A DNA stretch of 64,000 nucleotides from Branchiostoma floridae (Eukaryota > Chordata > Leptocardii > Amphioxiformes > Branchiostomatidae): positions 17,236,156 through 17,300,155 of the forward strand of contig NC_049994.1 in the NCBI RefSeq assembly GCF_000003815.2, in the 5' to 3' direction. The stretch's first letter is position 1. Every line of letters starts with the position of its first letter. A model generated the notes under the pieces. That model was not told the origin of the DNA. It did no database searches and saw nothing but the letters and a program-made list of their open reading frames with translations. Shown in pieces: positions 1 through 64,000 of the stretch. Position numbers and translations under genes: made by a program.

Positions 1-2400
1 TACCTTGATTATTCAATGCGTGAGAAATCACTTGTTGTCCGGAAGCCGCTACAGCTGACAGGGATTGTCGTGAGTGCGGTTGGAAATAAGAAAATGTCCG
101 TGGCAATGAGCTACCACACAAATTATGATAGGTATGCCGTCTCATAGGTATGCAAACTCCAATTTTATTCCCAAGCAGACGCTGTGACCATTGGGGCATT
201 GTTTGCTAATTTGAACACGAGGGACTTGCCAAAATGTCATTTTGTCAGTGAATGTTAAGAATTATGTTACGAATAATGTTAAGCATACACAGTTGGGAAG
301 CGGAAATCTGTGACCATTGGGGCATTGTGTACTGTAAGTTCCTAATTTGACTGCGAGAGACTTGGCTAAGGTGTCATTTTGGCAGTGAATGTAAAGAGGT
401 ATGTTTGTCATACAAAGTTGTGAAGCGGAAATCACTTGTGGTCTTTCATAAACAATATCACATCTCGATTGAAGACTAACACGTCAGTCGATTTGTAGCG
501 TCCGAAGCAACAAAACTTACTCGTAATACATCAAACTCCAGCTAATTGCATGGAAATGAGCTGACAAGGGTTTGTCCAAGGCATTGAATAACCAAAGTCT
601 CTGAATAATTATGTGGTTTCTATTAAAAATCCCGTTGAGGGACAATAAACAGGCAATTCCGCCCAGCATTGGCACAAAAAAGGAGCAGTCGGCCGGGCAT
701 GGACACAAAACTGTCAAAATCAACAAAGTTGTCTGTTTGTGGCCAGTGCCGCTTGTTTGGTCTCCTGGGTTAATGGACTAAACCTGATAACTGCATAGAA
801 TCCACTCAACAATAAGTCATACAATTAACAGGATCCTACTCTACCTAGGACGTTAAAAGTAGATTTTTTTGACATCCTTCGTAATACCTTGATTATTCAA
901 ATGCGTGAGAAATACACTTGTTGTCCGGAAGCCGCTACAGCTGACAGGGATTGTCGTGAGTGCGGTTGGAAATAAGAAAATGTCCGTGGCAATGAGCTAC
1001 CACACAAATTATGATAGGTATGCCGTCTCATAGGTATGCAAACTCCAATTTTATTCCCAAGCAGACGCTGTGACCATTGGGGCATTGTTTGCTAATTTGA
1101 ACACGAGGGACTTGCCAAAATGTCATTTTGTCAGTGAATGTTAAGAATTATGTTACGAATAATGTTAAGCATACACAGTTGGGAAGCGGAAATCTGTGAC
1201 CATTGGGGCATTGTGTACTGTAAGTTCCTAATTTGACTGCGAGAGACTTGGCTAAGATGTCATTTTGGCAGTGAATGTAAAGAGGTATGTTTGTCATACA
1301 AAGCTGTGAAGCGGAAATCCCTTTTGGTCTTTCATAAACAATATCACATCTCGATTGAAAACTACCACGTCAGTCGATTTGTAACGTCCGAAGCAACAAA
1401 ACTTACTAGTTATAATCAAACTCCAGCTAATTGCATGAAAATGAGCTGCAAGGGTCTGTCCAAGGCATTAAATAACCAACATTGTTGAAATTGTCTCTGA
1501 ATGGTTATGGTGAAACTTGGTTTCTATTAAAAGATCTTAAAAATCCCGTTGAGGGACAATACACAGGCAGTTCCCCCCAACATTGGCACCAAAAATTAGC
1601 ATTCAGCTACTCTCCAAGCAGAGGTTAGGTTCCGGCTGTTTTAATCGTTTTTATCGGGCTTTCTATCTCATTTATGTTGTTAGCTTTTGACAATACAAGA
1701 TGCAATACAAAATAGAAAGCCCGATAAACGACAAAAAAGTTAACAAAACAGCCAGAGCCTAACCTCTGCTTGGAGAGTAGTATTCGGCCGGGCATGGACA
1801 CAAAACTGTCAAAATTAACTAAGTTGTCTGTTTGTGGCCAGTGCCGCTTGTTTGGTCTCCTAGGATTAATGGACTAAACCTGATAACTGCATAGAATCCA
1901 TTCAACAATAAGTCATACAATTAACAGGATCCTACTGTACCTAGGACGTTAAAAGTAGATTTTTTTGACATCCTTCGTAATACCCTGATTATTCAAATGC
2001 GTGAGAAATACATTTTTGTCCGGAAGCCGCTACAGCTTACAGGGATTGTCGTGAGTGCGGTTGGAAATTAGAAAATGTCCGTGGCAATGAGCTACCACAC
2101 AAATTATGATAGGTATGCCGTCTCATAGGTATGCAAAGTCCAATTTTATCCGCAAGCAGACGCTGTGACCACTGAGGTATTGTGTGCTAATTTGAACACG
2201 AGGGACTTGCCAAAATGTCATTTTGTCAGTGAATGTTAAGAGTTATGTTACGAGTAATGTTAAGCATACACAGTTGGGAAGCGGAAATCTGTGACCATTC
2301 GGGCATTGTGGACTCTAAGTGGCAAATTTGACCACGAATGTAATTAGGTATGTTAGAAGCATATCTACAATTGTGAAGCAGAAATCACTTTGTGACTGTA
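1..2400. repeat. Kilobase-scale tandem repeat, about 2.4 copies
   Basis: Three successive copies of one sequence begin near 1, 886 and 1980, each opening with a TACC(T/C)TGATTATTCAA-type start. Copy 1 is about 885 bp and copy 2 about 1094 bp. Most of the difference is a 168-bp inverted-repeat element inserted in copy 2 at 1610-1777. Copy 3 diverges after about 2400. No convincing coding region is seen. The copies differ by scattered substitutions and small indels, so they are true repeats rather than one duplicated read. The left end of the array lies outside the window. Confidence 0.9.
1610..1777. mobile_element. MITE-like element with CTCTCCAAGCAG termini
   Basis: The ends are inverted copies of CTCTCCAAGCAGAGGTTAGG and extend inward about 35 bp. 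The flanks, GCATTCAGC on the left and GTATTCGGC on the right, look like a roughly 9-bp target duplication with two mismatches (a shorter TA duplication is also possible). Copy 1 of the surrounding tandem repeat, near 675-690, lacks the element and gives a natural empty site. No coding capacity. The same termini recur at 13893-14041, 30610-30735 and 59104-59459. Confidence 0.8.
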
Positions 2401-2777
2401 CAGGAACAATCCCCACGATCGATTGAAAGTAGAACAACGTTAACTAACTTAACACGTCGGTCTGTTAGTTAAGTCTGAAGCTGCATGCGAATCTGTGAAA
2501 AACTCAGAAAGAATGGCGGTTGTTTGCAAAAGCTGTGAAGACTGCCTCCTTCAGAAGAAAACGCTAGACGACCCGTATTGTGCTCACCTCTTCAATTATA
2601 GACACCGAAGACGCTACTCCAGACCATTTTGGCCATGTGGATCTGATCATAAGAATGACGTCCTCTGGGAACCCAAAAACTGATGCGAGCGTGCGAAAAA
2701 AAAACTCGTTTGGCCAAAAACGTTGCCTTTATTATGAAGTATACGCTTGTTCACCTTTAGCCGCGAGTTAACCTATT

Positions 2778-2945
2778 GTTATATCCGTTGTTTTTTTTGA
2801 AAACAGGGTATTACTAATCGGGATATCAAATGGATGGGCGGTTATTTCAAGCTGCAATATTTTGAAACATTGCAATTTGAAACCATCGTCTGTCCACTTG
2901 ATATCCATAAACTGTTTTTAAAAACAGCGCATACAGAATGGGTTA
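2778..2945. mobile_element. Degenerate short inverted-repeat element (TATATCCGTTG family)
   Basis: The segment starts TTATATCCGTTGTTTTTTTT and folds on itself around a central pair of arms carrying GAAACATTGCAATTTGAAACC-like sequence. A better-preserved relative lies at 15984-16169. The right terminus is eroded. Non-coding. Confidence 0.5.
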
Positions 2946-3481
2946 CCTTGTGGACAGAGGTGAAATAGAGCTCCACGCACTTTATCCATACAGATTACTG
3001 GAGGGGATTCCAAGAAAAGGGCAAAATTGATGTCAAAATGATCAATACAGGATATTTATGTAATTGCAATACCTTACATGACATAAATAAGATAAAGCCA
3101 CTTACGAACTATTGGGGTCTTATTTAGACAGTATGTATTCAACTTGAAACTTGGTTCTTGGTACCACCTCTGATCTGCAGTTCCTGCCAGTTTCGCTAGT
3201 CTGGCCTTGTCACAGCCATGGTTCCGTTAACACCCGAGCAGATGTAGAGAGGAAAAAAATCTTTAAACTCACATAGTCTTGCAACTCTACTGACAGTATA
3301 TTAGAATAAGTACGAAAACAAATACAAACACAAAGTCAAATATAACCCCTAATCATTTTCAAGACCACCTTCCCGAAAACTTCGAGTCATGCCAAGGTCA
3401 TGTGCGCAGTAGAATGTGTCACGTCGTTGAAGGTAAGACATCCAGGTAATAAGATACGCCAAAAAACAGTTACTCAAGCAA

Positions 3482-5381
3482 CTGGATAAAACAGTCAGAC
3501 GTTTCAGCTGCAAGTGGCATCCACTACATTTCGTCAAGGAGCTGTGTAACCTCCTTGATTTCGTCAAAAAGCTAACGTATAGGCTTATAAGACTCATTAG
3601 GACTTTAAACTGTATCTCTGTTATATACGTCGTGTGACCCTTGCCTTTTCTTTCATGACCTCAGTGAAAAGCGGCCTGCAGGGCGATTTGAGCTTTCATG
3701 AATAAATAAAGTTTAAACAAACGTTACATTTCCACAAAGGGTTCGGAAACGATACAAAGTACGATATAAAAGACAACAAAGATGCAAAACAGACCAAAAT
3801 TTTTTCAACAGCGCTAGCATGTCTTGAGCAAATTTATTGGCAAAAACTTTGATTTTTCGTTTCCGCAACATTTCGTCAGTGTCGGATCATGTTGTCACGC
3901 GAGTTGTTGACACTTCCTGACAGGCTTTCGCAGTAAGTTTATTAGACAAGCTCAATGTTGGCACCAAACGACTCCTAATCCCTCAGGGTCAACCTTACTT
4001 TGGAGACTTAATCCCGGCTTTCCTTTTGAGCACACAGCAACAGTGGTAACTATTTCACGCAGGAATGTCAACACGGCAAGCGGAGATTATAGCACACTGT
4101 TCGTGCGGGGTTAAAATAGCGGTTACTTTGGGTCATGTGAACAGTGCGTTCAGCACCGTGACTCTAGATAACACCGGTAATACCCCTGTCACATTATCCA
4201 CGATCTTCTGGCGTATCGATGGAAGATCGGCCTGAAATTCACCTGACAACCGTCCCTGTCACATATAAGCCATACTTTGTACCTTGTACAATTTTGTGTG
4301 CATACTAGTATAATTATAAGCGAGGCTCGGGCGAATGTCGCAGAATCGTCGTCCGATCAATTTTCGCCAAATGTGACAGGGNNNNNNNNNNNNNNNNNNN
4401 NNNNNNNNNNNNNNNNNNNNNNNNNNNNNNNNNNNNNNNNNNNNNNNNNNNNNNNNNNNNNNNNNNNNNNNNNNNNNNNNNCTGGATAAAACAGTCAGAC
4501 GTTTCAGCTGCAAGTGGCATCCACTACATTTCGTCAAGGAGCTGTGTAACCTCCTTGATTTCGTCAAAAAGCTAACGTATAGGCTTATAAGACTCATTAG
4601 GACTTTAAACTGTATCTCTGTTATATACGTCGTGTGACCCTTGCCTTTTCTTTCATGACCTCAGTGAAAAGCGGCCTGCAGGGCGATGTGAGCTTTCATG
4701 AATAAATAAAGTTTAAACAAACGTTACATTTCCACAAAGGGTTCGGAAACGATACAAAGTACGATATAAAAGACAACAAAGATGCAAAACAGACCAAAAT
4801 TTTTTCAACAGCGCTAGCATGTCTTGAGCAAATTTATTGGCAAAAACTTTGATTTTTCGTTTCCGCAACATTTCGTCAGTGTCGGATCATGTTGTCACGC
4901 GAGTTGTTGACACTTCCTGACAGGCTTTCGCAGTAAGTTTATTAGACAAGCTCAATGTTGGCACCAAACGACTCCTAATCCCTCAGGGTCAACCTTACTT
5001 TGGAGACTTAATCCCGGCTTTCCTTTTGAGCACACAGCAACAGTGGTAACTATTTCACGCAGGAATGTCAACACGGCAAGCGGAGATTATAGCACACTGT
5101 TCGTGCGGGGTTAAAATAGCGGTTACTTTGGGTCATGTGAACAGTGCGTTCAGCACCGTGACTCTAGATAACACCGGTAATACCCCTGTCACATTATCCA
5201 CGATCTTCTGGCGTATCGATGGAAGATCGGCCTGAAATTCACCTGAAAACCGTCCCTGTCACATATAAGCCATACTTTGTACCTTGTACAATTGTTGTGC
5301 AATAAAGTTATAATTATAAGCGAGGCTCGGGCGATTGTCGCAGAATCGTCGTCCGATCAATTTTCGCCAAATGTGACAGGG
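3482..5381. repeat. 900-bp direct duplication around a 100-N gap (probable assembly artefact)
   Basis: Bases 3482-4381 match 4482-5381 at a constant offset of exactly 1000, which is 900 bp plus the 100-N gap. A few substitutions are visible, for example GCGATTTGAGC against GCGATGTGAGC near 3685/4685 and differences near 4295/5295, with no net indel. The left copy ends exactly at the gap and the right copy begins exactly after it. Two overlapping allelic contig ends left unmerged would give this pattern; a true tandem duplication would not be expected to align with the gap edges. Confidence 0.85.
4382..4481. other. Assembly gap (100 N)
   Basis: Run of exactly 100 N. The round number suggests a gap of unknown size. 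It sits between the two copies of the 900-bp duplication. Confidence 1.
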
Positions 5382-5387
5382 GTATTA
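5178..5387. mobile_element. Short inverted-repeat element, TAATACCCCTGTCAC termini
   Basis: Left end TAATACCCCTGTCACATT and right end AATGTGACAGGGGTATTA are inverted copies. An internal CCCTGTCACATATAAGCC segment repeats the terminal motif. The left contig's version begins at 4178 and is cut by the gap within its right end, consistent with assembly breaking at a repeat. Non-coding. Confidence 0.7.
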
Positions 5388-5677
5388 TATGACCACGCCC
5401 CCTGGTTAGCTCATTGGTTAATCTTCGTACCAGGCGCTATAGCAGGTTAAAAAATAAAGCAGTCATCCTCAAATAGTCTCTACCAGACTGACTACGCTGG
5501 CTGTGAGAATGATTTGCCAGATGAGGTTTGCCATATAGAGGAGTTGGCCGGCCGCGAAACATTAACGTTAGCATTTAGTGGACTCCCCTGGCCAATTTCC
5601 CGATTTCTTACCGAACTCTACGGTTCTCGCACCCCCATAGGAAGGCCTGGTGTAGGCTAGTCCTAGTCTCCAAGCAG

Positions 5678-5934
5678 NNNNNNNNNNNNNNNNNNNNNNN
5701 NNNNNNNNNNNNNNNNNNNNNNNNNNNNNNNNNNNNNNNNNNNNNNNNNNNNNNNNNNNNNNNNNNNNNNNNNNNNNNNNNNNNNNNNNNNNNNNNNNNN
5801 NNNNNNNNNNNNNNNNNNNNNNNNNNNNNNNNNNNNNNNNNNNNNNNNNNNNNNNNNNNNNNNNNNNNNNNNNNNNNNNNNNNNNNNNNNNNNNNNNNNN
5901 NNNNNNNNNNNNNNNNNNNNNNNNNNNNNNNNNN
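5678..5934. other. Assembly gap (257 N)
   Basis: Run of N. Sequence to the left ends in CTCCAAGCAG, the terminus of the MITE family seen at 1610, so the gap probably begins inside a repeat. Confidence 1.
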
Positions 5935-8519
5935 GGCGCATATGCTGTTGTAGCACAGGTCGTGGCCGAATGCCAGAATGCGCAGCGTAGCTGCGCGGGG
6001 GGAGAGCACGAGAGGGGGGTAACCCCCCTCTCGTTGGGGGGGTTTGGGGGGCCTCCCCCGAGAGCTTTTTAAAATAGAGAGGCTCTCTGGTGCATTTTAG
6101 AACCATTTCTGTGCAAAAATGACCAACGAATCCACACTTGACTTTTAGGGCTGAGCAAATATAATAAACGAACGAACACTGATTTTTATAGTTAGCAATC
6201 TCACATTCAACAATCATATTTTTGACCTAGGAGAACGGCCATCGAAACATTTTTTGAGCCGGGGGAGGGCCATTGAAAAAAAATGTCTTAGCCTTAGGGG
6301 CCTTAAAAATACAAGCAAAATGTGCCCCTGAAAGGCAGGAAATGAAGTTTCAGGTGGTCAAGATTTCAATTTTCTCTGGACGTCCCTGACGACGGCTTGC
6401 GCCTCCGGCGCCCACGACGCTCCGGCCCTCGTCGCCATAAATTTTTTTTCCTCTGACAGAAATTTCATTACATTTAGCATAGTCTACCAGCAAAGTTCAT
6501 CCCCCAAAGTGCAGAAAATCCTGTTTCAGAGGGTTCAAACTTTTACATTTTTCTCCAGACCTACCTTGCGACGGCTCGTGCGCTCGAAGTCGTGAAAAAA
6601 CGTTGGGGGCGTCGTCGCCCTCATTAATGTAAGCTAAAAACCCTACTAGAAAGGCTATTAAACTTAGCTTAGTCTGCCAGCAAATTTGTCCAACAAAAGT
6701 TAGATCGTTTCAGATAGTCAAGATTTCAAACTTTTCCCGGGTGAGCATGCCCCCGGACCCCCTAGGATTACGTCAATATAGTTCGCCCTCCCCATAAGAA
6801 ATTTGCTGCAGCCGCCTCTGTCGTGTAATTCCATGTTCGCACGAAGTTTACGAAGACTATAGAAACTAAAATTGGTATCAATATCAATCCTGTGTGCATC
6901 GGTTCTTTGTAAACGGAATGGTTCACGGACGGCAACGGGATAAAACATTACGATGTTTACTTCCGTGACAGCGGGCTCTATGCTGCGTGCATATGATCGA
7001 CGTAATCATGCATATGATGGCGCGAATATTTTTCTGCAAGTTTGTTGGTTGGCCGAAATAACTCCCGTTTTGGAATGATTACAGCAGTATTGAAGCGGTT
7101 TTCGTCAGGATATCGCTAAAATGTACCCAAGTCTCTTCCAAGTAGAACATTGATTTATTTTCTTTTGTTTAAATATCGTACATGTGTAGTGGAAAAGATC
7201 GCCGGTTTTTTTTACCTGACCCATTTCGCACCAGCCCTCCCCCCCGGTAAATCAATAAAAGTCCCATAGCGGAGACATGTCGTAAGTTTGACACAGTCTG
7301 ACATTAAATTTTTACTCCTGACATTTACCGTCAAAGTATGAATGAATGAATGTTTATTATTGTATCTTGCGTCGCTCAGCCCACATGGGCTAATAGGGCA
7401 CCAAAATAACAAATATAATAACAATGTTAGAGTCAGATGGAACATAAGCGAGTTCCGAAGGAGGGCGGGAGTATTGCCAACGTCCTGATTACGGAACATT
7501 CTGGCTATGCCCGCAAAGACCGACGCAATGAGGACGTAAAAGCGAGACAAGTGCGCCTTGGCATTGTTGGTTAGCGGCTTTGTATTTGTCGCCGCTCCGC
7601 TGAAACTTTAGCTGATTTTCTGGATTTCTTTGTGGAATTCCTTTTTTTGTGGTCCAGCCGAATTTTTTTGGGGGTCCAGCCAAAGGGGGGGCGCGCGCCG
7701 GGTGCGCCCCCCCCTAAATCCGCGCCTGCAGTGAGGTGGTACAATGCTGATCTCCAGGCTGATCTACCGGTGGCACAAGGACAGCCAAACTCCTTACGCT
7801 ACCTGTAGATCTGCCTGGAGATTACTACAATGCGGCTTCGCGTTTTGGCCAAGTACAGCGGGTCATCCCATCTCTTCTCTGATAAGTGTGTTGGGTCAAT
7901 TTCGTTCAGAGGTTCTCAGTATATGATTTATTGATGAATGAATTTGACTTTATTTGGATCAATAGCTTATACATTGCTGTTTTATTCTCATAGTGGTCCT
8001 ATACATGAAGTGCATCATTGCAGTATAACATGAGGGAAGCTACAGAACAATCACACTAAAATATATAAGATACATTCAATTAACCATACTACAGAAATAA
8101 AGGAATATGCAAGTGCATCATCAACTGTCCTGTTGTGTGTTGAACAGGTATGTACTTTCTCCATGGAGTGAAAGAGGCTATCTACATCAGAGCCCATCAA
8201 CCTTCCCTCAACAGAGACGGGGGCCGATACCGACTGTCAAGCACCTTTGACCCTTTACTGACGTCACACTTCCTTTCCGGAAGTGCGACTTAGGTTTTGG
8301 GTCATTACAACTTGAGAAGGATCAGAGGACTGATCGAAAGCTTTTTGGTAAGCGCTTTATTTTGTGTACGGATATAAAGTCTTAAAAATTGTATTAGTCT
8401 TAATCTTAACCACACCTCCTGAGAAGAGTAAGGGAAGCTGGACTTAACCAAGGCAACAACTTAGGTAGCATTGACTAGCCTCTACCAGGCTCCATATATC
8501 GCTGGAAAAATAGTAGAAA
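5935..8519. other. Intergenic sequence, no gene recognised
   Basis: Contains repeat debris only. A GC-rich hairpin-prone stretch lies at 5990-6060 (AGAGCACGAGAGGGGGGTAA followed by its near-complement). Two related pyrimidine-rich blocks at 6360-6440 and 6530-6620 share a GAC(G/C)...TGCGACGGC motif. A GCGCGCCC/CTAAATCCGCGCCTG end like that of 8706-9105 lies near 7690-7730. Open frames are short, lack recognisable domains and show no splice context. Confidence 0.6.
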
Positions 8520-8705
8520 TTGAATAATTAAGACAGAAAACACGCTAGAGGAGTTAGATGGCGCCGAGGACGGTACAGTTTGAGACCATGGCCTCTTATT
8601 TGACAACTTCTACTACTTTTCCAGTGACCTGTGGAGCCTGGTATAGGCTAAGCATGGCAGGATTTGAACCCAGGACCTCTGGCTTCTGGGCCAAACACCC
8701 TGTAC
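8520..8705 (-). mobile_element. Possible tRNA-derived SINE fragment
   Basis: Read on the - strand, 8700-8655 carries CTGGGTTCAAATCCTG, a good RNA polymerase III B-box with T-arm-like flanks, preceded by AGAAGCCAGAGG. No full cloverleaf is apparent, so this is not called a tRNA gene. Confidence 0.4.
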
Positions 8706-9105
8706 TGGCGGATCCAGAAATTTGCTTAGGGGGGGCGCGCACACTGACGCGCAAGCTGCGCGGGGGGAGAGCACGAGAGAGGGGTGAAATTATCATCATC
8801 AGTTTATTACAAATCATAAACTTCCGCTGATTTTCTGGAGCTCTTACAAAAAAATTCCACGCTCTTTCTATATCTTTAAGCGTCGATTTTTGACTTACAA
8901 TGGCCTACTTGTGATTGAAAAATTGATGCGCTGTCGAACGCAAATATAAATATAATAAGTTCGAATTTACTAAAGGATATCAGTTAATAAATCTCTTTTG
9001 AAATGAGCGCGGTTTTGTTAAGTTGTTATCGATTTCTTTGTGTCCTCCGCGTAGACCTCCGGTGGCACTGGAGCGCGCCTGGCGCGCCTCCCCCTAAATC
9101 CGCGC
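8706..9105. mobile_element. GC-ended short transposon-like element
   Basis: The left end GCGGATCCAGAAATTTGCTT followed by AGGGGGGGCGCGC is an imperfect inverted match to the right end GGCGCGCCTCCCCCTAAATC followed by CGCGC. The interior is AT-rich without a usable reading frame. Its GGGGGGAGAGCACGAGAG segment also occurs at 5995-6015. The ends are imperfect, so the boundaries are approximate. Confidence 0.4.
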
Positions 9106-9433
9106 GTGCCCTGTACAGCGACGCCACACGCCCCCACCACTGACGTTCTGCCACCGGTACCGGTGATCTCCTTCCGGTTTTACCATTGTAGAATAGTACA
9201 TACAGTAGAAGCCAGTTAATTGCACAACGGAGAACTGCACACTTTTGTTAATAATTGCACGGAATCCCAAATTCCCGTAGTCTATTTCTACCAGAGCTCC
9301 TTGCACTCGCTTCCTTAAAAATATCATATTTCATTATATTTTTATAATATTAAAGTACTCTATATCAAATATGTTATTATGCTATTTCTTAAGGCAGCGA
9401 GTGCAAGGAGTAGAAATTGGATGGTACCCAGGC

Positions 9434-9640
9434 TAACGGGTCTGCATGCTCTTTTCCGTAAGGCGTAGGCAGCCTATTTTTATTTCCCGTAATTCGCAGG
9501 GAAAACCATCTTATCTACGTAATTCGTAGCGAGGCGACCAAATTTAGCGTAATTGCCTTCCTTGATTTAACGTAATACGTAGGGGGTTCTTCTGAATTCA
9601 GCGTAAAACGTTGTCGGAACCCCCCATGCAGACCCGGCTA
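9434..9640. mobile_element. Short inverted-repeat element with CGTAATNCGTAG sub-repeats
   Basis: Ends are inverted copies of TA(A/GC)CGGGTCTGCATG. Between them a CGTAATTCGTAG-like motif recurs at least five times at about 25-40 bp spacing. No coding capacity. It is followed by unrelated intergenic sequence. Confidence 0.6.
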
Positions 9641-11332
9641 AGTACGAGGGTGAAAACGCAAATATCAAAACCCCCATGCCGCCGCAGAGTCTGCTAGCGA
9701 GACTACGTCTGAGGACAAGTCCCCCAAGGCGACAGAGAGATATGATGATTATCTTAAATTTGCGTATACATATGCATGTCCTTTGCACAACTTGAGGAAA
9801 GAAGAGCAAAGATGTCGAGAAACTTAAAATGTTTTTGTCAAACGTCACGGATATATTAAAATTAAGGGTAATAATTGATGTTGCCTAGGACTTTGATAGA
9901 TTGTTGATTTACAATGTTACAGCTGGAAAGCACATTCATTTGGATTTATTAAGCTCCGGAAACGTCACACATTCACAACGACACTGAATCAGATTTCTTT
10001 TATGTTTTTAGGGGTGACATTTAGCTACAGGATGAGTTCGATGGATTTAGGTTTACTTCAAACAATCCGCTGTAAATGTCAATCTGGCTATCAAAGCTAT
10101 CTTGCGCGTCCAATAAATGGAATATAGGTCAATATATAACGTTATATGTCGTATCTGTTATGTAGATATAATCAATATCTGATACTCGCCTGTGTTCGTG
10201 ATTTAATGGTCTATTTTTTGTATATTTTGACAACCTTTGTGGTAACATACCGCAATGTTGTATTGGTGACAAATACAAGTTATTTACTCGACGATATGAC
10301 CCTGAATTCCGCCCGACTTTGATCCACGGTTTGTTTTTGTGCAGCCCTTCGCCTGCGCTTTCACGGCCTTACCCTGTGTCGGGTCAGGAGGCTGTGCCAA
10401 CCACTCTGCGCACCCCTTCCGGAAAGATACCGTCATTTGGAAAATAGACGCCATCTTGGTAACTTTCATTGCAGTTAGTGAAACATACGTAGATTAAATT
10501 TTTTTTGCCTCTTTTTGAATCCAATGGAAATATCCACAGAGATCTCTGTTGCGGGATATCCTGTGAGAATATGGGAAAAGCCCTCCGGTTGTGCGGGGGT
10601 GGCCTGCGGTTGCCGGGCGCGCTTGCGGTTTGATGCATACCATGGGTTTTCCGGCAGGCCGCGCCACACTTGAAAGGCGGACTCTGATTGGTCAATTTTT
10701 TTCCGTCGTCAACTTGGCAATGAAGATAATCTCCAAGCAGATCTTGGGAGAAAAAAAATCGCGGAAAAAAATCGCCAAAATGTTGTCCTCGGCTCGCTTT
10801 TTTGACAGCTGAAGAAAATGAGACGGTTTACCGAAAAGAAAAAGGTTCACGTAGACATTGCAAATGTAGTCAGTCAGTGCAAATGCGTTATATAGATCTA
10901 ATATAACATCCTTGGTCAGTGCAAGTCAGAGGCTTCTGATTTTTGGCATGTTAACACCAACCTTCATGTTCATATCTAGGGTCTGGATCACATATTCAAA
11001 ATTTCCTATTTAGAATCATAAAAGAGACATTTCCAAGTGACCATATATTGCATACGAAATATATAATTACGGTCCCCAAGTTCCAATCTGCAGCTGACAA
11101 CATGGATCCGGCATTGCCAAGTTTCAGAACAACTATCAATACAGTATCATACGGTCTCTATACTAGATACCATAATTTAAAACACACACGTCCTTTTTCG
11201 TTTCCCTGCTGCCAAAAACTAAATGCTACTTCGTGCTCACTGGAGCAATCCATCGCTAACTGACTAACTAAGCGGCTGAAGGACTCTCCTAACTGGACAG
11301 CATCCAACATCTCCCGACTCCTGCGGCATCAT
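9641..11332. other. Intergenic sequence, no gene recognised
   Basis: No feature can be supported except an isolated CTCCAAGCAGATC motif at about 10731. The open frames at 10384-10695 (both strands) overlap each other and lack domain similarity or splice signals. Confidence 0.5.
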
Positions 11333-11502
11333 AGTACCGCCGGTATGGACCGATCCCAAAACCCCGCCCCCTGTTCGATCGTGGTTCTATTTCGAACACC
11401 TCGTTCTATTTCGAACACCTGACGTGTTCGAAATAGAATAGGGGGTTCTCTATTTGTTCGATATGGCGTTCGACGGGATCGGTCCATAGTACCGCCGGTA
11501 CT
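11333..11502. mobile_element. Palindromic MITE-like element (AGTACCGCCGGTA ends)
   Basis: The left end AGTACCGCCGGTATGGACCG and right end CGGTCCATAGTACCGCCGGTACT share an inverted GGACCGATCC arm. Inside, TTCTATTTCGAACACCT is present as a direct pair followed by its complement GTGTTCGAAATAGAA, so the whole segment can form a hairpin. Confidence 0.65.
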
Positions 11503-12076
11503 CCCCGTCACATATGTTCCACCGCGCACTTGGCAAGGCTTCAAACGGAAGGAATTTTCCTATTAGATCGTTACCATGGCAACGGGTCATGGCAACCCGC
11601 GCTGGGACTCTAAGCATTGCTAAGTTGACATATATTGATATTGTCTAGCTTTTACATGGGTTATACTTTTTGTTCTCTGATACAATATCAGTTCTAATAA
11701 TTTTGTACTTTATTTCTTGTACATGGTCGTATCAGACAAAAATGTATGTTCTAAGGCAAACAATAACCCCGTCTCGTAGAGCTAATTAGCTAAGAAGGCT
11801 ATTTCAGACCAAGGAGGTTACTAGTATACGTCTTAAACCTCCTTGTTTGGAGTAATGGGCGCAAAGCGACAGGTGAAAAAAAGACAACTTGAAGGACGGT
11901 TTACTACTGAGGGGATTTCTACAGAGTTCGGAGACAGTTGATCCCCCCCCCCCCCCCCAAAAAAAAGTTTAGGGGGTTTGCATGGGCCCATGGGGGTAAT
12001 TTTCAAATGCCACACGCAAATTACGCTTTACATAGAATGCACTGACTACGCTATACGTAGCATTTGTATGAGCGGT

Positions 12077-13309
12077 CCGGTGTGACAGCGATCTCGCCCC
12101 CCCCAGCGATCTCGCCCCCCCGGGGGGCGAGATCACTAGCGTTTTCGCCCCCCTTTAGCGTTTTCGCCCCCCCCCCCCGAACATTACTAGTATTCCTCGG
12201 AGGGGTCTTAAGAGCAGCTGGTTACTACATATTAGGTGCGCTACCTGGTACTATACTGCACCTGGGAGTAACATAGTTGGTGTGTTACCTGGTACCTATA
12301 TGGCACCTTATTACCGTAAGATGTCATACCTTGTTCGGTGCAAACACTACATTGAAAGGACATTTTTTTTGCAGCTGACATGGCAGAGGTGGCATAGAAA
12401 ACAATGCTATTGTGAACGTATAAATCAACACCGTCTATGGCACGGAATACGTCAGCTATATGTTTTCAATTTGTCACAGTATTTTCTTTCTTGTGAAGAA
12501 AACATTTCCAAAGCACTAAGAAAAACACATTTGAATAATAGTTTCTCATTATAAACACTATCTACGCACAAGTTCATATACCTGTTGCTAAATGCTACAA
12601 AAAACTGGTAAAGTACCAGTCTTAAGAAACATGGGTAAAACACCAGTTCCTAAATACTAGAAAAACGGTCATATTGGAGGTGAAGATATCCATAAGGTAG
12701 GTGCATATAACGTACCAGTTTCTAAATACTAGAAAAACAGTCATATTGAAGGTGAAGATACCCCTTGGCCAGGTGCATACACCAAAATGTGCATTATTCT
12801 AATGAATACCTTATTTGCATAATCAATAAAGACATGACATAGTTCTTTTGTGGTCAATTCATAACAGAGGCTTCATATTGGAGATATATAGGTTGCTTCA
12901 GGACAGGTGAATACAATGAAATATATCTCATGTCGAGACTCAGGTACATGCAATAAAGGGAATACAAGGGACCCAACCCTCCTTGTCTGAAACAAGTTCA
13001 ACTATCTTATTGTCATGTACTTACGTTAATATTAATACTATGGATGGAGTTATGTATCAAACTCGTGTACTTATATCATTCTGAAACTGCATTGTGTGAT
13101 TTATCCCAATCAACTTCTAAAATATCATGTAAACCCGTTTTTTTTTGGGGGGGGGGCGAAATCGCTAAAGGGGGGCGAGGTAGGGGGGCGAGATCACTAA
13201 CCGGGGAGGGCGAGATCGCTAGTGATTTCGCCCCGGGGGGGCGAGATCGCTAGTGATTTCGCCCCCGGGGGGGCGAGATCACGGGGGGGCGAGAACGCTG
13301 TCACACCGG
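12077..13309. mobile_element. Foldback-like element with reiterated GC-rich inverted termini
   Basis: The element starts CCGGTGTGACAGCGATCTCG and ends in the inverted copy, GCGAGAACGCTGTCACACCGG. Each terminus is built from repeated GCGAGATCNCTAGNG modules separated by runs of C or G (12085-12180 and 13140-13305). The internal 950 bp is AT-rich, contains near-duplicate blocks such as CTAAATACTAGAAAAAC at about 12650 and 12722, and has no recognisable protein. Long modular inverted repeats are typical of foldback elements. The family is inferred from architecture only. Confidence 0.6.
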
Positions 13310-13892
13310 TGCGAAAGTAAGTAAGTGGTAAGAAAGTTTTATTGCCGTGCGTATCAGCCAATCTCATACCAGTGCGTAACGTACTGTTTTCGCCAATAAG
13401 CTTTTGTTTTTTGTGGACGGTGTTTGGAAGGTCTTCCGTATTATTGGTATTCGCTACTCTGTGTATAATGTGTATCTTTCGTATCTTATGACAGTTATGT
13501 TATGATTGCGCTGTTATGTAAACCTTTACTGTAATAATGTTACTGCATGTATAGACAACGGGTAGGATCTCTGAAATGTCAAGCTACTGTGAATCTTAAT
13601 GACGTAATTTGATACGCGCACAGAAAACCATGACGTACGTCATACCTTTGTATCTTTCCCTCCAATAGATATCAGAACCGACCACGGATGACGTCATATC
13701 GAACACGTTCCATTGCCAGGTGACTGGTGTGACGTCAGACCCTGTTGTTGCCAGAAGTGGGGCGAGGGTCAATGTCAGGTTCGAGTTCGTTGTACTCTGC
13801 CGAGAGGCGCGCGGTTTTACCCACGTGCGCGCCCCGCTTGGTAGTCTGGGTGCGTGTGTTAATCTCCAAGCAAATCCTACGGTGAAGTCGGC
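13310..13892. other. Intergenic sequence, nothing recognised
   Basis: No coding, RNA or repeat feature can be supported. Several CRE-like TGACGTCA half-sites occur (TGACGTACGTCA near 13631, GACGTCA at 13690 and 13730) but nothing assigns them a role. Confidence 0.4.
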
Positions 13893-14041
13893 CTCATACT
13901 CTCCAAGCTGAGTTTAGGCTCCGGCTGTTTTTTTAACGTTTTGTTAAGTCGTCTTTTCACACAAAATAGAAAGCTCGATAAAAACGTCTAAAAGAAACGT
14001 AAAAAAAAAAACAGCCAGAGCCTAACCTCTGCTTGGAGAGT
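13893..14041. mobile_element. MITE-like element, CTCTCCAAGC family
   Basis: Left end TACTCTCCAAGCTGAGTTTA then GGCTCCGGCTG; right end CAGCCAGAGCCTAACCTCTG then CTTGGAGAGTA. Same family as 1610-1777, with a shorter interior. Confidence 0.75.
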
Positions 14042-14510
14042 AGGCCTAGGAGTGTGTTTCGCTACCGGGGGCGAAACACACTAGTACTCCTAGACCGGCT
14101 TCACTCCTCTGACAGCTTTTGATATTACTAGCTATAGTATCTTATGCTACCGTAGGATCTAACTGCTTGGGGATTATGCGTGTGTGTCGTCGAAGGAATC
14201 TCCAAGCATGTATTCATGTATGGGTTCGGGTTGTAAGACGTTACTTTTTGCACGTTTGTTTCTCGGAGCGACACTTACTCTATCAGGCCATGTTGATCCG
14301 ATTATATGTATAACATCCTCATCTGCTGGAAACCAAAACCAGTCTCCAATCAGATCCTACGGTAGCATAAGATACTATTAAAGTCTGGCAGAAGCCGGCC
14401 TAGGATTGTGTATGCGACTGGTGCCTGTTTGACTCCCTTGGCCGACTTCACTCCTCTGCCAGCTTTGATACTATCTTATGGCACCATGCGATCTACTTGG
14501 AGATTACCCT
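14042..14510. repeat. Cluster of CTCCAAGCA-type repeat fragments
   Basis: Segments around 14100-14390 and 14395-14510 share blocks such as GATACTATCTTATG, CTACGGTAGCATAAGATACT and GCCGGCCTAGGATTGTGT in both orientations, with CTCCAAGCA/CTACTTGGAG ends. The related copy at 30610-30735 shows the compact form. Boundaries of individual elements are unclear. Confidence 0.5.
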
Positions 14511-15983
14511 AAAATGACAAAAGCGAGCGAATAAAAAGTCTACAATGTTACGAGGTTACACCAAGACTGCAACGTAACGATGTTACACCAAAGTGTAAAT
14601 GCGCAGAAATATATCTCAAAAGATATTTACTGTGTGATGTGGTTATAACAAAGGACCTTACGTTGGACAACTGTATTGACATGTATAACTTAGTGTCACA
14701 CTGGAATTTGTAGCCCAATTTTTTGAACACCCATGAGCCAGTTTCGATAGGCTGCATGGTAATAACGTTACTAGTAATAACTCGCCTGTTCCTCGGTGTA
14801 TATTGTGTCCCACTTTGGAGACGGCTGCAGCTGTAGTTTTAGTCGCTTGACGTCGCTGCGTTCGTCAGCTCAGGTGGATTGTGGGTACACGGTATGGCTC
14901 TGACTTTTCCTGGTCAAGTTCATCAAACTCTTAAACTCTTAAGCCGACAGTCGCGACAAAAACAACACAAACACTGATCGTTTATCTATTTGATTGCAAT
15001 TCTATTGTTACTGTTTTGATGTGAAGAAATTGAAATATGATTTGGCACGTAGCACCTGCTAAAGGGCCTTTATTTAACGCCCATAGGTGATAGTTTGACA
15101 CAAAGAAGTTTGTAGAGGGACAGTCCAGTAAAACATTCTATTTTGTATTGTGTTGGAAACATGGACAAATGTGTTTGAAAAGGCAAGTTTCAGAACCAAT
15201 CGTAACCTCATTGGTTTGAGGAACACCCGCTATACTTTTTTACGGGTTATACTACGGTAGGGCTTTGCTTTTTGTGGGGGAAAAACGGGGAAAGGCCACC
15301 TAAAAGGCAAATGCCTAATGGTAAGAACAAAAGTATGCTAAAGCTGATAACGTTAACGTTACACTTGTTCGTAGATAATGAATGTGAGGTATATTTTGAA
15401 ACGCGCAAAACACTGAACTGCACACTAACGTGTTACATCTGCTTGGAGATCATACAAACAGTCAATACTCGGTGTTTGTGGTCAGAACTCCGGAACTTCG
15501 GAAGCAAACCGGGATTCTTGTGGTCAAGTTCATTCGCTGGACGGAAGCCAAATGTGTATTTTCCCGCGGGTTCGCATCGGCAGTGTAGCGTGAAAAGGAA
15601 AACATTTGCGTTTGCCAAACCGCAAATAACACATCCGGCTAATGGAGGGATGGCGTCTGAGTGCTAGATTTGCAGGTCAACTTGACTTGTGAACAAACAG
15701 AATAGCTACGGGTTCAGTTTAGTTGAATAGCTGGCATTTAACAACTTTAAGGTTAACGTTATAGTTACTGATATAATGAAAGTAAAGAAAAAGGGGCAAA
15801 TTTAGGGCCACCTCCGTTAAAGATCCGGGCAATCAGTACTTTTGTTTTGATCCGTGCGTTGCACACTTTTGAGTGACTCATCCGCGACAAGTGCGACAGT
15901 TAACATTGCAAACTACAAAATAACGTTAACGCTAGTTCACAGATGATGAAGATGATAGTAGTTCACCTCTAGATCTTACTAGC
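14511..15983. other. Intergenic sequence, no gene recognised
   Basis: Contains an isolated CTGCTTGGAGAT repeat end at about 15438 and scattered GTTAACGTTA motifs. The longest frame, 15272-15667 on +, has no recognisable domain or start context. Confidence 0.4.
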
Positions 15984-16169
15984 CTATATCCGTTGTTTTT
16001 AAAAACAATGTATTTTAGAGATAACAAGTATCAAGTCGTCCGGGATGGTGGTTTCAAACTAACGTTACAATGTTTTGAAATTATTGCTGAAACTGACTTT
16101 GAAACCACCGTCCGTTAACTTGATGTCCCTATTGAAAAATATTCCGTTAAAAAAAATAACGGATATAGG
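15984..16169. mobile_element. Short inverted-repeat element (CTATATCCGTTGTTTTT ends)
   Basis: CTATATCCGTTGTTTTTAAA at the left is the inverted match of AAAAATAACGGATATAGG at the right. A second inner inverted pair (GGTGGTTTCAAAC / TTTGAAACCACC) makes the whole segment a hairpin. It is related to 2778-2945. Confidence 0.75.
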
Positions 16170-17187
16170 TTACCCCGTGGATAAATGTGGTAAAGCGTTA
16201 CAGGACACTTTTGAAGGTGAAATACTGAGAAGACGCAACCAGATGTCAGTTGCGCTCAAACATCGAAACCTGGACTTCATGTTAACAGCTGAAATAATAT
16301 TAGCTAGTTATAGATACCTGCATAATTCTAAGCTGACATACTTCTTTGCCAACGCAAACTGTAAAAGTGGCCACAAACATGGCTAGAAGTACAGCAAACA
16401 TTACTTTGGCAGCAATTCCATCAATCATTCGACAAGTCACTCTTCGCATAATGGTATGTGAGTAGGAAATATGCTAAGATCCCGACTTTGTACTAAAATC
16501 AATCGTTTCAACGATTTTTCGTCCATCTTCATGTTATGCCAGCATCCACAGATAGAATAGTTTATTCAAATACTTATGCGCACTGTGCAATAACGTTACA
16601 CGGATCAAAATGGCCTCAAAAGTCAATGTGAAGCTTTGCTTTCGAGCTTTCTTTCTTAATCATTTTGGTCCGTTGAATGGCATCATGCAAGTTGGGGCAA
16701 GTAAGATTTGATTTGATGTTTCGTTGTTTAAATGTCCCAGCTCTCTTTCAATGTCTAAGCTCTTAAAGAAGGGCAAAAATGTCGAAAACCCCGAAATGTT
16801 CGAAAAGAAGGTCAAAATCGTTCCTTTTGATGACCTCTACCAGGCGAACGTCCTGACCAATCAGAAAGCTTGTTCCAGCGGCGGTTCGGCCGGTGTGCAC
16901 ATCCGGGACCTTTGTTTGTAAATGTGTGTGGCAGAGAGGGCAAGCCGCCATTTTGGACAGCCTCAAATTGTAAATTTTCCAAATATTGGACATCTTCACT
17001 GCGTGTTTTCATGCCGAATCTGGGCCGAGGAGACCCAGTAAACCCCCAGCGGCTGTGAACAGGTGTTGACGGCGTCTTGTGCGGGCCAGAGACCGTGGAA
17101 ATCGCGGGATTTTTGCGGGGAAGTGCGATCGCCGAGCGCCCTGTGTCCTGGGGAAAATCTGTGTTGTTGATTTGCGCATCGCCATCA

Positions 17188-17239
17188 TGACTAGTGTCCA
17201 CGTCTGGCTGAGACTGGGGCTGATTCTGTACGCCGCAGG
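17188..17239 (+). CDS. acvr2 exon 1: signal peptide
   Basis: ATG in the context GCCATCATGACT starts [17 protein letters not shown], a typical signal-peptide core. The donor is GCAG/GTAAGC and the exon ends in phase 1, as in vertebrate ACVR2 exon 1. The start is the only one that supplies a signal peptide in phase with exon 2. Upstream sequence from about 16900 is probably 5' UTR or promoter; no TATA box is evident. Confidence 0.85.
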
Positions 17240-20200
17240 TAAGCTTTCCATACTCGATTCCTCTCTAAACCGCCCAGAAAACTCTCTACTTTGCAATACA
17301 TGCGTTTTTTTAGGCAAACTTGGGACGATCATAGGGTTATAGGCTCTGTAATCGACTGGCGTTATCCTCGCTAACTGACAGGCAGTTCTACGGCCCTCCA
17401 TCGCCCCTCTAGGCGCCGCATCTCTGCACTAACACCGCCAACACCGGCCCCAAACCCCGATACACATTGCCCTAAGCAGATTTTCCTCCGTGTATGGGCT
17501 AAAACGGGTAGAACTGAGGGTGTGGGAGGGCGCTTGCCGGCTGTGACGGTACGTTCTCGGGTTGAGAGGTCATGTACACGAACATACTGCAGCACAAAAG
17601 ATGGGACACTTCTCTCTGATCCTGCCGCCGAACACGGCTTCGGTAAAACTACAGAAAATAACAGCGTTATATATTAACTAGGAAGCATTAAATGAAAGCT
17701 TTGCGTGTGTATCTGAAAGGCAGAAAATCTTGAAAACTGTTCTCAATGTCTCCAGGAGTGTAGAGTTTTTGCAAGGATTTCTCAAGACTAATTTTTTGCG
17801 AGTTGCCGGGGTTTCTAGCTGGCTTGTAGGAATTATGCGAAGTGTCCTCCCCAGGGAATACGGGTATTGTGATTGATGAAAGAACAGGCAGAAGACATGC
17901 AAGCATAATTTCATCCACAACAAAAGAACATGGGAGGAATGCTGCATGCAGATGATGATATGGGTGCAGATTTTCTGCATAATTTTTCTCCGGTGTTGTT
18001 GTAAAATGTGGATTCCCTTGTTCATGTGACATGAGATGTGGCAGTTGCTATTGTGTGTTGGTTACCACACGTGGAGCGCGGTAGCGTGGGTTTGCTGCTA
18101 CCACGCTAGAACCCAGCTTTTTCCTTCAACGCAGGCTTAGCCCCCGCCATTTCAGTTGATCCTCTGACGTACTTTGTTTCCACATGATTCTTATCTTCAC
18201 TTTTTACCTGGTTTAAGTGAAAGAGCCCATTGTGCAGAGTCTACCTGTCCCAAAGTGCGAACAACACTCGGTAACCCACCGCTCAAATTTTAGCCCTGCC
18301 AATGTCGTGTTCTACGCTCGCGACAATCCACCTACTTGACGACAAGGGACCGAATGTTTTGCAAATGCAATAAATGAAAGCAGCATTACCCCAAGTGGGT
18401 TGTCATTTGATTGGGATGTTGTGCAACCTGGACAAAAATCAATTCTTACTCCGGGATAAACCGTAGCCTGGGTGGAGCAGCGAAGGCAAGATCGCTGGCC
18501 TTGAGGAGTTTATCCAATATTGGCAAGGTCAACCTCTTAACCAGGGGGGAACCAGGGATGATGATTCCAGGTCAAGTTGAACTCTCGTGTCAAGTAATGT
18601 AGAGCCTAAGGTGTGGAGGGGTTAAAACTCGACCCAAACATACTCATATTCGTGATTTTAGTAAAATCATCTACATTTAAGATTTGACTAGGTTGTTCTG
18701 AGATTGTAAAGGGTGGTTGAGTGTCTGTCCTCTTTCATGTTACCTGTATTTGCGATGAAAGTAATCAAACTATTATTATTCCATTGATTTAGGAGAGCTC
18801 TGTGTTAAATTCTGTTTGGCTATGAGAGTTTGGGAATAGGGCAACTGAACTCCCGTGAAATGTAACTGTACCCAAGCTATCATATGTCGTTGTCTTTGAC
18901 AATCAACGCTCGTCATTAAGACATATTTGTTCTTTTATCCACCACTTTACTTTAACAAGTTGACATTTGCATCACAGCAGGCTAGTCCGTTATTTCTCCA
19001 CATCCCTTGGATGGCTTCCTTCTTGTTGCTTCTTTATTTAATCTCTCCAGCAGGCGAGTATTTGTTTATGCAAGTGCACAGGGGCAATAATGGCTGAGAG
19101 TTGGTACTGTTCACGGCAATCTACCCATGCATTTCTGACAGGTGAATAATGACCCGGTGTTGATATGTTTTTGTTGGGGGTTTAAAAGTCTGACACTGGA
19201 AGGCAGGTAGTTGACACGGGCCAGGTGAGATGTCACGGCAAGCTAGCCGCGTTTCCTCACAGGTAGGCTTTGTTCTCCAGGTTGTAAAGGTGTCGAATTT
19301 CAGACCCTGGCACCGGTCCAGTGGCTACAGTTGAACTTGTCACAAACGAGCTAGCAGAGGTTTTATCTTACATTTAGGAGCATTTGAGCGAAGTCCTATC
19401 TGACTCTATTGCTTATGTACTCTCTCTCCTGTGTTATATGATGCAACTTGTTTCAAACTCAATCAAAGTCCGGGACTTGAAATATCATCTTTATGTTCAT
19501 GTGCCTGCAACATAACATTGAAAAAGCATTACGCTTTTTCTCAAATGCTACACTTAGAGTTAAACAGAAAAAAAAACACACAACATGATTTGATTGTACT
19601 AAGTCTAATACTTGCAGGGAGCAAAGTGTCAAGGTGTTTATATTTTACTTGACGAACTTGCAAATCTCCACAAGCCACAACATTGCGAGAACAAATATCC
19701 CAGCAGTTGTTAGAGAACTTTTTAATGTAAATGCAGAAACTTAAGCAGTGCTTTAATGTTCACAGTTTTCGCGGTGGCTGCTTCGCCGCAAACTTAAAAA
19801 CAAACATTTTTCTATGGCAGATAGAGACTACAGGGCATTTCGCTACCGCGAACATAAAACCACTGCGAAAAGCCCTTTTTCCCGCTACCGCGAAACTAGA
19901 TCCCCGCAAACTTAAATACATGTACGGATAAAAAAATTCAAAAGAGGTACACTATTGGCAGCAATTGACCACACTGAGGCCACACCAATTTAATTTCTTG
20001 GTTCACGGATTTTTTCATAAAAAATATGGAGCGAGAGGGCGAAATATAAATAAAAATTGTAAAATGGTTGGGGTAAAGGTAACAACTAATCCAAAACATA
20101 AAGAAAAAAAGTTTAAGCTTGAAAAAAGTACAAAAACACTATTATTGTACAGTAACAGCACCTGTACCCACACTTTAAGGAGCTTATAATATAAAGGCCA

Positions 20201-23200
20201 ATTTGCTACACCAGAAAGTTGGTGAATGGCTTCATTAATGGTGAAAATTTGCTGAGTGGTAATTTTTATTTTCATTTTTTTTTCCCAAAAATAGGAGCGA
20301 GCGAATCCGTGAACCAAGAAATTAAATTGGTGTGGCCTGAGGGTGAGAACAAATCTCTGGCGCTTTTGAGTTGTAAGAACAGTTGCCATTGTTTCGCCCC
20401 TGCTGCACAAACCTCTTCTGTAACCGGAGGCAGTCAGCTGGGCTTGTAAATCTGTCACTCCAGCAAAGAACAAGGTCAAGGTCGGCCTTCCCACCTTCTT
20501 GCAGCTGCGTGGTGACCTTCAGGAAGGAGGGAGAATATCCGTTCAAGGTCGTGCGGGATAAGGGGGTCCTTGTCCTCTGAATTATGTTACCAAGAAGCAA
20601 TTCGCTTGGCCCAGTCCAATCTTTGTCATTGTGGGAATTGAAGTGCTTGTAGGAGCTTTATTTTCATCGTTTTCAAGGTGACTTCTTTGTAAAATACTGA
20701 GGTGAACATGAGATTTCAGTGTTTTGCGAATACCTCCTACTGCAAAATTACAGCAGTTTTTGCAGTTTTGAGTCTAATTCCTGTTTTCTGCACCCTCTTT
20801 GCCCAGTCGAGCTGTTCACTGCTTTCTTAATCGTATTCCCAATTCTTAAAAAGAAAAGAAAAACTTCTGTATAGTTTCTAGAATATTGAAGACCTTTTGT
20901 TTTGTGCCTGGCCTATAAATAGCTTCAGAAATTGCCATGATTTCCCCTTGACTGAAAACATGTTCAGTTTTGTATGTTCCTAAGGCCACACCAATTTAAT
21001 TTCTTGGTTCACGGATTCGCTCGCTCCTATTTTTTGGAAAAAAAAAATAAAAATAAAAATTACCACTCACTGACTCAGCAAATTTTCACCATAAATGAAA
21101 CCATTCACCAAATTTCTGGTGTAGCAAATTGGCCTTTATGTTATAAGCTCCTTAAAGTGTGGGTACAGGTGCTGATTCTGTACAATAATAGTGTTTTTGT
21201 ACTTTTTTCAAGCTGAAAACTTTTTTCTTTGTGTTTTGGATTAGTCGTTACCTTTACCCAAACCATTTTACAATTTTTATTTTTATTTTTATTTCGCCCT
21301 CTCGCTCCATATTTTTTATGAAAAAATCCGTGAACCAAGAAATTAAATTGGTGTGGCCTAATGACAGGACTGTAATCTCTTGCCTCTAGAGAAGTCCTCA
21401 TATGGGACTGTGTGATCTTACTTATGATAGTGAGACTCTCTTACTCTAAGAACATGAACTGGGTAAGGGCAGTCAAACAATGCAAACTTCTAATGGTAAA
21501 AGAAGCAGTTTTACATGTGGAACAGTTTTTTTACTTCATCTGAAGGGAATTAAGTTAGGCTTGTTCAGTTTTTGATGGCTTGGTTTTGATCCCTCACTTT
21601 TTTTTTTATCAATGTCAATAGTGTAACTTAAGATTATACCTGACTTCTTTTGTTCTTGGATATTGAAGCAAAGTGTATAAGATGAAATCAGAGGGTTGGG
21701 ACTTGTAAGGAAAACTTAGCTGTGATTCTATTTTCTCTGTCACTGAAACTATTTGTATCAAGTATACTCATCTACTAGTCCAGCGTCCTGTTGTGTTTTG
21801 TTATTTCAAATGTCCCAAAACCAACAGGTATAATGATTGTCTTTCCACATGTTAGCCGTGTGTTATTTTGAGTGGTTGAGTTCCCAGACTGTGGTGTTGT
21901 TGGTTGGAGTAGGGGCATCGAAGCAGAGAGAGAAAAAACAGTAATCTTTGGCTCGGGCCTGCACAGTGCAGTATGGGTAAACACTGTGTAAGTGGAAAGA
22001 CTTGCCGAGTGTTTGGTATGGGTACAGTCGGCTGCGCAGGTGGAAAAACTCCCCGGAAAGGCTTTCCTGAATTCCTCTCTGCTGATAGAGGTTCAAAGGG
22101 AAGCTGGCTTCAAGGTAGCAGAACACAGTTTTTTGCCTATGGGCATTTACATGGTTAAGTGAGGTGGCTAAATTTATAGCAGGGTGTAAAGGGGTAGGGC
22201 AAGTATAAGAATTGAATATGTGTGAGTGCAAGATACAACTCACAAAATCCGTGAAAATGAGCTTAAGTTTGCCGGCAGTTTCTCTTTTACTTAAATAGTT
22301 TAAAGGTCATTTTTATATAACCCCAGCAGAGGTTATACTGCAGTTGACACACAGCAGTTTGCGGGAGAAGGATTCGTGCGCAAAATTCAACCTAACCAAA
22401 CAAACATCGTAACCCAACTCATACAATCTCAAAACTGACATATTCCTCTACCATTCACCACAGTTTCCACCTTTCTAATCTGCACAACAGAATTTCTACA
22501 GCTCTTTCAAGTACCGTGACACTTACTTACTTTGTTACCGAACTACTATTGGGGACGGTAGTTTGGTAGATAAATGCTGTAACCTTAAACAACAGGCATC
22601 CCAATGGAAATGTACTCATTATTTTCTATTAGCACATAAACTGGTTTTGATACAAACTAGTATAAGAGATCATTTGGGAATGTTGGCAGACATTGCTGAA
22701 AATACATCCGTTTCAACTGTATGGGCAAAGTCAAAAGTAGGTCAAAGTTGAAGTGTTGATGCTTTTACATGTATGAAGGCCAAACACTTTGTGTGTATTA
22801 TAATAATATTTTTGACATTATTTTTCAACACAGGTAATGGTAGCAATGCTAATGTATGTTTAAAAGCATGGGACTTTTCATCAGCTACTGCCTCCAAAGA
22901 AGAAGTCAAACCTCCCAGTAAAGTATGTAGAATTATGTATGTAGATAGCTGTATAGAATAGACAAGTCTTGTTACTTTTTAATGTCTGTACCCTTGCAAT
23001 TAGCCTCCGGGCATAGATTTGCAAATAGATAAATTATATTCAAATGGGATTTTTGATCTGCCAGTATAAATGAAGGTTTGTAGAGTTTCCTTAGCGATTT
23101 GGACCCGTTTCCATGCAGTTGTGCAGGTGTCAGGTGTGTGTTGGGCGCCCTTGAGCACGATGACAGGAAGATGTGTCAGCTGTCCCGATAGTTTGGTATG

Positions 23201-26200
23201 AGTAAGGAGTAGAACACACACAGGTGCAGGGCGACCCTGGGAACTGGGTTGGGCGTGGAGAGAAAGGAGAAGGCTGAAATCATTGAGACTTTTTGAGATT
23301 TTATAACGAGGGTACATCACCACTTACTGTAAATGCATTTAAGTTTGTGTGGATTTAATTTCGCGGTAGTGGGAAAGGGGACTTTTCGCGGTGGTTTTAA
23401 GTTGGCGGTAGCGCCATGCACTGTAGTCTCTTACTGCCATGGAAAAATGTTGGGGGTGGTTTTCCCGGTGAAGTGGCCACTGCAAAAACTGCAAAATTAA
23501 ACAACCACGAAAGTTTCTGCATTTACAGTATCTTCCATTATTCTTGACAAGTGATTCTTGCAAATAACACTATACAGTACATAGGATCGTTTAAAAAAAT
23601 GGGGGAAGAAATAGGAAAAAAGATAAAGACAGCTTGTACGTTGGCAAGCTAAAAGAAGGCAGACTCTGTTACACTTTGTATATTGCGAAAAACAAGAATA
23701 TGGAAGTCATTACAAAGAAAGACAAAGTAAAAGATGTGGTGTGTTGAATAAACTTCGGGAAATGACTACATTGTATAAATTTCACTATAAACTGTATCTT
23801 CTTTCTCTCTACAGATCTTCATTTTCAAACCATATTTTCTTAAACATTCCATGGATTTGAAGCAAGTATCCTAGCTTACGTGTGTGAAGCAAGTAATAGA
23901 ACCATTTATTTGTAAGGCCTTCTAAAGATGTTTTGAATTTCTGTGGTTTTCCTGCCGTTTCCCAAGCAAATTATGCAGCTGCCTGAGCTATTGTGGGTTT
24001 CCCTTTGACCCTAGTTGCCACAAAACAAAGCAGTCACAAAGGCCCGGCCACGGCTTGTCAGGCAGGTCAAAGGGCATTGTTCTCCGCAAAATGATACATC
24101 ACGTCTTTGATGTGAAACTACTGAACTGTTTCCTACAGCATTGTATGTATGGTGTAGTCTCCTAGCAGGCTTCTCTTCAGCCGAAAGCATTGTCTGTATG
24201 GTGTAGTCTCCTAGCAGGCTTCCTTGCAGCCATCCAGCAGTCTGTATTTGTAGTCTCCTAGCAGGTTTCCCTGCAGTGCAGCTATCTAGCATTGTGTTTA
24301 TGGTGTAGTCTCCTAGCAGGCTTCCCTGCAGCCAGCCAGTACTGTCTGTATGGTGTAGCCTCCTTGCAGCCTTCTAGCATTGTTTGTGTGGTGTAGTCTC
24401 CTAGCAGGCTTCCCTGCAGCCTTCCAGCATTGTGTGTGTGGTGTAGTCTCCTAGCAGGCTTCCCTGCAGCAAAATGATACATCATATCTTTGATCTAAAA
24501 CTACTGAATGGTTTCCTACCGCATTGTGTGTATAGTGTAGTCTCTTAACAGGCTTGCCTGCAGACACCCAGCATTGTGTGTATGGTGTAGTCTCCTAGCA
24601 GGCTTCCCTGCAGCCAGCCAGTACTGTCTGTATTGTGTAGTCTCCTAGCAGGCCGCCCTGCAGCCTTGTCTGTATTCTGTAGTCGTCTCCTAGCAGGTTT
24701 CCCTGCAGCTATCCAGCATTGTGTTTATCGTGTAGTGTCTTAGCAGGCTTCCATGCAGGCATCCAGCATTGTCTGTATGGTGTAGTCTCCTAGCAGGCTT
24801 CCCTGCAGCCTTCCAGCATTGTCTGTATGGTGTAGTCTTCTAGCAGGCTTCCTTGCAGCCTAGCAGTATTGTCTGTATGGTGCAGTAAACTAGCAGGCTT
24901 CTGTAGCTATTAACCAGAATATCATGCAAATCATGACTAAAAAGACAAGACACACAAAATGTAAAATGATCTGTTTTTTATTAATGGAATTTGTTGGGCG
25001 CTCTGTCAAATTGTTTGATGTTGTTATTAGTCACTCAAAATATCCACCTGTGTCTTGGGTACACAAACAACTTACAATTCAAATTTTCAGGCTAACATAT
25101 TATTATTATGAGTCACATATCCTAAAAAAAGGGTCAGTGTTTAAGATCCCAAGGCAAAGTAATTACTGGTGAGCTTCAAACCAAAGAATTTTAATTGCGA
25201 GGTTAAGTTGTGTTTGTTTGAACAAGGTATGCAGGTGACGAGCAGATATCGCTCTTGGTCTTTGTTGGTCAGGTTGTAGGAATTTCCATGTAATCCTTGT
25301 AACGGCAGTCTCAGGAAAGCTGTGTTTTTTCATTAGGCCACAGCAAGTAAATTTTATGGATGACATCCTCTGCAGACTGCAAAAATAATGAGATAGGGCA
25401 AAAAAAAAACAAGATGAGTAAAAAAAAAAACAAGATGGCAAATTTTCAAAATAGACGTTGTAATAAGACTAAAAGAGACAAAATATGGCATCACAGCCAA
25501 CAAGGCATTCATTCCTGTATTTAAGAAGTGCACCAGTGTAGTTAAAGTGACACTAGTGTGGTAGACTGGTATCATTAGCCATGTTGGCAACTACACTCAT
25601 AGCTTCCATAGTTGTGCCACTTTTACAAATATCTATCAAGTTGCACCTCTGCAACTACAGTCAATGCTACAGAGTGTCTAGTGTCAATTCTACATTCAAT
25701 TACAACACAACCTTTACCCATTTTCATCTATCTGGCCTTCCCTGAAGAAGAAAAAAAATCTTGTTTTTTTTTCTGAAATCAGGCGAAAATTAATGAGCGC
25801 GCGGATGTCATCCATAAAATTTGCTTGCTGTGGCCTTATGACGTAGTTGGGGAATAAATCGTGTAGGTTTTCTTGATGTAAACGATCTCACACTTTTGGT
25901 GGAATTTTGAAAGACATTGTAGAAATTCTTTCTTAACACAAAGTTATGAACTAAATGTGGAAAGATTTTTGGTGAATTCAAAACTTCCTCTTTTCTGTAT
26001 TTGTCAAGGTTAGAATTACAAGTTGTGTGAAATTTTACATCGGAGGAAACTTGCTGCAAATACCAGTGTTTTACTTTTAGCCCACCTTAACATGAGCTTA
26101 CCAGCAGACTACAACAGTATCAACTTGCCTGATTTTGATTTATGATACCAAGATCGATTTTTTACCTTGCAATACCTTTGCTTGGAATTCAAGGCGGCAC

Positions 26201-29200
26201 ATGTACAAATTTGTGATTGGCGTATTTGGCTCTAAATACATTAAAGGTAATTAAGCTTTATGCTGTGTCACATCCAGTAAGGTCATTCAACCTATGCACT
26301 TGGCAAAGAAGCCAGATTTTTTCAAGTATGTTGATAGTTTCCTATATACTGGGTACTAAATGTTTTCGCTACTGTGGGAGTGCGAAATTCTGGATCATGT
26401 TAACTCCATTCATCAAATAGCAGGTACTCAAACAACTGGATATGATTTTGGAAGCGGTCAGATAGCATCGACAACCTTTCGTCAGTGACACTGGCATATC
26501 TTATTACCTAGATGTCTAGCCTTCATCGATACAGTGTTCTAGCCAGTGCAGTGTTTTTTTCCGTTCCACGGATTTTGAATTAGGAAATCCTGTTGAGCGC
26601 AGAAGGCGCAATGATCCTGGGAAAATTTTGAAACCTGGATCCTCTGAAATGCTATATCCTGCACTTTGAGGGGCAAGAATTTGCTGGTTCAATTTTAATC
26701 AATGGCATCTGTTTTAATTTCTCAACATGCCAATTTTTGTCCATCATAGAGGACGGCATGGGCAAAATTTTTTGTCTGTCCCCAGCAGCAAAATTCCGTC
26801 AAAGGATGGATGCTGGCTAGAACCTTGCAAATTGACATTAGGCCACATCAATTTAATTTCTTGGTTCACGGATTTTTTCGTAAAAAATTTGGAGCGAGAG
26901 GGCAAAATAAAAATAAAAATTGTAAAATGGTTGGGGTAAAGGTAATGGCTAATCCAAAACATAAAGAAAAAAAGTTTTCAGCTTGAAAAAAGTGCAAAAA
27001 CACTTATTGTACAGTAACAGCACCTGTACCCACACTTGAAGGAGCTTATAATATAAAGGCCAATTTGCTACACCAGAAAGTTGGTGAATGGTTTCATTAA
27101 TGGTGAAAATTTGCTGAGTGGTAATTTTTATTTTTATTTTTTTTTCCAAAAAATTGGAGCGAGCGAATCCGTGAACCAAGAAATTAAATTGGTGTGGCCT
27201 TACCTGCAAACGCGAATCTAACCTGCTTTGGCCATACCTTAGTGATAACCTGGCTCCAGTGAAAAGTTGTAATCTGTCCTAAGAGGCCAACTTCTCCAGA
27301 AAGGCGGAGCCAAGATCCTAATCTCTAAGATTTCCTCAATTGTTCTAAGGGGGGTGCAGGTATTGTTTTTGTGTCATTAGTTGATCCTTATCTAAACGAA
27401 CAGCTGTTTCTACAATGTCCGCTGCTTTCATTGCTGTAAATTGGTAGTTAGAACTTCTGGATTGTTCCCTTTGGCATTGAGGCTGTGGTTTTGTATCTAC
27501 AGCATCTTAAAACTAATTACACTGAAGGAAGGAAGTCTTTCCTAAATGAGTTTTTAAATAAAGTCTCAAGTCTCCATTCTAGGTCTGCAATATTTCTTTC
27601 TTGATACCGGAACAGGTGCATTTACCACTGGAAGTCATCTGTAGCAGACATGATGTACGTGTACGGCTGTACCATTTACATTATAGAAGCTATGGATCAT
27701 ATTGTAATTGTTTCAGTTGTTTCTGCTGCACTGTACAAGTAATAACAGTCAATATGGCAAAAAAAAGGCTACATACGCAGGATAGGTAGACACCAGAAAT
27801 ACCTGCACAGCTCCAATTTTACCTGCACTAACCTGTATATACCCAGTACATGGACCAGTTCAAGTTAGGTACAAGTAGACATCAGAAATACCTGCAGTTC
27901 TCCGATTTTACCTACACAGACCTGTATTATGCAGGTGGTATTTCGAGCCCCATTATCAAAGAAGTTTTGTGCATTGATTGAGAGGATTCTCTGGTATTTG
28001 TTGATATAAAAAAAAAAGTTACCAAGTCTATGGGAAACACATTATAAGAAAGCATACATAAATCAGACTGTACAATTATTTTTTTGAAGCTTAATCATTT
28101 CCAGACCACATGAAGTCATCCAACTCCCAACTCAGACAAGGTCGTTGACACTTGGGTTCGTTGTCCCATTTCTGTCAGTTTTCATAAGACATGGATTTGA
28201 ACTGGGGTCAAGATCACCTGGATATGTCATGATTTGTTTGGATGAGGGCTGTGTCTAGTCTGTTTAACACAAACTCTGCTGTCCGGGGCTGTAACTGGCC
28301 CCTCCATATAGTCTGTGTAACACAAACTCTGCTGTCCGGGGCTGTAACTGGCCCCTCCACATAGTCTGTGTAACACAAACTCTGCTGTCCGGGGCTGTAA
28401 CTGGCCCCTCCACATAGTCTGTGTAACACAAACTCTGCTGTCCGGGGCTGTAACTGGCCCCTCCACATAGTCTGTGTAACACAAACTCTGCTGTCCGGGG
28501 CTGTAACTGACCAGTGGATGTTGGGCGGGCTGCTATAAGCGAGATTTAATCAGGCTAGGCTGTCTCCTGCTTTAGATTTTTTCCGACGCTCTTTAATTGT
28601 TCTGGAGACCATTTTGTACATTTTAGTCGTTATATCTGTTGTTTTTATCTTAGGAACATAGATTTTCAACAGTTTCATGTCATGAAGTTGAGATTTAGAG
28701 ATAGTTGCTATTGGGAACTCAAACTGCTGTGAACACTCCCTACCACAAAGTTAAGTCCCTGCAGTTTTACAGTTACCTTCACGTTCTGTGCTTTTAACCT
28801 TGCTAATAGAAACCCACATTTAATGATGATCCTGCTATTTGATAATATGGGCTATTGTGTTTGTGTTATTGGCTTGTGTAATTGGCAATAACACAAAGAT
28901 AGAGCCATGCCAACTATAGTCCAATACTGTAAATGTACTGGGGAACTACTGTAATGCAGAAAGTTTCGCAGTCACTGAGTGGTTTTGAATTCGTGGTAGC
29001 TGCATCCCGCAAACTTATTTACAGTACTGTACCGTAGTCGCATACTGTATTGTGAATATTCGCGGTGGTTTTAAGTTTGTGGTTCAGCAGCCACCGCAAA
29101 AACCGCGAATATAAAACCACTGCGAAAGTTTCTGCATTTACAGTAGTTCCCCCATGAGAGTTACGCAATATTCACTCCTGTTTCTGACCTAGTAAATACA

Positions 29201-32200
29201 AGCTCACTGTGATTGTTTTGATTAAGGGAGCAATAAAAGTCCCTGCCAACACTTACGAGCACACATGCTACTGAACTAGGGAGTAGAAAACTACCCTAGC
29301 GTTGTCAGTTAGTGATTGTTTTAATAAGCAAGCTATATTCCTATAACGATATCTCGATAACACAGCCTGCCAACTTACGAGCACACATGCTACTGAACTA
29401 GGAAATAGAAAACCATGCTAGCGTTCTCGGTCAGTGATTGTTTTAATAAGCAAGCTATTATCCTATAACGATAACTCGATAACACAGCCCTTGCCAACAC
29501 CAGTGCGGAAGTTTCTTACAAGCACACATGCTACTGAACTAGGGAATAGAAAACCACGCTAACGTCCTTGGTTAGTTTTAATAAGCAAGCTATAATCCTA
29601 TAACGATAACTCGATAACACAGCCCTTGCCAACACTAGTCCATAAAGTTTCTTATGAGCACAAATGCTTCTGAACTAGCGAGCAGAAAACCACACTAGCG
29701 TCCTGGGTTAGTGATTGTTTTAATAAGCAAGCTATAAACCTATAATGATAACTCGATAACACAGCCCTTGCCAACACCAGTGCGGAAGTTTCTCCCCGGA
29801 CATACACATGTGTACATGCTTCTGAAGTAGCAAGTAGAAAACTACCCTAGCGTCCTCGGTTAGTGATTGTTTGAATAAGCAAGCTATTATCCTATAATGA
29901 TAACTCCATAACACAGCGCATGCCAACACTAGCCTGGGCGTACAGGCTTCCAAACTAGCGAGTAGAAAACCACGCTAGCGTTCTCGGTCAGTGATTGTTT
30001 TAATAAGCAAGCTATAAACCTATAATGATAACTCGATAACACAGCCCTTGCCAACACCAGTGCGGAAGTTTCTTACGATCATACGAGCTACTGAACTAGG
30101 GAGTAGAAAACCATGCTAGCGTCCTCGGTTTGTGATTGTTTTAATAAGCAAGCTATAATCCTGTAATGATAACTCGATAACACATCCCTTGCCAACACCA
30201 GTGCGGAAGTTTCTCCCACCCCCTACACAAGTGTACACATGCCAGGGAGCTGCCAAACCCTAATCCCAGGTCTCACTGCTGCAACAAGTGGAGCTCACAG
30301 TCCTGCGTATTTACACTGGGGAGCCTCTGTGCCCCCCGCTGAGGAAGGAATGTAAATCGGCAGCGCCGGTTTTATGGTTGGCGGGGTTGGCATGCCGCTG
30401 GGCAGCGTCTGGGAGGCTTGGCAGGGGTTCAACTTCAAGTGTGGATCAGAGGCAGGTTTGGGTGGGGGTGAAGAGTAGGTCAGATGGATCCGATGGTGGA
30501 ACTAGAGCGCTGGGATTGGAGCAGGGTGTCCTCGCCTGGTTTCCTGGCCCACATTTCTAAATCACTGAAACAGATCCTATGGAGGGACTAGACTAGAACA
30601 CATACTGTCTCCAAGCAGAAGATGGTATCAAAAACTGTCAGAGGAGTGAAGCAGGCCTAGGAGTGTGTTTGGCAAATATACACCTCTTGGCCAATTTGGT
30701 ACTATCTTATGCCATCGTAGGATCTGCTTGGAGTTAAAGAGCACCTGATTTCATGACCCACATTTCTAAAGACTGCAAGCCACTGCTTTTGGAAGAACCG
30801 TCTTAGTTTGTCGGTTCTTGAGTTTGCAAGAAAAACTGTAGCCTGTATACCAGACCCCAGCCTGATCTTCGATCTTCATGTCTACCTTGTCCCCCCAAGG
30901 ACCTGGAGGTCAAGGGACTAGGTAGGTAGGTAGGTAGGTAGCCTGATCTCACAATATTTCTGCGAGACTGGGCTGGGGTCTGGTATCCAGGCTAGGAAAA
31001 CTGTAATGCTGACTGAACTGGAAGACCAACATGAGAACAAAGTCATTGGTACACACAGTCATAAATACTGTATAGTCAGTTGAGTATTCCCCCTTGCTGT
31101 CTGTTTTCATGATGTTATCTTGCCAGAAGAGAAGTTCAAGTTTCAATTCCACAGTTAGCACATGTGCCCAGACCCCATGATGAGAGACCTGAAATAAAAA
31201 CAAGACTTTAAACCATTCATGAATCCGAAAGGTCGAAATGTCAGTGGAAATAAAGCAATGATTGTGTCAAAGGAGTCTCTTTATTCTTCAAACCATTCCA
31301 CAGAATGAGGAAAATCCATAACTTGCTGTACAAAGTTTCAGGGATTAAATGTAGTTGGATTTAAGTGTTCCTCCTGGCTCTCTGTTTCATTGTATCCCTT
31401 CAGGGCTCGAAAGACTTTTTTCCTGCACCAGACAAGTTTTACCTGCACCACTCTGAATTTAGGAGGTATGGATCATACTAAATTTGTTCAGAAACCATTG
31501 CTATTTTTTTCTTATACTACATAGGTGGTAACAGTCAATGCAGCTAATAACAATCCATATACACTTACATTGTAGGACATTTATGTATAAAACCCAGTAC
31601 ATGGACCAGTACAGGTTAGGTGCAGGTAGACACCAGAAATACCTGCACAGCTCCAATTTTGCCTGCACTAACCTGCATATGCAAGTGGTATTTCGAGCCC
31701 TGCCCTTGGTTTTTCGTTTTACTTTGAAATGCCCTAAAACCAAGGAGATGGAGTGTTATGTCCTCAGATAACCTTCTTTAGATCCAGTATGTGAATTAAG
31801 GTCACCCAGTTAAGGTCCTTGAGAACTAGATTGTTCTGGAGGCAACTGGTAGAATCGGCCTTGTGACCTTCCAAACTAAAATTAGAGCTGAGGAGTTTGG
31901 CATATCCTCAAATACTGTACATCAATAGTTTATAGTTCTGGAAAGGTTATCACAATTGTTGGCAAGAAAGTAATGAGTGGTTTTCTTATAATGGCTACAC
32001 AAGAGAAGGCTTCTTGTGTATGTTCTTATACTTACAGTCAAGGCAGCAAACCCAAACCCACATACACTCTATACAAACTCAGTATATGGACCAGTGCAGG
32101 TAGACATCAGAAATACCAGTGCACAGCTCCAATTTTACCTGCACTTACCTGTACATACCTAGTACATGGACCAGTACAGGTTAGGTGCAGGTAGACATTA

Positions 32201-35200
32201 GAAATAACTCCTGTATGTACCCAGAACATGGACCAGTGCAGCTGCACAGCTCTTATTTTACCTGTACTAGCCTGTATATACCCAGTGCACGTTAGGTACA
32301 GATACTGGGATATTAAAAATACCAGCACAGCTCCAATCTAACCCGCACAACCTGCATATGCAGGTAGGACTTTAATCCCAGCATCCCTAAAGAATGTAAA
32401 CAGTTTGTTCAAAGCCATAGTCAGCATGAGGGTTGGCTAGCGGCAGAGCTCTGCGCCCTGCCACAGGTGTCGGCAGGTCTGTGATGTTGTTGAAAGGCTG
32501 GAACTCAAACCAGGTTGTGTCTGTACTGCTGTCTGTGAGCCAGTTGTCCTTGCAAGAGTAGGCCACACCTGGGACAGAAGAAAGCCAGCTTCAGGGTCCT
32601 AGCCAGTACTGTAAATCAGGGCTCTAGCCAGCTCGAAATTTTTTTCCGTCAGCCAATTCCAATCGTCGTGAAAACCGCGAAAATTCATTTTCCCTATGAC
32701 ACTACAAAGTAGTAAATGTTGCCATTGATACCTTGAAAAACGGGTTTTAATGAGATTATCGTATGCGAAAGAGCGCGGACACACATTGTCAACATGCATA
32801 ACAATAGCAAAACAAACAGTGTGTGGCTTTTACGGCCGTGGACGGCGTCCCCAAGCCGCCTGTAACTTCCACCAAGGACTTTTGTCCGTAAAGGTTGACG
32901 GATTGGTTTTAAAATTTTTCCGTCAGATCGCAGCAAATTTCCGTCCATTGACGGAAAAACGGACGCTGGCTAGAGCCCTGCTGTAAATGCATTTAAGTTT
33001 GCGGGGATTTAATTTTGCGGTAGCGAGAAAATGGAGTTTTCGTGGTGGTTTTAAGTTTGCCGTAGCGCCATAGACTGTAGCCACATAACATGGAAATGGA
33101 AAATGTTCGCGGTGGTTTTAAGTTCGCCTTGAAGTGGCCACCGCGAAAACCGCGAACATAAAACTACCGCGAACAATTCTACATATACAGTATTTCATTT
33201 TATCATAATGGGAGAATGGAAAGACAAGTTCATGGTGGAAAAGGTCTTGGTAAAAACTCAAAAAGGACACTTAAATTGATACACCTACTGTAGTCAGACA
33301 GACTCAAGTTTTCCTTCTAACCTACTGTTTTCATCGTCCTGAGCTAAGGTTTATGTTTTGTCAGCCGAACCATCGGGTTAAATAAGGTAAATATATGAAG
33401 CTGAGAGAGCATCGCCCTGTGGGCAACATCGTGGCCGAACATGCAAAATACAGGAAAACATTTACACACAGGCGAGCCTTGGGCAGTGGTCATGCGTGTC
33501 TTAACTCCCCTATAGCTAGTTACACAGGAAAGTACAAGCCAAGTTCTGATGGCATTGGCAAGGGGAAGTCCAATCCCTGGGCATTTGGTGGTGAGAATGA
33601 GAACGGACTGTACCAAGACTGCAAGAGGAATGGGGGGGGGGGGTTAATTGGAAAACACTGTGCCACTTTATCTACCTTAGGCCACACCAATTTAATCTCT
33701 TGGTTCACGGATTCGCTCGCTCCTATTTTTTTGAAAAAATAAAAAAATAAAAATTACCACTCAGCAAATTTTCACCATTAATGAAACCATTCACCAACTT
33801 TCTGGTATAGCAAATTGGCCTTTATATTATAAGCTCCTTAAAGTGCGGGTACAGGTGCTGTTACTGTACAAAAATAGTTTTTCAAGCTGAAAACATTTTT
33901 CTTTATGTTTAGGATTAGCCGTTACCTTTACCCCAACCATTTTACAATTTTTATTTTTATTTCGCCCTCTCGCTCCATATTTTTTATGAAAAAATCCGTG
34001 AACCAAGAAATTAAATTGGTGTGGCCTTATAATGCATTGGAAAAATTAAGAAGGCAATTTCAATCAGTATATTGATACATTGTATAAACCTCTTTACCAA
34101 ACGCTCTTTTGAGTTCGGAGTCCACTTGAAGATGTGACCTTGCTTTTGCTCTTGAAGACTTGTTACTTTACTTGACCTTGGTTTTTGATTGGCTTTAGTT
34201 AGGGGTTGACACAGGACTGGTCATGTAGCGAAACCATTCTAAAGTGGTTTTCAAATCCAATGCTTGAGCTCACAGGTTTTTCAGCAGGGTTCAAAATGCT
34301 ACTTGCGCATCCAAGTAGCGTAGGAAGCGATGGAGGAAATGACTAAAGATGTTTTCCCTGTGTGTTTGCCCGATGTGGTTGTTAGTACTGTAGTATATTT
34401 TGTTTATTACCTCCATGAAAAATGAAGGTATAGTTTTGCATGTTTGTGAGTGTGTCCATATCTGTTGATATATCTCTATATATCAATGATCTCTCTCTTT
34501 ATATATATATATACCTTATCCAATGATATGTACCTATATGCTCCTGTTTTAATTCATCTATTTACTGGTTTGGCTGTTCAGCACACACAGCCAGGGCTGC
34601 CCAACTAAGCTTTGTCTATTACAAAGGGCTTGCCCTGCTGACAGAGACAGAGAAATACAAATTCATAACTTTGTATGAAAACCTCTAAAAACCTCTTCAA
34701 GGAGTTTTGAGGTCTCGGATCTCAGTGTTTTCTTTGTGTTGACTTGGCTATGGCCAAGCAAACAAAAAGTCAAGAAATTAAACCGAGACAAGAAATTAAA
34801 CCAATGTGTCCGTGTGTGTTTCCCCAGGGCTTAGCCTGTGTGCTGCCGTGGACACGACATGTGAGTTCTACGACAACTCAGAGTGTGAGAACCAGGAGAA
34901 CTGTAACAGCACCTCCAGGTTCGTCATGTGTAAGGACGAGCAGCAACAGGAGGAGGGCAAGAGGAGCCACTGTTACGCACTCTGGAAAAACGAGTCCAAC
35001 GTTATAACCCTCGTCAAGAAGGTACGATTACTTTCTTTGTGCATGTAGATTTTTAAAAGCGTTATAACCCTTGGCAAGAGGAGTCACTGTTACGCACTCT
35101 GGAAAAACGAGTCCAACGTTATAACCCTCGTCAAGAAGGTGAGATTACTTTCTTTGTGCATGTAGATTTTTAAAAGCGTTATAACCCTTGGCAAGAGGAG

Positions 35201-38200
35201 TCACTGTTACGCACTCTGGAAAAACGAGTCCAACGTTATAACCCTCGTCAAGAAGGTGAGATTACTTTCTTTGTGCATGTAGATTTTTAAAAGCGTTATA
35301 ACCCTTGGCAAGAGGAGCCACTGTTACACACTTTGGAAAATGAGTCCCCATCGTTATAACCCTCGTCAAGAAGGTGAGATTACTTTCTTTGTGCATGTAG
35401 ATTTTTAAAAGCGTTATAATCCTTGGCAAAAGGAGCCACTGCTATGCTCTCTGGAAAAACGAGTCCAACGTTATAACCCTCGTCAAGAAGGTGAGATTAC
35501 TTTCTTTGTGCATGTAGATTTTTAAAAGCGTTATAATCCTTGGCAAAAGGAGCCACTGCTACGCTCTCTGGAAAAACGAGTCCAACGTTATAACCCTCGT
35601 CAAGAAGGTACGATTACTTTCTTTGTGCATGTAGATTTTTAAAAGCGTTATAACCCTTGGCAAGAGGAGCCACTGTTACGCACTCTGGAAAAACGAGTCC
35701 AACGTTATAACCCTCGTCAAGAAGGTGAGATTACTTTCTTTGTGCATGTAGATTTTTAAAAGCGTTATAACCCTTGGCAAGAGGAGCCACTGTTACACAC
35801 TTTTGAAAATGAGTCCCCAACGTTATAACCCTCGTCAAGAAGGTAAGATTACTTTCTTTGTGTAGATTTTAGATAAGGGCAATCTTTCGTTTAAGTTACT
35901 ACTTATTTCTCTCTTTGTCCATGGAGAGACATTGGGCTATGATGTGTGGTACTAATCTTTTGTTGTAAAATTTAGAGGAAAACAAGTCCAATGTTATAAC
36001 CGTCAAGTAGGCGAGGTTCTCTTTTGTCTTATAGAGATTTTGGGAAAAAATTACTCCAATGTTGTAACTGTCATTAAAAAGGTGAGATTTTTCTGATAAG
36101 ATTTTAGGAAAAAGGATTTTATGAAAAAGTAGTACTGTTATAACCCTCATCAAGGTGAGGGCATTTTTTTAGTCAAACCTATATTAGCGACCACCTTTGC
36201 ATAGCAACCACCTGGCCATTTTGCTTACTTTTTGTCAGTCCCTTGAATTTCTCCCATTGACCTAAGATTTGGGTTGTTACAGGATTGCTGGTTGGATGAC
36301 AATGACTGCTATGACAAGTTTTATAACTTGTGTTGTTACAGGGTTGCTGGTTGGATGACAATGACTGCTATGACAAGTTTTATAACTTGTGTTGTTACAG
36401 GGTTGCTGGTTGGATGACAATGACTGCTATGACAAGTTTTATAACTTGTGTTGTTACAGGGTTGCTGGTTGGATGACAATGACTGCTATGACAAGTTTTA
36501 TAACTTGTGTTGTTACAGGGTTGCTGGTTGGATGACAATGACTGCTATGACAAGTTTTATAACATGTGTTGTTACAGGGTTGCTGGTTGGATGACAATGA
36601 CTGCTATGACAAGTTTTATAACTTGTGTTGTTACAGGGTTGCTGGTTGGATGACAATGACTGTTACGACAGTCAAGAGTGTTACTAAGTTTTCTATCTTG
36701 TGTTGTGACAATGACTGCTATGACAAGTTTTCTATCTTGTGTTGTTACAGGGTTGCTGGTTGGATGACAATGACTGCTATGACAAGTTTTATAACTTGTG
36801 TTGTTACAGGGTTGCTGGTTGGATGACAATGACTGCTATGACAAGTCTTCTATCTTGTGTTGTTACAGGGTTGCTGGTTGGATGACAATGACTGCTATGA
36901 CAAGTTTTATAACTTGTGTTGTTACTGTTAACTGGACTCCGATCCCTCTTATACTAGGGAATAACTCACGCCTTTCCACACAGATGTAGATCACTTTGGT
37001 GACAATGTGTATTCACTCAGATGGTCTCGTACCGGAGTGCCCCCCAAGCCTCAGTCCGCATGCGTCGACTGTTCCATCAGTGAGGGGGGGACTCAACCAT
37101 TCTAAATAAACTAAGTTACAGGGTTGCTGGTTGGATGACAATGACTGCTATGACAAGTTTTATAACTTGTGTTGTTACAGGGTTGCTGGTTGGATGACAA
37201 TGACTGCTATGACAAGTTTTATAACTTGTGTTGTTACAGGGTTGCTGGTTGGATGACAATGACTGCTATGACAAGTCGGAGTGCTATGAACATGATGAGG
37301 CACCAGAGAAGGGAATGTTCTACTGTTGCTGCGAGGGGAACCTCTGTAATCAGCACTTTGACCACCTTCCCATACCACAGCCTGATAGATCAACTGCAGG
37401 TATGTTCAGGGTTCGAAATACACATACTTAACTTGCAATTTGCACATAATTTTTGAGATTTGCATGTAAAATTGTTCTGAACTTGCAATCTTGCATGTTG
37501 AAAATACCTGGCCTATTGGAAAAATACTGAGGAATTAGACCCCCTACTCTTACACAAAAAGACAAATGAATGTGTGTCTTTATCCTTTCTTGTTTTTGCC
37601 AGTAACTTTCTCCGGTAACTTTACTACTGTAGATGTAATCAAAATTCACTGATTCAAGCTAGCGATACTCATCGCCATCGCCGCCTAGTTGTATTTTGCA
37701 TGTAAATTTTTCAAATTGCACGTAAAATTTTTGCCAACTTGCAATTTTGCATGTAGCGAAAAAAAAGTATTTCGATCCCTGTATGTTTGTTTGATGTTGT
37801 TGTTTTATTAAGGCAATAATAATAAAAAAATGAAAAGGAAGGAAAATGTTGTTTTTCCTGTTTCAATCCTGAAAAAAATTAGGGTTGGTAGGAGGGATTA
37901 TTATTTGTTTGCCCAAGCTATAGTGATACAATACAGTTGAACAAAGTGAACTGAAATGCATGAGAGCACTTGTCTTTCAACACCAAACTCTAATTTTGTA
38001 CATAATGGACACATTTCTCCTTCATAAGATAGGACAAGCAGGGTTTTTACTTCAATAGGAAGAAGGCTGAATAAAAATTCCAACTGGAAACTATGTGACT
38101 TGAAGAAAGTAATAACTTATAAGTGGGGCAACCTGAAATGTGGATGGCACAACTTGGCTGTTGACTCAGGCAACCTGACTGAAAAATGTATTTGAACACT

Positions 38201-38957
38201 GAATCCAGCTTATTAGCCAGGAATGAAGCTTAACACCTACAGAAACAGTGTGAGGTAGCCTCAGCTGGGGCAGTATCGTTACCCCTGCAATGCAGAAGCC
38301 TCTCACACACAGCCTGGACTGTTCCTGTGTGGAGCAGAGTTTGGTATAAAAATACAGGCGACATTTGGACTGTATTAGTCTGGTCTGGTCCCAGATGAAA
38401 GTGAGAATGTGGGGTGTTGTTGACTGTGGAGCCAGGGCACGTAAGGCCACGTAAACCTGATTGTGTAGGCTACTGCAGTGGGATTGTAGGTTTGAGGAAA
38501 GAAAGAAAGGAAGGAAGGGAGGAAAGAAAGACTGAATTTGTTGATTCCCAGGCACAGGATGAAAGTGAGAATGTGGGGTGTTGTTGACTGTGGTGCCAGG
38601 GCACGTAAGGCCACGTAAACCTAATCGTGTAGGCTACTGCAGTGGGATTGTAGGTTTGAGGAAAGAAAAAAGGAAGGAAAGAAAGAAAGAAAGAAGTTGT
38701 AGGTTTACAGACTTTAAAAAAGGAGGGAAGGGAGAAAAGAAAGAAAGAGAGAGAGAAAGAAGGAAAAGAAAAAGCACTTGTTGGTTACCAAACTTAGATA
38801 AAATGGAGGGAAAGAAGAAATGAAAGACTAAATTTGTTGGTTCCCAGGCACAGGATAGAATGTGGGGGTTGTTGACTGTGGAGCCAGGGCACGTAAGGCC
38901 ACGTAAACCTGATCGTGTAGGCTCCTGCAGTGGGATTGTAGGTTTCAGGATCTGTGT

Positions 38958-38988
<31 letters not shown>

Positions 38989-41900
38989 AAGAAAGAGAGA
39001 GTAAGGAAGAACTTGTAGGTTCCCAGACATAGGAAAAAGGAGGTGGGAAGGGAAAAAATAAAAATAGGTAGAAAGAAAGACAGAAAGAATTTGTAGGTTC
39101 CGAGACAGAGAAAATGAGGGAAGCAAAGAAAAAGACAAAAATTGTTGCTTCTCGGACTCAAATAGAAGTAGAGGAAAGAAAAAAAAAGTAGTATAAGCAA
39201 ACACCTAACTTGTTTTTTTATATTGTTGTTACATACATATTACTATTAATATATACTACTACTTATACTACTACTTATCTACAGTACGTCCAGCGGCTAA
39301 TGGGAGACCGTCACAGCCAAATCACCCCCAGGCAGCTTCGCCAGCTCGCTGCTGATAGGCAGAACTGGAGAAGGCTTGCAGTCGCCTGCGCTGCAGCCAA
39401 ACGATGATGACGATGATTGTTGCTATTATTTTTCCAGAAACGCCGCGCACTGTTCCGGTAGACAACAGCAAGGAGTTGTTCCGTTCGCTGATGTACTCCC
39501 TGTTCCCGATCTGTGGGATCGCTCTGGTCGTGGCCGTTACCTTCTACATGTACAAGCGGCACAAGTCCGAGCACATACAGGTAAGCACTGTTTGTTTGTT
39601 TGTTTGTTTATTTCAAACTCCATTAGACTTTACAATATACTCAGAAAATCTATTCTTCCTGGAGTCCATTTAAGATAACAAAACAATCAAAAACACTTGC
39701 AGTACACGCTTAGAAACTGTCTCAAGGGATTTTCCTGGGAAAAGAACTGTTAGCAGTGTCGTATAGTACACCCTTAAGGTGCACTCTCACTGCACTTGCG
39801 TCAAGCTTGCTTCTCTGCGGGGTTCGTTCACTGTGTCGCTGTTTTGCTATTTTTTGCGATTTTTGATGATTAGATATTAAGTAGCACGTAAGGCCACACC
39901 AATTTAATTTCTTGGTTCACAGATTTTTTTTTAAAATATGGAGCGAGAGGGCGAAATTAAAATAAAAATAAAAATTATAAAATGGTTGGGGTAAAGGTAA
40001 GGGCTAATCCAAAACATAAAGAATAAAAAGTTTTCAGCTTGAAAAAAGTACAAAAACACTATTACTGTACAGTAACAGCACCTGTTCATTGAAAATTACA
40101 AAAGTAGTGTCAGTTTTTATGTTTGCTACACCAGAAAGTTGGTGAATGGCTTCATTAATGGTGAAAATTTGCTGAGTGATAATTTTTATTTTTATTTTTT
40201 TTTTTCCAAAAAATAGGAGCGAGCGAATCCGTGAACCAAGAAATTAAATTGGTGTGGCCTAAGAGTATGACTTAGAAGATGACAAAATACACAAAAAGTA
40301 CAAAAACTCATTCTTTGTCTCTGAAATTCGTTGAATATCTTTCGAACCCCGCAGTGTCGCAAGCTTGACGCAAGTGCAGTGAGATTGCACCTTTAGAAAC
40401 TGTCTCAAGGGATTTTCCTGGGGAAAGAACTATGGTTACGTCTTGTTTCTTGTCTTGCCAAGAAGGTCAAGTTTTTACTTGCATTTCTTACCTAGCGTAT
40501 GTTGAAGTAGGGGGATAACTGAAAATGTCAGATTTCAAATTTTTAGGAAACAAGTCAGAAGAGCTTATTTGATTCAAAATACATAGCAGAAGATGTTGAA
40601 TGGCACACTTAAGACATACTACTAGATTCTACATACAGGTATCTAGCCTTTTTTCTTAATCTCTTTTCGTATTCATGAAAAGAAATCCAGAAAGACCCCT
40701 TTAAGTTTGATACTTATAGCCTTGTACTTCCCATATTTCCCCCTACTAGGTGTTAAGGTGTTAGCACTTCATGTCAAGTTATTAAGAAATGGACGGTGCC
40801 GCAAAGTTTGTGTGGCTAGTTTGAATACTGTAAATGCATTTAAGTTTGCAGAGATTTAATTTCGCGGTAGCAGGAAAATAGCCTTTTTGTGGTGGTTTTA
40901 ATTTCGCGGTAGCAGGAAAATAGCCTTTTTGTGGTGGTTTTAATTTCGCGGTAGCACCATACATTGTAGTCTCTTACTGTTATGGAAAAATGTTGGCGGT
41001 AGTTTTAAATTTCGCGGTGAAGCGGCCGCCAAGAAAACCGTGAGCATTAATCCACTGCAAAAGTTACTGCATTTACAGTATTTCATTTATCTAGTTATTA
41101 TCATAGTTGATCTCTCAGTGATTTCATAAAAATGCTTAGGAAACAAAAGACACTAACAGCATATCAAGTTCCAAACAGTCAAAACCAAGCCGTCACAGTC
41201 ATTTTTAATTTAGGTCATCACACTCTAAGAAGTAATTGCAGGGTTCTCCCCAGAATATTTTAGTATAGTGGAGGGGCTGTCAAAAATAATCCAAACCAAC
41301 GCACTGCGCTTTCATGAAAATGGGTTCATTTGCAATGACAGAGGGTGTCAAATACTACAAGTATAACATATTATAGTGATTCCTTTGTTGTGAAGTGGCA
41401 AAACGACTATTGTTTTGATCATTGCTCATTCACAAGTTTTTGCAGACAATGCTGGCTCACAAAAGTGATGCCACTTGGCACAAAAATCTGTGAATTGTCA
41501 TTAATTTTAGCAAAGCTAACAAAGAAAATAGGGAAGAAACACACTAAATTTGAAAAATAGTATAGTGGAGCTGGCTGAGAGTATAGTGGAGGGCCTCCCT
41601 TATTCCACCCTCTGGGGAGAACCCTGAATTATAGCCGGAACGTTTATAAAGATTTGGAGGGGAAAAAAACATGGGGAGACTATCTTCATGGTAAGACTAT
41701 CTTCATGTGATCTTTAAAATCACATAGATATTCAACATGCCAATATGGCAGACTCTAGCTTACACCTTAGTTATGTGACAGCAAACAAACCTTTATGAGT
41801 AAGACTTCCTTTGCTGAAAGAAGTATACGGCAAGCAAAACTAAGATTTTGCTTGTTCTCACAGTGTTTTACACGGCACAAGACCGAACATGTTCAGGTAG

Positions 41901-43134
41901 GGGACGACGTTACCTTCGTAGCTTCGCTCTCTGTCGTTGTGATCAGTCAGTGTTGCTAGAACGCCCCTTTGCGTGTCGTTTTTACGCTGGCGCAAAATAC
42001 TTGCTTACGTGAAGGCCACAATCAATTTATTTCCTTGGTTTTTCGGACATAAAAGGGAAAAATTTAGCAAGATGAACACTAACTCAGGCCAAGGAGAAAT
42101 GCTGTGTTTCCTGTTTCATTCCTGAAAAGATTTGGGTCAGTAGGTAGGGATTATCTTTTTCTTTGACCCAAACTCTTTGTTGATACTTCACGTGTACAGT
42201 TTAACTGAAGTAAAACTGAAATGCACAAGCACACTGATATTTCCAATGTCACACTTACATTTTGTGCATAATGGTTAGAAATCCGTGAATACATTTATCC
42301 TTCCTTTAACTTCAATAGGAAGCAGGCTGAATGAAAATTATAACTGGAAGCTATGTGACTCCACTGCCCACTCAAAAAAGGCTAGGGTCGGCAGGTTCTT
42401 CTAGGATAGGTCAAGAAACAGGAAACACAATTTTTTTCCTAGGCCTCAGAGAAAAATTAAACTATTCTTTCCATGAAACTCTGTATCAGGTTACAGAAAC
42501 TTCAGATTCTTTTTCGAGTTTATTTTCCTTTTTTTTTTTTCCAAATCCGAGATCCAACCAATTAAATTGAGGTGGCCTTTTGCTATTAGTCCTTAAGCTT
42601 TGTTATAAACGATTTTCTTCTTCTTTTGAAGCAAATATGCTGATGATTTGTTACAGTTGTGCCATTCCATGCCAATTTTCTGCGTTAATTCCTGGATTTC
42701 ATGACATTTATTCTGTCTTTCTGTTGCAAAGACAGAAGTTGTGTATACTTTTCATACATCAAACCCAAATTTAAGTTTTGTTAGGATATCTGTTTTAAAA
42801 AATTGTAACAAGAACAGTATTTATTGCCTAATTTTCCAACTTCTAAGTACCTTTGCATTAAGAAAAGAAATCCAGGACCCCATGTCTGATTTGAGTGTTT
42901 TACTGGGTGTAGAGACTGTCTGTGCTGAGTTTAGAATTGATTTTAATGATGAACATAGAAGAGGTGTGGGGAAGTTGTGTGCTTGGTGTGCAACTTGTAG
43001 CATCTCCTAGAGCCTGCTAAGAATGGCACACAACTTCAATCACAATCGTCTTTGGTCTATGTGTGTGGTGTGCGTGTGTGCGTGCGAGTGTGAGTTTGTG
43101 TGTATGTGAGTGTATTATGTGTGGATTTACGTGT

Positions 43135-43170
<36 letters not shown>

Positions 43171-46100
43171 ATGTGTACTTGAGAGAGTGACTGTGTGTAT
43201 GCTTGCAATATATATACATGCATGTCTTGGTGCAGATGTTCATGCGTACAAGTGGATTCATGTTATGTCAAAGCGCTCCATTTATCCTGTAATACTTCAT
43301 CTCTGCCCTCCTCTCCCCAGTTTGTGTACATGCGCGTATATGTGTGTGTGTGTGTGTATGTGTATGTCTGTGTGTACAAGCTTGTCTGGTACACATGTTC
43401 ATGCATACGAGTGGAGTCCTGTAATATTGTAATACTTCATCTCTGCCCTCCTCTCCCCAGTTTGTGTACATGCGTGTATATGTGTGTGTGTATGTGTATG
43501 TCTGTGTGTACAAGCTTGTCTGGTACACATGTTCATGCATACGAGTGGAGTCCTGTAATATTGTAATACTTCATCTCTGCCCTCCTCTCCCCAGTTTGTG
43601 TACATGCGTGTATATGTGTGTGTGTATGTGTATGTCTGTGTGTACAAGCTTGTCTGGTACACATGTTCATGCATACGAGTGGAGTCCTGTAATATTGTAA
43701 TACTTCATCTCTGCCCTCCTCTCCCCAGTTTGTGTACATGCGTGTATATGTGTGTGTGTATGTGTATGTCTGTGTGTACAAGCTTGTCTGGTACACATGT
43801 TCATGCATACGAGTGGAGTCCTGTAATATTGTAATACTTCATCTCTGCCCTCCTCTCCCCAGTTTGTGTACATGCGTGTATATGTGTGTGTGTATGTGTA
43901 TGTGTGTGTGTACAAGCTTGTCTGGTACACATGTTCATGCATACGAGTGGAGTCCTGTAATATTGTAATGCTTCATCTCTGTCCTCCTCTCCCCAGATCC
44001 CCACCCAGGACCCCTTGCCGCCGCCCCCCTCCCCCCTGCTGGGACTGCGCCCACTACAGCTGTTGGAAGTGAAGGCCCGGGGCCGGTTCGGAGCGGTCTG
44101 GAAAGCACAGCTCCTCAACGAGTATGTGGCTGTGAAGATATTTCCACTACAGGTACGTCATGTTATTGTTATTGAGTGTGTGTGTGCAAGTGTGAGTGTG
44201 TGTGTGCGAGTGTGAGTGTGTGTGTGTTTGGGAGAGGCTGTTCAGAGCCGTCTGGAAAGCACAACTGCTCAACGAGTATGTGGCTGTGAAGATATTTCCA
44301 CTACAGGTACGTCGCACGGTGTAAGCTCACTCACACTCACTGTCTGGTTTAGCGTCCGTTCATCCCTGTCTTGCAAGGATTGGACATTGCAGAATGTCGT
44401 TCAGGTCTGATTGCTGATCTCCAGCTTGTCAAGCTGATTGTGGATCTGAATAAAGTCAAAGTCATGGATTGTTAAACTTGTGGCCTTTTGTTGCTAGTTG
44501 CCCTCGTAACCCCTGCTTCGCCTATTGGGTCAGTTAGTCCTCACTCATAGTGAGCAATTGGGCTGGTCTCAATCATGATGTTTCTGACCTAGGGCGAAGA
44601 GTTGCTGTTACAGTTCCAATCATGTAACCCGTAACCTTGAGTGGCCTTCAGGCCTTGTTACGAGGTGACCATTGAGTAAAAAAAAAAAAAAAAAAAAAAA
44701 GTTTTCTTAGCATTGCTCTAAAATGTTTTCTTCTCCCTTTGTGCTGCTGACAAAAACAGACCATACAAATGGAAGTGAACAAGGACACAAAAGAAAACTT
44801 TTATATATACATGGTGTAAGATAAAGTGCATAGCATCAACATTTATCTACAATATTTACAATGGGAGGTTAGGGTCAGTCTCATGTATTGTTGAACTTTG
44901 TTTCCTTCCAGGACACATTTTCCCTCCTCTCATCTTTTGTCCTATGTTGTATGATTCCAGGACAAGGCCTCCTGGCTGAATGAGCAGAGTGGAGAAGCTT
45001 TGTCTCATGTATTGTTGAACCTTGTTCCCCCCCAGGACAAGGCCTCCTGGCTGAACGGGCAGATCTCATGTATTGTTGAACCTTGTTTCCCCCCCAGGAC
45101 AAGGCCTCCTGGCTGAATGAGCAGGGTGGAGAAGCTTTGTCTCATGTATTGTTGAACCTTGTTTCCCCCCAGGACAAGGCCTCCTGGCTGAACGAGCAGG
45201 ACATCTTCACCACCCAGCTGATGAAGCACGACAACCTGCTGCAGTTCATCGCTGTGGAGAAGCGCGGAGACGGGCTGGAGATGGAGCTTTGGCTCATCAC
45301 CGCCTTCCACGAGCGCGGATCGCTCACCGACTACCTGAAGGTCAGTCTAACCGCTTTTCGCTCACCGACTATCTCAAGGTCAGTTTAACCGCTTTATCGC
45401 TCACCGACTATCTCAAGGTCAGTTTAACCGCTTTATCGCTCACCGACTATCTCAAGGTCAGTATTAGTCTCCTCATCACCGCCTTCCACGAGCGCGGATC
45501 GCTCACCGACTATCTCAAGGTCAGTATAACCGCTTTTCGCTCACCGCCTATCTCAAGGTCAGTATAACCGCTTTATTGCTCACCGACTATCTCAAGGTCA
45601 GTTTAACCGCTTTTCGCTCACCGACTATCTCAAGGTCAGTTTAACCGCTTTTCGCTCACCGACTATCTCAAGGTCAGCTTAACCGCTTTTCGCTCACCGA
45701 CTATCTCAAGGTCAGTTTAGCCGCTTTTCGCTCACCGACTATCTCAAAGTCAGTTCAATCAATCATATCAGCGACCGTTATTTAAACTGGAATAGCCCTG
45801 ACGGCCTTAGCCGCTCTTCCCAGAGGTCCAGTTTAACCGCTTTCCACGAGCACTGATCGCTCACCGACTATCTCAAGGTCGGTAGAAGTTTCCTGACCAA
45901 TTGCTGTGTATTTTAAGGGATACCTGGTGCATCTCCATCTTGTATTCAGCCAGAAGAAAAGGCATGCCATCCCGTAAGGGGCGGTATAACCCCAACGGTA
46001 CTGTAATACACCGCATGACTCAGACTCTGACTGACTGACTGACTTGCTGTATCACATTTCCAGAAGGTTCTGTGCTCTAGTTGACCGAACGTTTGGTCAC

Positions 46101-49100
46101 TCAAATTCTGAGGAAAAAGAGTCCGCAACGCAGTGCTCTACTTTTTGAGTTGGAAGGGATGCTAATGTTTGTTTTCGTCAGGCCTTTTTGTGTGATTTGA
46201 TAATCGCTGATGTAATTTGTTGGTTATCGGATAAAAAATGACCCTCTTAGCTCATCCTAAAGGGTATACACAGTTTAGTTTCTTCCCAGCCTTTTGTTTT
46301 CATGTTTATTCTTATTTTTCTGGTCTGATTTTAGGCAACAGAGATGGGTGCCAGGCCTACGCATCACAATGTGGTGTATGGCAACTTAGCTTTAGCTTTA
46401 GGCCACACTAGTGTAATTTGTTTGTCAGATAATTGTTTGAAAAATAATACATGAAGTAAAAGTGTATCTTAATTGGTACACACAGTTTCAGATGCAACTT
46501 GTCCTCCCAACACTCACGCCTTGTCTTCTGTCTTGTTTCTACTGGAAGTTATGCGGTTCTCCTAGGTTAATTGAAAAGGCAAAAACATTTATATCTGTGC
46601 GAGGTTCCTGACCTGTTTGGTTATTTCTTCAACATCAGAGAAACATGGAAATAGATTAGTCTGGTCTTAAATGAATAACAAATGTCTTCATCTGATGTGT
46701 TTGATGTGAAAACACGACCCCAACACTGGAGGTACCAAACCTTGCGCTGTGCACAGAGAACCCAGAAATCTGTTATCGTGTTTATGTCTCCCGTCTGGAA
46801 CCGTCTAAATTAATCTTAGTCCTACAGCTAGAAAAACAAGCAGGGAAGGCTTGTTCTTCAGCAGTGACCTGTGTGCATATGTAAAAGCAGTCACCCATCG
46901 ATATGGGCAACAGTCTTTGCAAGCCTTCAAACCTAATTAGCCTAGAAATCCCTCTATGTAAATGAAAAGTGACGTTTGTGTTGCATTTGGGATGCGCCAC
47001 ATATTGTAGCCAGATGTGGGGAAGGTTGCTACAGTGGCGGGTAAGGTTGGATGTTGTTTCTGCAGAGTTTACTGTATCAGTAACACAGTCTATACCAGGC
47101 CTATCTCCAGGACCCTTCCGTAGTCCTGAGACAGAAAGTTTCTTGTTGGAACGGGCAAAAATTTTACGATTTCCAACCGAAATATCTGAAATTTCATTAC
47201 ATGAAGTAGGTAAAAATGTGTTTTCACATGCTTTGTGCATATCATAAGCTTGCAAACTATGAGTGGGACCTAAAAAATTTCAAAGCTTGGGACACAGGGC
47301 TGTCATCAGAAGAAAGTGACTGACCTCTGTGTTAAGTCTTAATTTGTTGATGGAATGAAGGCAATTGTTCATGTTGAGGGGACCAGTGTTACCATCCCAC
47401 TTCTATTGATCAGTGGAGCTCTCAATAAGTGTTAAGTAAGGGGGAGGATGTTAGAAGCCAACCTGAGGAGTACCATGTAATGAAATAACCTGGAGACCAG
47501 GATGAGTCTTTGAAACACTTACATTCTTTAAAATGCATTTATCCCTTTCTAGAGATACCAAATCACGTCTTTTATATGTCAGTTTGACTCCACATTGTCT
47601 CACCAATGGTCTTTTCTGATTTATGTTGCATGAGTAGCCTATTTCCTCATTTCCATATTTGTGACTTTTACCTGTCAGTGTTTGGCTTACATAATTTGCA
47701 TATCTGTGGCTTTTACACAATGTTATAAATATAATTTGCTTATTTTTGATTTCAACATAGCAGTGTTTGTCTTGCATCATTTGCATATTTGTGCCTTTGA
47801 TAGGTATTGTTGGACCAGTTATAGACTTAGCTCCAAACATACACATTTGATGTCTGTACTTTACTAATTGATGAAAATTAATATCAAGATTCCCTGACCT
47901 TTTTTCCCTGCAGGGCCACTTGTTGAAATGGAGTGAGATGTGCCACATTGCGGAGACCATGGCCCGCGGGTTGGCCTACCTTCACGACGATGTGATGGGG
48001 CGGAACGGGGAGTACAAGCCTGCCATTGCACATAGGTACAAATGGAATACAACTTTCTTATGTAGTTTTCCGAGCTCTGACACATTTCATCTTAAAATTT
48101 ATTGACGATAGATAGCAATGTAGAAACAATAACCATAAGCCCTACCCACTCTTCATATTTTAGTATTTTCTGTTATAATAACACCTATTTTCTTACATTC
48201 CTTGAAGTACAAATTAAGCAGAAAAAAATAGATAAGAATAGGTCATACTAGAAGAAGTCGGTCAATATTTTTCTGGAAGACCAATTTGGAAAATTTATTG
48301 AGTTGTAGTTCTCTTATTTTGCTCTAAAAGCTCAGTGACATTGCCATCTCCATAACAAAGATGTAGCACTTAATACTTATACCTTGTGCTAAGCAATCAA
48401 AGTTTTAGCCATTTTGTTGTGTTTGTAATGCTGATGTTTTGAATTTGTTTGCAGGGACTTCAAGAGTAAAAATGTGCTTCTGAAGCAAGACTTGACGGTG
48501 GTGGTGGCTGACTTTGGACTGGCTATGAAGTTTGACCCAGGCAGAAGTTGTGGGGACACGCATGGCCAGGTGGGTTTCTTCTTCATTACCCTGTAAATAC
48601 CCCTACATCCTTGGTTGGAAGTCCTCCTAGGAGACGGATACTCCAAACAACAAAGCTGCATCTGCTGGAGCCGCCTCACACGTTGCATACAGTTGCCCCT
48701 GTGAGACTTAGTGCTCCAGTAGACGAGAGGGTGGAGAAGGAATTGCACACCCCTCCTTCACCATAAAAAGTCATGTGCAGGTCAGGCAAACAGGCAAATA
48801 GCCTGTCTGCCTCCTCATCTGTCCAATCGACAGGAGAAACCCTGTAAATACTACCTCAGTGACTTTAGGATCAAGCCCATCTCAAATTCCTTCCCATCCC
48901 AAATGGTGCATCAGGCAGCCCCCATCTCCATTTTTGTAGCCCTGAACCGCACAACTTTGTACAATCACTACAGCAGGGGGTAGTCCAAATAAAGAAAACT
49001 GTCCACTGGTAGTGGTGTTTGTTCAATAACCATACTTTTTGCTGAGTGCTAAGCAGAGAAAGCGGTAGATATCATATTTTAAAATCTTTGTTGTTGCTCC

Positions 49101-51484
49101 GGGGATCGAACTTTCGACCTACCAACTGCAAGTTGAACACTCTACCCACTTGCCCATTGCACTGGTATGTCACCTTTGGTTTGGTTTGGTTATACAGATC
49201 TCCATTAGTGACTGATCCTTCAGGATATGGTCAGTATTAGGACGTATATGGCCTCCTTTATGTTCTGGATGGAAGTACAGAAGTTTGTTAGAGCTGTAGA
49301 AGTTCCTACGTTGGACAGTTAATTAACTGTTATTGTTTTATCATTCGCAGGTTGGCACGAGGAGGTACATGGCGCCCGAGGTCCTGGAGGGAGCGATCAA
49401 TTTCAACAGGGACGCTTTTCTCAGGATCGACATGTACGCCTTCGGGCTGGTGCTCTGGGAGATCGTGTCCCGGTGCTCCGCAGTCGACGGTACGTTCTCG
49501 TCCTTCGTTATTTTAACAAGGAAGGGGATGACAAAACGAGAGCTCATTTTTGCTCTACTATATGTTCTGCAACAATACAGCCCCAGGTAGTCTAGTCCAT
49601 TAGCAGTGGTGCATGTTCAAATGCTGTGTTCTAAGCAGAGAAAGCAGCAAAAAAAAAACTTTTTTTTTTAAGTCTCTCTTGTGTGTCTTGGCCATCTTAG
49701 TGCAGCAAATCCATGTGGTATGCGATACAGGTGTAAGCATCTTTTAACGCTTTTTACAAAACAACCAAAAACATTGGAACACAGCATAGGGTCTCAAATC
49801 ACAGTGGGTTACAGCAAAGGGCCCTATGATGAAAAGGCCTGGTGAGAACACGGAGTTAAGATCCTCTTCTGTTTCCATTGTCTTCAGGCCCTGTGGACGA
49901 GTACCATTTGCTATCTCGTTACAAAATCATATTACCTGGAAGTCTAAACTTCATCCATGTCCCCCTTCCCTTGTCTCCAGGCCCTGTGGATGAGTACCAG
50001 CTGCCCTTTGAAGAGGAGATTGGCCAGCACCCCACCCTGGAGGACATGCAGGAGGTGGTGGTGCACAAGAAGATGCGCCCCCAGTTCAGGGAGACCTGGC
50101 TTAAGCATCAGGTTCGTTATTGTTACCTTCCCCATGTTAGTGTGTGTGTAAGTGTGCATTAGAGAGTGTGTGTGAGTGTGTGTGTGCACGTGTGTGTGTC
50201 TGTCTTTGAACAGCATAACTCGAGAAGCCTTGGACAGATCCTAATCAGGTTTCTTGTTATCATTACCTTCACTAAGAAGATTATGTTTAAATTATGTGTA
50301 TGTGTGTAACGCTGTGTGTGTCTATGAACGGTATAACTCGAGAAGCTTTGGATGGATCTAAATGTGGTTTGTTGTTTTTACCTTCGCCAAGAAGGTTATA
50401 CGTCGATGTAGGTTAGACATCCAGGTAATAAGATACGCCAAAAATAGTTACTCAAGCAACTGGATATGGTTTTGAAACGGTCAGACGTTTCGGAAAGAAT
50501 CCACTTTCCTTCGTCAGTGACACTGAAGTGATCTGCAAGAAACAGGTCTTTTATACTCTAACTATGAATAAAGACAATTTCAGATGTCCAATAGGAAAGG
50601 TTGTAAGACAATTCAGACTGAAGACAATTTGGATTCCAAAGAAAACAAAGCTAAGCCAAAGTCAAGCTGAAGACAATTTGGATTTCAAAGGATATCAAGG
50701 CTAAGACACAGTTAATGCAAATGAGTCAATTAGCTCCTGTTGTTTTAGTTACAGGAGCTAAAAGTTTTGTTGGCGGGCGGGGGGGGGGGGGTGGAGTGCT
50801 ATGTCCCAAGTGCCGGAAAGTTCCATACGTAGCCCCCCTTTTCTGTTGAGGGTGGGATTGTATATTCTCTCATATATGGCCTCTCTGAATCCAAATTGTC
50901 TTCAGTCTGAATTGTCTTACAACCTTTCCTATTGGACATCTGAAATTGTCTTTATTCATAGTTAGAGTATAAAAGACCTGTTTCTTGCAGATCACTTCAG
51001 TGTCACTGACGAAGGAAAGTGGATTCTTTCCGAAACGTCTGACCGTTTCAAAACCATATCCAGTTGCTTGAGTAACTATTTTTGGCGCAAGAAGGTTATG
51101 TTTTCGGTTTATGTGTGAATGTTTCTGTGTGTATGTGTCTATCTGTAAACAGCAAGAAGCATTGGATGTATCCTGATGATATTTGATACAAGTATGTAAC
51201 AATTTGTTTCTTTCAGGGGTTGGAGATCTTGTGTGAGACCATCCAAGGGTACAACTGTGTAACCATGACGATTGTTTATATTGTTTGTTTGTTTATTCCA
51301 GGGGTTGGAGATCCTGTGTGAGACGATCGAGGAGTGCTGGGATCACGATGCGGAGGCGCGGTTGTCTGCCGGGTGTGTTGAGGAGAGGTTAGGTCAGCTG
51401 AGCAGAACTGTCAACATTACTACCTCAAACACTGTCGACATCACCACCAACCAGCAGACCCCTCCCAAGGAGTCCAGTCTATGA
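17188..51484 (+). CDS. Activin receptor type-2 (ACVR2A/B orthologue), spliced gene, 11 coding exons
   Basis: Receptor serine/threonine kinase for activin/BMP/GDF ligands. As a family member it would bind ligand at the plasma membrane and phosphorylate the GS domain of a type I receptor. Joining the exons listed separately gives 520 residues, close to vertebrate ACVR2 proteins (about 512). Order: signal peptide (about 1-24), cysteine-rich three-finger ectodomain (29-118, with GCWLDD and [11 protein letters not shown]), transmembrane helix (about 153-174), and kinase domain. The kinase has [17 protein letters not shown] as glycine loop, VAVK lysine 230, HRD at 331-333, KSKN, DFG at 351-353 and [13 protein letters not shown]. 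The C-terminus is PPKESSL, a PDZ-binding-type tail conserved in ACVR2. N-glycosylation sequons are at N44 and N72. All splice phases are compatible and no break is seen. Unusually, about half of its splice sites have tandem extra copies in the introns. An ancestral single ACVR2 (before the A/B split) is inferred from the lineage. Confidence 0.97.
19724..19926. mobile_element. MITE-like element, GTAAATGCA family (copy 1)
   Basis: Begins AATGTAAATGCAGAAACTT with a TTTTCGCGGTGGCTG-like body and ends in CCGCAAACTTAAATACATGTA. The family's hallmark is TACTGTAAATGCA at the ends and repeated (T)TTCGCGGTAG inside. Other copies are at 23325, 28948, 32981 and 40826. Confidence 0.7.
19978..20337. mobile_element. 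Harbinger-like MITE (GGCCACACC ends), copy 1
   Basis: The terminal inverted repeats are about 36 bp, beginning GGCCACACCAATTTAATTTC. The element is flanked by a 3-bp TGA direct repeat. At 360 bp with no coding capacity, it is a non-autonomous DNA transposon. A 3-bp TNA target duplication suggests the PIF/Harbinger superfamily (inference). Confidence 0.85.
20984..21358. mobile_element. Harbinger-like MITE (GGCCACACC ends), copy 2
   Basis: Same termini as 19978-20337 in opposite orientation, flanked by TAA on both sides. Copies 1 and 2 lie 650 bp apart in inverted orientation and could pair in a transcript. Confidence 0.85.
23325..23530. mobile_element. MITE-like element, GTAAATGCA family (copy 2)
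   Basis: TACTGTAAATGCATTTAAGT at the left matches, in inverted form, AGTTTCTGCATTTACAGTA at the right. The interior has TTTCGCGGTAGTGGG and TTTTCGCGGTGGTTTTAAG blocks. TA flanks could be target duplications. Confidence 0.75.
24130..24905. repeat. Degenerate minisatellite, about 57-60-bp unit, about 13 copies
   Basis: The recurrent core is TGGTGTAGTCTCCTAGCAGG followed by CTTCCCTGCAGCC and CCAGCATTGTCTGTA. Unit length varies and several copies have internal deletions, so the array is old or recombining. Reading frames across it are by-products of the repeat. Confidence 0.9.
25336..25835. mobile_element. Harbinger-like MITE, second family (GGCCACAGCAAG ends)
   Basis: 500 bp with inverted ends GGCCACAGCAAGTAAATTTT...ATGGATGACATC, flanked by TTA on both sides. 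It shares only the first seven bases with the GGCCACACC family, so the two probably used related transposases. Confidence 0.85.
26841..27199. mobile_element. Harbinger-like MITE (GGCCACACC ends), copy 3
   Basis: Ends GGCCACATCAATTTAATTTC and its inverted partner, flanked by TTA direct repeats. Same internal sequence as copies at 19978 and 33680. Confidence 0.85.
27790..27945. repeat. Dispersed repeat, CCAGTACATGGACCAGT family
   Basis: Blocks reading GTAGACACCAGAAATACCTG, CACAGCTCCAATTTTACCTG and CCAGTACATGGACCAGT occur here twice in tandem. The same blocks recur at 31585-31705 and about three times at 32040-32365. An unclassified interspersed repeat. Confidence 0.7.
28268..28507. repeat. Minisatellite, 53-bp unit, about 4.5 near-identical copies
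   Basis: Copies start at 28268, 28321, 28374, 28427 and 28480 with CACAAACTCTGCTGTCCGGG. Copies are almost identical, differing at one T/C position in the first, which implies recent expansion. All three - strand frames are open through it, a consequence of repeat composition rather than coding. Confidence 0.95.
28948..29145. mobile_element. MITE-like element, GTAAATGCA family (copy 3)
   Basis: Left end TACTGTAATGCAGAAAGTTT, right end AAAGTTTCTGCATTTACAGTA, with inner TATTCGCGGTGGTTTTAAGT and its complement. Sequence just upstream (28925) carries a second TACTGTAAATG end and may be a nested or tandem copy. Confidence 0.65.
29240..30215. repeat. Tandem repeat, about 120-150-bp unit, seven copies
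   Basis: The core TACTGAACTAGGGAGTAGAA then AACCACGCTAGCGTCCT, TTAATAAGCAAGCTAT and AACTCGATAACACAGCC occurs with starts near 29271, 29391, 29534, 29671, 29820, 29949 and 30092. Units differ in length by small indels. Confidence 0.9.
30610..30735. mobile_element. MITE-like element, CTCCAAGCAG family (compact copy)
   Basis: CTCCAAGCAGAAGATGGTAT at the left is inverted in CATCGTAGGATCTGCTTGGAG at the right. About 126 bp, non-coding. Body similar to the cluster at 14042-14510. Confidence 0.7.
31585..32365. repeat. Dispersed repeat, CCAGTACATGGACCAGT family (further copies)
   Basis: One copy at 31585-31705 and a tandem group at 32040-32365, matching the blocks at 27790-27945. Non-repeat intron sequence lies between them. 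Confidence 0.65.
32617..32980. mobile_element. hAT-like non-autonomous element with 8-bp target duplication
   Basis: 364 bp with inverted ends CAGGGCTCTAGCCAGC and GCTGGCTAGAGCCCTG. It is flanked on both sides by the perfect 8-bp direct repeat CTGTAAAT. The CAGGG ends and 8-bp duplication fit the hAT superfamily. The interior has TTTTTTCCGTCAGCC-like and TTTTTCCGTCAGAT sub-repeats. The right-hand CTGTAAAT is the left end of the adjacent GTAAATGCA element, so this element inserted into that one. Confidence 0.85.
32981..33193. mobile_element. MITE-like element, GTAAATGCA family (copy 4)
   Basis: Starts CTGTAAATGCATTTAAGTTT and ends CTACATATACAGTA, with TTCGCGGTGGTTTTAAGTTC inside. The hAT-like element is inserted at its left edge. 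Confidence 0.7.
33680..34026. mobile_element. Harbinger-like MITE (GGCCACACC ends), copy 4
   Basis: Inverted ends GGCCACACCAATTTAATCTC and partner, flanked by TTA on both sides. Orientation opposite to copy 3. Confidence 0.85.
34828..35021 (+). CDS. acvr2 exon 2: N-terminal half of ligand-binding ectodomain
   Basis: Acceptor TTTCCCCAG/GGC, donor AAGAAG/GTACGA; enters in phase 1 and leaves in phase 0. Encodes residues 18-82, including the ACVR2-like [17 protein letters not shown] segment (vertebrate: HCFATWKN). Six cysteines are present, one inside the signal peptide. C37 and C43 lie in a loop where vertebrate ACVR2A has none. Sequons N44-S-T and N72-E-S. Confidence 0.95.
35022..35860 (+). 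repeat. Donor-side repeat array of exon 2, 117-bp unit, seven extra copies
   Basis: Each unit repeats about 66 bp of the 3' end of exon 2 (GCCACTGTTACGCACTCTGG ... CTCGTCAAGAAG), its GT donor and about 50 bp of intron. Extra donors lie at 35139, 35256, 35374, 35491, 35608, 35725 and 35843, that is 117 or 118 bp apart. Most read GTGAG, one GTACG and the last GTAAG; the true site reads GTACG. Each unit has a TAG in the exon frame eight codons past the donor, so read-through would truncate the receptor. Confidence 0.95.
35970..36160 (+). repeat. Decayed copies of the exon 2 donor repeat
   Basis: Three degenerate units can be seen: AGTCCAATGTTATAACCGTC near 35988, ACTCCAATGTTGTAACTGTC near 36053 and GTTATAACCCTCATCAAGGTGAG near 36132. 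They continue the array at 35022-35860 with increasing divergence away from the exon. Confidence 0.75.
36283..36930 (+). repeat. Acceptor-side repeat array of exon 3, 59-bp unit, ten extra copies
   Basis: Each unit has GTGTTGTTACAG followed by the first 36 bp of exon 3 (GGTTGCTGGTTGGATGACAA...GACAAG) and a TTTTATAACTT linker. Extra acceptors precede 36283, 36342, 36401, 36460, 36519, 36578, 36637, 36751, 36810 and 36869. Most copies are identical, indicating recent expansion or gene conversion. A disturbed unit lies at 36675-36745. Translated frames repeat [12 protein letters not shown], which is exon 3 sequence. Confidence 0.97.
36931..37121 (+). other. Non-repeat segment interrupting the exon 3 acceptor array
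   Basis: About 190 bp of sequence unrelated to the 59-bp unit splits the array into a group of ten and a group of two plus the true exon. No coding or transposon signature is seen. Confidence 0.6.
37122..37239 (+). repeat. Acceptor-side repeat of exon 3, two further copies abutting the true exon
   Basis: Units start at 37122 and 37181, exactly 118 and 59 bp before the true exon 3 start at 37240. They are the same unit as the array at 36283-36930. Splicing to either would insert 59 or 118 nt and shift the frame. Confidence 0.97.
37240..37399 (+). CDS. acvr2 exon 3: C-terminal half of ectodomain
   Basis: Enters in phase 0 and leaves in phase 1 at GCAG/GTATGT. Encodes residues 83-136 with [18 protein letters not shown] and [15 protein letters not shown], the hallmark cysteine block of type II activin receptors. 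It is identified as the true copy because only this unit continues past GACAAG into TCGGAGTGC and the rest of the domain. Confidence 0.96.
38380..39190. repeat. Compound repeat: about 110-bp unit plus long polypurine tracts
   Basis: A unit containing GAATGTGGGGTGTTGTTGAC, GGCACGTAAGGCCACGTAAA and GGCTACTGCAGTGGGATTGT occurs near 38390, 38560 and 38850. The copies are separated by GAAAGAAAGGAAGG-type purine runs (38655-38830, 38950-39190). All bases on one strand are purines over long stretches, so triplex or polymerase-slippage structures are possible. Confidence 0.85.
39438..39580 (+). CDS. acvr2 exon 4: juxtamembrane stalk and transmembrane segment
   Basis: Acceptor ATTTTTCCAG/AAA, donor ATACAG/GTAAGC; phase 1 to phase 0. 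Residues 136-183. Hydrophobic stretch [20 protein letters not shown] is followed by the basic stop-transfer MYKRHK. Position and exon phases match vertebrate ACVR2. Confidence 0.95.
39776..40393. mobile_element. Inverted-repeat element interrupted by a Harbinger-like MITE
   Basis: GGTGCACTCTCACTGCACTT followed by GCGTCAAGCTTGC on the left is inverted in GCAAGCTTGACGCAAGTGCA followed by GTGAGATTGCACC on the right. Outside it, CTGTCTCAAGGGATTTTCCT is directly repeated (39718 and 40398), so the insertion or a local duplication copied the flank. A Harbinger-like MITE sits inside at 39892-40259. Confidence 0.75.
39892..40259. mobile_element. Harbinger-like MITE (GGCCACACC ends), copy 5, nested
   Basis: Inverted GGCCACACCAATTTAATTTC ends flanked by TAA direct repeats, within the element at 39776-40393, so it is the younger insertion. 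Confidence 0.85.
40826..41080. mobile_element. MITE-like element, GTAAATGCA family (copy 5)
   Basis: TACTGTAAATGCATTTAAGT at the left, AGTTACTGCATTTACAGTA at the right. The inner TTTCGCGGTAGCAGGAAAAT block is tandemly duplicated, making this copy longer than its relatives. Confidence 0.75.
41239..41626. mobile_element. hAT-like inverted-repeat element (CAGGGTTCTCCCCAGA ends)
   Basis: Left CAGGGTTCTCCCCAGAATAT, with AGTATAGTGGAGGGGC following; right AGTATAGTGGAGGG ... TCTGGGGAGAACCCTG. No clear target duplication can be read. The CAGGG end is hAT-like, but the superfamily is uncertain. Confidence 0.7.
41864..41896 (+). other. Candidate 33-nt microexon or decayed copy of exon 4 donor end
   Basis: Between CTTGTTCTCACAG and GTAGGG lie 33 nt encoding [11 protein letters not shown]. 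This resembles the end of exon 4 ([11 protein letters not shown]) at both protein and DNA level. Exon 4 ends and exon 5 begins in phase 0, so inclusion would add 11 residues just after the transmembrane stop-transfer without changing frame. It may be an alternative exon or an old duplicate of the exon 4 donor boundary. Not part of the main model. Confidence 0.45.
42013..42577. mobile_element. Diverged relative of the Harbinger-like MITE family
   Basis: Left GGCCACAATCAATTTATTTC and right AACCAATTAAATTGAGGTGG then CC are imperfect inverted repeats related to the GGCCACACC family. No target duplication can be recognised. Interior differs from the young copies. Confidence 0.5.
43050..43180. repeat. 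TG dinucleotide microsatellite
   Basis: TG-rich tract with a pure run of about 30 bp at 43139-43169. It grades into the 134-bp repeats downstream, which contain similar TG runs. Confidence 0.95.
43301..43996 (+). repeat. Acceptor-side repeat array of exon 5, 134-bp unit, five extra copies
   Basis: Each unit ends in CTCTGCCCTCCTCTCCCCAG, the polypyrimidine tract and AG that precede exon 5. Extra AG sites come just before 43321, 43461, 43595, 43729 and 43863; the true one precedes 43997. Spacing is 140 then 134 bp four times. Unlike the exon 3 array, the copies do not include exon sequence: the AG is followed by TTTGTGTACATGCG and a TG tract. Copies are nearly identical. Confidence 0.96.
43997..44152 (+). 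CDS. acvr2 exon 5: start of kinase domain
   Basis: Phase 0 to phase 0, residues 184-235. Encodes [20 protein letters not shown], closely matching the vertebrate juxtamembrane [19 protein letters not shown]. It is followed by [20 protein letters not shown] (nucleotide-binding loop) and VAVKIFPLQ with the ATP-anchoring lysine 230. Donor CTACAG/GTACGT. Confidence 0.97.
44228..44316 (+). repeat. One extra copy of the exon 5 donor end
   Basis: Repeats about 79 bp of the 3' part of exon 5 (GTCTGGAAAGCACAACTGCT ... TTTCCACTACAG) plus GTACGTCGC, with a few substitutions (GGGAGAGGCTGTTCAGAGCC against GGCCGGTTCGGAGCGG). A TG-rich stretch separates it from the true exon by about 75 bp. Confidence 0.9.
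44676..44700 (+). repeat. Poly-A tract
   Basis: Run of about 24 A in intron 5. No retroposed gene can be recognised upstream of it. Confidence 0.9.
44911..45172 (+). repeat. Acceptor-side repeat array of exon 6, three extra copies plus a partial one
   Basis: CCAG/GACAAGGCCTCCTGGCTGAA starts at 44961, 45036 and 45098 before the true exon at 45173, spaced 75, 62 and 75 bp. A shorter CCAG/GACA fragment is at 44913. Linkers share AGAAGCTTTGTCTCATGTAT and TGTTGAACCTTGTT. Each copy carries 25-33 bp of the exon. Confidence 0.93.
45173..45340 (+). CDS. acvr2 exon 6: kinase N-lobe to hinge
   Basis: Phase 0 to phase 0, residues 236-291. Encodes [28 protein letters not shown] and the hinge [18 protein letters not shown] (vertebrate [18 protein letters not shown]). 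Donor CTGAAG/GTCAGT. It is the true copy because only it holds the whole 168 bp between acceptor and donor. Confidence 0.97.
45341..45885 (+). repeat. Donor-side repeat array of exon 6, 38-39-bp unit, about eleven extra copies
   Basis: CTCACCGACTATCTCAAG/GTCAGT recurs with donors at 45379, 45418, 45457, 45520, 45558, 45597, 45635, 45673, 45711, a damaged one at 45749 and 45878. The unit ending at 45520 carries a longer exon piece (CCGCCTTCCACGAGCGCGGA). All copies read TATCTCAAG where the true exon reads TACCTGAAG, so the array has been homogenised separately from the exon. Confidence 0.95.
45886..47913 (+). other. acvr2 intron 6, distal part
   Basis: No gene or well-defined element is recognised. 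Isolated GGCCACACTAGTGTAATTTG at about 46402 resembles a solitary end of the Harbinger-like family. The TTTGCATAT(C/T)TGTG motif recurs at 47695, 47780 and nearby. Confidence 0.5.
47914..48035 (+). CDS. acvr2 exon 7: kinase C-lobe start up to catalytic HR
   Basis: Acceptor TTCCCTGCAG/GGC, donor CATAG/GTACAA; phase 0 to phase 2. Residues 292-332, with [20 protein letters not shown], matching the ACVR2 alpha-E helix, and ending AIAHR, the first two residues of HRD. Confidence 0.96.
48455..48569 (+). CDS. acvr2 exon 8: catalytic loop and DFG
   Basis: Phase 2 to phase 0, residues 332-370. Completes [12 protein letters not shown] (catalytic loop; vertebrate [12 protein letters not shown]) and contains [15 protein letters not shown] with DFG at 351-353. 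Donor GGCCAG/GTGGGT. Confidence 0.97.
48990..49165 (-). mobile_element. tRNA-derived SINE-like repeat in intron 8
   Basis: Read on the - strand from 49165, GGGCAAGTGGGTAGAGTG resembles a polymerase III A-box and AAGTTCGATCCCCGG a B-box, about 35 nt apart. A non-tRNA body follows (TCTCTGCTTAGCACTCAGC). A related body fragment lies at 49600-49660 (TTCTAAGCAGAGAAAGCAGC plus an A run). The tRNA part does not form a complete acceptor stem. Confidence 0.5.
49351..49489 (+). CDS. acvr2 exon 9: activation segment
   Basis: Phase 0 to phase 1, residues 371-417. Encodes [38 protein letters not shown] and RCSAVDG, nearly identical to the vertebrate activation segment and alpha-F helix. Donor GACG/GTACGT. 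Confidence 0.97.
49888..49912 (+). repeat. Single upstream copy of the exon 10 acceptor end
   Basis: TTGTCTTCAG/GCCCTGTGGACGAGTACCA at 49878-49906 repeats CTTGTCTCCAG/GCCCTGTGGATGAGTACCA of the true exon 93 bp downstream. After this the copy loses similarity. Confidence 0.85.
49981..50111 (+). CDS. acvr2 exon 10: kinase C-lobe
   Basis: Phase 1 to phase 0, residues 417-460. [20 protein letters not shown] followed by [19 protein letters not shown], the characteristic ACVR2 sequence. Donor CATCAG/GTTCGT. Confidence 0.97.
50436..51087. mobile_element. Long-arm inverted repeat (202-bp arms) in intron 10
   Basis: Left arm 50436-50637 (CGCCAAAAATAGTTACTCAA ... GACAATTTGGATTC) and right arm 50886-51087 are near-perfect inverted copies around a 248-bp loop. 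The arms carry GTCAGACGTTTCGGAAAG and TCGTCAGTGACACTGAAG. Relatives of the arm occur at 3440-3550 and 26420-26495. The near-identity of the arms implies recent insertion. A transcript through intron 10 would form a 202-bp stem. Confidence 0.85.
51217..51248 (+). repeat. Single upstream copy of the exon 11 acceptor end
   Basis: TTTCAG/GGGTTGGAGATCTTGTGTGA then GACCATC at 51211-51245 repeats the true acceptor and first 30 bp of exon 11, 85 bp upstream of it, with a few substitutions. Confidence 0.88.
51302..51484 (+). CDS. acvr2 exon 11: end of kinase domain and C-terminal tail
   Basis: Enters in phase 0 after TTATTCCAG. Encodes [20 protein letters not shown] then [10 protein letters not shown], matching vertebrate ACVR2, followed by a short variable Thr/Asn-rich stretch and the terminal PPKESSL. 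Stop TGA at 51482-51484. Confidence 0.97.
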
Positions 51485-52817
51485 GGAAACGCTCAGCAAA
51501 ATATAAGATAACGGAAGGAGAGGGATTTAAGGGGGGGGGGATGTACGTACGACAGCAGAGACTTCAGACATGCGTGAGAGGGTGTACATACGAAGCGCGG
51601 TGGGGTCTCTCGGTTTAATTCCTTCAGGTAGCGTGGGCAAGAATTACGACAACGATCACACACTGTTATTTCTCTCTCTCTCTCTTCTCTCTCGCTCACT
51701 ACACTCACACACACATACACCTCAGCCAGGGAATGGCCTCTGACCTCCGACCTTTAACCCAGCCAGGGACGCACCTCTGACCTGGCCAGGAATTCACCCC
51801 TGACCTATGAACCAGGAAATACCTCAGCTCCATGCCTTGCCTCTGATTGGCTGATTCGGAGGCTTGGTGCGATGGTCAGACAGAGTTGAAGGCCCAGGCA
51901 ACACGACCAGGGAAATAATAATGATAATAATGATAATTCAATGTAAATATTTATGTCTCCTCTCGTTAGGAAATAGGGGGGGTTAACGAACGGTTAAGCG
52001 CCGCGTCCTCGCTTGTAAATTGCTGGAAACATCTTCAGTGTACATTCTTCTTTTGTGGGCAACCTTGCTTGTAGATGAGCATAACGTAGACTGTAGATTG
52101 GGTGGAGTTAACGTTGAAGAGTGAACATCTTTCCTTGGCGATAGGAAAGTCACTACACTTACTAACCGGTAACTTCCATGTCATAACCCATCCTTGTATC
52201 TATTATGAGGTTTTGATTTTTTGGTAGTAGGAGAACTGTATGTAAATGGCTACGTGTAAATCTTTGATCGATGGGTTTTCGATTTTCGTTTTTTCAGTGG
52301 TGTGAGTAGGTCTAGGAGGAAGAAGACTTCATTGTATAGCTGTGGGTGACAGTTGTACAGATTTGTGTGTGTGCTTACCATTATATGGTAGAAGTGTAGC
52401 CCGTGCCCAAGAAAAAAAAAGGTCTTTCTTGTGACAAAAGTAGTAGTAAAAAGAACCGTAGACATATACATCAGGGCTTTCCACTCAGAGAATTTGCTAC
52501 AACTGCCATATATTGTACATCAGTGTTCGGACACTAAAAAAAAATATGAACAAATGCTCTTATATATGTAAAGAAAAGACTTCGCTACTACTAATAGTTA
52601 CACTACGACTAAGGGCATGACACCCTTCCTTTTGAAATATGAATTGTTGACGAAAAGTTAAGATTTTTACAGCCATGTTTGATATTGAATAAGAAGTGAG
52701 TTGAACTATGTCTTTCCAATGAACTGCTGTCTTCGGCGCAAATTTTTCAGGTAAAGCGGGAGAACCACTTATATTCGACTGTTTCCGTCGATTCAATGTC
52801 TCCATTAACGATCACTA

Positions 52818-52823
52818 AATAAA
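52818..52823 (+). promoter_or_regulatory. Candidate polyadenylation signal (AATAAA)
   Basis: Canonical AATAAA 1.3 kb after the receptor stop codon. Confidence 0.5.
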
Positions 52824-53461
52824 CTGCTTGTCCCTCCGTTTTGCAATGTAAAAAGAAAAAAATAGGAGGAGAGATGAATGGTGGGGGCTAAGACTTCTGT
52901 ATATGTGAGGGGAGGGAATCCCACTGTAAGTGTGTGCACTGCCGCCAACCTGTCCTACAGGAAAGACAGAGTTTTTATTCATAAAGAGTAGGCTTCTGCA
53001 GAAGGAAGTACAAAAAGACAGCGTGTACCGGGCATTTGTACACGCAGGTTGTCCAGCTGTGATCTACACAGAAATGTAGTGGTCAACCTGAAGGCTATTT
53101 GGGGAGGGGGGAATTATGTTCCAACTGTAAATAACTGAAATACACAGGCGTCTATTTTACCAGTAGCTCAGCACCCCTCACACTGACTCTCTCTCTCCCC
53201 CTAGTTTACGGTAAGCGTCTTTTGTAAAAGCTATGCCAAAAAGTATTCAATGTAATTATAATGTACTGCACGGAAACATCGTTAACTTTAATTTACACCA
53301 GGTTAAGTGATGTAAGATTAGCAGAATATGACGATGATGATGGTAACCATGGTAACCATGTACAAGTAATTAAATTGGTAGCTTTTACTTTTTCCTCTAT
53401 TTTTACGTTTGGACGTAAATATGATACCTCCTAGAGTCCATATGTTAACAGTATTGTGACA

Positions 53462-53467
53462 ATTAAA
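53462..53467 (+). promoter_or_regulatory. Candidate distal polyadenylation signal (ATTAAA)
   Basis: ATTAAA followed by a GT-rich stretch (GGGTTTGTCTCTGTGTTTTC), a good downstream-element context. May be the main 3' end of the receptor transcript. Confidence 0.5.
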
Positions 53468-53667
53468 GTATAGTCTTTCAAGGGTTTGTCTCTGTGTTTT
53501 CGTGTTTGTTTCCTACTCACTCAAGTGAAGATACAAATAGCACTTTGACTTGAGACGTCTTAAAGATTAAAGTTCCATGGCGTAGCAGGTACCAGTATTG
53601 CACTTATACTGTAACTTGCGTAGCTCCAGCATGAAGTAGCAAAGATGCAGCTAATGATAAAACAGCA

Positions 53668-53836
53668 AAAGCCAGTTAATTGCACAATAGATTACCGCAC
53701 ACTTCTGTTAATTGCGCGGAATCCCTAACTGGTGCGGATGTGTGGTCCAGCTGGATAACTTCGTATTGTTGCACTACACGGATAATTGCACGAAATACAC
53801 TGGCAAAAGGGGTGTGCAATAAAACTGCTTCTACTG
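53668..53836. repeat. Dispersed repeat, AGCCAGTTAATTGCACAA family
   Basis: AAAGCCAGTTAATTGCACAA and ACTTCTGTTAATTGCGCGGA here match GAAGCCAGTTAATTGCACAA and ACTTTTGTTAATAATTGCAC near 9207-9260. An unclassified repeat in the spacer between the two convergent genes. Confidence 0.55.
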
Positions 53837-53957
53837 TAATATGGTAGTAATCGGATTGTGTAATAGCGCCTCCTATCGACCTTCTACCGTCGTGCAGACA
53901 TACTTCAGACTGGTACGACCGCAGTGGTTTAAAAGAACATAACCTATCACGATTAAG

Positions 53958-54286
53958 AAGTATGTGGGGAAGGACAACCTCAAGCCAACCGTTCACACAT
54001 ACGCCAGTGATTGGTGAAGCCACCTAGGGCACCTTGTATCTGGCGCTGACCGGGTACTGGTACTGGCACTATGCAATTGGCATATAAAAGCGAGGACATG
54101 CTGTACGTACGTACTATGCTCATTCGAGCCCATAACACTGAGGAAGCCACACTGCGAAACATGTTTGTTGTCTGTCGGTTCGAATCAAGTTCCTAAACGG
54201 AGCTAACATACGGCTCCAGCGTCTTTTCTGAAGATGTGGCGTAAGTGTGAACGGTTGGCTTGAGGTTGTCCTTCCCCACATACTTA
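53958..54286. mobile_element. Hairpin-type inverted-repeat element in the intergenic spacer
   Basis: AAGTATGTGGGGAAGGACAA then CCTCAAGCCAACCGTTCACA is inverted at 54238-54286. The interior has ACTGAGGAAGCCACACTGCG then AAACATG. Outside the ends, ATCACGATTA...AAGAAG occurs on both sides, which may be target duplication. Confidence 0.7.
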
Positions 54287-54522
54287 AAACAATCACGATT
54301 ATTAAGAAGATTCACGTCTACGACCTGTGTATAGAAGAACTTTTTTTTTTTAATTGTATGACCGATTTGTTAGTAGATCAGTTGCTGATGGTACTTTGGC
54401 TTCCGTTAACAAATTAAGCTTTCGAACGTTGGACGTAATAATGTGTAGTATAGTAACCATCGCACTTCTGTTAATTGGCATATATATTTCAATGATATCA
54501 TGGCCGTAATCAGAGATACATC

Positions 54523-54528
54523 TTTAAT
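54523..54528 (-). promoter_or_regulatory. Candidate polyadenylation signal of the - strand gene (ATTAAA)
   Basis: ATTAAA on the - strand about 58 nt after the stop codon at 54586. If used, the 3' UTR is very short. Confidence 0.5.
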
Positions 54529-54585
54529 TTTCCTAAGCCACACTTTGTTTCTTGGCTTGCATTGACGACGCCGTTTGCTCTAAGT

Positions 54586-57500
54586 CTAAGTGCGACGCCG
54601 TTTCATTGGGCGGCGCTTGGCCATGGCCATGGCCATCTCGCGCAGTTTGGCGAGATTTCGGTGCTTCCCTGCTTTGACAGCTTCGCCGAAGAGAGTCGTT
54701 GGTTTTGCAGACTTCTTCTTGCCTGTTTCGTTGTCAGGTTTGTCGAGCTTGGTGTTCTTCAGGGACAGGCCAGTCAGCTTCTTCTTGTCATCTTTTTTCC
54801 CCAGCTTCTTATCTTCCGGAAGAACTTCCTTGGTGATCTTGATCTTGCCACCTTTTGTAAGGAGGTTGGAGAACGTTTTGTCGGATTTGTCGCCGACCTT
54901 GGTCATTCGGGCAACAGACTTCGTCAGAGGCCGAGCTATCTTCATCTCTTCGTTCCCGACGCTTCGGACTTCTTCTTTGGCGTCATTTTCAAGGAGTTCT
55001 TTCGAGCTCTTCAGTTCTCTTTCATTGGAAAGGAAGTAAGGAGGCCTTTTGGATGTTTTCTCGGTACTGCGTGGCTGTTCTTTGTCTGCACTCCCTTGTC
55101 GGGCTACACTTTCCTTCATAAAAGCGCCATTCAGAAAAGGCGAAGCTGGTTTCAAGCGCTTGCTCTCCTCCGTTTCTCTGATGGCCTCTCTTGGCCTCCC
55201 CGTCTTGTCACCTTGCGATCCCTTATCTCCACTGTTCCTTTCTTCAAGGTCTTCTTCGGAAGCCTCAGCACCTCCATCTGAGAGTGGGTTGTTCTTGACG
55301 ATGAGCACTTTTGGTTTCTTATCTTCCTTAACATGATGATGATCTTCCTCAAAGACTTCTTTGGAACTCCTCAGCTTTCCCTCTGCAGAAAGGTAATAAG
55401 ATGTCTTCTTCACACTGGTTGCATCTTCTACATGATGTTTTTCGCCGTCTGGCTTTTCGTTAGCCTGACCTGGCACTTTGACACCGTGAGCTTTCAGGTG
55501 GGACTGGGCATGGGCGATGGCGGCCGCGATAACGGCCTTACGTTTAGCCTTCTCCGCGGCAGCAGCTTTCTGGGAGAGCGTTTGCCTGACAGGTTTGACC
55601 TTGGTGCCTTCTCCCCTTTCCGCATTCTCACGCTCCTTTTTGTCGTCATCTTCTTCTAATCCTTGCAAACGAATTATCGCAGGTTTTATCTTTTCAAGTT
55701 TGGTCACCGTCTCGTCGTCAGGATTTTCTGACAGCAGATTTTCGGGATGGGGTGCCTTGTCTTCTTCCTCACTTCCCGTGTTGTCTAGGTCGTCTTGGTT
55801 GTCTTCGGACTCCTTAAAAATCTGCTCTTCTTTCTTGATTTCGTCCACTTGATCCTCAGGCTCCGCAACTGCCAGGTTCAGATTTTCGACAGGCTTTGGA
55901 TTCTTAATTATAAACTGCGGTCCATCGTCTTCTTCTATATTTTCTCCAGCAGCCTCCATTCCGTTACTTTCTTCATCTATGTCTTCCACAGTTCCTGACG
56001 CGCCGTCTTCATTTTCTTTCCCTGACTCTTTCACAGACTTATCCTTTTTGATTTCGTCCACTGGGTGCCCAGGCTCTACCACTGCCAAGTTCAGATTTTC
56101 GACAGGCTTTTGAGTCTTAAACTGAGGTCTATCGTCGTCTTCTTTTATAGTTTCTCCAGTCTCCCTTTCACTCCCTTGTTCATCTACTAGTATATCTTCC
56201 ACAGACCCTGACGTGCCCTGATTTCCATCCATGTCACCAGTTGTCTGTGCTACGTCGAAAGTTTCTTCCTTCTTCAGATCACTTTTATCGTCGTTCTGCA
56301 AGTGTTTACCTGCCTCTTCAACAGTCTCTTCAGCTATCTTGGCCCTAATGACACTAAGAAATTCCGGTGGAACCATCTCCTTTGCTTCTTCAAGAGCCTC
56401 CTCTTTTTCTTCTTCAGATCCCCCCTTCATCTTCTTCACCACCTTCGCGACCTGCAGCATCCTCTGCATCAGCTGGACCCTCCTCGCGATGCTGTTTGCC
56501 TCCGCTGCCCCTACGTCATCCCTGTCTTCCTGTGGGACAGCTTGTGCTGTATCTGGTGACTGTGCTTGAGGAAGATTGTCCTTTTCCCGTGCGTGCGCTC
56601 GTTCTTCGACTTCGCGACGAAGCTTTGCTATAGCCTCCATTGCCAGCTCGGCTTGGCTTTTGCTTCCAGATTCCGAAACACCGATGTTTTCATTTGCCTC
56701 TGGCTCAGCGTCATTCTTGTCTTCCTGTTGGGCAGCTTGTGCTGTTCGAGGTGTATGATTGTCCTGCTCCTTTGCCTGCGCTCTTTCTTCGACTTCACGA
56801 CGAAGCTTTGCTATAGCCTCCATTGCCAGCTCGGCTTGGCCTTTACCTCCAGATTCCGAAACACTAACACTGTCGCTTGCCTCAGCGTCGTTTGTGTCTT
56901 CCCCTTCGGCAGCTTGAGTTGTTTCAGGAGTAAAGTTGTGCTTTTCCCGTGCGTGCGCTCGTTCTTCCACTTCGCGACGTAGCTTTGCTATAGCCTCCAT
57001 TGCCAGCTCGGCTTGGCTTTTGCTTTCAGACACCACCACGTTGATGTTTTCGTTTGCCTCAGCGCTGTCGGTGTCTTCCCCTTCGTCAGATCGATTTCCG
57101 AAGTCCTTGTTCTCTGATTTCTGTTCCGTTTTCGTGGTCTCTTCCTTGGACTGTAGCAGCTGGTTCTGGTTTCCAGCGCCTGCTTTAAATTCTGCCATGG
57201 TTTCTAGAATCTTGTTCGTCTTTTCCGCCTTACTATGACTCTTTAGTGGCTCATCCAATGTTTCAATCAGCCGCTCGCTGTCGACAATGCCGTTAACACT
57301 GTCTGTGCCCCCCGAAATTTTTCTTTCTTTCTGGGTAACTTGTCCTTCGCCCTTACTTGATCCATCAATAGCCATGTGCTTAAGATTACGTAACGCATTG
57401 ACTTGCTGCAGAACATTAAAGACGTTGCCATCAGAACCTAGCTCGCCGTCTTGGCTTGGAGAGGCCAGGTCTTGTGCGATTGTAGAAGTTGGCGTAGAGT

Positions 57501-58722
57501 CGTCCTTGGTGATCTCTTCGCGTTCCTCCTCTTTGTTTTCGGACGTTGCAGACAGGTCTACAGCGTCCAACGATGTAGGCACCTGAGCATCTTCTTCTAC
57601 ACTAACAGTATGTTCCTCAAGCCCTTCAGCGGCCTCCATAGCATGCTTTATCGCTTCTATAACTTCAAGTTTCCTTTCTTCATTTTCAGGTGCGAGAGCC
57701 ACCTGTTGGTTCTTAGCCTCTGGACTGGTTGGAGTACCTTGTGCCCGTTTTGCGATTGCCACTTGCTTCTTTATCGCTTCTGCTAAAGCTATTGCAGCAT
57801 CTTCCTTGTTAGAAGATGTCGACTCCTCTTGGATGGCAGCTTTCTGAGCAGAATCTTTCTTGTTAACCTCTATGCGTTCTTTATCGTTGTTTTTGGAGGC
57901 TTTTGCGTTGTCAGAAGTCTCTTCAAGCCCTTTTGCCGCATTCATAGCATGCTTTATCGCGTCTAGGACTTGGCGTTCCCTCTCACCATTATTTGTTGTC
58001 AAAGCCCTTTTCATCTCTTCCGATGCCTTGGACGCCTTTTTCTCCACTTCTGCACCAGTCACACTTGCCTGACGCTCCTTTGCGAGCGCCATGGCCTTCA
58101 TAATCGCCGCTAAAGCACCCGCAGGACCTTCACTGTTGGCAACAATCTTGGTGGCCTCGTCTTTCTCACCTGACTGGAGTATTATTTTCGGTGATTCTGG
58201 TCCTTTTGCTGTTTCTTTTGCTCGTCCGTGGTTTTCAGAGCTTTCTGTGTTCTCCTCGTCGCTGGAATGTTTGTCCTTTTTGGTCTCCGGGTGCAGCCGT
58301 CCAGACTGTCGAAGCCTCTCTCTCACAGGGGAGGGCAATGGAGGGTGTTCGGCTGGCTTTTCGGTACCCTTTTCAAGGTCACTTTTTGTTTCAAGGTCAC
58401 TTGCTGCTTCATCTATCTTGGTCCTAATGGCGCTCAGAACTTCAGGTGGAAACATCTTCTTTGCCTCTTCAAGAGCCTCCTCCTTTTCTTCATCAGATCC
58501 CTCTTTCATCTTCTTCACAACCTTCGCAAACTGTACCATCCTTTGCATCAACAGCATCTTCTCCGCAATGCTGTTTGCGTCGGCTGCCCCAGCGTCGCTC
58601 GTGTCTTCCCCTGGGGTAGGTATCGCTGTGTCCGGGGTAGGATCGACGATTTCGGCATTCTCTTCAGCCTGGCTGCTGGACTCCTTGGCTTGTTTCTTGA
58701 CTTCCTTGTTTTCTTCGCCAAC
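54586..58722 (-). CDS. Charged secreted protein, exon 8 (giant terminal exon)
   Basis: Starts after TTTGTGTCGTCAG in phase 0 and encodes residues 255-1632, ending in MAKRRPMKRRRT and a stop at 54586-54588. A 4.1-kb uninterrupted frame with strong Glu/Lys/Ala bias cannot be chance. Modules: helix module A at 58381-58578 and 56299-56499; module B at 56956-57015, 56779-56838 and 56596-56655; KPVENLNLAV modules near 56080-56110 and 55870-55900. A C-terminal (Y/F)xLS-ELKSSKE(L/V)-type motif appears near 55390, 55020 and, weaker, 54850. Opposite-strand frames here are shadows. Confidence 0.93.
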   Translation of the reverse strand, partial: VGEENKEVKKQAKESSSQAEENAEIVDPTPDTAIPTPGEDTSDAGAADANSIAEKMLLMQRMVQFAKVVKKMKEGSDEEKEEALEEAKKMFPPEVLSAIRTKIDEAASDLETKSDLEKGTEKPAEHPPLPSPVRERLRQSGRLHPETKKDKHSSDEENTESSENHGRAKETAKGPESPKIILQSGEKDEATKIVANSEGPAGALAAIMKAMALAKERQASVTGAEVEKKASKASEEMKRALTTNNGERERQVLDAIKHAMNAAKGLEETSDNAKASKNNDKERIEVNKKDSAQKAAIQEESTSSNKEDAAIALAEAIKKQVAIAKRAQGTPTSPEAKNQQVALAPENEERKLEVIEAIKHAMEAAEGLEEHTVSVEEDAQVPTSLDAVDLSATSENKEEEREEITKDDSTPTSTIAQDLASPSQDGELGSDGNVFNVLQQVNALRNLKHMAIDGSSKGEGQVTQKERKISGGTDSVNGIVDSERLIETLDEPLKSHSKAEKTNKILETMAEFKAGAGNQNQLLQSKEETTKTEQKSENKDFGNRSDEGEDTDSAEANENINVVVSESKSQAELAMEAIAKLRREVEERAHAREKHNFTPETTQAAEGEDTNDAEASDSVSVSESGGKGQAELAMEAIAKLRREVEERAQAKEQDNHTPRTAQAAQQEDKNDAEPEANENIGVSESGSKSQAELAMEAIAKLRREVEERAHAREKDNLPQAQSPDTAQAVPQEDRDDVGAAEANSIARRVQLMQRMLQVAKVVKKMKGGSEEEKEEALEEAKEMVPPEFLSVIRAKIAEETVEEAGKHLQNDDKSDLKKEETFDVAQTTGDMDGNQGTSGSVEDILVDEQGSERETGETIKEDDDRPQFKTQKPVENLNLAVVEPGHPVDEIKKDKSVKESGKENEDGASGTVEDIDEESNGMEAAGENIEEDDGPQFIIKNPKPVENLNLAVAEPEDQVDEIKKEEQIFKESEDNQDDLDNTGSEEEDKAPHPENLLSENPDDETVTKLEKIKPAIIRLQGLEEDDDKKERENAERGEGTKVKPVRQTLSQKAAAAEKAKRKAVIAAAIAHAQSHLKAHGVKVPGQANEKPDGEKHHVEDATSVKKTSYYLSAEGKLRSSKEVFEEDHHHVKEDKKPKVLIVKNNPLSDGGAEASEEDLEERNSGDKGSQGDKTGRPREAIRETEESKRLKPASPFLNGAFMKESVARQGSADKEQPRSTEKTSKRPPYFLSNERELKSSKELLENDAKEEVRSVGNEEMKIARPLTKSVARMTKVGDKSDKTFSNLLTKGGKIKITKEVLPEDKKLGKKDDKKKLTGLSLKNTKLDKPDNETGKKKSAKPTTLFGEAVKAGKHRNLAKLREMAMAMAKRRPMKRRRT

Positions 58723-61700
58723 CTGACGACACAAAGACGGTCGTTAAGGAGACAGCTCCGTGATCGGCGACATCTTTAAGAAGCGACAGGAAAGTCGACG
58801 GTAGCGTCAACTGCTTACTAAGGTTGGCAAGCAGTTTTTTTATATTTTGACAGTTTTGTTCTCCGTGTACAAAAAAAAATGCTTCATCACAATCTCTATT
58901 CCAAAAAGTATCCTGACCGAAGTAGCACTGGTATGGAATAAGAATCACAAGATGTGACCAAAGAATTACACGAGGCATTCATGTTCTAATTTACATCTTT
59001 ATTTCTATTCTGTAGACGTCGCTTTGATAGGAAAGCGAGTGCATCAGAGTTTACTGGACAATCGGAGCATCATCCTTCATTAGATAAGTCACAACTCAAT
59101 AACCTCCAAGCAGATGTGAGGATTCGACTCAGTCTCGGTATTTCATGCGTGTTTTGCAATATCTAGTTCATTTTGATCTTGTAGTTTTTCACCTCTTCCT
59201 AGAAGCGATGTGGGACAGGGAACAAATGTGCACTAGTACTACTAGTAGTAGAGAGGGACGTATGTAGTAGATACTATCCTTCTTTACAGACCTCCTTGAT
59301 GGCTAGTAGTTTGCTGTAACTTTTCCAGCTGATTTGCACTGTTGTCTCTATATTAAATGCCGTCAGAAAACAGCAACAAAAGACCCCAACAAAGCCATAG
59401 AAAACCGCTAACCATCTCTAAAGAACCAAATAACCATCAACTCTAACATCTGCTTGGAGATTAAATAGAACTCATCAGGATGAGTTTAAAGCGCGCCGCC
59501 TACCGGACGCGGTTGGGCGTGCACGCTCTCCTTGTGCTTCTGATGTTTGTGTACCCCATGTCCGGCTTCCATGCGGTCCTCCTCCTGCGTGTGCTGCAGA
59601 CTCTGCTTCAGGCCCTTGTGGAGAGCCTCGCTGTGCTTCCCGCTCAGAACGCCTGCGGAAGGGTGCTATGGAAGGGGGGGGGGTGTATAAGCATATTTCA
59701 GACTCCCCACGTCGCAGGAAATACAATGTAGACACTAGCCAATCCAAACCTTACGTTAATGAGATATCCCTATTTCTCAAATTGTAGGTTTTGACCGGCT
59801 AACTTAATATCTGGTGTGTTATCTGCCTATTTCTAACGATATGTGGAAAGCTAAATTGAAAGAAATACAGAAAATCTAAGTTTCTTGACAAGTGCAATAT
59901 TGTTTCAATCAGTAGTATTTTTGTCAAACTTTTCGTTCTTTCTTCAAATTTTGGTGGAATCAAATTTTTACAAAGCACAAACCTTATGTCCTTCTTCCCC
60001 CTCTGGTTCAACCATCGGTGCGTGTCCCTCATGGGCCTTGAAAAGAGGGAGGGGTGAAGAAATGTTAATCAGCAAGAATAGAGATGGAAAACTGATGACT
60101 TTAAAATCCTACCAACCATAGCTAGCTAAGGGGAGGTAAAAGGCTACCCTTACCTTGTCTGTACTCAGTATGTAATTGTACGGTATTGAAATAAGCTACA
60201 AACGTGAGTGTATTGCCAGCCTTCGTCTCAATGACAACTTCGTAATGCGAAACTTCCAGCTTGAAGGTCATGTGAAACGTGTTTACCTCATGTGGGCTCC
60301 CAGACTGCACCGCGTTGTGGCCCCTGAGGAAATCGGGGACCATTTCCGATGCGTCACTTCCGTCTTCTCGCGAGATCTCGCCCACGTGACGCATGACCTC
60401 CTGCATCTTCATCACACTGCTCACCTGACTCTTGCGTCCGTACCTGACGTGAAGAAATGACGTTTATTAGCTGATCACTGAGTTAGCCTGCTAGTCAGGT
60501 AGTACTGACCAGGTTAGAGTCACCAGTTATTAGCAGAGTTTAGGCAAATAATTGTTGTTTTTTGCTCAGGCAAATTATTCCTCCTAAACAAGGTCACACA
60601 CCCAAAATTGACCTTGACCTTCTTCTTCCCAGCGCCTATCCACATACCAAATATCATTGCAATCCATCCACAAGTTCTAAAGTTATGCTGACCACAAATA
60701 TCCGGAAACCCAAAGACACTGCAGACAGACTGCTACAATTGCAAGTTGATATAAATGATAGCAGAAATTCATTCAAGCCAGAAAGCCAGCCGACATGCCA
60801 TGGTCTCTTAATTTTGTCATTCATCCAGTCATTCGCTCATCCATCCATCGACACATTCATTCATTTTTCTGTGTAAAAAACGCCATTGAGTATCTGACCT
60901 TGAGATGTAACCTTCGACCTTCTGCTCCGGCTGCCGGAAGTGCTGTGACGACACCTTCTCCACGTCAGCAGGCTTCACTGCTATGACGTCACTTGAGATG
61001 GGACGGAGGAGTTTGCTCAGGACCGGGTTGCTTTGCTCGTTCTATTAATGTAAACAGATTGGATGTTTTCAGGCACGTGACCATGGCGTAATCTAGATAT
61101 CATCTAGCGTCCGCCAAGTTATGACTTTCCTGACATCATGACCAGTGCGTTCTAAATGACCTCGCGACGGTCCCGCCATCTTCGATCCGTCCATTCCACC
61201 AAGATGGCGGATTTGAATATCACTAGTTATATCCGTTGGTAGTTTCTTTAGGCGGATAGATCATAGTGAATTAACATTTTATTGTACACTGCCATGTCTT
61301 TCTCCTGATGATTATTTCACCATCCAACTACATTCCCAAGTGTAATGCTAACTCCCACCGCAATGTGATGCTGTTGTTCGTCTACTTGCACATCTATACA
61401 GCTATAGATCAATGCGTACACAGATGTCATACAAAACGTTGTTGGGCATAGCAATATCGATCTTCGAACTCAGTAACTCGATTAATACCTTATGTTGTTT
61501 CTTCTTCGTCTTCTCTTCGTCGGCCTTCAAGTTTTGAGCGAGCTTTATGACACAAAGCAGCATGGAAAGAAATAGACACGAAATCAGTGACACTACAGAA
61601 ATTAGAAAAGCTTAAGGGTTTGCAAATATGAATTTTTAAAAAAATAGCTCTTGCAATGTGACAAAACAAAAGTTAGGTCTAGAAGTCTTAACAATTTTAT

Positions 61701-62679
61701 GTTCATATTCCACGTTCTGTTTTGTCTTGCCCATTACTTGATTGGAGTAGATTTAATTTTTAACAGTCCAAATTTTATTCGTTGTAATGTATCACACATT
61801 TCAACCTCAGTATAGGCTGCGATTTTACAACATAAATCATTTTTTCTTTTTCACCTTCTCCTCGACGTGTTTAGCCCAGTCCACAGGAAAGGTCTGCCTC
61901 TCCGCAGGGGGTTCGATTCCCGCCTTCTTCTCCAGAAACTTGTTCACCAGAGCTTTCTTCTGATGCCACTTGGGACCTGAAGGCGAAGGGACAGAAACAG
62001 CGGGTCGTGAGGATTTAGACTTTTTCTACAAGTGAAATATTTTCTGAATCAAGCGGTAATAAAAGAGAAGGACCAAACTGGAAATAGAATAGAATGGATT
62101 CTGCAGGGCTACTAAGCCTCTAACAGTCACTCGTTGTCAGGGGATAATTTGTGACGATTGGGCCCTTCCACTGAAGGAGTTCTGGCCGTTTGAAGAGCTG
62201 CTAGTGGTCATGCTTGATCGGGTAAAGCGAAGGAGCGTGGAGTTCCGAGATTCCATCTTCCATAGAGCTGTTTCAAAAAAGCAACTCGAGAGACAGAGAG
62301 GAGAGAGAGAAAGTGAGAGAGACAAAACGTGAGAGAGAGAACGAGTGCGATGTATACATAGAGAGAGAGAGAGCGCGATGTAGAATGAATAACAGAATCG
62401 AAAGAACGCAAAACAAAGAATTCATCAAAGATGTACGTCATGTATTGGACCACGGAACATATGGCTAGCACTAGAGTACAAATGTCACGGGACAGACCAA
62501 CAGAACAACTCCCGGGCGATCAATCTGGTTGGCTATTAGGATTAAGATCCAACTTTATATAATGCCACTACTAAAAAAAAGATTAAGTTTCTGTTGTGAA
62601 GAGACTTACTTTTTGGCCGGAGATTTGCCAATGTGCAGCTGAGAACAGCAGCCATCACGAGAAATATCCCCAACTTCAT
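54586..62679 (-). CDS. Secreted, charged, repeat-rich protein (granin-like candidate), spliced gene, 8 coding exons
   Basis: I do not recognise a definite family. Joining the eight exons listed separately gives 1632 residues in one frame. A clear signal peptide (MKLGIFLVMAAVLSCTLA) is followed by about 235 residues of Lys/His/Glu-rich sequence over six small exons. A single giant exon of 1378 residues then follows, rich in Glu, Lys, Ala, Asp and Ser. The giant exon holds internal repeats: two copies of an ANSIA-LMQRM-KVVKKMK helix module, three of QAELAMEAIAKLRREVEERA, two of IKHAM(N/E)AA(K/E)GLEE and two of KPVENLNLAV. No transmembrane helix or enzyme motif is visible. Signal peptide, acidity, disorder, many dibasic sites and a giant 3' exon resemble granins of regulated secretion, but an extracellular matrix or mineral-binding role fits equally. 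The gene converges with acvr2. Confidence 0.75.
59104..59459. mobile_element. MITE-like element, CTCCAAGCAG family, in intron 7 of the - strand gene
   Basis: CTCCAAGCAGATGTGAGGAT at the left is inverted in AACATCTGCTTGGAG at the right. About 356 bp, non-coding; occupies nearly half of the intron between exons 7 and 8. Confidence 0.6.
59504..59665 (-). CDS. Charged secreted protein, exon 7
   Basis: A strong C-run polypyrimidine tract ends CCTTCCATAG/CAC, and the donor is CGTCCG/GTAGGC. 54 codons, phase 0 to 0, residues 201-254: starts HPSAGVLSGKHSEALHKGLK and is rich in His, Lys and Gln. The nearer CCGCAG acceptor would put a stop in frame, so the upstream AG was chosen. Confidence 0.65.
59983..60036 (-). 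CDS. Charged secreted protein, exon 6
   Basis: 54 nt between CTTTTCAAG and a weak GTTTGT donor; phase 0 to 0, residues 183-200 (AHEGHAPMVEPEGEEGHK). Of the other two frames one has a stop and the other would not connect to exon 7. Acidic, histidine-containing, consistent with neighbours. Confidence 0.6.
60287..60443 (-). CDS. Charged secreted protein, exon 5
   Basis: Acceptor CACGTCAG/GTA, donor CATGAG/GTAAAC; phase 2 to 0, residues 130-182. Encodes YGRKSQVSSVMKMQEVMRHV followed by GEISREDGSDASEMVPDFL. The frame stays open for another 45 codons past the donor, so an alternative longer exon is possible. Confidence 0.7.
60899..61041 (-). CDS. Charged secreted protein, exon 4
   Basis: Acceptor ACATTAATAG/AAC, donor TCAAG/GTCAGA; phase 0 to 2, residues 83-130. 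Encodes NEQSNPVLSKLLRPISSDVI followed by AVKPADVEKVSSQHFRQPEQ. No known domain recognised. Confidence 0.7.
61489..61542 (-). CDS. Charged secreted protein, exon 3
   Basis: 54 nt, phase 0 to 0, residues 65-82 (LAQNLKADEEKTKKKQHK). Acceptor GTGTCATAAAG, donor CATAAG/GTATTA. Its 54-nt length equals that of exon 6 and one third of exon 7, so in-frame skipping is possible. Confidence 0.6.
61855..61976 (-). CDS. Charged secreted protein, exon 2
   Basis: Acceptor CCCTTCGCCTTCAG/GTC, donor GAGAAG/GTGAAA; phase 1 to 0, residues 24-64. Encodes PKWHQKKALVNKFLEKKAGI followed by EPPAERQTFPVDWAKHVEEK. If the intron is retained, the frame adds VKKKK and stops, giving a 69-residue secreted basic peptide. 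That shorter product cannot be excluded. Confidence 0.7.
62285..62375. repeat. GA-rich simple repeat in intron 1 of the - strand gene
   Basis: GAGAGAGA-type tracts at 62297-62340 and 62359-62373. Confidence 0.9.
62610..62679 (-). CDS. Charged secreted protein, exon 1: signal peptide
   Basis: ATG in the context GGAAAGATGAAG; encodes MKLGIFLVMAAVLSCTLANL then RPK, an unambiguous signal peptide with likely cleavage after LA. Donor CAAAA/GTAAGT is strong, phase 1. The 5' UTR and promoter lie upstream (62680 onward); no TATA box seen. Confidence 0.8.
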
Positions 62680-63964
62680 CTTTCCTTACACTCCTCCGAG
62701 CGGAACGGGTGTGTGAGTTTTGTTCCGCGCCGACTTGTTATGGCGCAACAATTTTGACGACGTTTTTTGCACTAAAAAACCAATGTGAAATGGACGAGAC
62801 TATTTTGCGTGGGTACTTTTCCTTAAAACAACATCCGTGTTCGTTTAAACTTTAATTTTTCGCTTGCGTTTACGATATTAACATAGAGAAAATGCTTTTG
62901 TAAACTCTTGCGCATAGTATCATAAGTAAGAAGGAACCCTTTGAGGTAGATGTGATGACAGAAAAAGGATTCATTATTTGTCTCACCCCTTTTTTTATTG
63001 TATTCTGATGACGTATCCTGTCCTTGTCTGGAGAAGATGTTCAGTTATTGATTGACGCAAGCTGCCACGTCCGCACACTGATGTGGCTAAACTACGTTCA
63101 TACTATGGTTGACATCAACACGCACATCGCAGAAGGACCAAGGACCTTGCGAAGACTGAGCATCTAATCCGCGAAACAAAATGACACTGCGACATTTCTT
63201 CAGCTAGGGTCAAAATTTGACATGCTCGCGTGAGACAAGGCTGTTTTATGTATACGAGTAGTTTATCTATACTATTTACTAACGAAGACTTTACTCCTCT
63301 CTTGCGCAAAAACACATATGAGCAAGGACTGAAGAAAGATGTCATTTTCGGAGCGTTGGACCATAAGCAATCATTCCTGAATCCAAAAATAAGCAAAACG
63401 AAATGGCTGTTTTGATTTAAAAAAAAAAAAGTCTTGCGTTACTTTGCCTTAAGACAAGAATGAACACTCCTTGGTGTTAGGTACACCATTACCCTGTCCA
63501 AGTTGTCAAGTTGCACTTTTTTTTCATCGCTCTATCGGGAAAATTCACCCATACTTTTTGTTTATACCATACTCGAGCACTCGAGCGCCAAATATGTTGT
63601 CTACAGAAAATGTGATCCATGATATAAATATCAAATGGCCCCCTGTGCGCTCACTTGCAACAGCTGTCTTCCCTGTCGAATGCACCTTTTGTTTTGCGGC
63701 CTTCTTTCTTTCTGAGAACTGACTCAGGGGCTTTTAGCCAAATAAGGACAATAACAGCTTTGGATCAGACAGCGACCATTTCCGCTCGTACAAAAATGAC
63801 GTCATTAAAGAACACAGAACTTGACATTGGTTGGTAGCGAGAATATGACGTCATTGCAGGTTCATTATGACATCGTAATGAACTATTGTTTTCGCTGGGC
63901 TCGTGAAAGGTCGTTTTATGGTCTTATATTCAAAGGAAGAAATATGAAAGCTGTTTGGGTATGT
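62680..63964. other. Upstream flank of the - strand gene, nothing else recognised
   Basis: Expected to hold the - strand gene's promoter. TGACGTCA-type motifs are at 63798 and 63847 (ATGACGTCATT), and a pure A run at 63419-63430. No second gene or transposon can be supported. Confidence 0.4.
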
Positions 63965-64000
63965 NNNNNNNNNNNNNNNNNNNNNNNNNNNNNNNNNNNN
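63965..64000. other. Assembly gap (N to window end)
   Basis: Run of N extending to the end of the window. Confidence 1.

Follow-up and report, generated by a model that had tools for sequence, protein, structure and literature searches.

Tandem repeats whose units straddle exon/intron boundaries, known as mirage minisatellites, are described for amphioxus Adh3, the globins BflGb6 and BflGb9, TnC (troponin C) and PGBD5 in the accessible text of PMC3087553 and PMC3902484; retinol dehydrogenase and presenilin are also cited for similar structures. In the accessible text of PMC3087553, splicing is given as normal at the Adh3 and globin mirages, the BflGb6 mirage differs in copy number between two haplotypes and the Adh3 mirage is somatically unstable. 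A more distant relative is the Rogers model of intron gain from AG/GT proto-splice sites (cited in PMC3087553; PMC4974935 for potato RdRp), which, as excerpted there, likewise has tandem duplication copying splice signals. In the open-licence literature (with activin receptors not queried by name) we found no title announcing a genome-wide survey of amphioxus boundary copies, and the word 'mirage' is absent from PMC3096672, on amylase.

The DNA analysed here (the window) is a 64,000-nucleotide stretch of Branchiostoma floridae, C16:17236156-17300155 of a 513.4-Mb, 431-contig genome representing one haplotype. It contains a gene for activin receptor type II (ActRII) with 11 exons and 10 introns on the plus strand, joined into one open spliced frame of 520 amino acids with GT-AG at 20/20 splice sites. 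In the PDB, the protein's top relatives are kinase domains from activin receptors IIB (2qlu, 6e-160) and 2A (3q4t, 2e-157). Compared with the genome, the protein has matches of at least 84% identity at the ActRII locus only (among 53 matches listed, with 83 of 189 candidates scored).

A 120-bp segment at every one of the 20 splice sites was compared with its surroundings by BLAST, and a local copy was defined as a match on the same strand, within 3 kb, of at least 40 bits and extending at least 6 bp to either side of the boundary. Strong boundary-spanning copies were present at seven sites (six at a stricter 8 bp per side, the exon 5 donor dropping out). Copies passing the filter number 7 at the exon 2 donor, 13 at the exon 3 acceptor, 1 at the exon 5 donor, 2 at the exon 6 acceptor, 7 at the exon 6 donor and 1 each at the acceptors of exons 10 and 11. 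The tandem arrays have units of 38–39, 59, 62, 117 and 134 bp (TRF); single copies lie 85–154 bp from the true site. A sequence-only reading of this DNA had held that nine of the twenty sites are copied, and this count stands once two further cases are added to the seven: a diverged but beyond-chance copy of the exon 4 donor, and exon 5 acceptor copies consisting of tract and AG.

In window coordinates, all on the plus strand, exon 1 (17187..17238) encodes the signal peptide. Exon 2 (34828..35021) is followed by seven copies of its donor end in a 117-bp unit, up to 66 bp of exon plus approximately 51 bp of intron (35073..35870; TRF and alignments); the true donor follows 35021, and splice-site scoring places the decoy donors after 35138, 35255, 35373, 35490, 35607, 35724 and 35842. 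Exon 3 (37240..37399) is preceded by a 59-bp array of acceptor copies, each approximately 37 bp of exon with the intron tail (36269..36925; TRF and alignments), and, after approximately 190 bp of other DNA, by a second cluster nearer the exon (37115..37239; TRF and motifs); motif counting gives 12 decoy acceptors here, against 13 by the filter. The exon 4 (39438..39580, transmembrane) donor copy lies 2.3 kb off with its GT in register. Although it does not pass the BLAST filter, it scores 17.5 in local alignment, which exceeds the scores of all 200 first-order-Markov shuffles of the intron (maximum 15.5).

Exon 5 (43997..44152) is abutted by a 134-bp intronic array (43288..43996; TRF and motifs), in which a pyrimidine tract plus AG recurs five times with zero exon bases; the earlier reading, too, had described these copies as tract and AG only. 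On its donor side is one copy of 67 bp of exon and 7 bp of intron (44240..44313; alignments), with four exon differences, three of them synonymous. Exon 6 (45173..45340) is flanked on both sides: upstream by acceptor-end copies, two with tract and AG and the others degenerate (44878..45125; TRF, alignments and motifs), and downstream by a 38/39-bp donor array (45358..45883; TRF, alignments and motifs) with 11 decoy donors by motif against 7 by the filter, including one longer unit with 48 bp of exon at 45472. The local-copy scan found no copies of exons 7 (47914..48035), 8 (48455..48569) and 9 (49351..49489). Exon 10 (49981..50111) and exon 11 (51302..51484, including the stop codon) each have one acceptor-end copy, at 49873..49906 (alignments and motifs) and 51203..51243 (alignments), respectively.

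The suggested kinship with amphioxus mirages is borne out, the accessible text of PMC3087553 and PMC3902484 describing the same structures. As in those cases, the ActRII units straddle exon/intron boundaries at donors and acceptors, carry AG or GT, and at 38–134 bp fall within the mirage size range of approximately 10–160 bp. They differ in extent: the accessible accounts give one boundary each for BflGb6 and BflGb9 and two for PGBD5, whereas ActRII has 7–9 of 20, with both sides of exon 6 affected. Unlike in the Rogers model, as far as it is set out in the cited text, duplication here begins at introns already present and leaves no exon visibly split. By its sequence features ActRII would add an unusually dense case to a kind already known. 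We put at roughly two in three the probability that its arrays are mirage minisatellites of the amphioxus type for which the exon edge has acted as a lasting source of copies. Boundary-spanning copies in amphioxus are themselves already known; new here are the synonymous bias of the exon-copy differences, the scoring of decoys and a candidate microexon derived from exon 4.

The density of copies had been said to set a splicing problem, one true site among many near-identical ones, and on paper the problem is real. Scored with a simple weight matrix, 26 of 40 decoys equal or exceed their true site; the 40 are the motif-found set, with the degenerate exon 6 copies and the exon 4 copy outside it. 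All seven exon 2 decoy donors score at least as high as the true donor, six of them higher. Use of 38 of the 40 would cause a frameshift or a stop. The two remaining are acceptor copies of exon 6 (window 45098) and exon 10 (window 49888); splicing at these would insert 75 and 93 nt, respectively, in frame and without a stop. If the behaviour given for globin and Adh3 mirages in the accessible text of PMC3087553 holds at ActRII, local site strength could not be what singles out the exon-proximal site; exon definition would be the probable cause. The locus thereby offers a natural experiment in how the spliceosome chooses among many near-identical sites.

Similar copies occur elsewhere in the B. 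floridae genome, in two paralogous receptor-kinase genes and two genes of the chaperonin family. The paralogue regions L034 (C18:16109000-16118999) and L035 (C18:16140000-16149999) have boundary-spanning copies at 4/8 and 3/4 scored sites; L072 and L073 have them at 1/6 and 1/2. The remaining eight control regions have boundary copies at 0/52 sites. Among kinase loci outside ActRII, 4 of 20 have copies, all within the two C18 receptor regions, and none were found at seven lower-identity (30–39%) kinase loci taken for other kinases. A set of UCH loci gave boundary copies at 0 of 27 scanned (of 30; L048, L056 and L060, whose matches cross 8–26 stops, were omitted, and some of those kept also contain a few stops). 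Boundary copies are therefore not special to ActRII, yet not universal; they are a feature of particular genes in which local duplication is active, and the matches cluster by locus.

The exon-derived parts of the copies were compared with the true exon in alignments that followed its reading frame, and distinct differences were counted. Across all genes 44 of 72 are synonymous, where untranslated copies should give 23.4% (P = 9e-12); 46 of 72 fall at third positions, where untranslated DNA should give 33% (P = 1e-7). Copies within one array are related, so these counts are not fully independent. The synonymous fraction also exceeds a 40% bound that allows the exon itself synonymous drift (P = 2.4e-4). 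ActRII alone gives 19/28 (the count used; other alignment limits give 20/27). The control genes alone give 25/44, a weak excess over the 40% bound (P = 0.018); their main source, L034, contributes 15/29, and its removal from the full set leaves 29/43 (P = 2.5e-4 against the same bound). Differences fixed across all copies are synonymous in 5/5 cases and those at single-copy sites in 14/19. Differences that vary between copies of one array are synonymous in 25/48 (P = 1.6e-5), which argues against a single burst followed by decay, since that would leave the neutral fraction. Copies farther from the exon are more diverged (permutation P = 0.0075), a trend that is weak within the large ActRII arrays (rho 0.24–0.42).

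Only a translated sequence should change with codon periodicity, and nearly all scored decoys would break the protein; the translated source of the copies is therefore likely to be the exon, either as it stood at various times or as different alleles. The synonymous bias, which is new evidence on origin, suggests that the functional exon has repeatedly re-seeded the arrays. The accessible text of PMC3087553 and PMC3902484 mentions no such codon-position signature. Short tandem duplications across an exon edge would be tolerated as long as correct splicing still used the exon-proximal site and, because they are tolerated, would accumulate in the introns of genes with active local duplication. 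The functional edge may seed new copies via repeated duplication, unequal exchange of diverged alleles, or conversion, and the seeded copies would move outward from the exon and then decay. Allelic exchange is made plausible by the high polymorphism of B. floridae, 6–7% genome-wide (as cited in the accessible text of PMC2632668). The bias offers a simple genome-wide test of array origin.

These could instead be ordinary minisatellites placed at random, introns full of repeats hitting boundaries by chance and the half held in the exon aiding survival of the array. ActRII introns are indeed repeat-rich: local copies exist for 333 of 1,577 grid points (21%) and for 671 of 3,157 on a second grid, and against this raw coverage, with points unweighted, 7/20 sites is no clear excess. 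So that a multi-copy array enters as a single event, we weighted each intron point by 1/copy number (founder weighting). Gene-matched in this way, ActRII has 7/20 sites against 1.14 expected; the gene was picked for having copies, so control genes matter. Five regions with receptor paralogues, located through protein similarity, give 7/30 against 3.99 (P = 0.11, a fairer figure than the P = 0.0027 of a cruder pooled weighting), and seven chaperonin-family (Cpn60_TCP1) regions give 2/42 against 0.23 (P = 0.023). With all genes pooled, 16/92 sites are copied against 5.36 expected (P = 1.5e-4; 1.0e-4 to 2.6e-3 over 12 settings, and 1.1e-3 to 2.6e-3 at a 50-bit cut-off); outside ActRII the figures are 9/72 and 4.22 (P = 0.029). 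These controls comprise 36 introns (72 sites) passing a score filter among 39 resolved, with predicted splice boundaries; nine adjacent exon pairs were unresolved and left out, pairs with profile gaps of more than 25 residues were skipped, and myosin loci were left out because many of the matches belong to gene tandems on C9 and C5.

The proposal that some process preferentially duplicates exon edges is thus upheld in part: the founder-weighted excess speaks for it, whereas raw coverage and the paralogues alone do not. Exon-edge preference is only moderate, approximately a two-fold excess outside ActRII, and part of it may arise because arrays tied to a conserved exon survive better; we estimate by reasoning that exon conservation keeps boundary arrays recognisable 1.2- to 1.6-fold longer. 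Random placement also fits the regions in which intron repeats were not found (L067-L071), where boundary copies are at 0/34 sites, and the empty UCH set. Weighed against the excess with arrays counted once, in ActRII and beyond it, we consider random placement rather unlikely.

That the copies are themselves functional, as decoys tuning splicing or as alternative exons, appears improbable. The in-frame extensions from the exon 6 and exon 10 acceptor copies are open, but two in-frame decoys in 40 is about the chance level by our estimate, and mRNA is normal at reported mirages in the accessible text of PMC3087553. As translated alternative exons, 38 of the 40 scored decoys are rejected on frame or stop.

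One candidate for function is the diverged exon 4 copy. Exon duplication can produce mutually exclusive exons, with intronic copies of coding sequence that bear splice sites. The ActRII introns likewise contain coding-sequence copies that carry splice sites; these differ in comprising one exon edge and one splice site, with the exon 4 copy perhaps having both AG and GT. This copy (41864..41896, plus strand) lies between exons 4 and 5, and an AG of its own stands 33 nt ahead of the GT; as a candidate microexon it would keep phase 0, is stop-free and would encode 11 residues. In intron 4 no other AG and GT lying in frame and 15–60 nt apart reach its strength, and on sequence it has candidate sites at both ends and would keep the frame, as a duplicated exon would. 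Its residues RHKTEHVQ correspond to RHKSEHIQ in the exon despite five substitutions in 24 nt, a conservation equalled or exceeded by just 0.25% of random five-substitution variants, for a single case whose 24-nt stretch was picked after the alignment was seen. Protein sense thus appears conserved in a plausible 33-nt in-frame microexon. A bolder combined proposal, which we regard as doubtful, is that amphioxus exon edges keep writing their own copies into the flanking introns, retaining past or allelic synonymous states, and that 41864-41896 has been recruited as an in-frame exon of 33 nt. If true, the receptor would gain a longer juxtamembrane segment, and the proposed passage of a mirage copy into a new exon would be caught in the act; expression of the copy would show the origin of new exons in a conserved signalling receptor.

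An assembly artefact, with exon-edge alleles joined in tandem or arrays mis-expanded, is very improbable: a second haplotype would likewise show synonymous differences, and an earlier genome draft misassembled a globin mirage (accessible text of PMC3087553), but no N was found across the whole ActRII span (17187-51484), the copies are graded, interspersed and partly diverged, distal ones carry a stop and non-synonymous changes, and lancelet PGBD5 repeats were confirmed by re-sequencing (accessible text of PMC3902484).

Other repeats occur in the window. A dispersed element in both orientations lies in introns at approximately 20.0, 21.0, 26.8, 27.1, 33.7, 34.0 and 40.3 kb, with common stretches (one of 12 residues, for example) in several frames. 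A dispersed repeat (transposable element) as origin of the boundary copies is disfavoured for the exon 2 unit only, whose listed genome matches (8/8) all lie at the ActRII locus. Downstream of ActRII, a minus-strand open frame of 1,385 codons (window 54589-58743) encodes an acidic, repetitive protein and contains 177- and 213-bp tandem repeats; as a single long open frame it was unusable as a control. Intron 10 holds an inverted repeat pair at window 50440-50610 and 50895-51085, recognized by eye from the sequence and its open frames.
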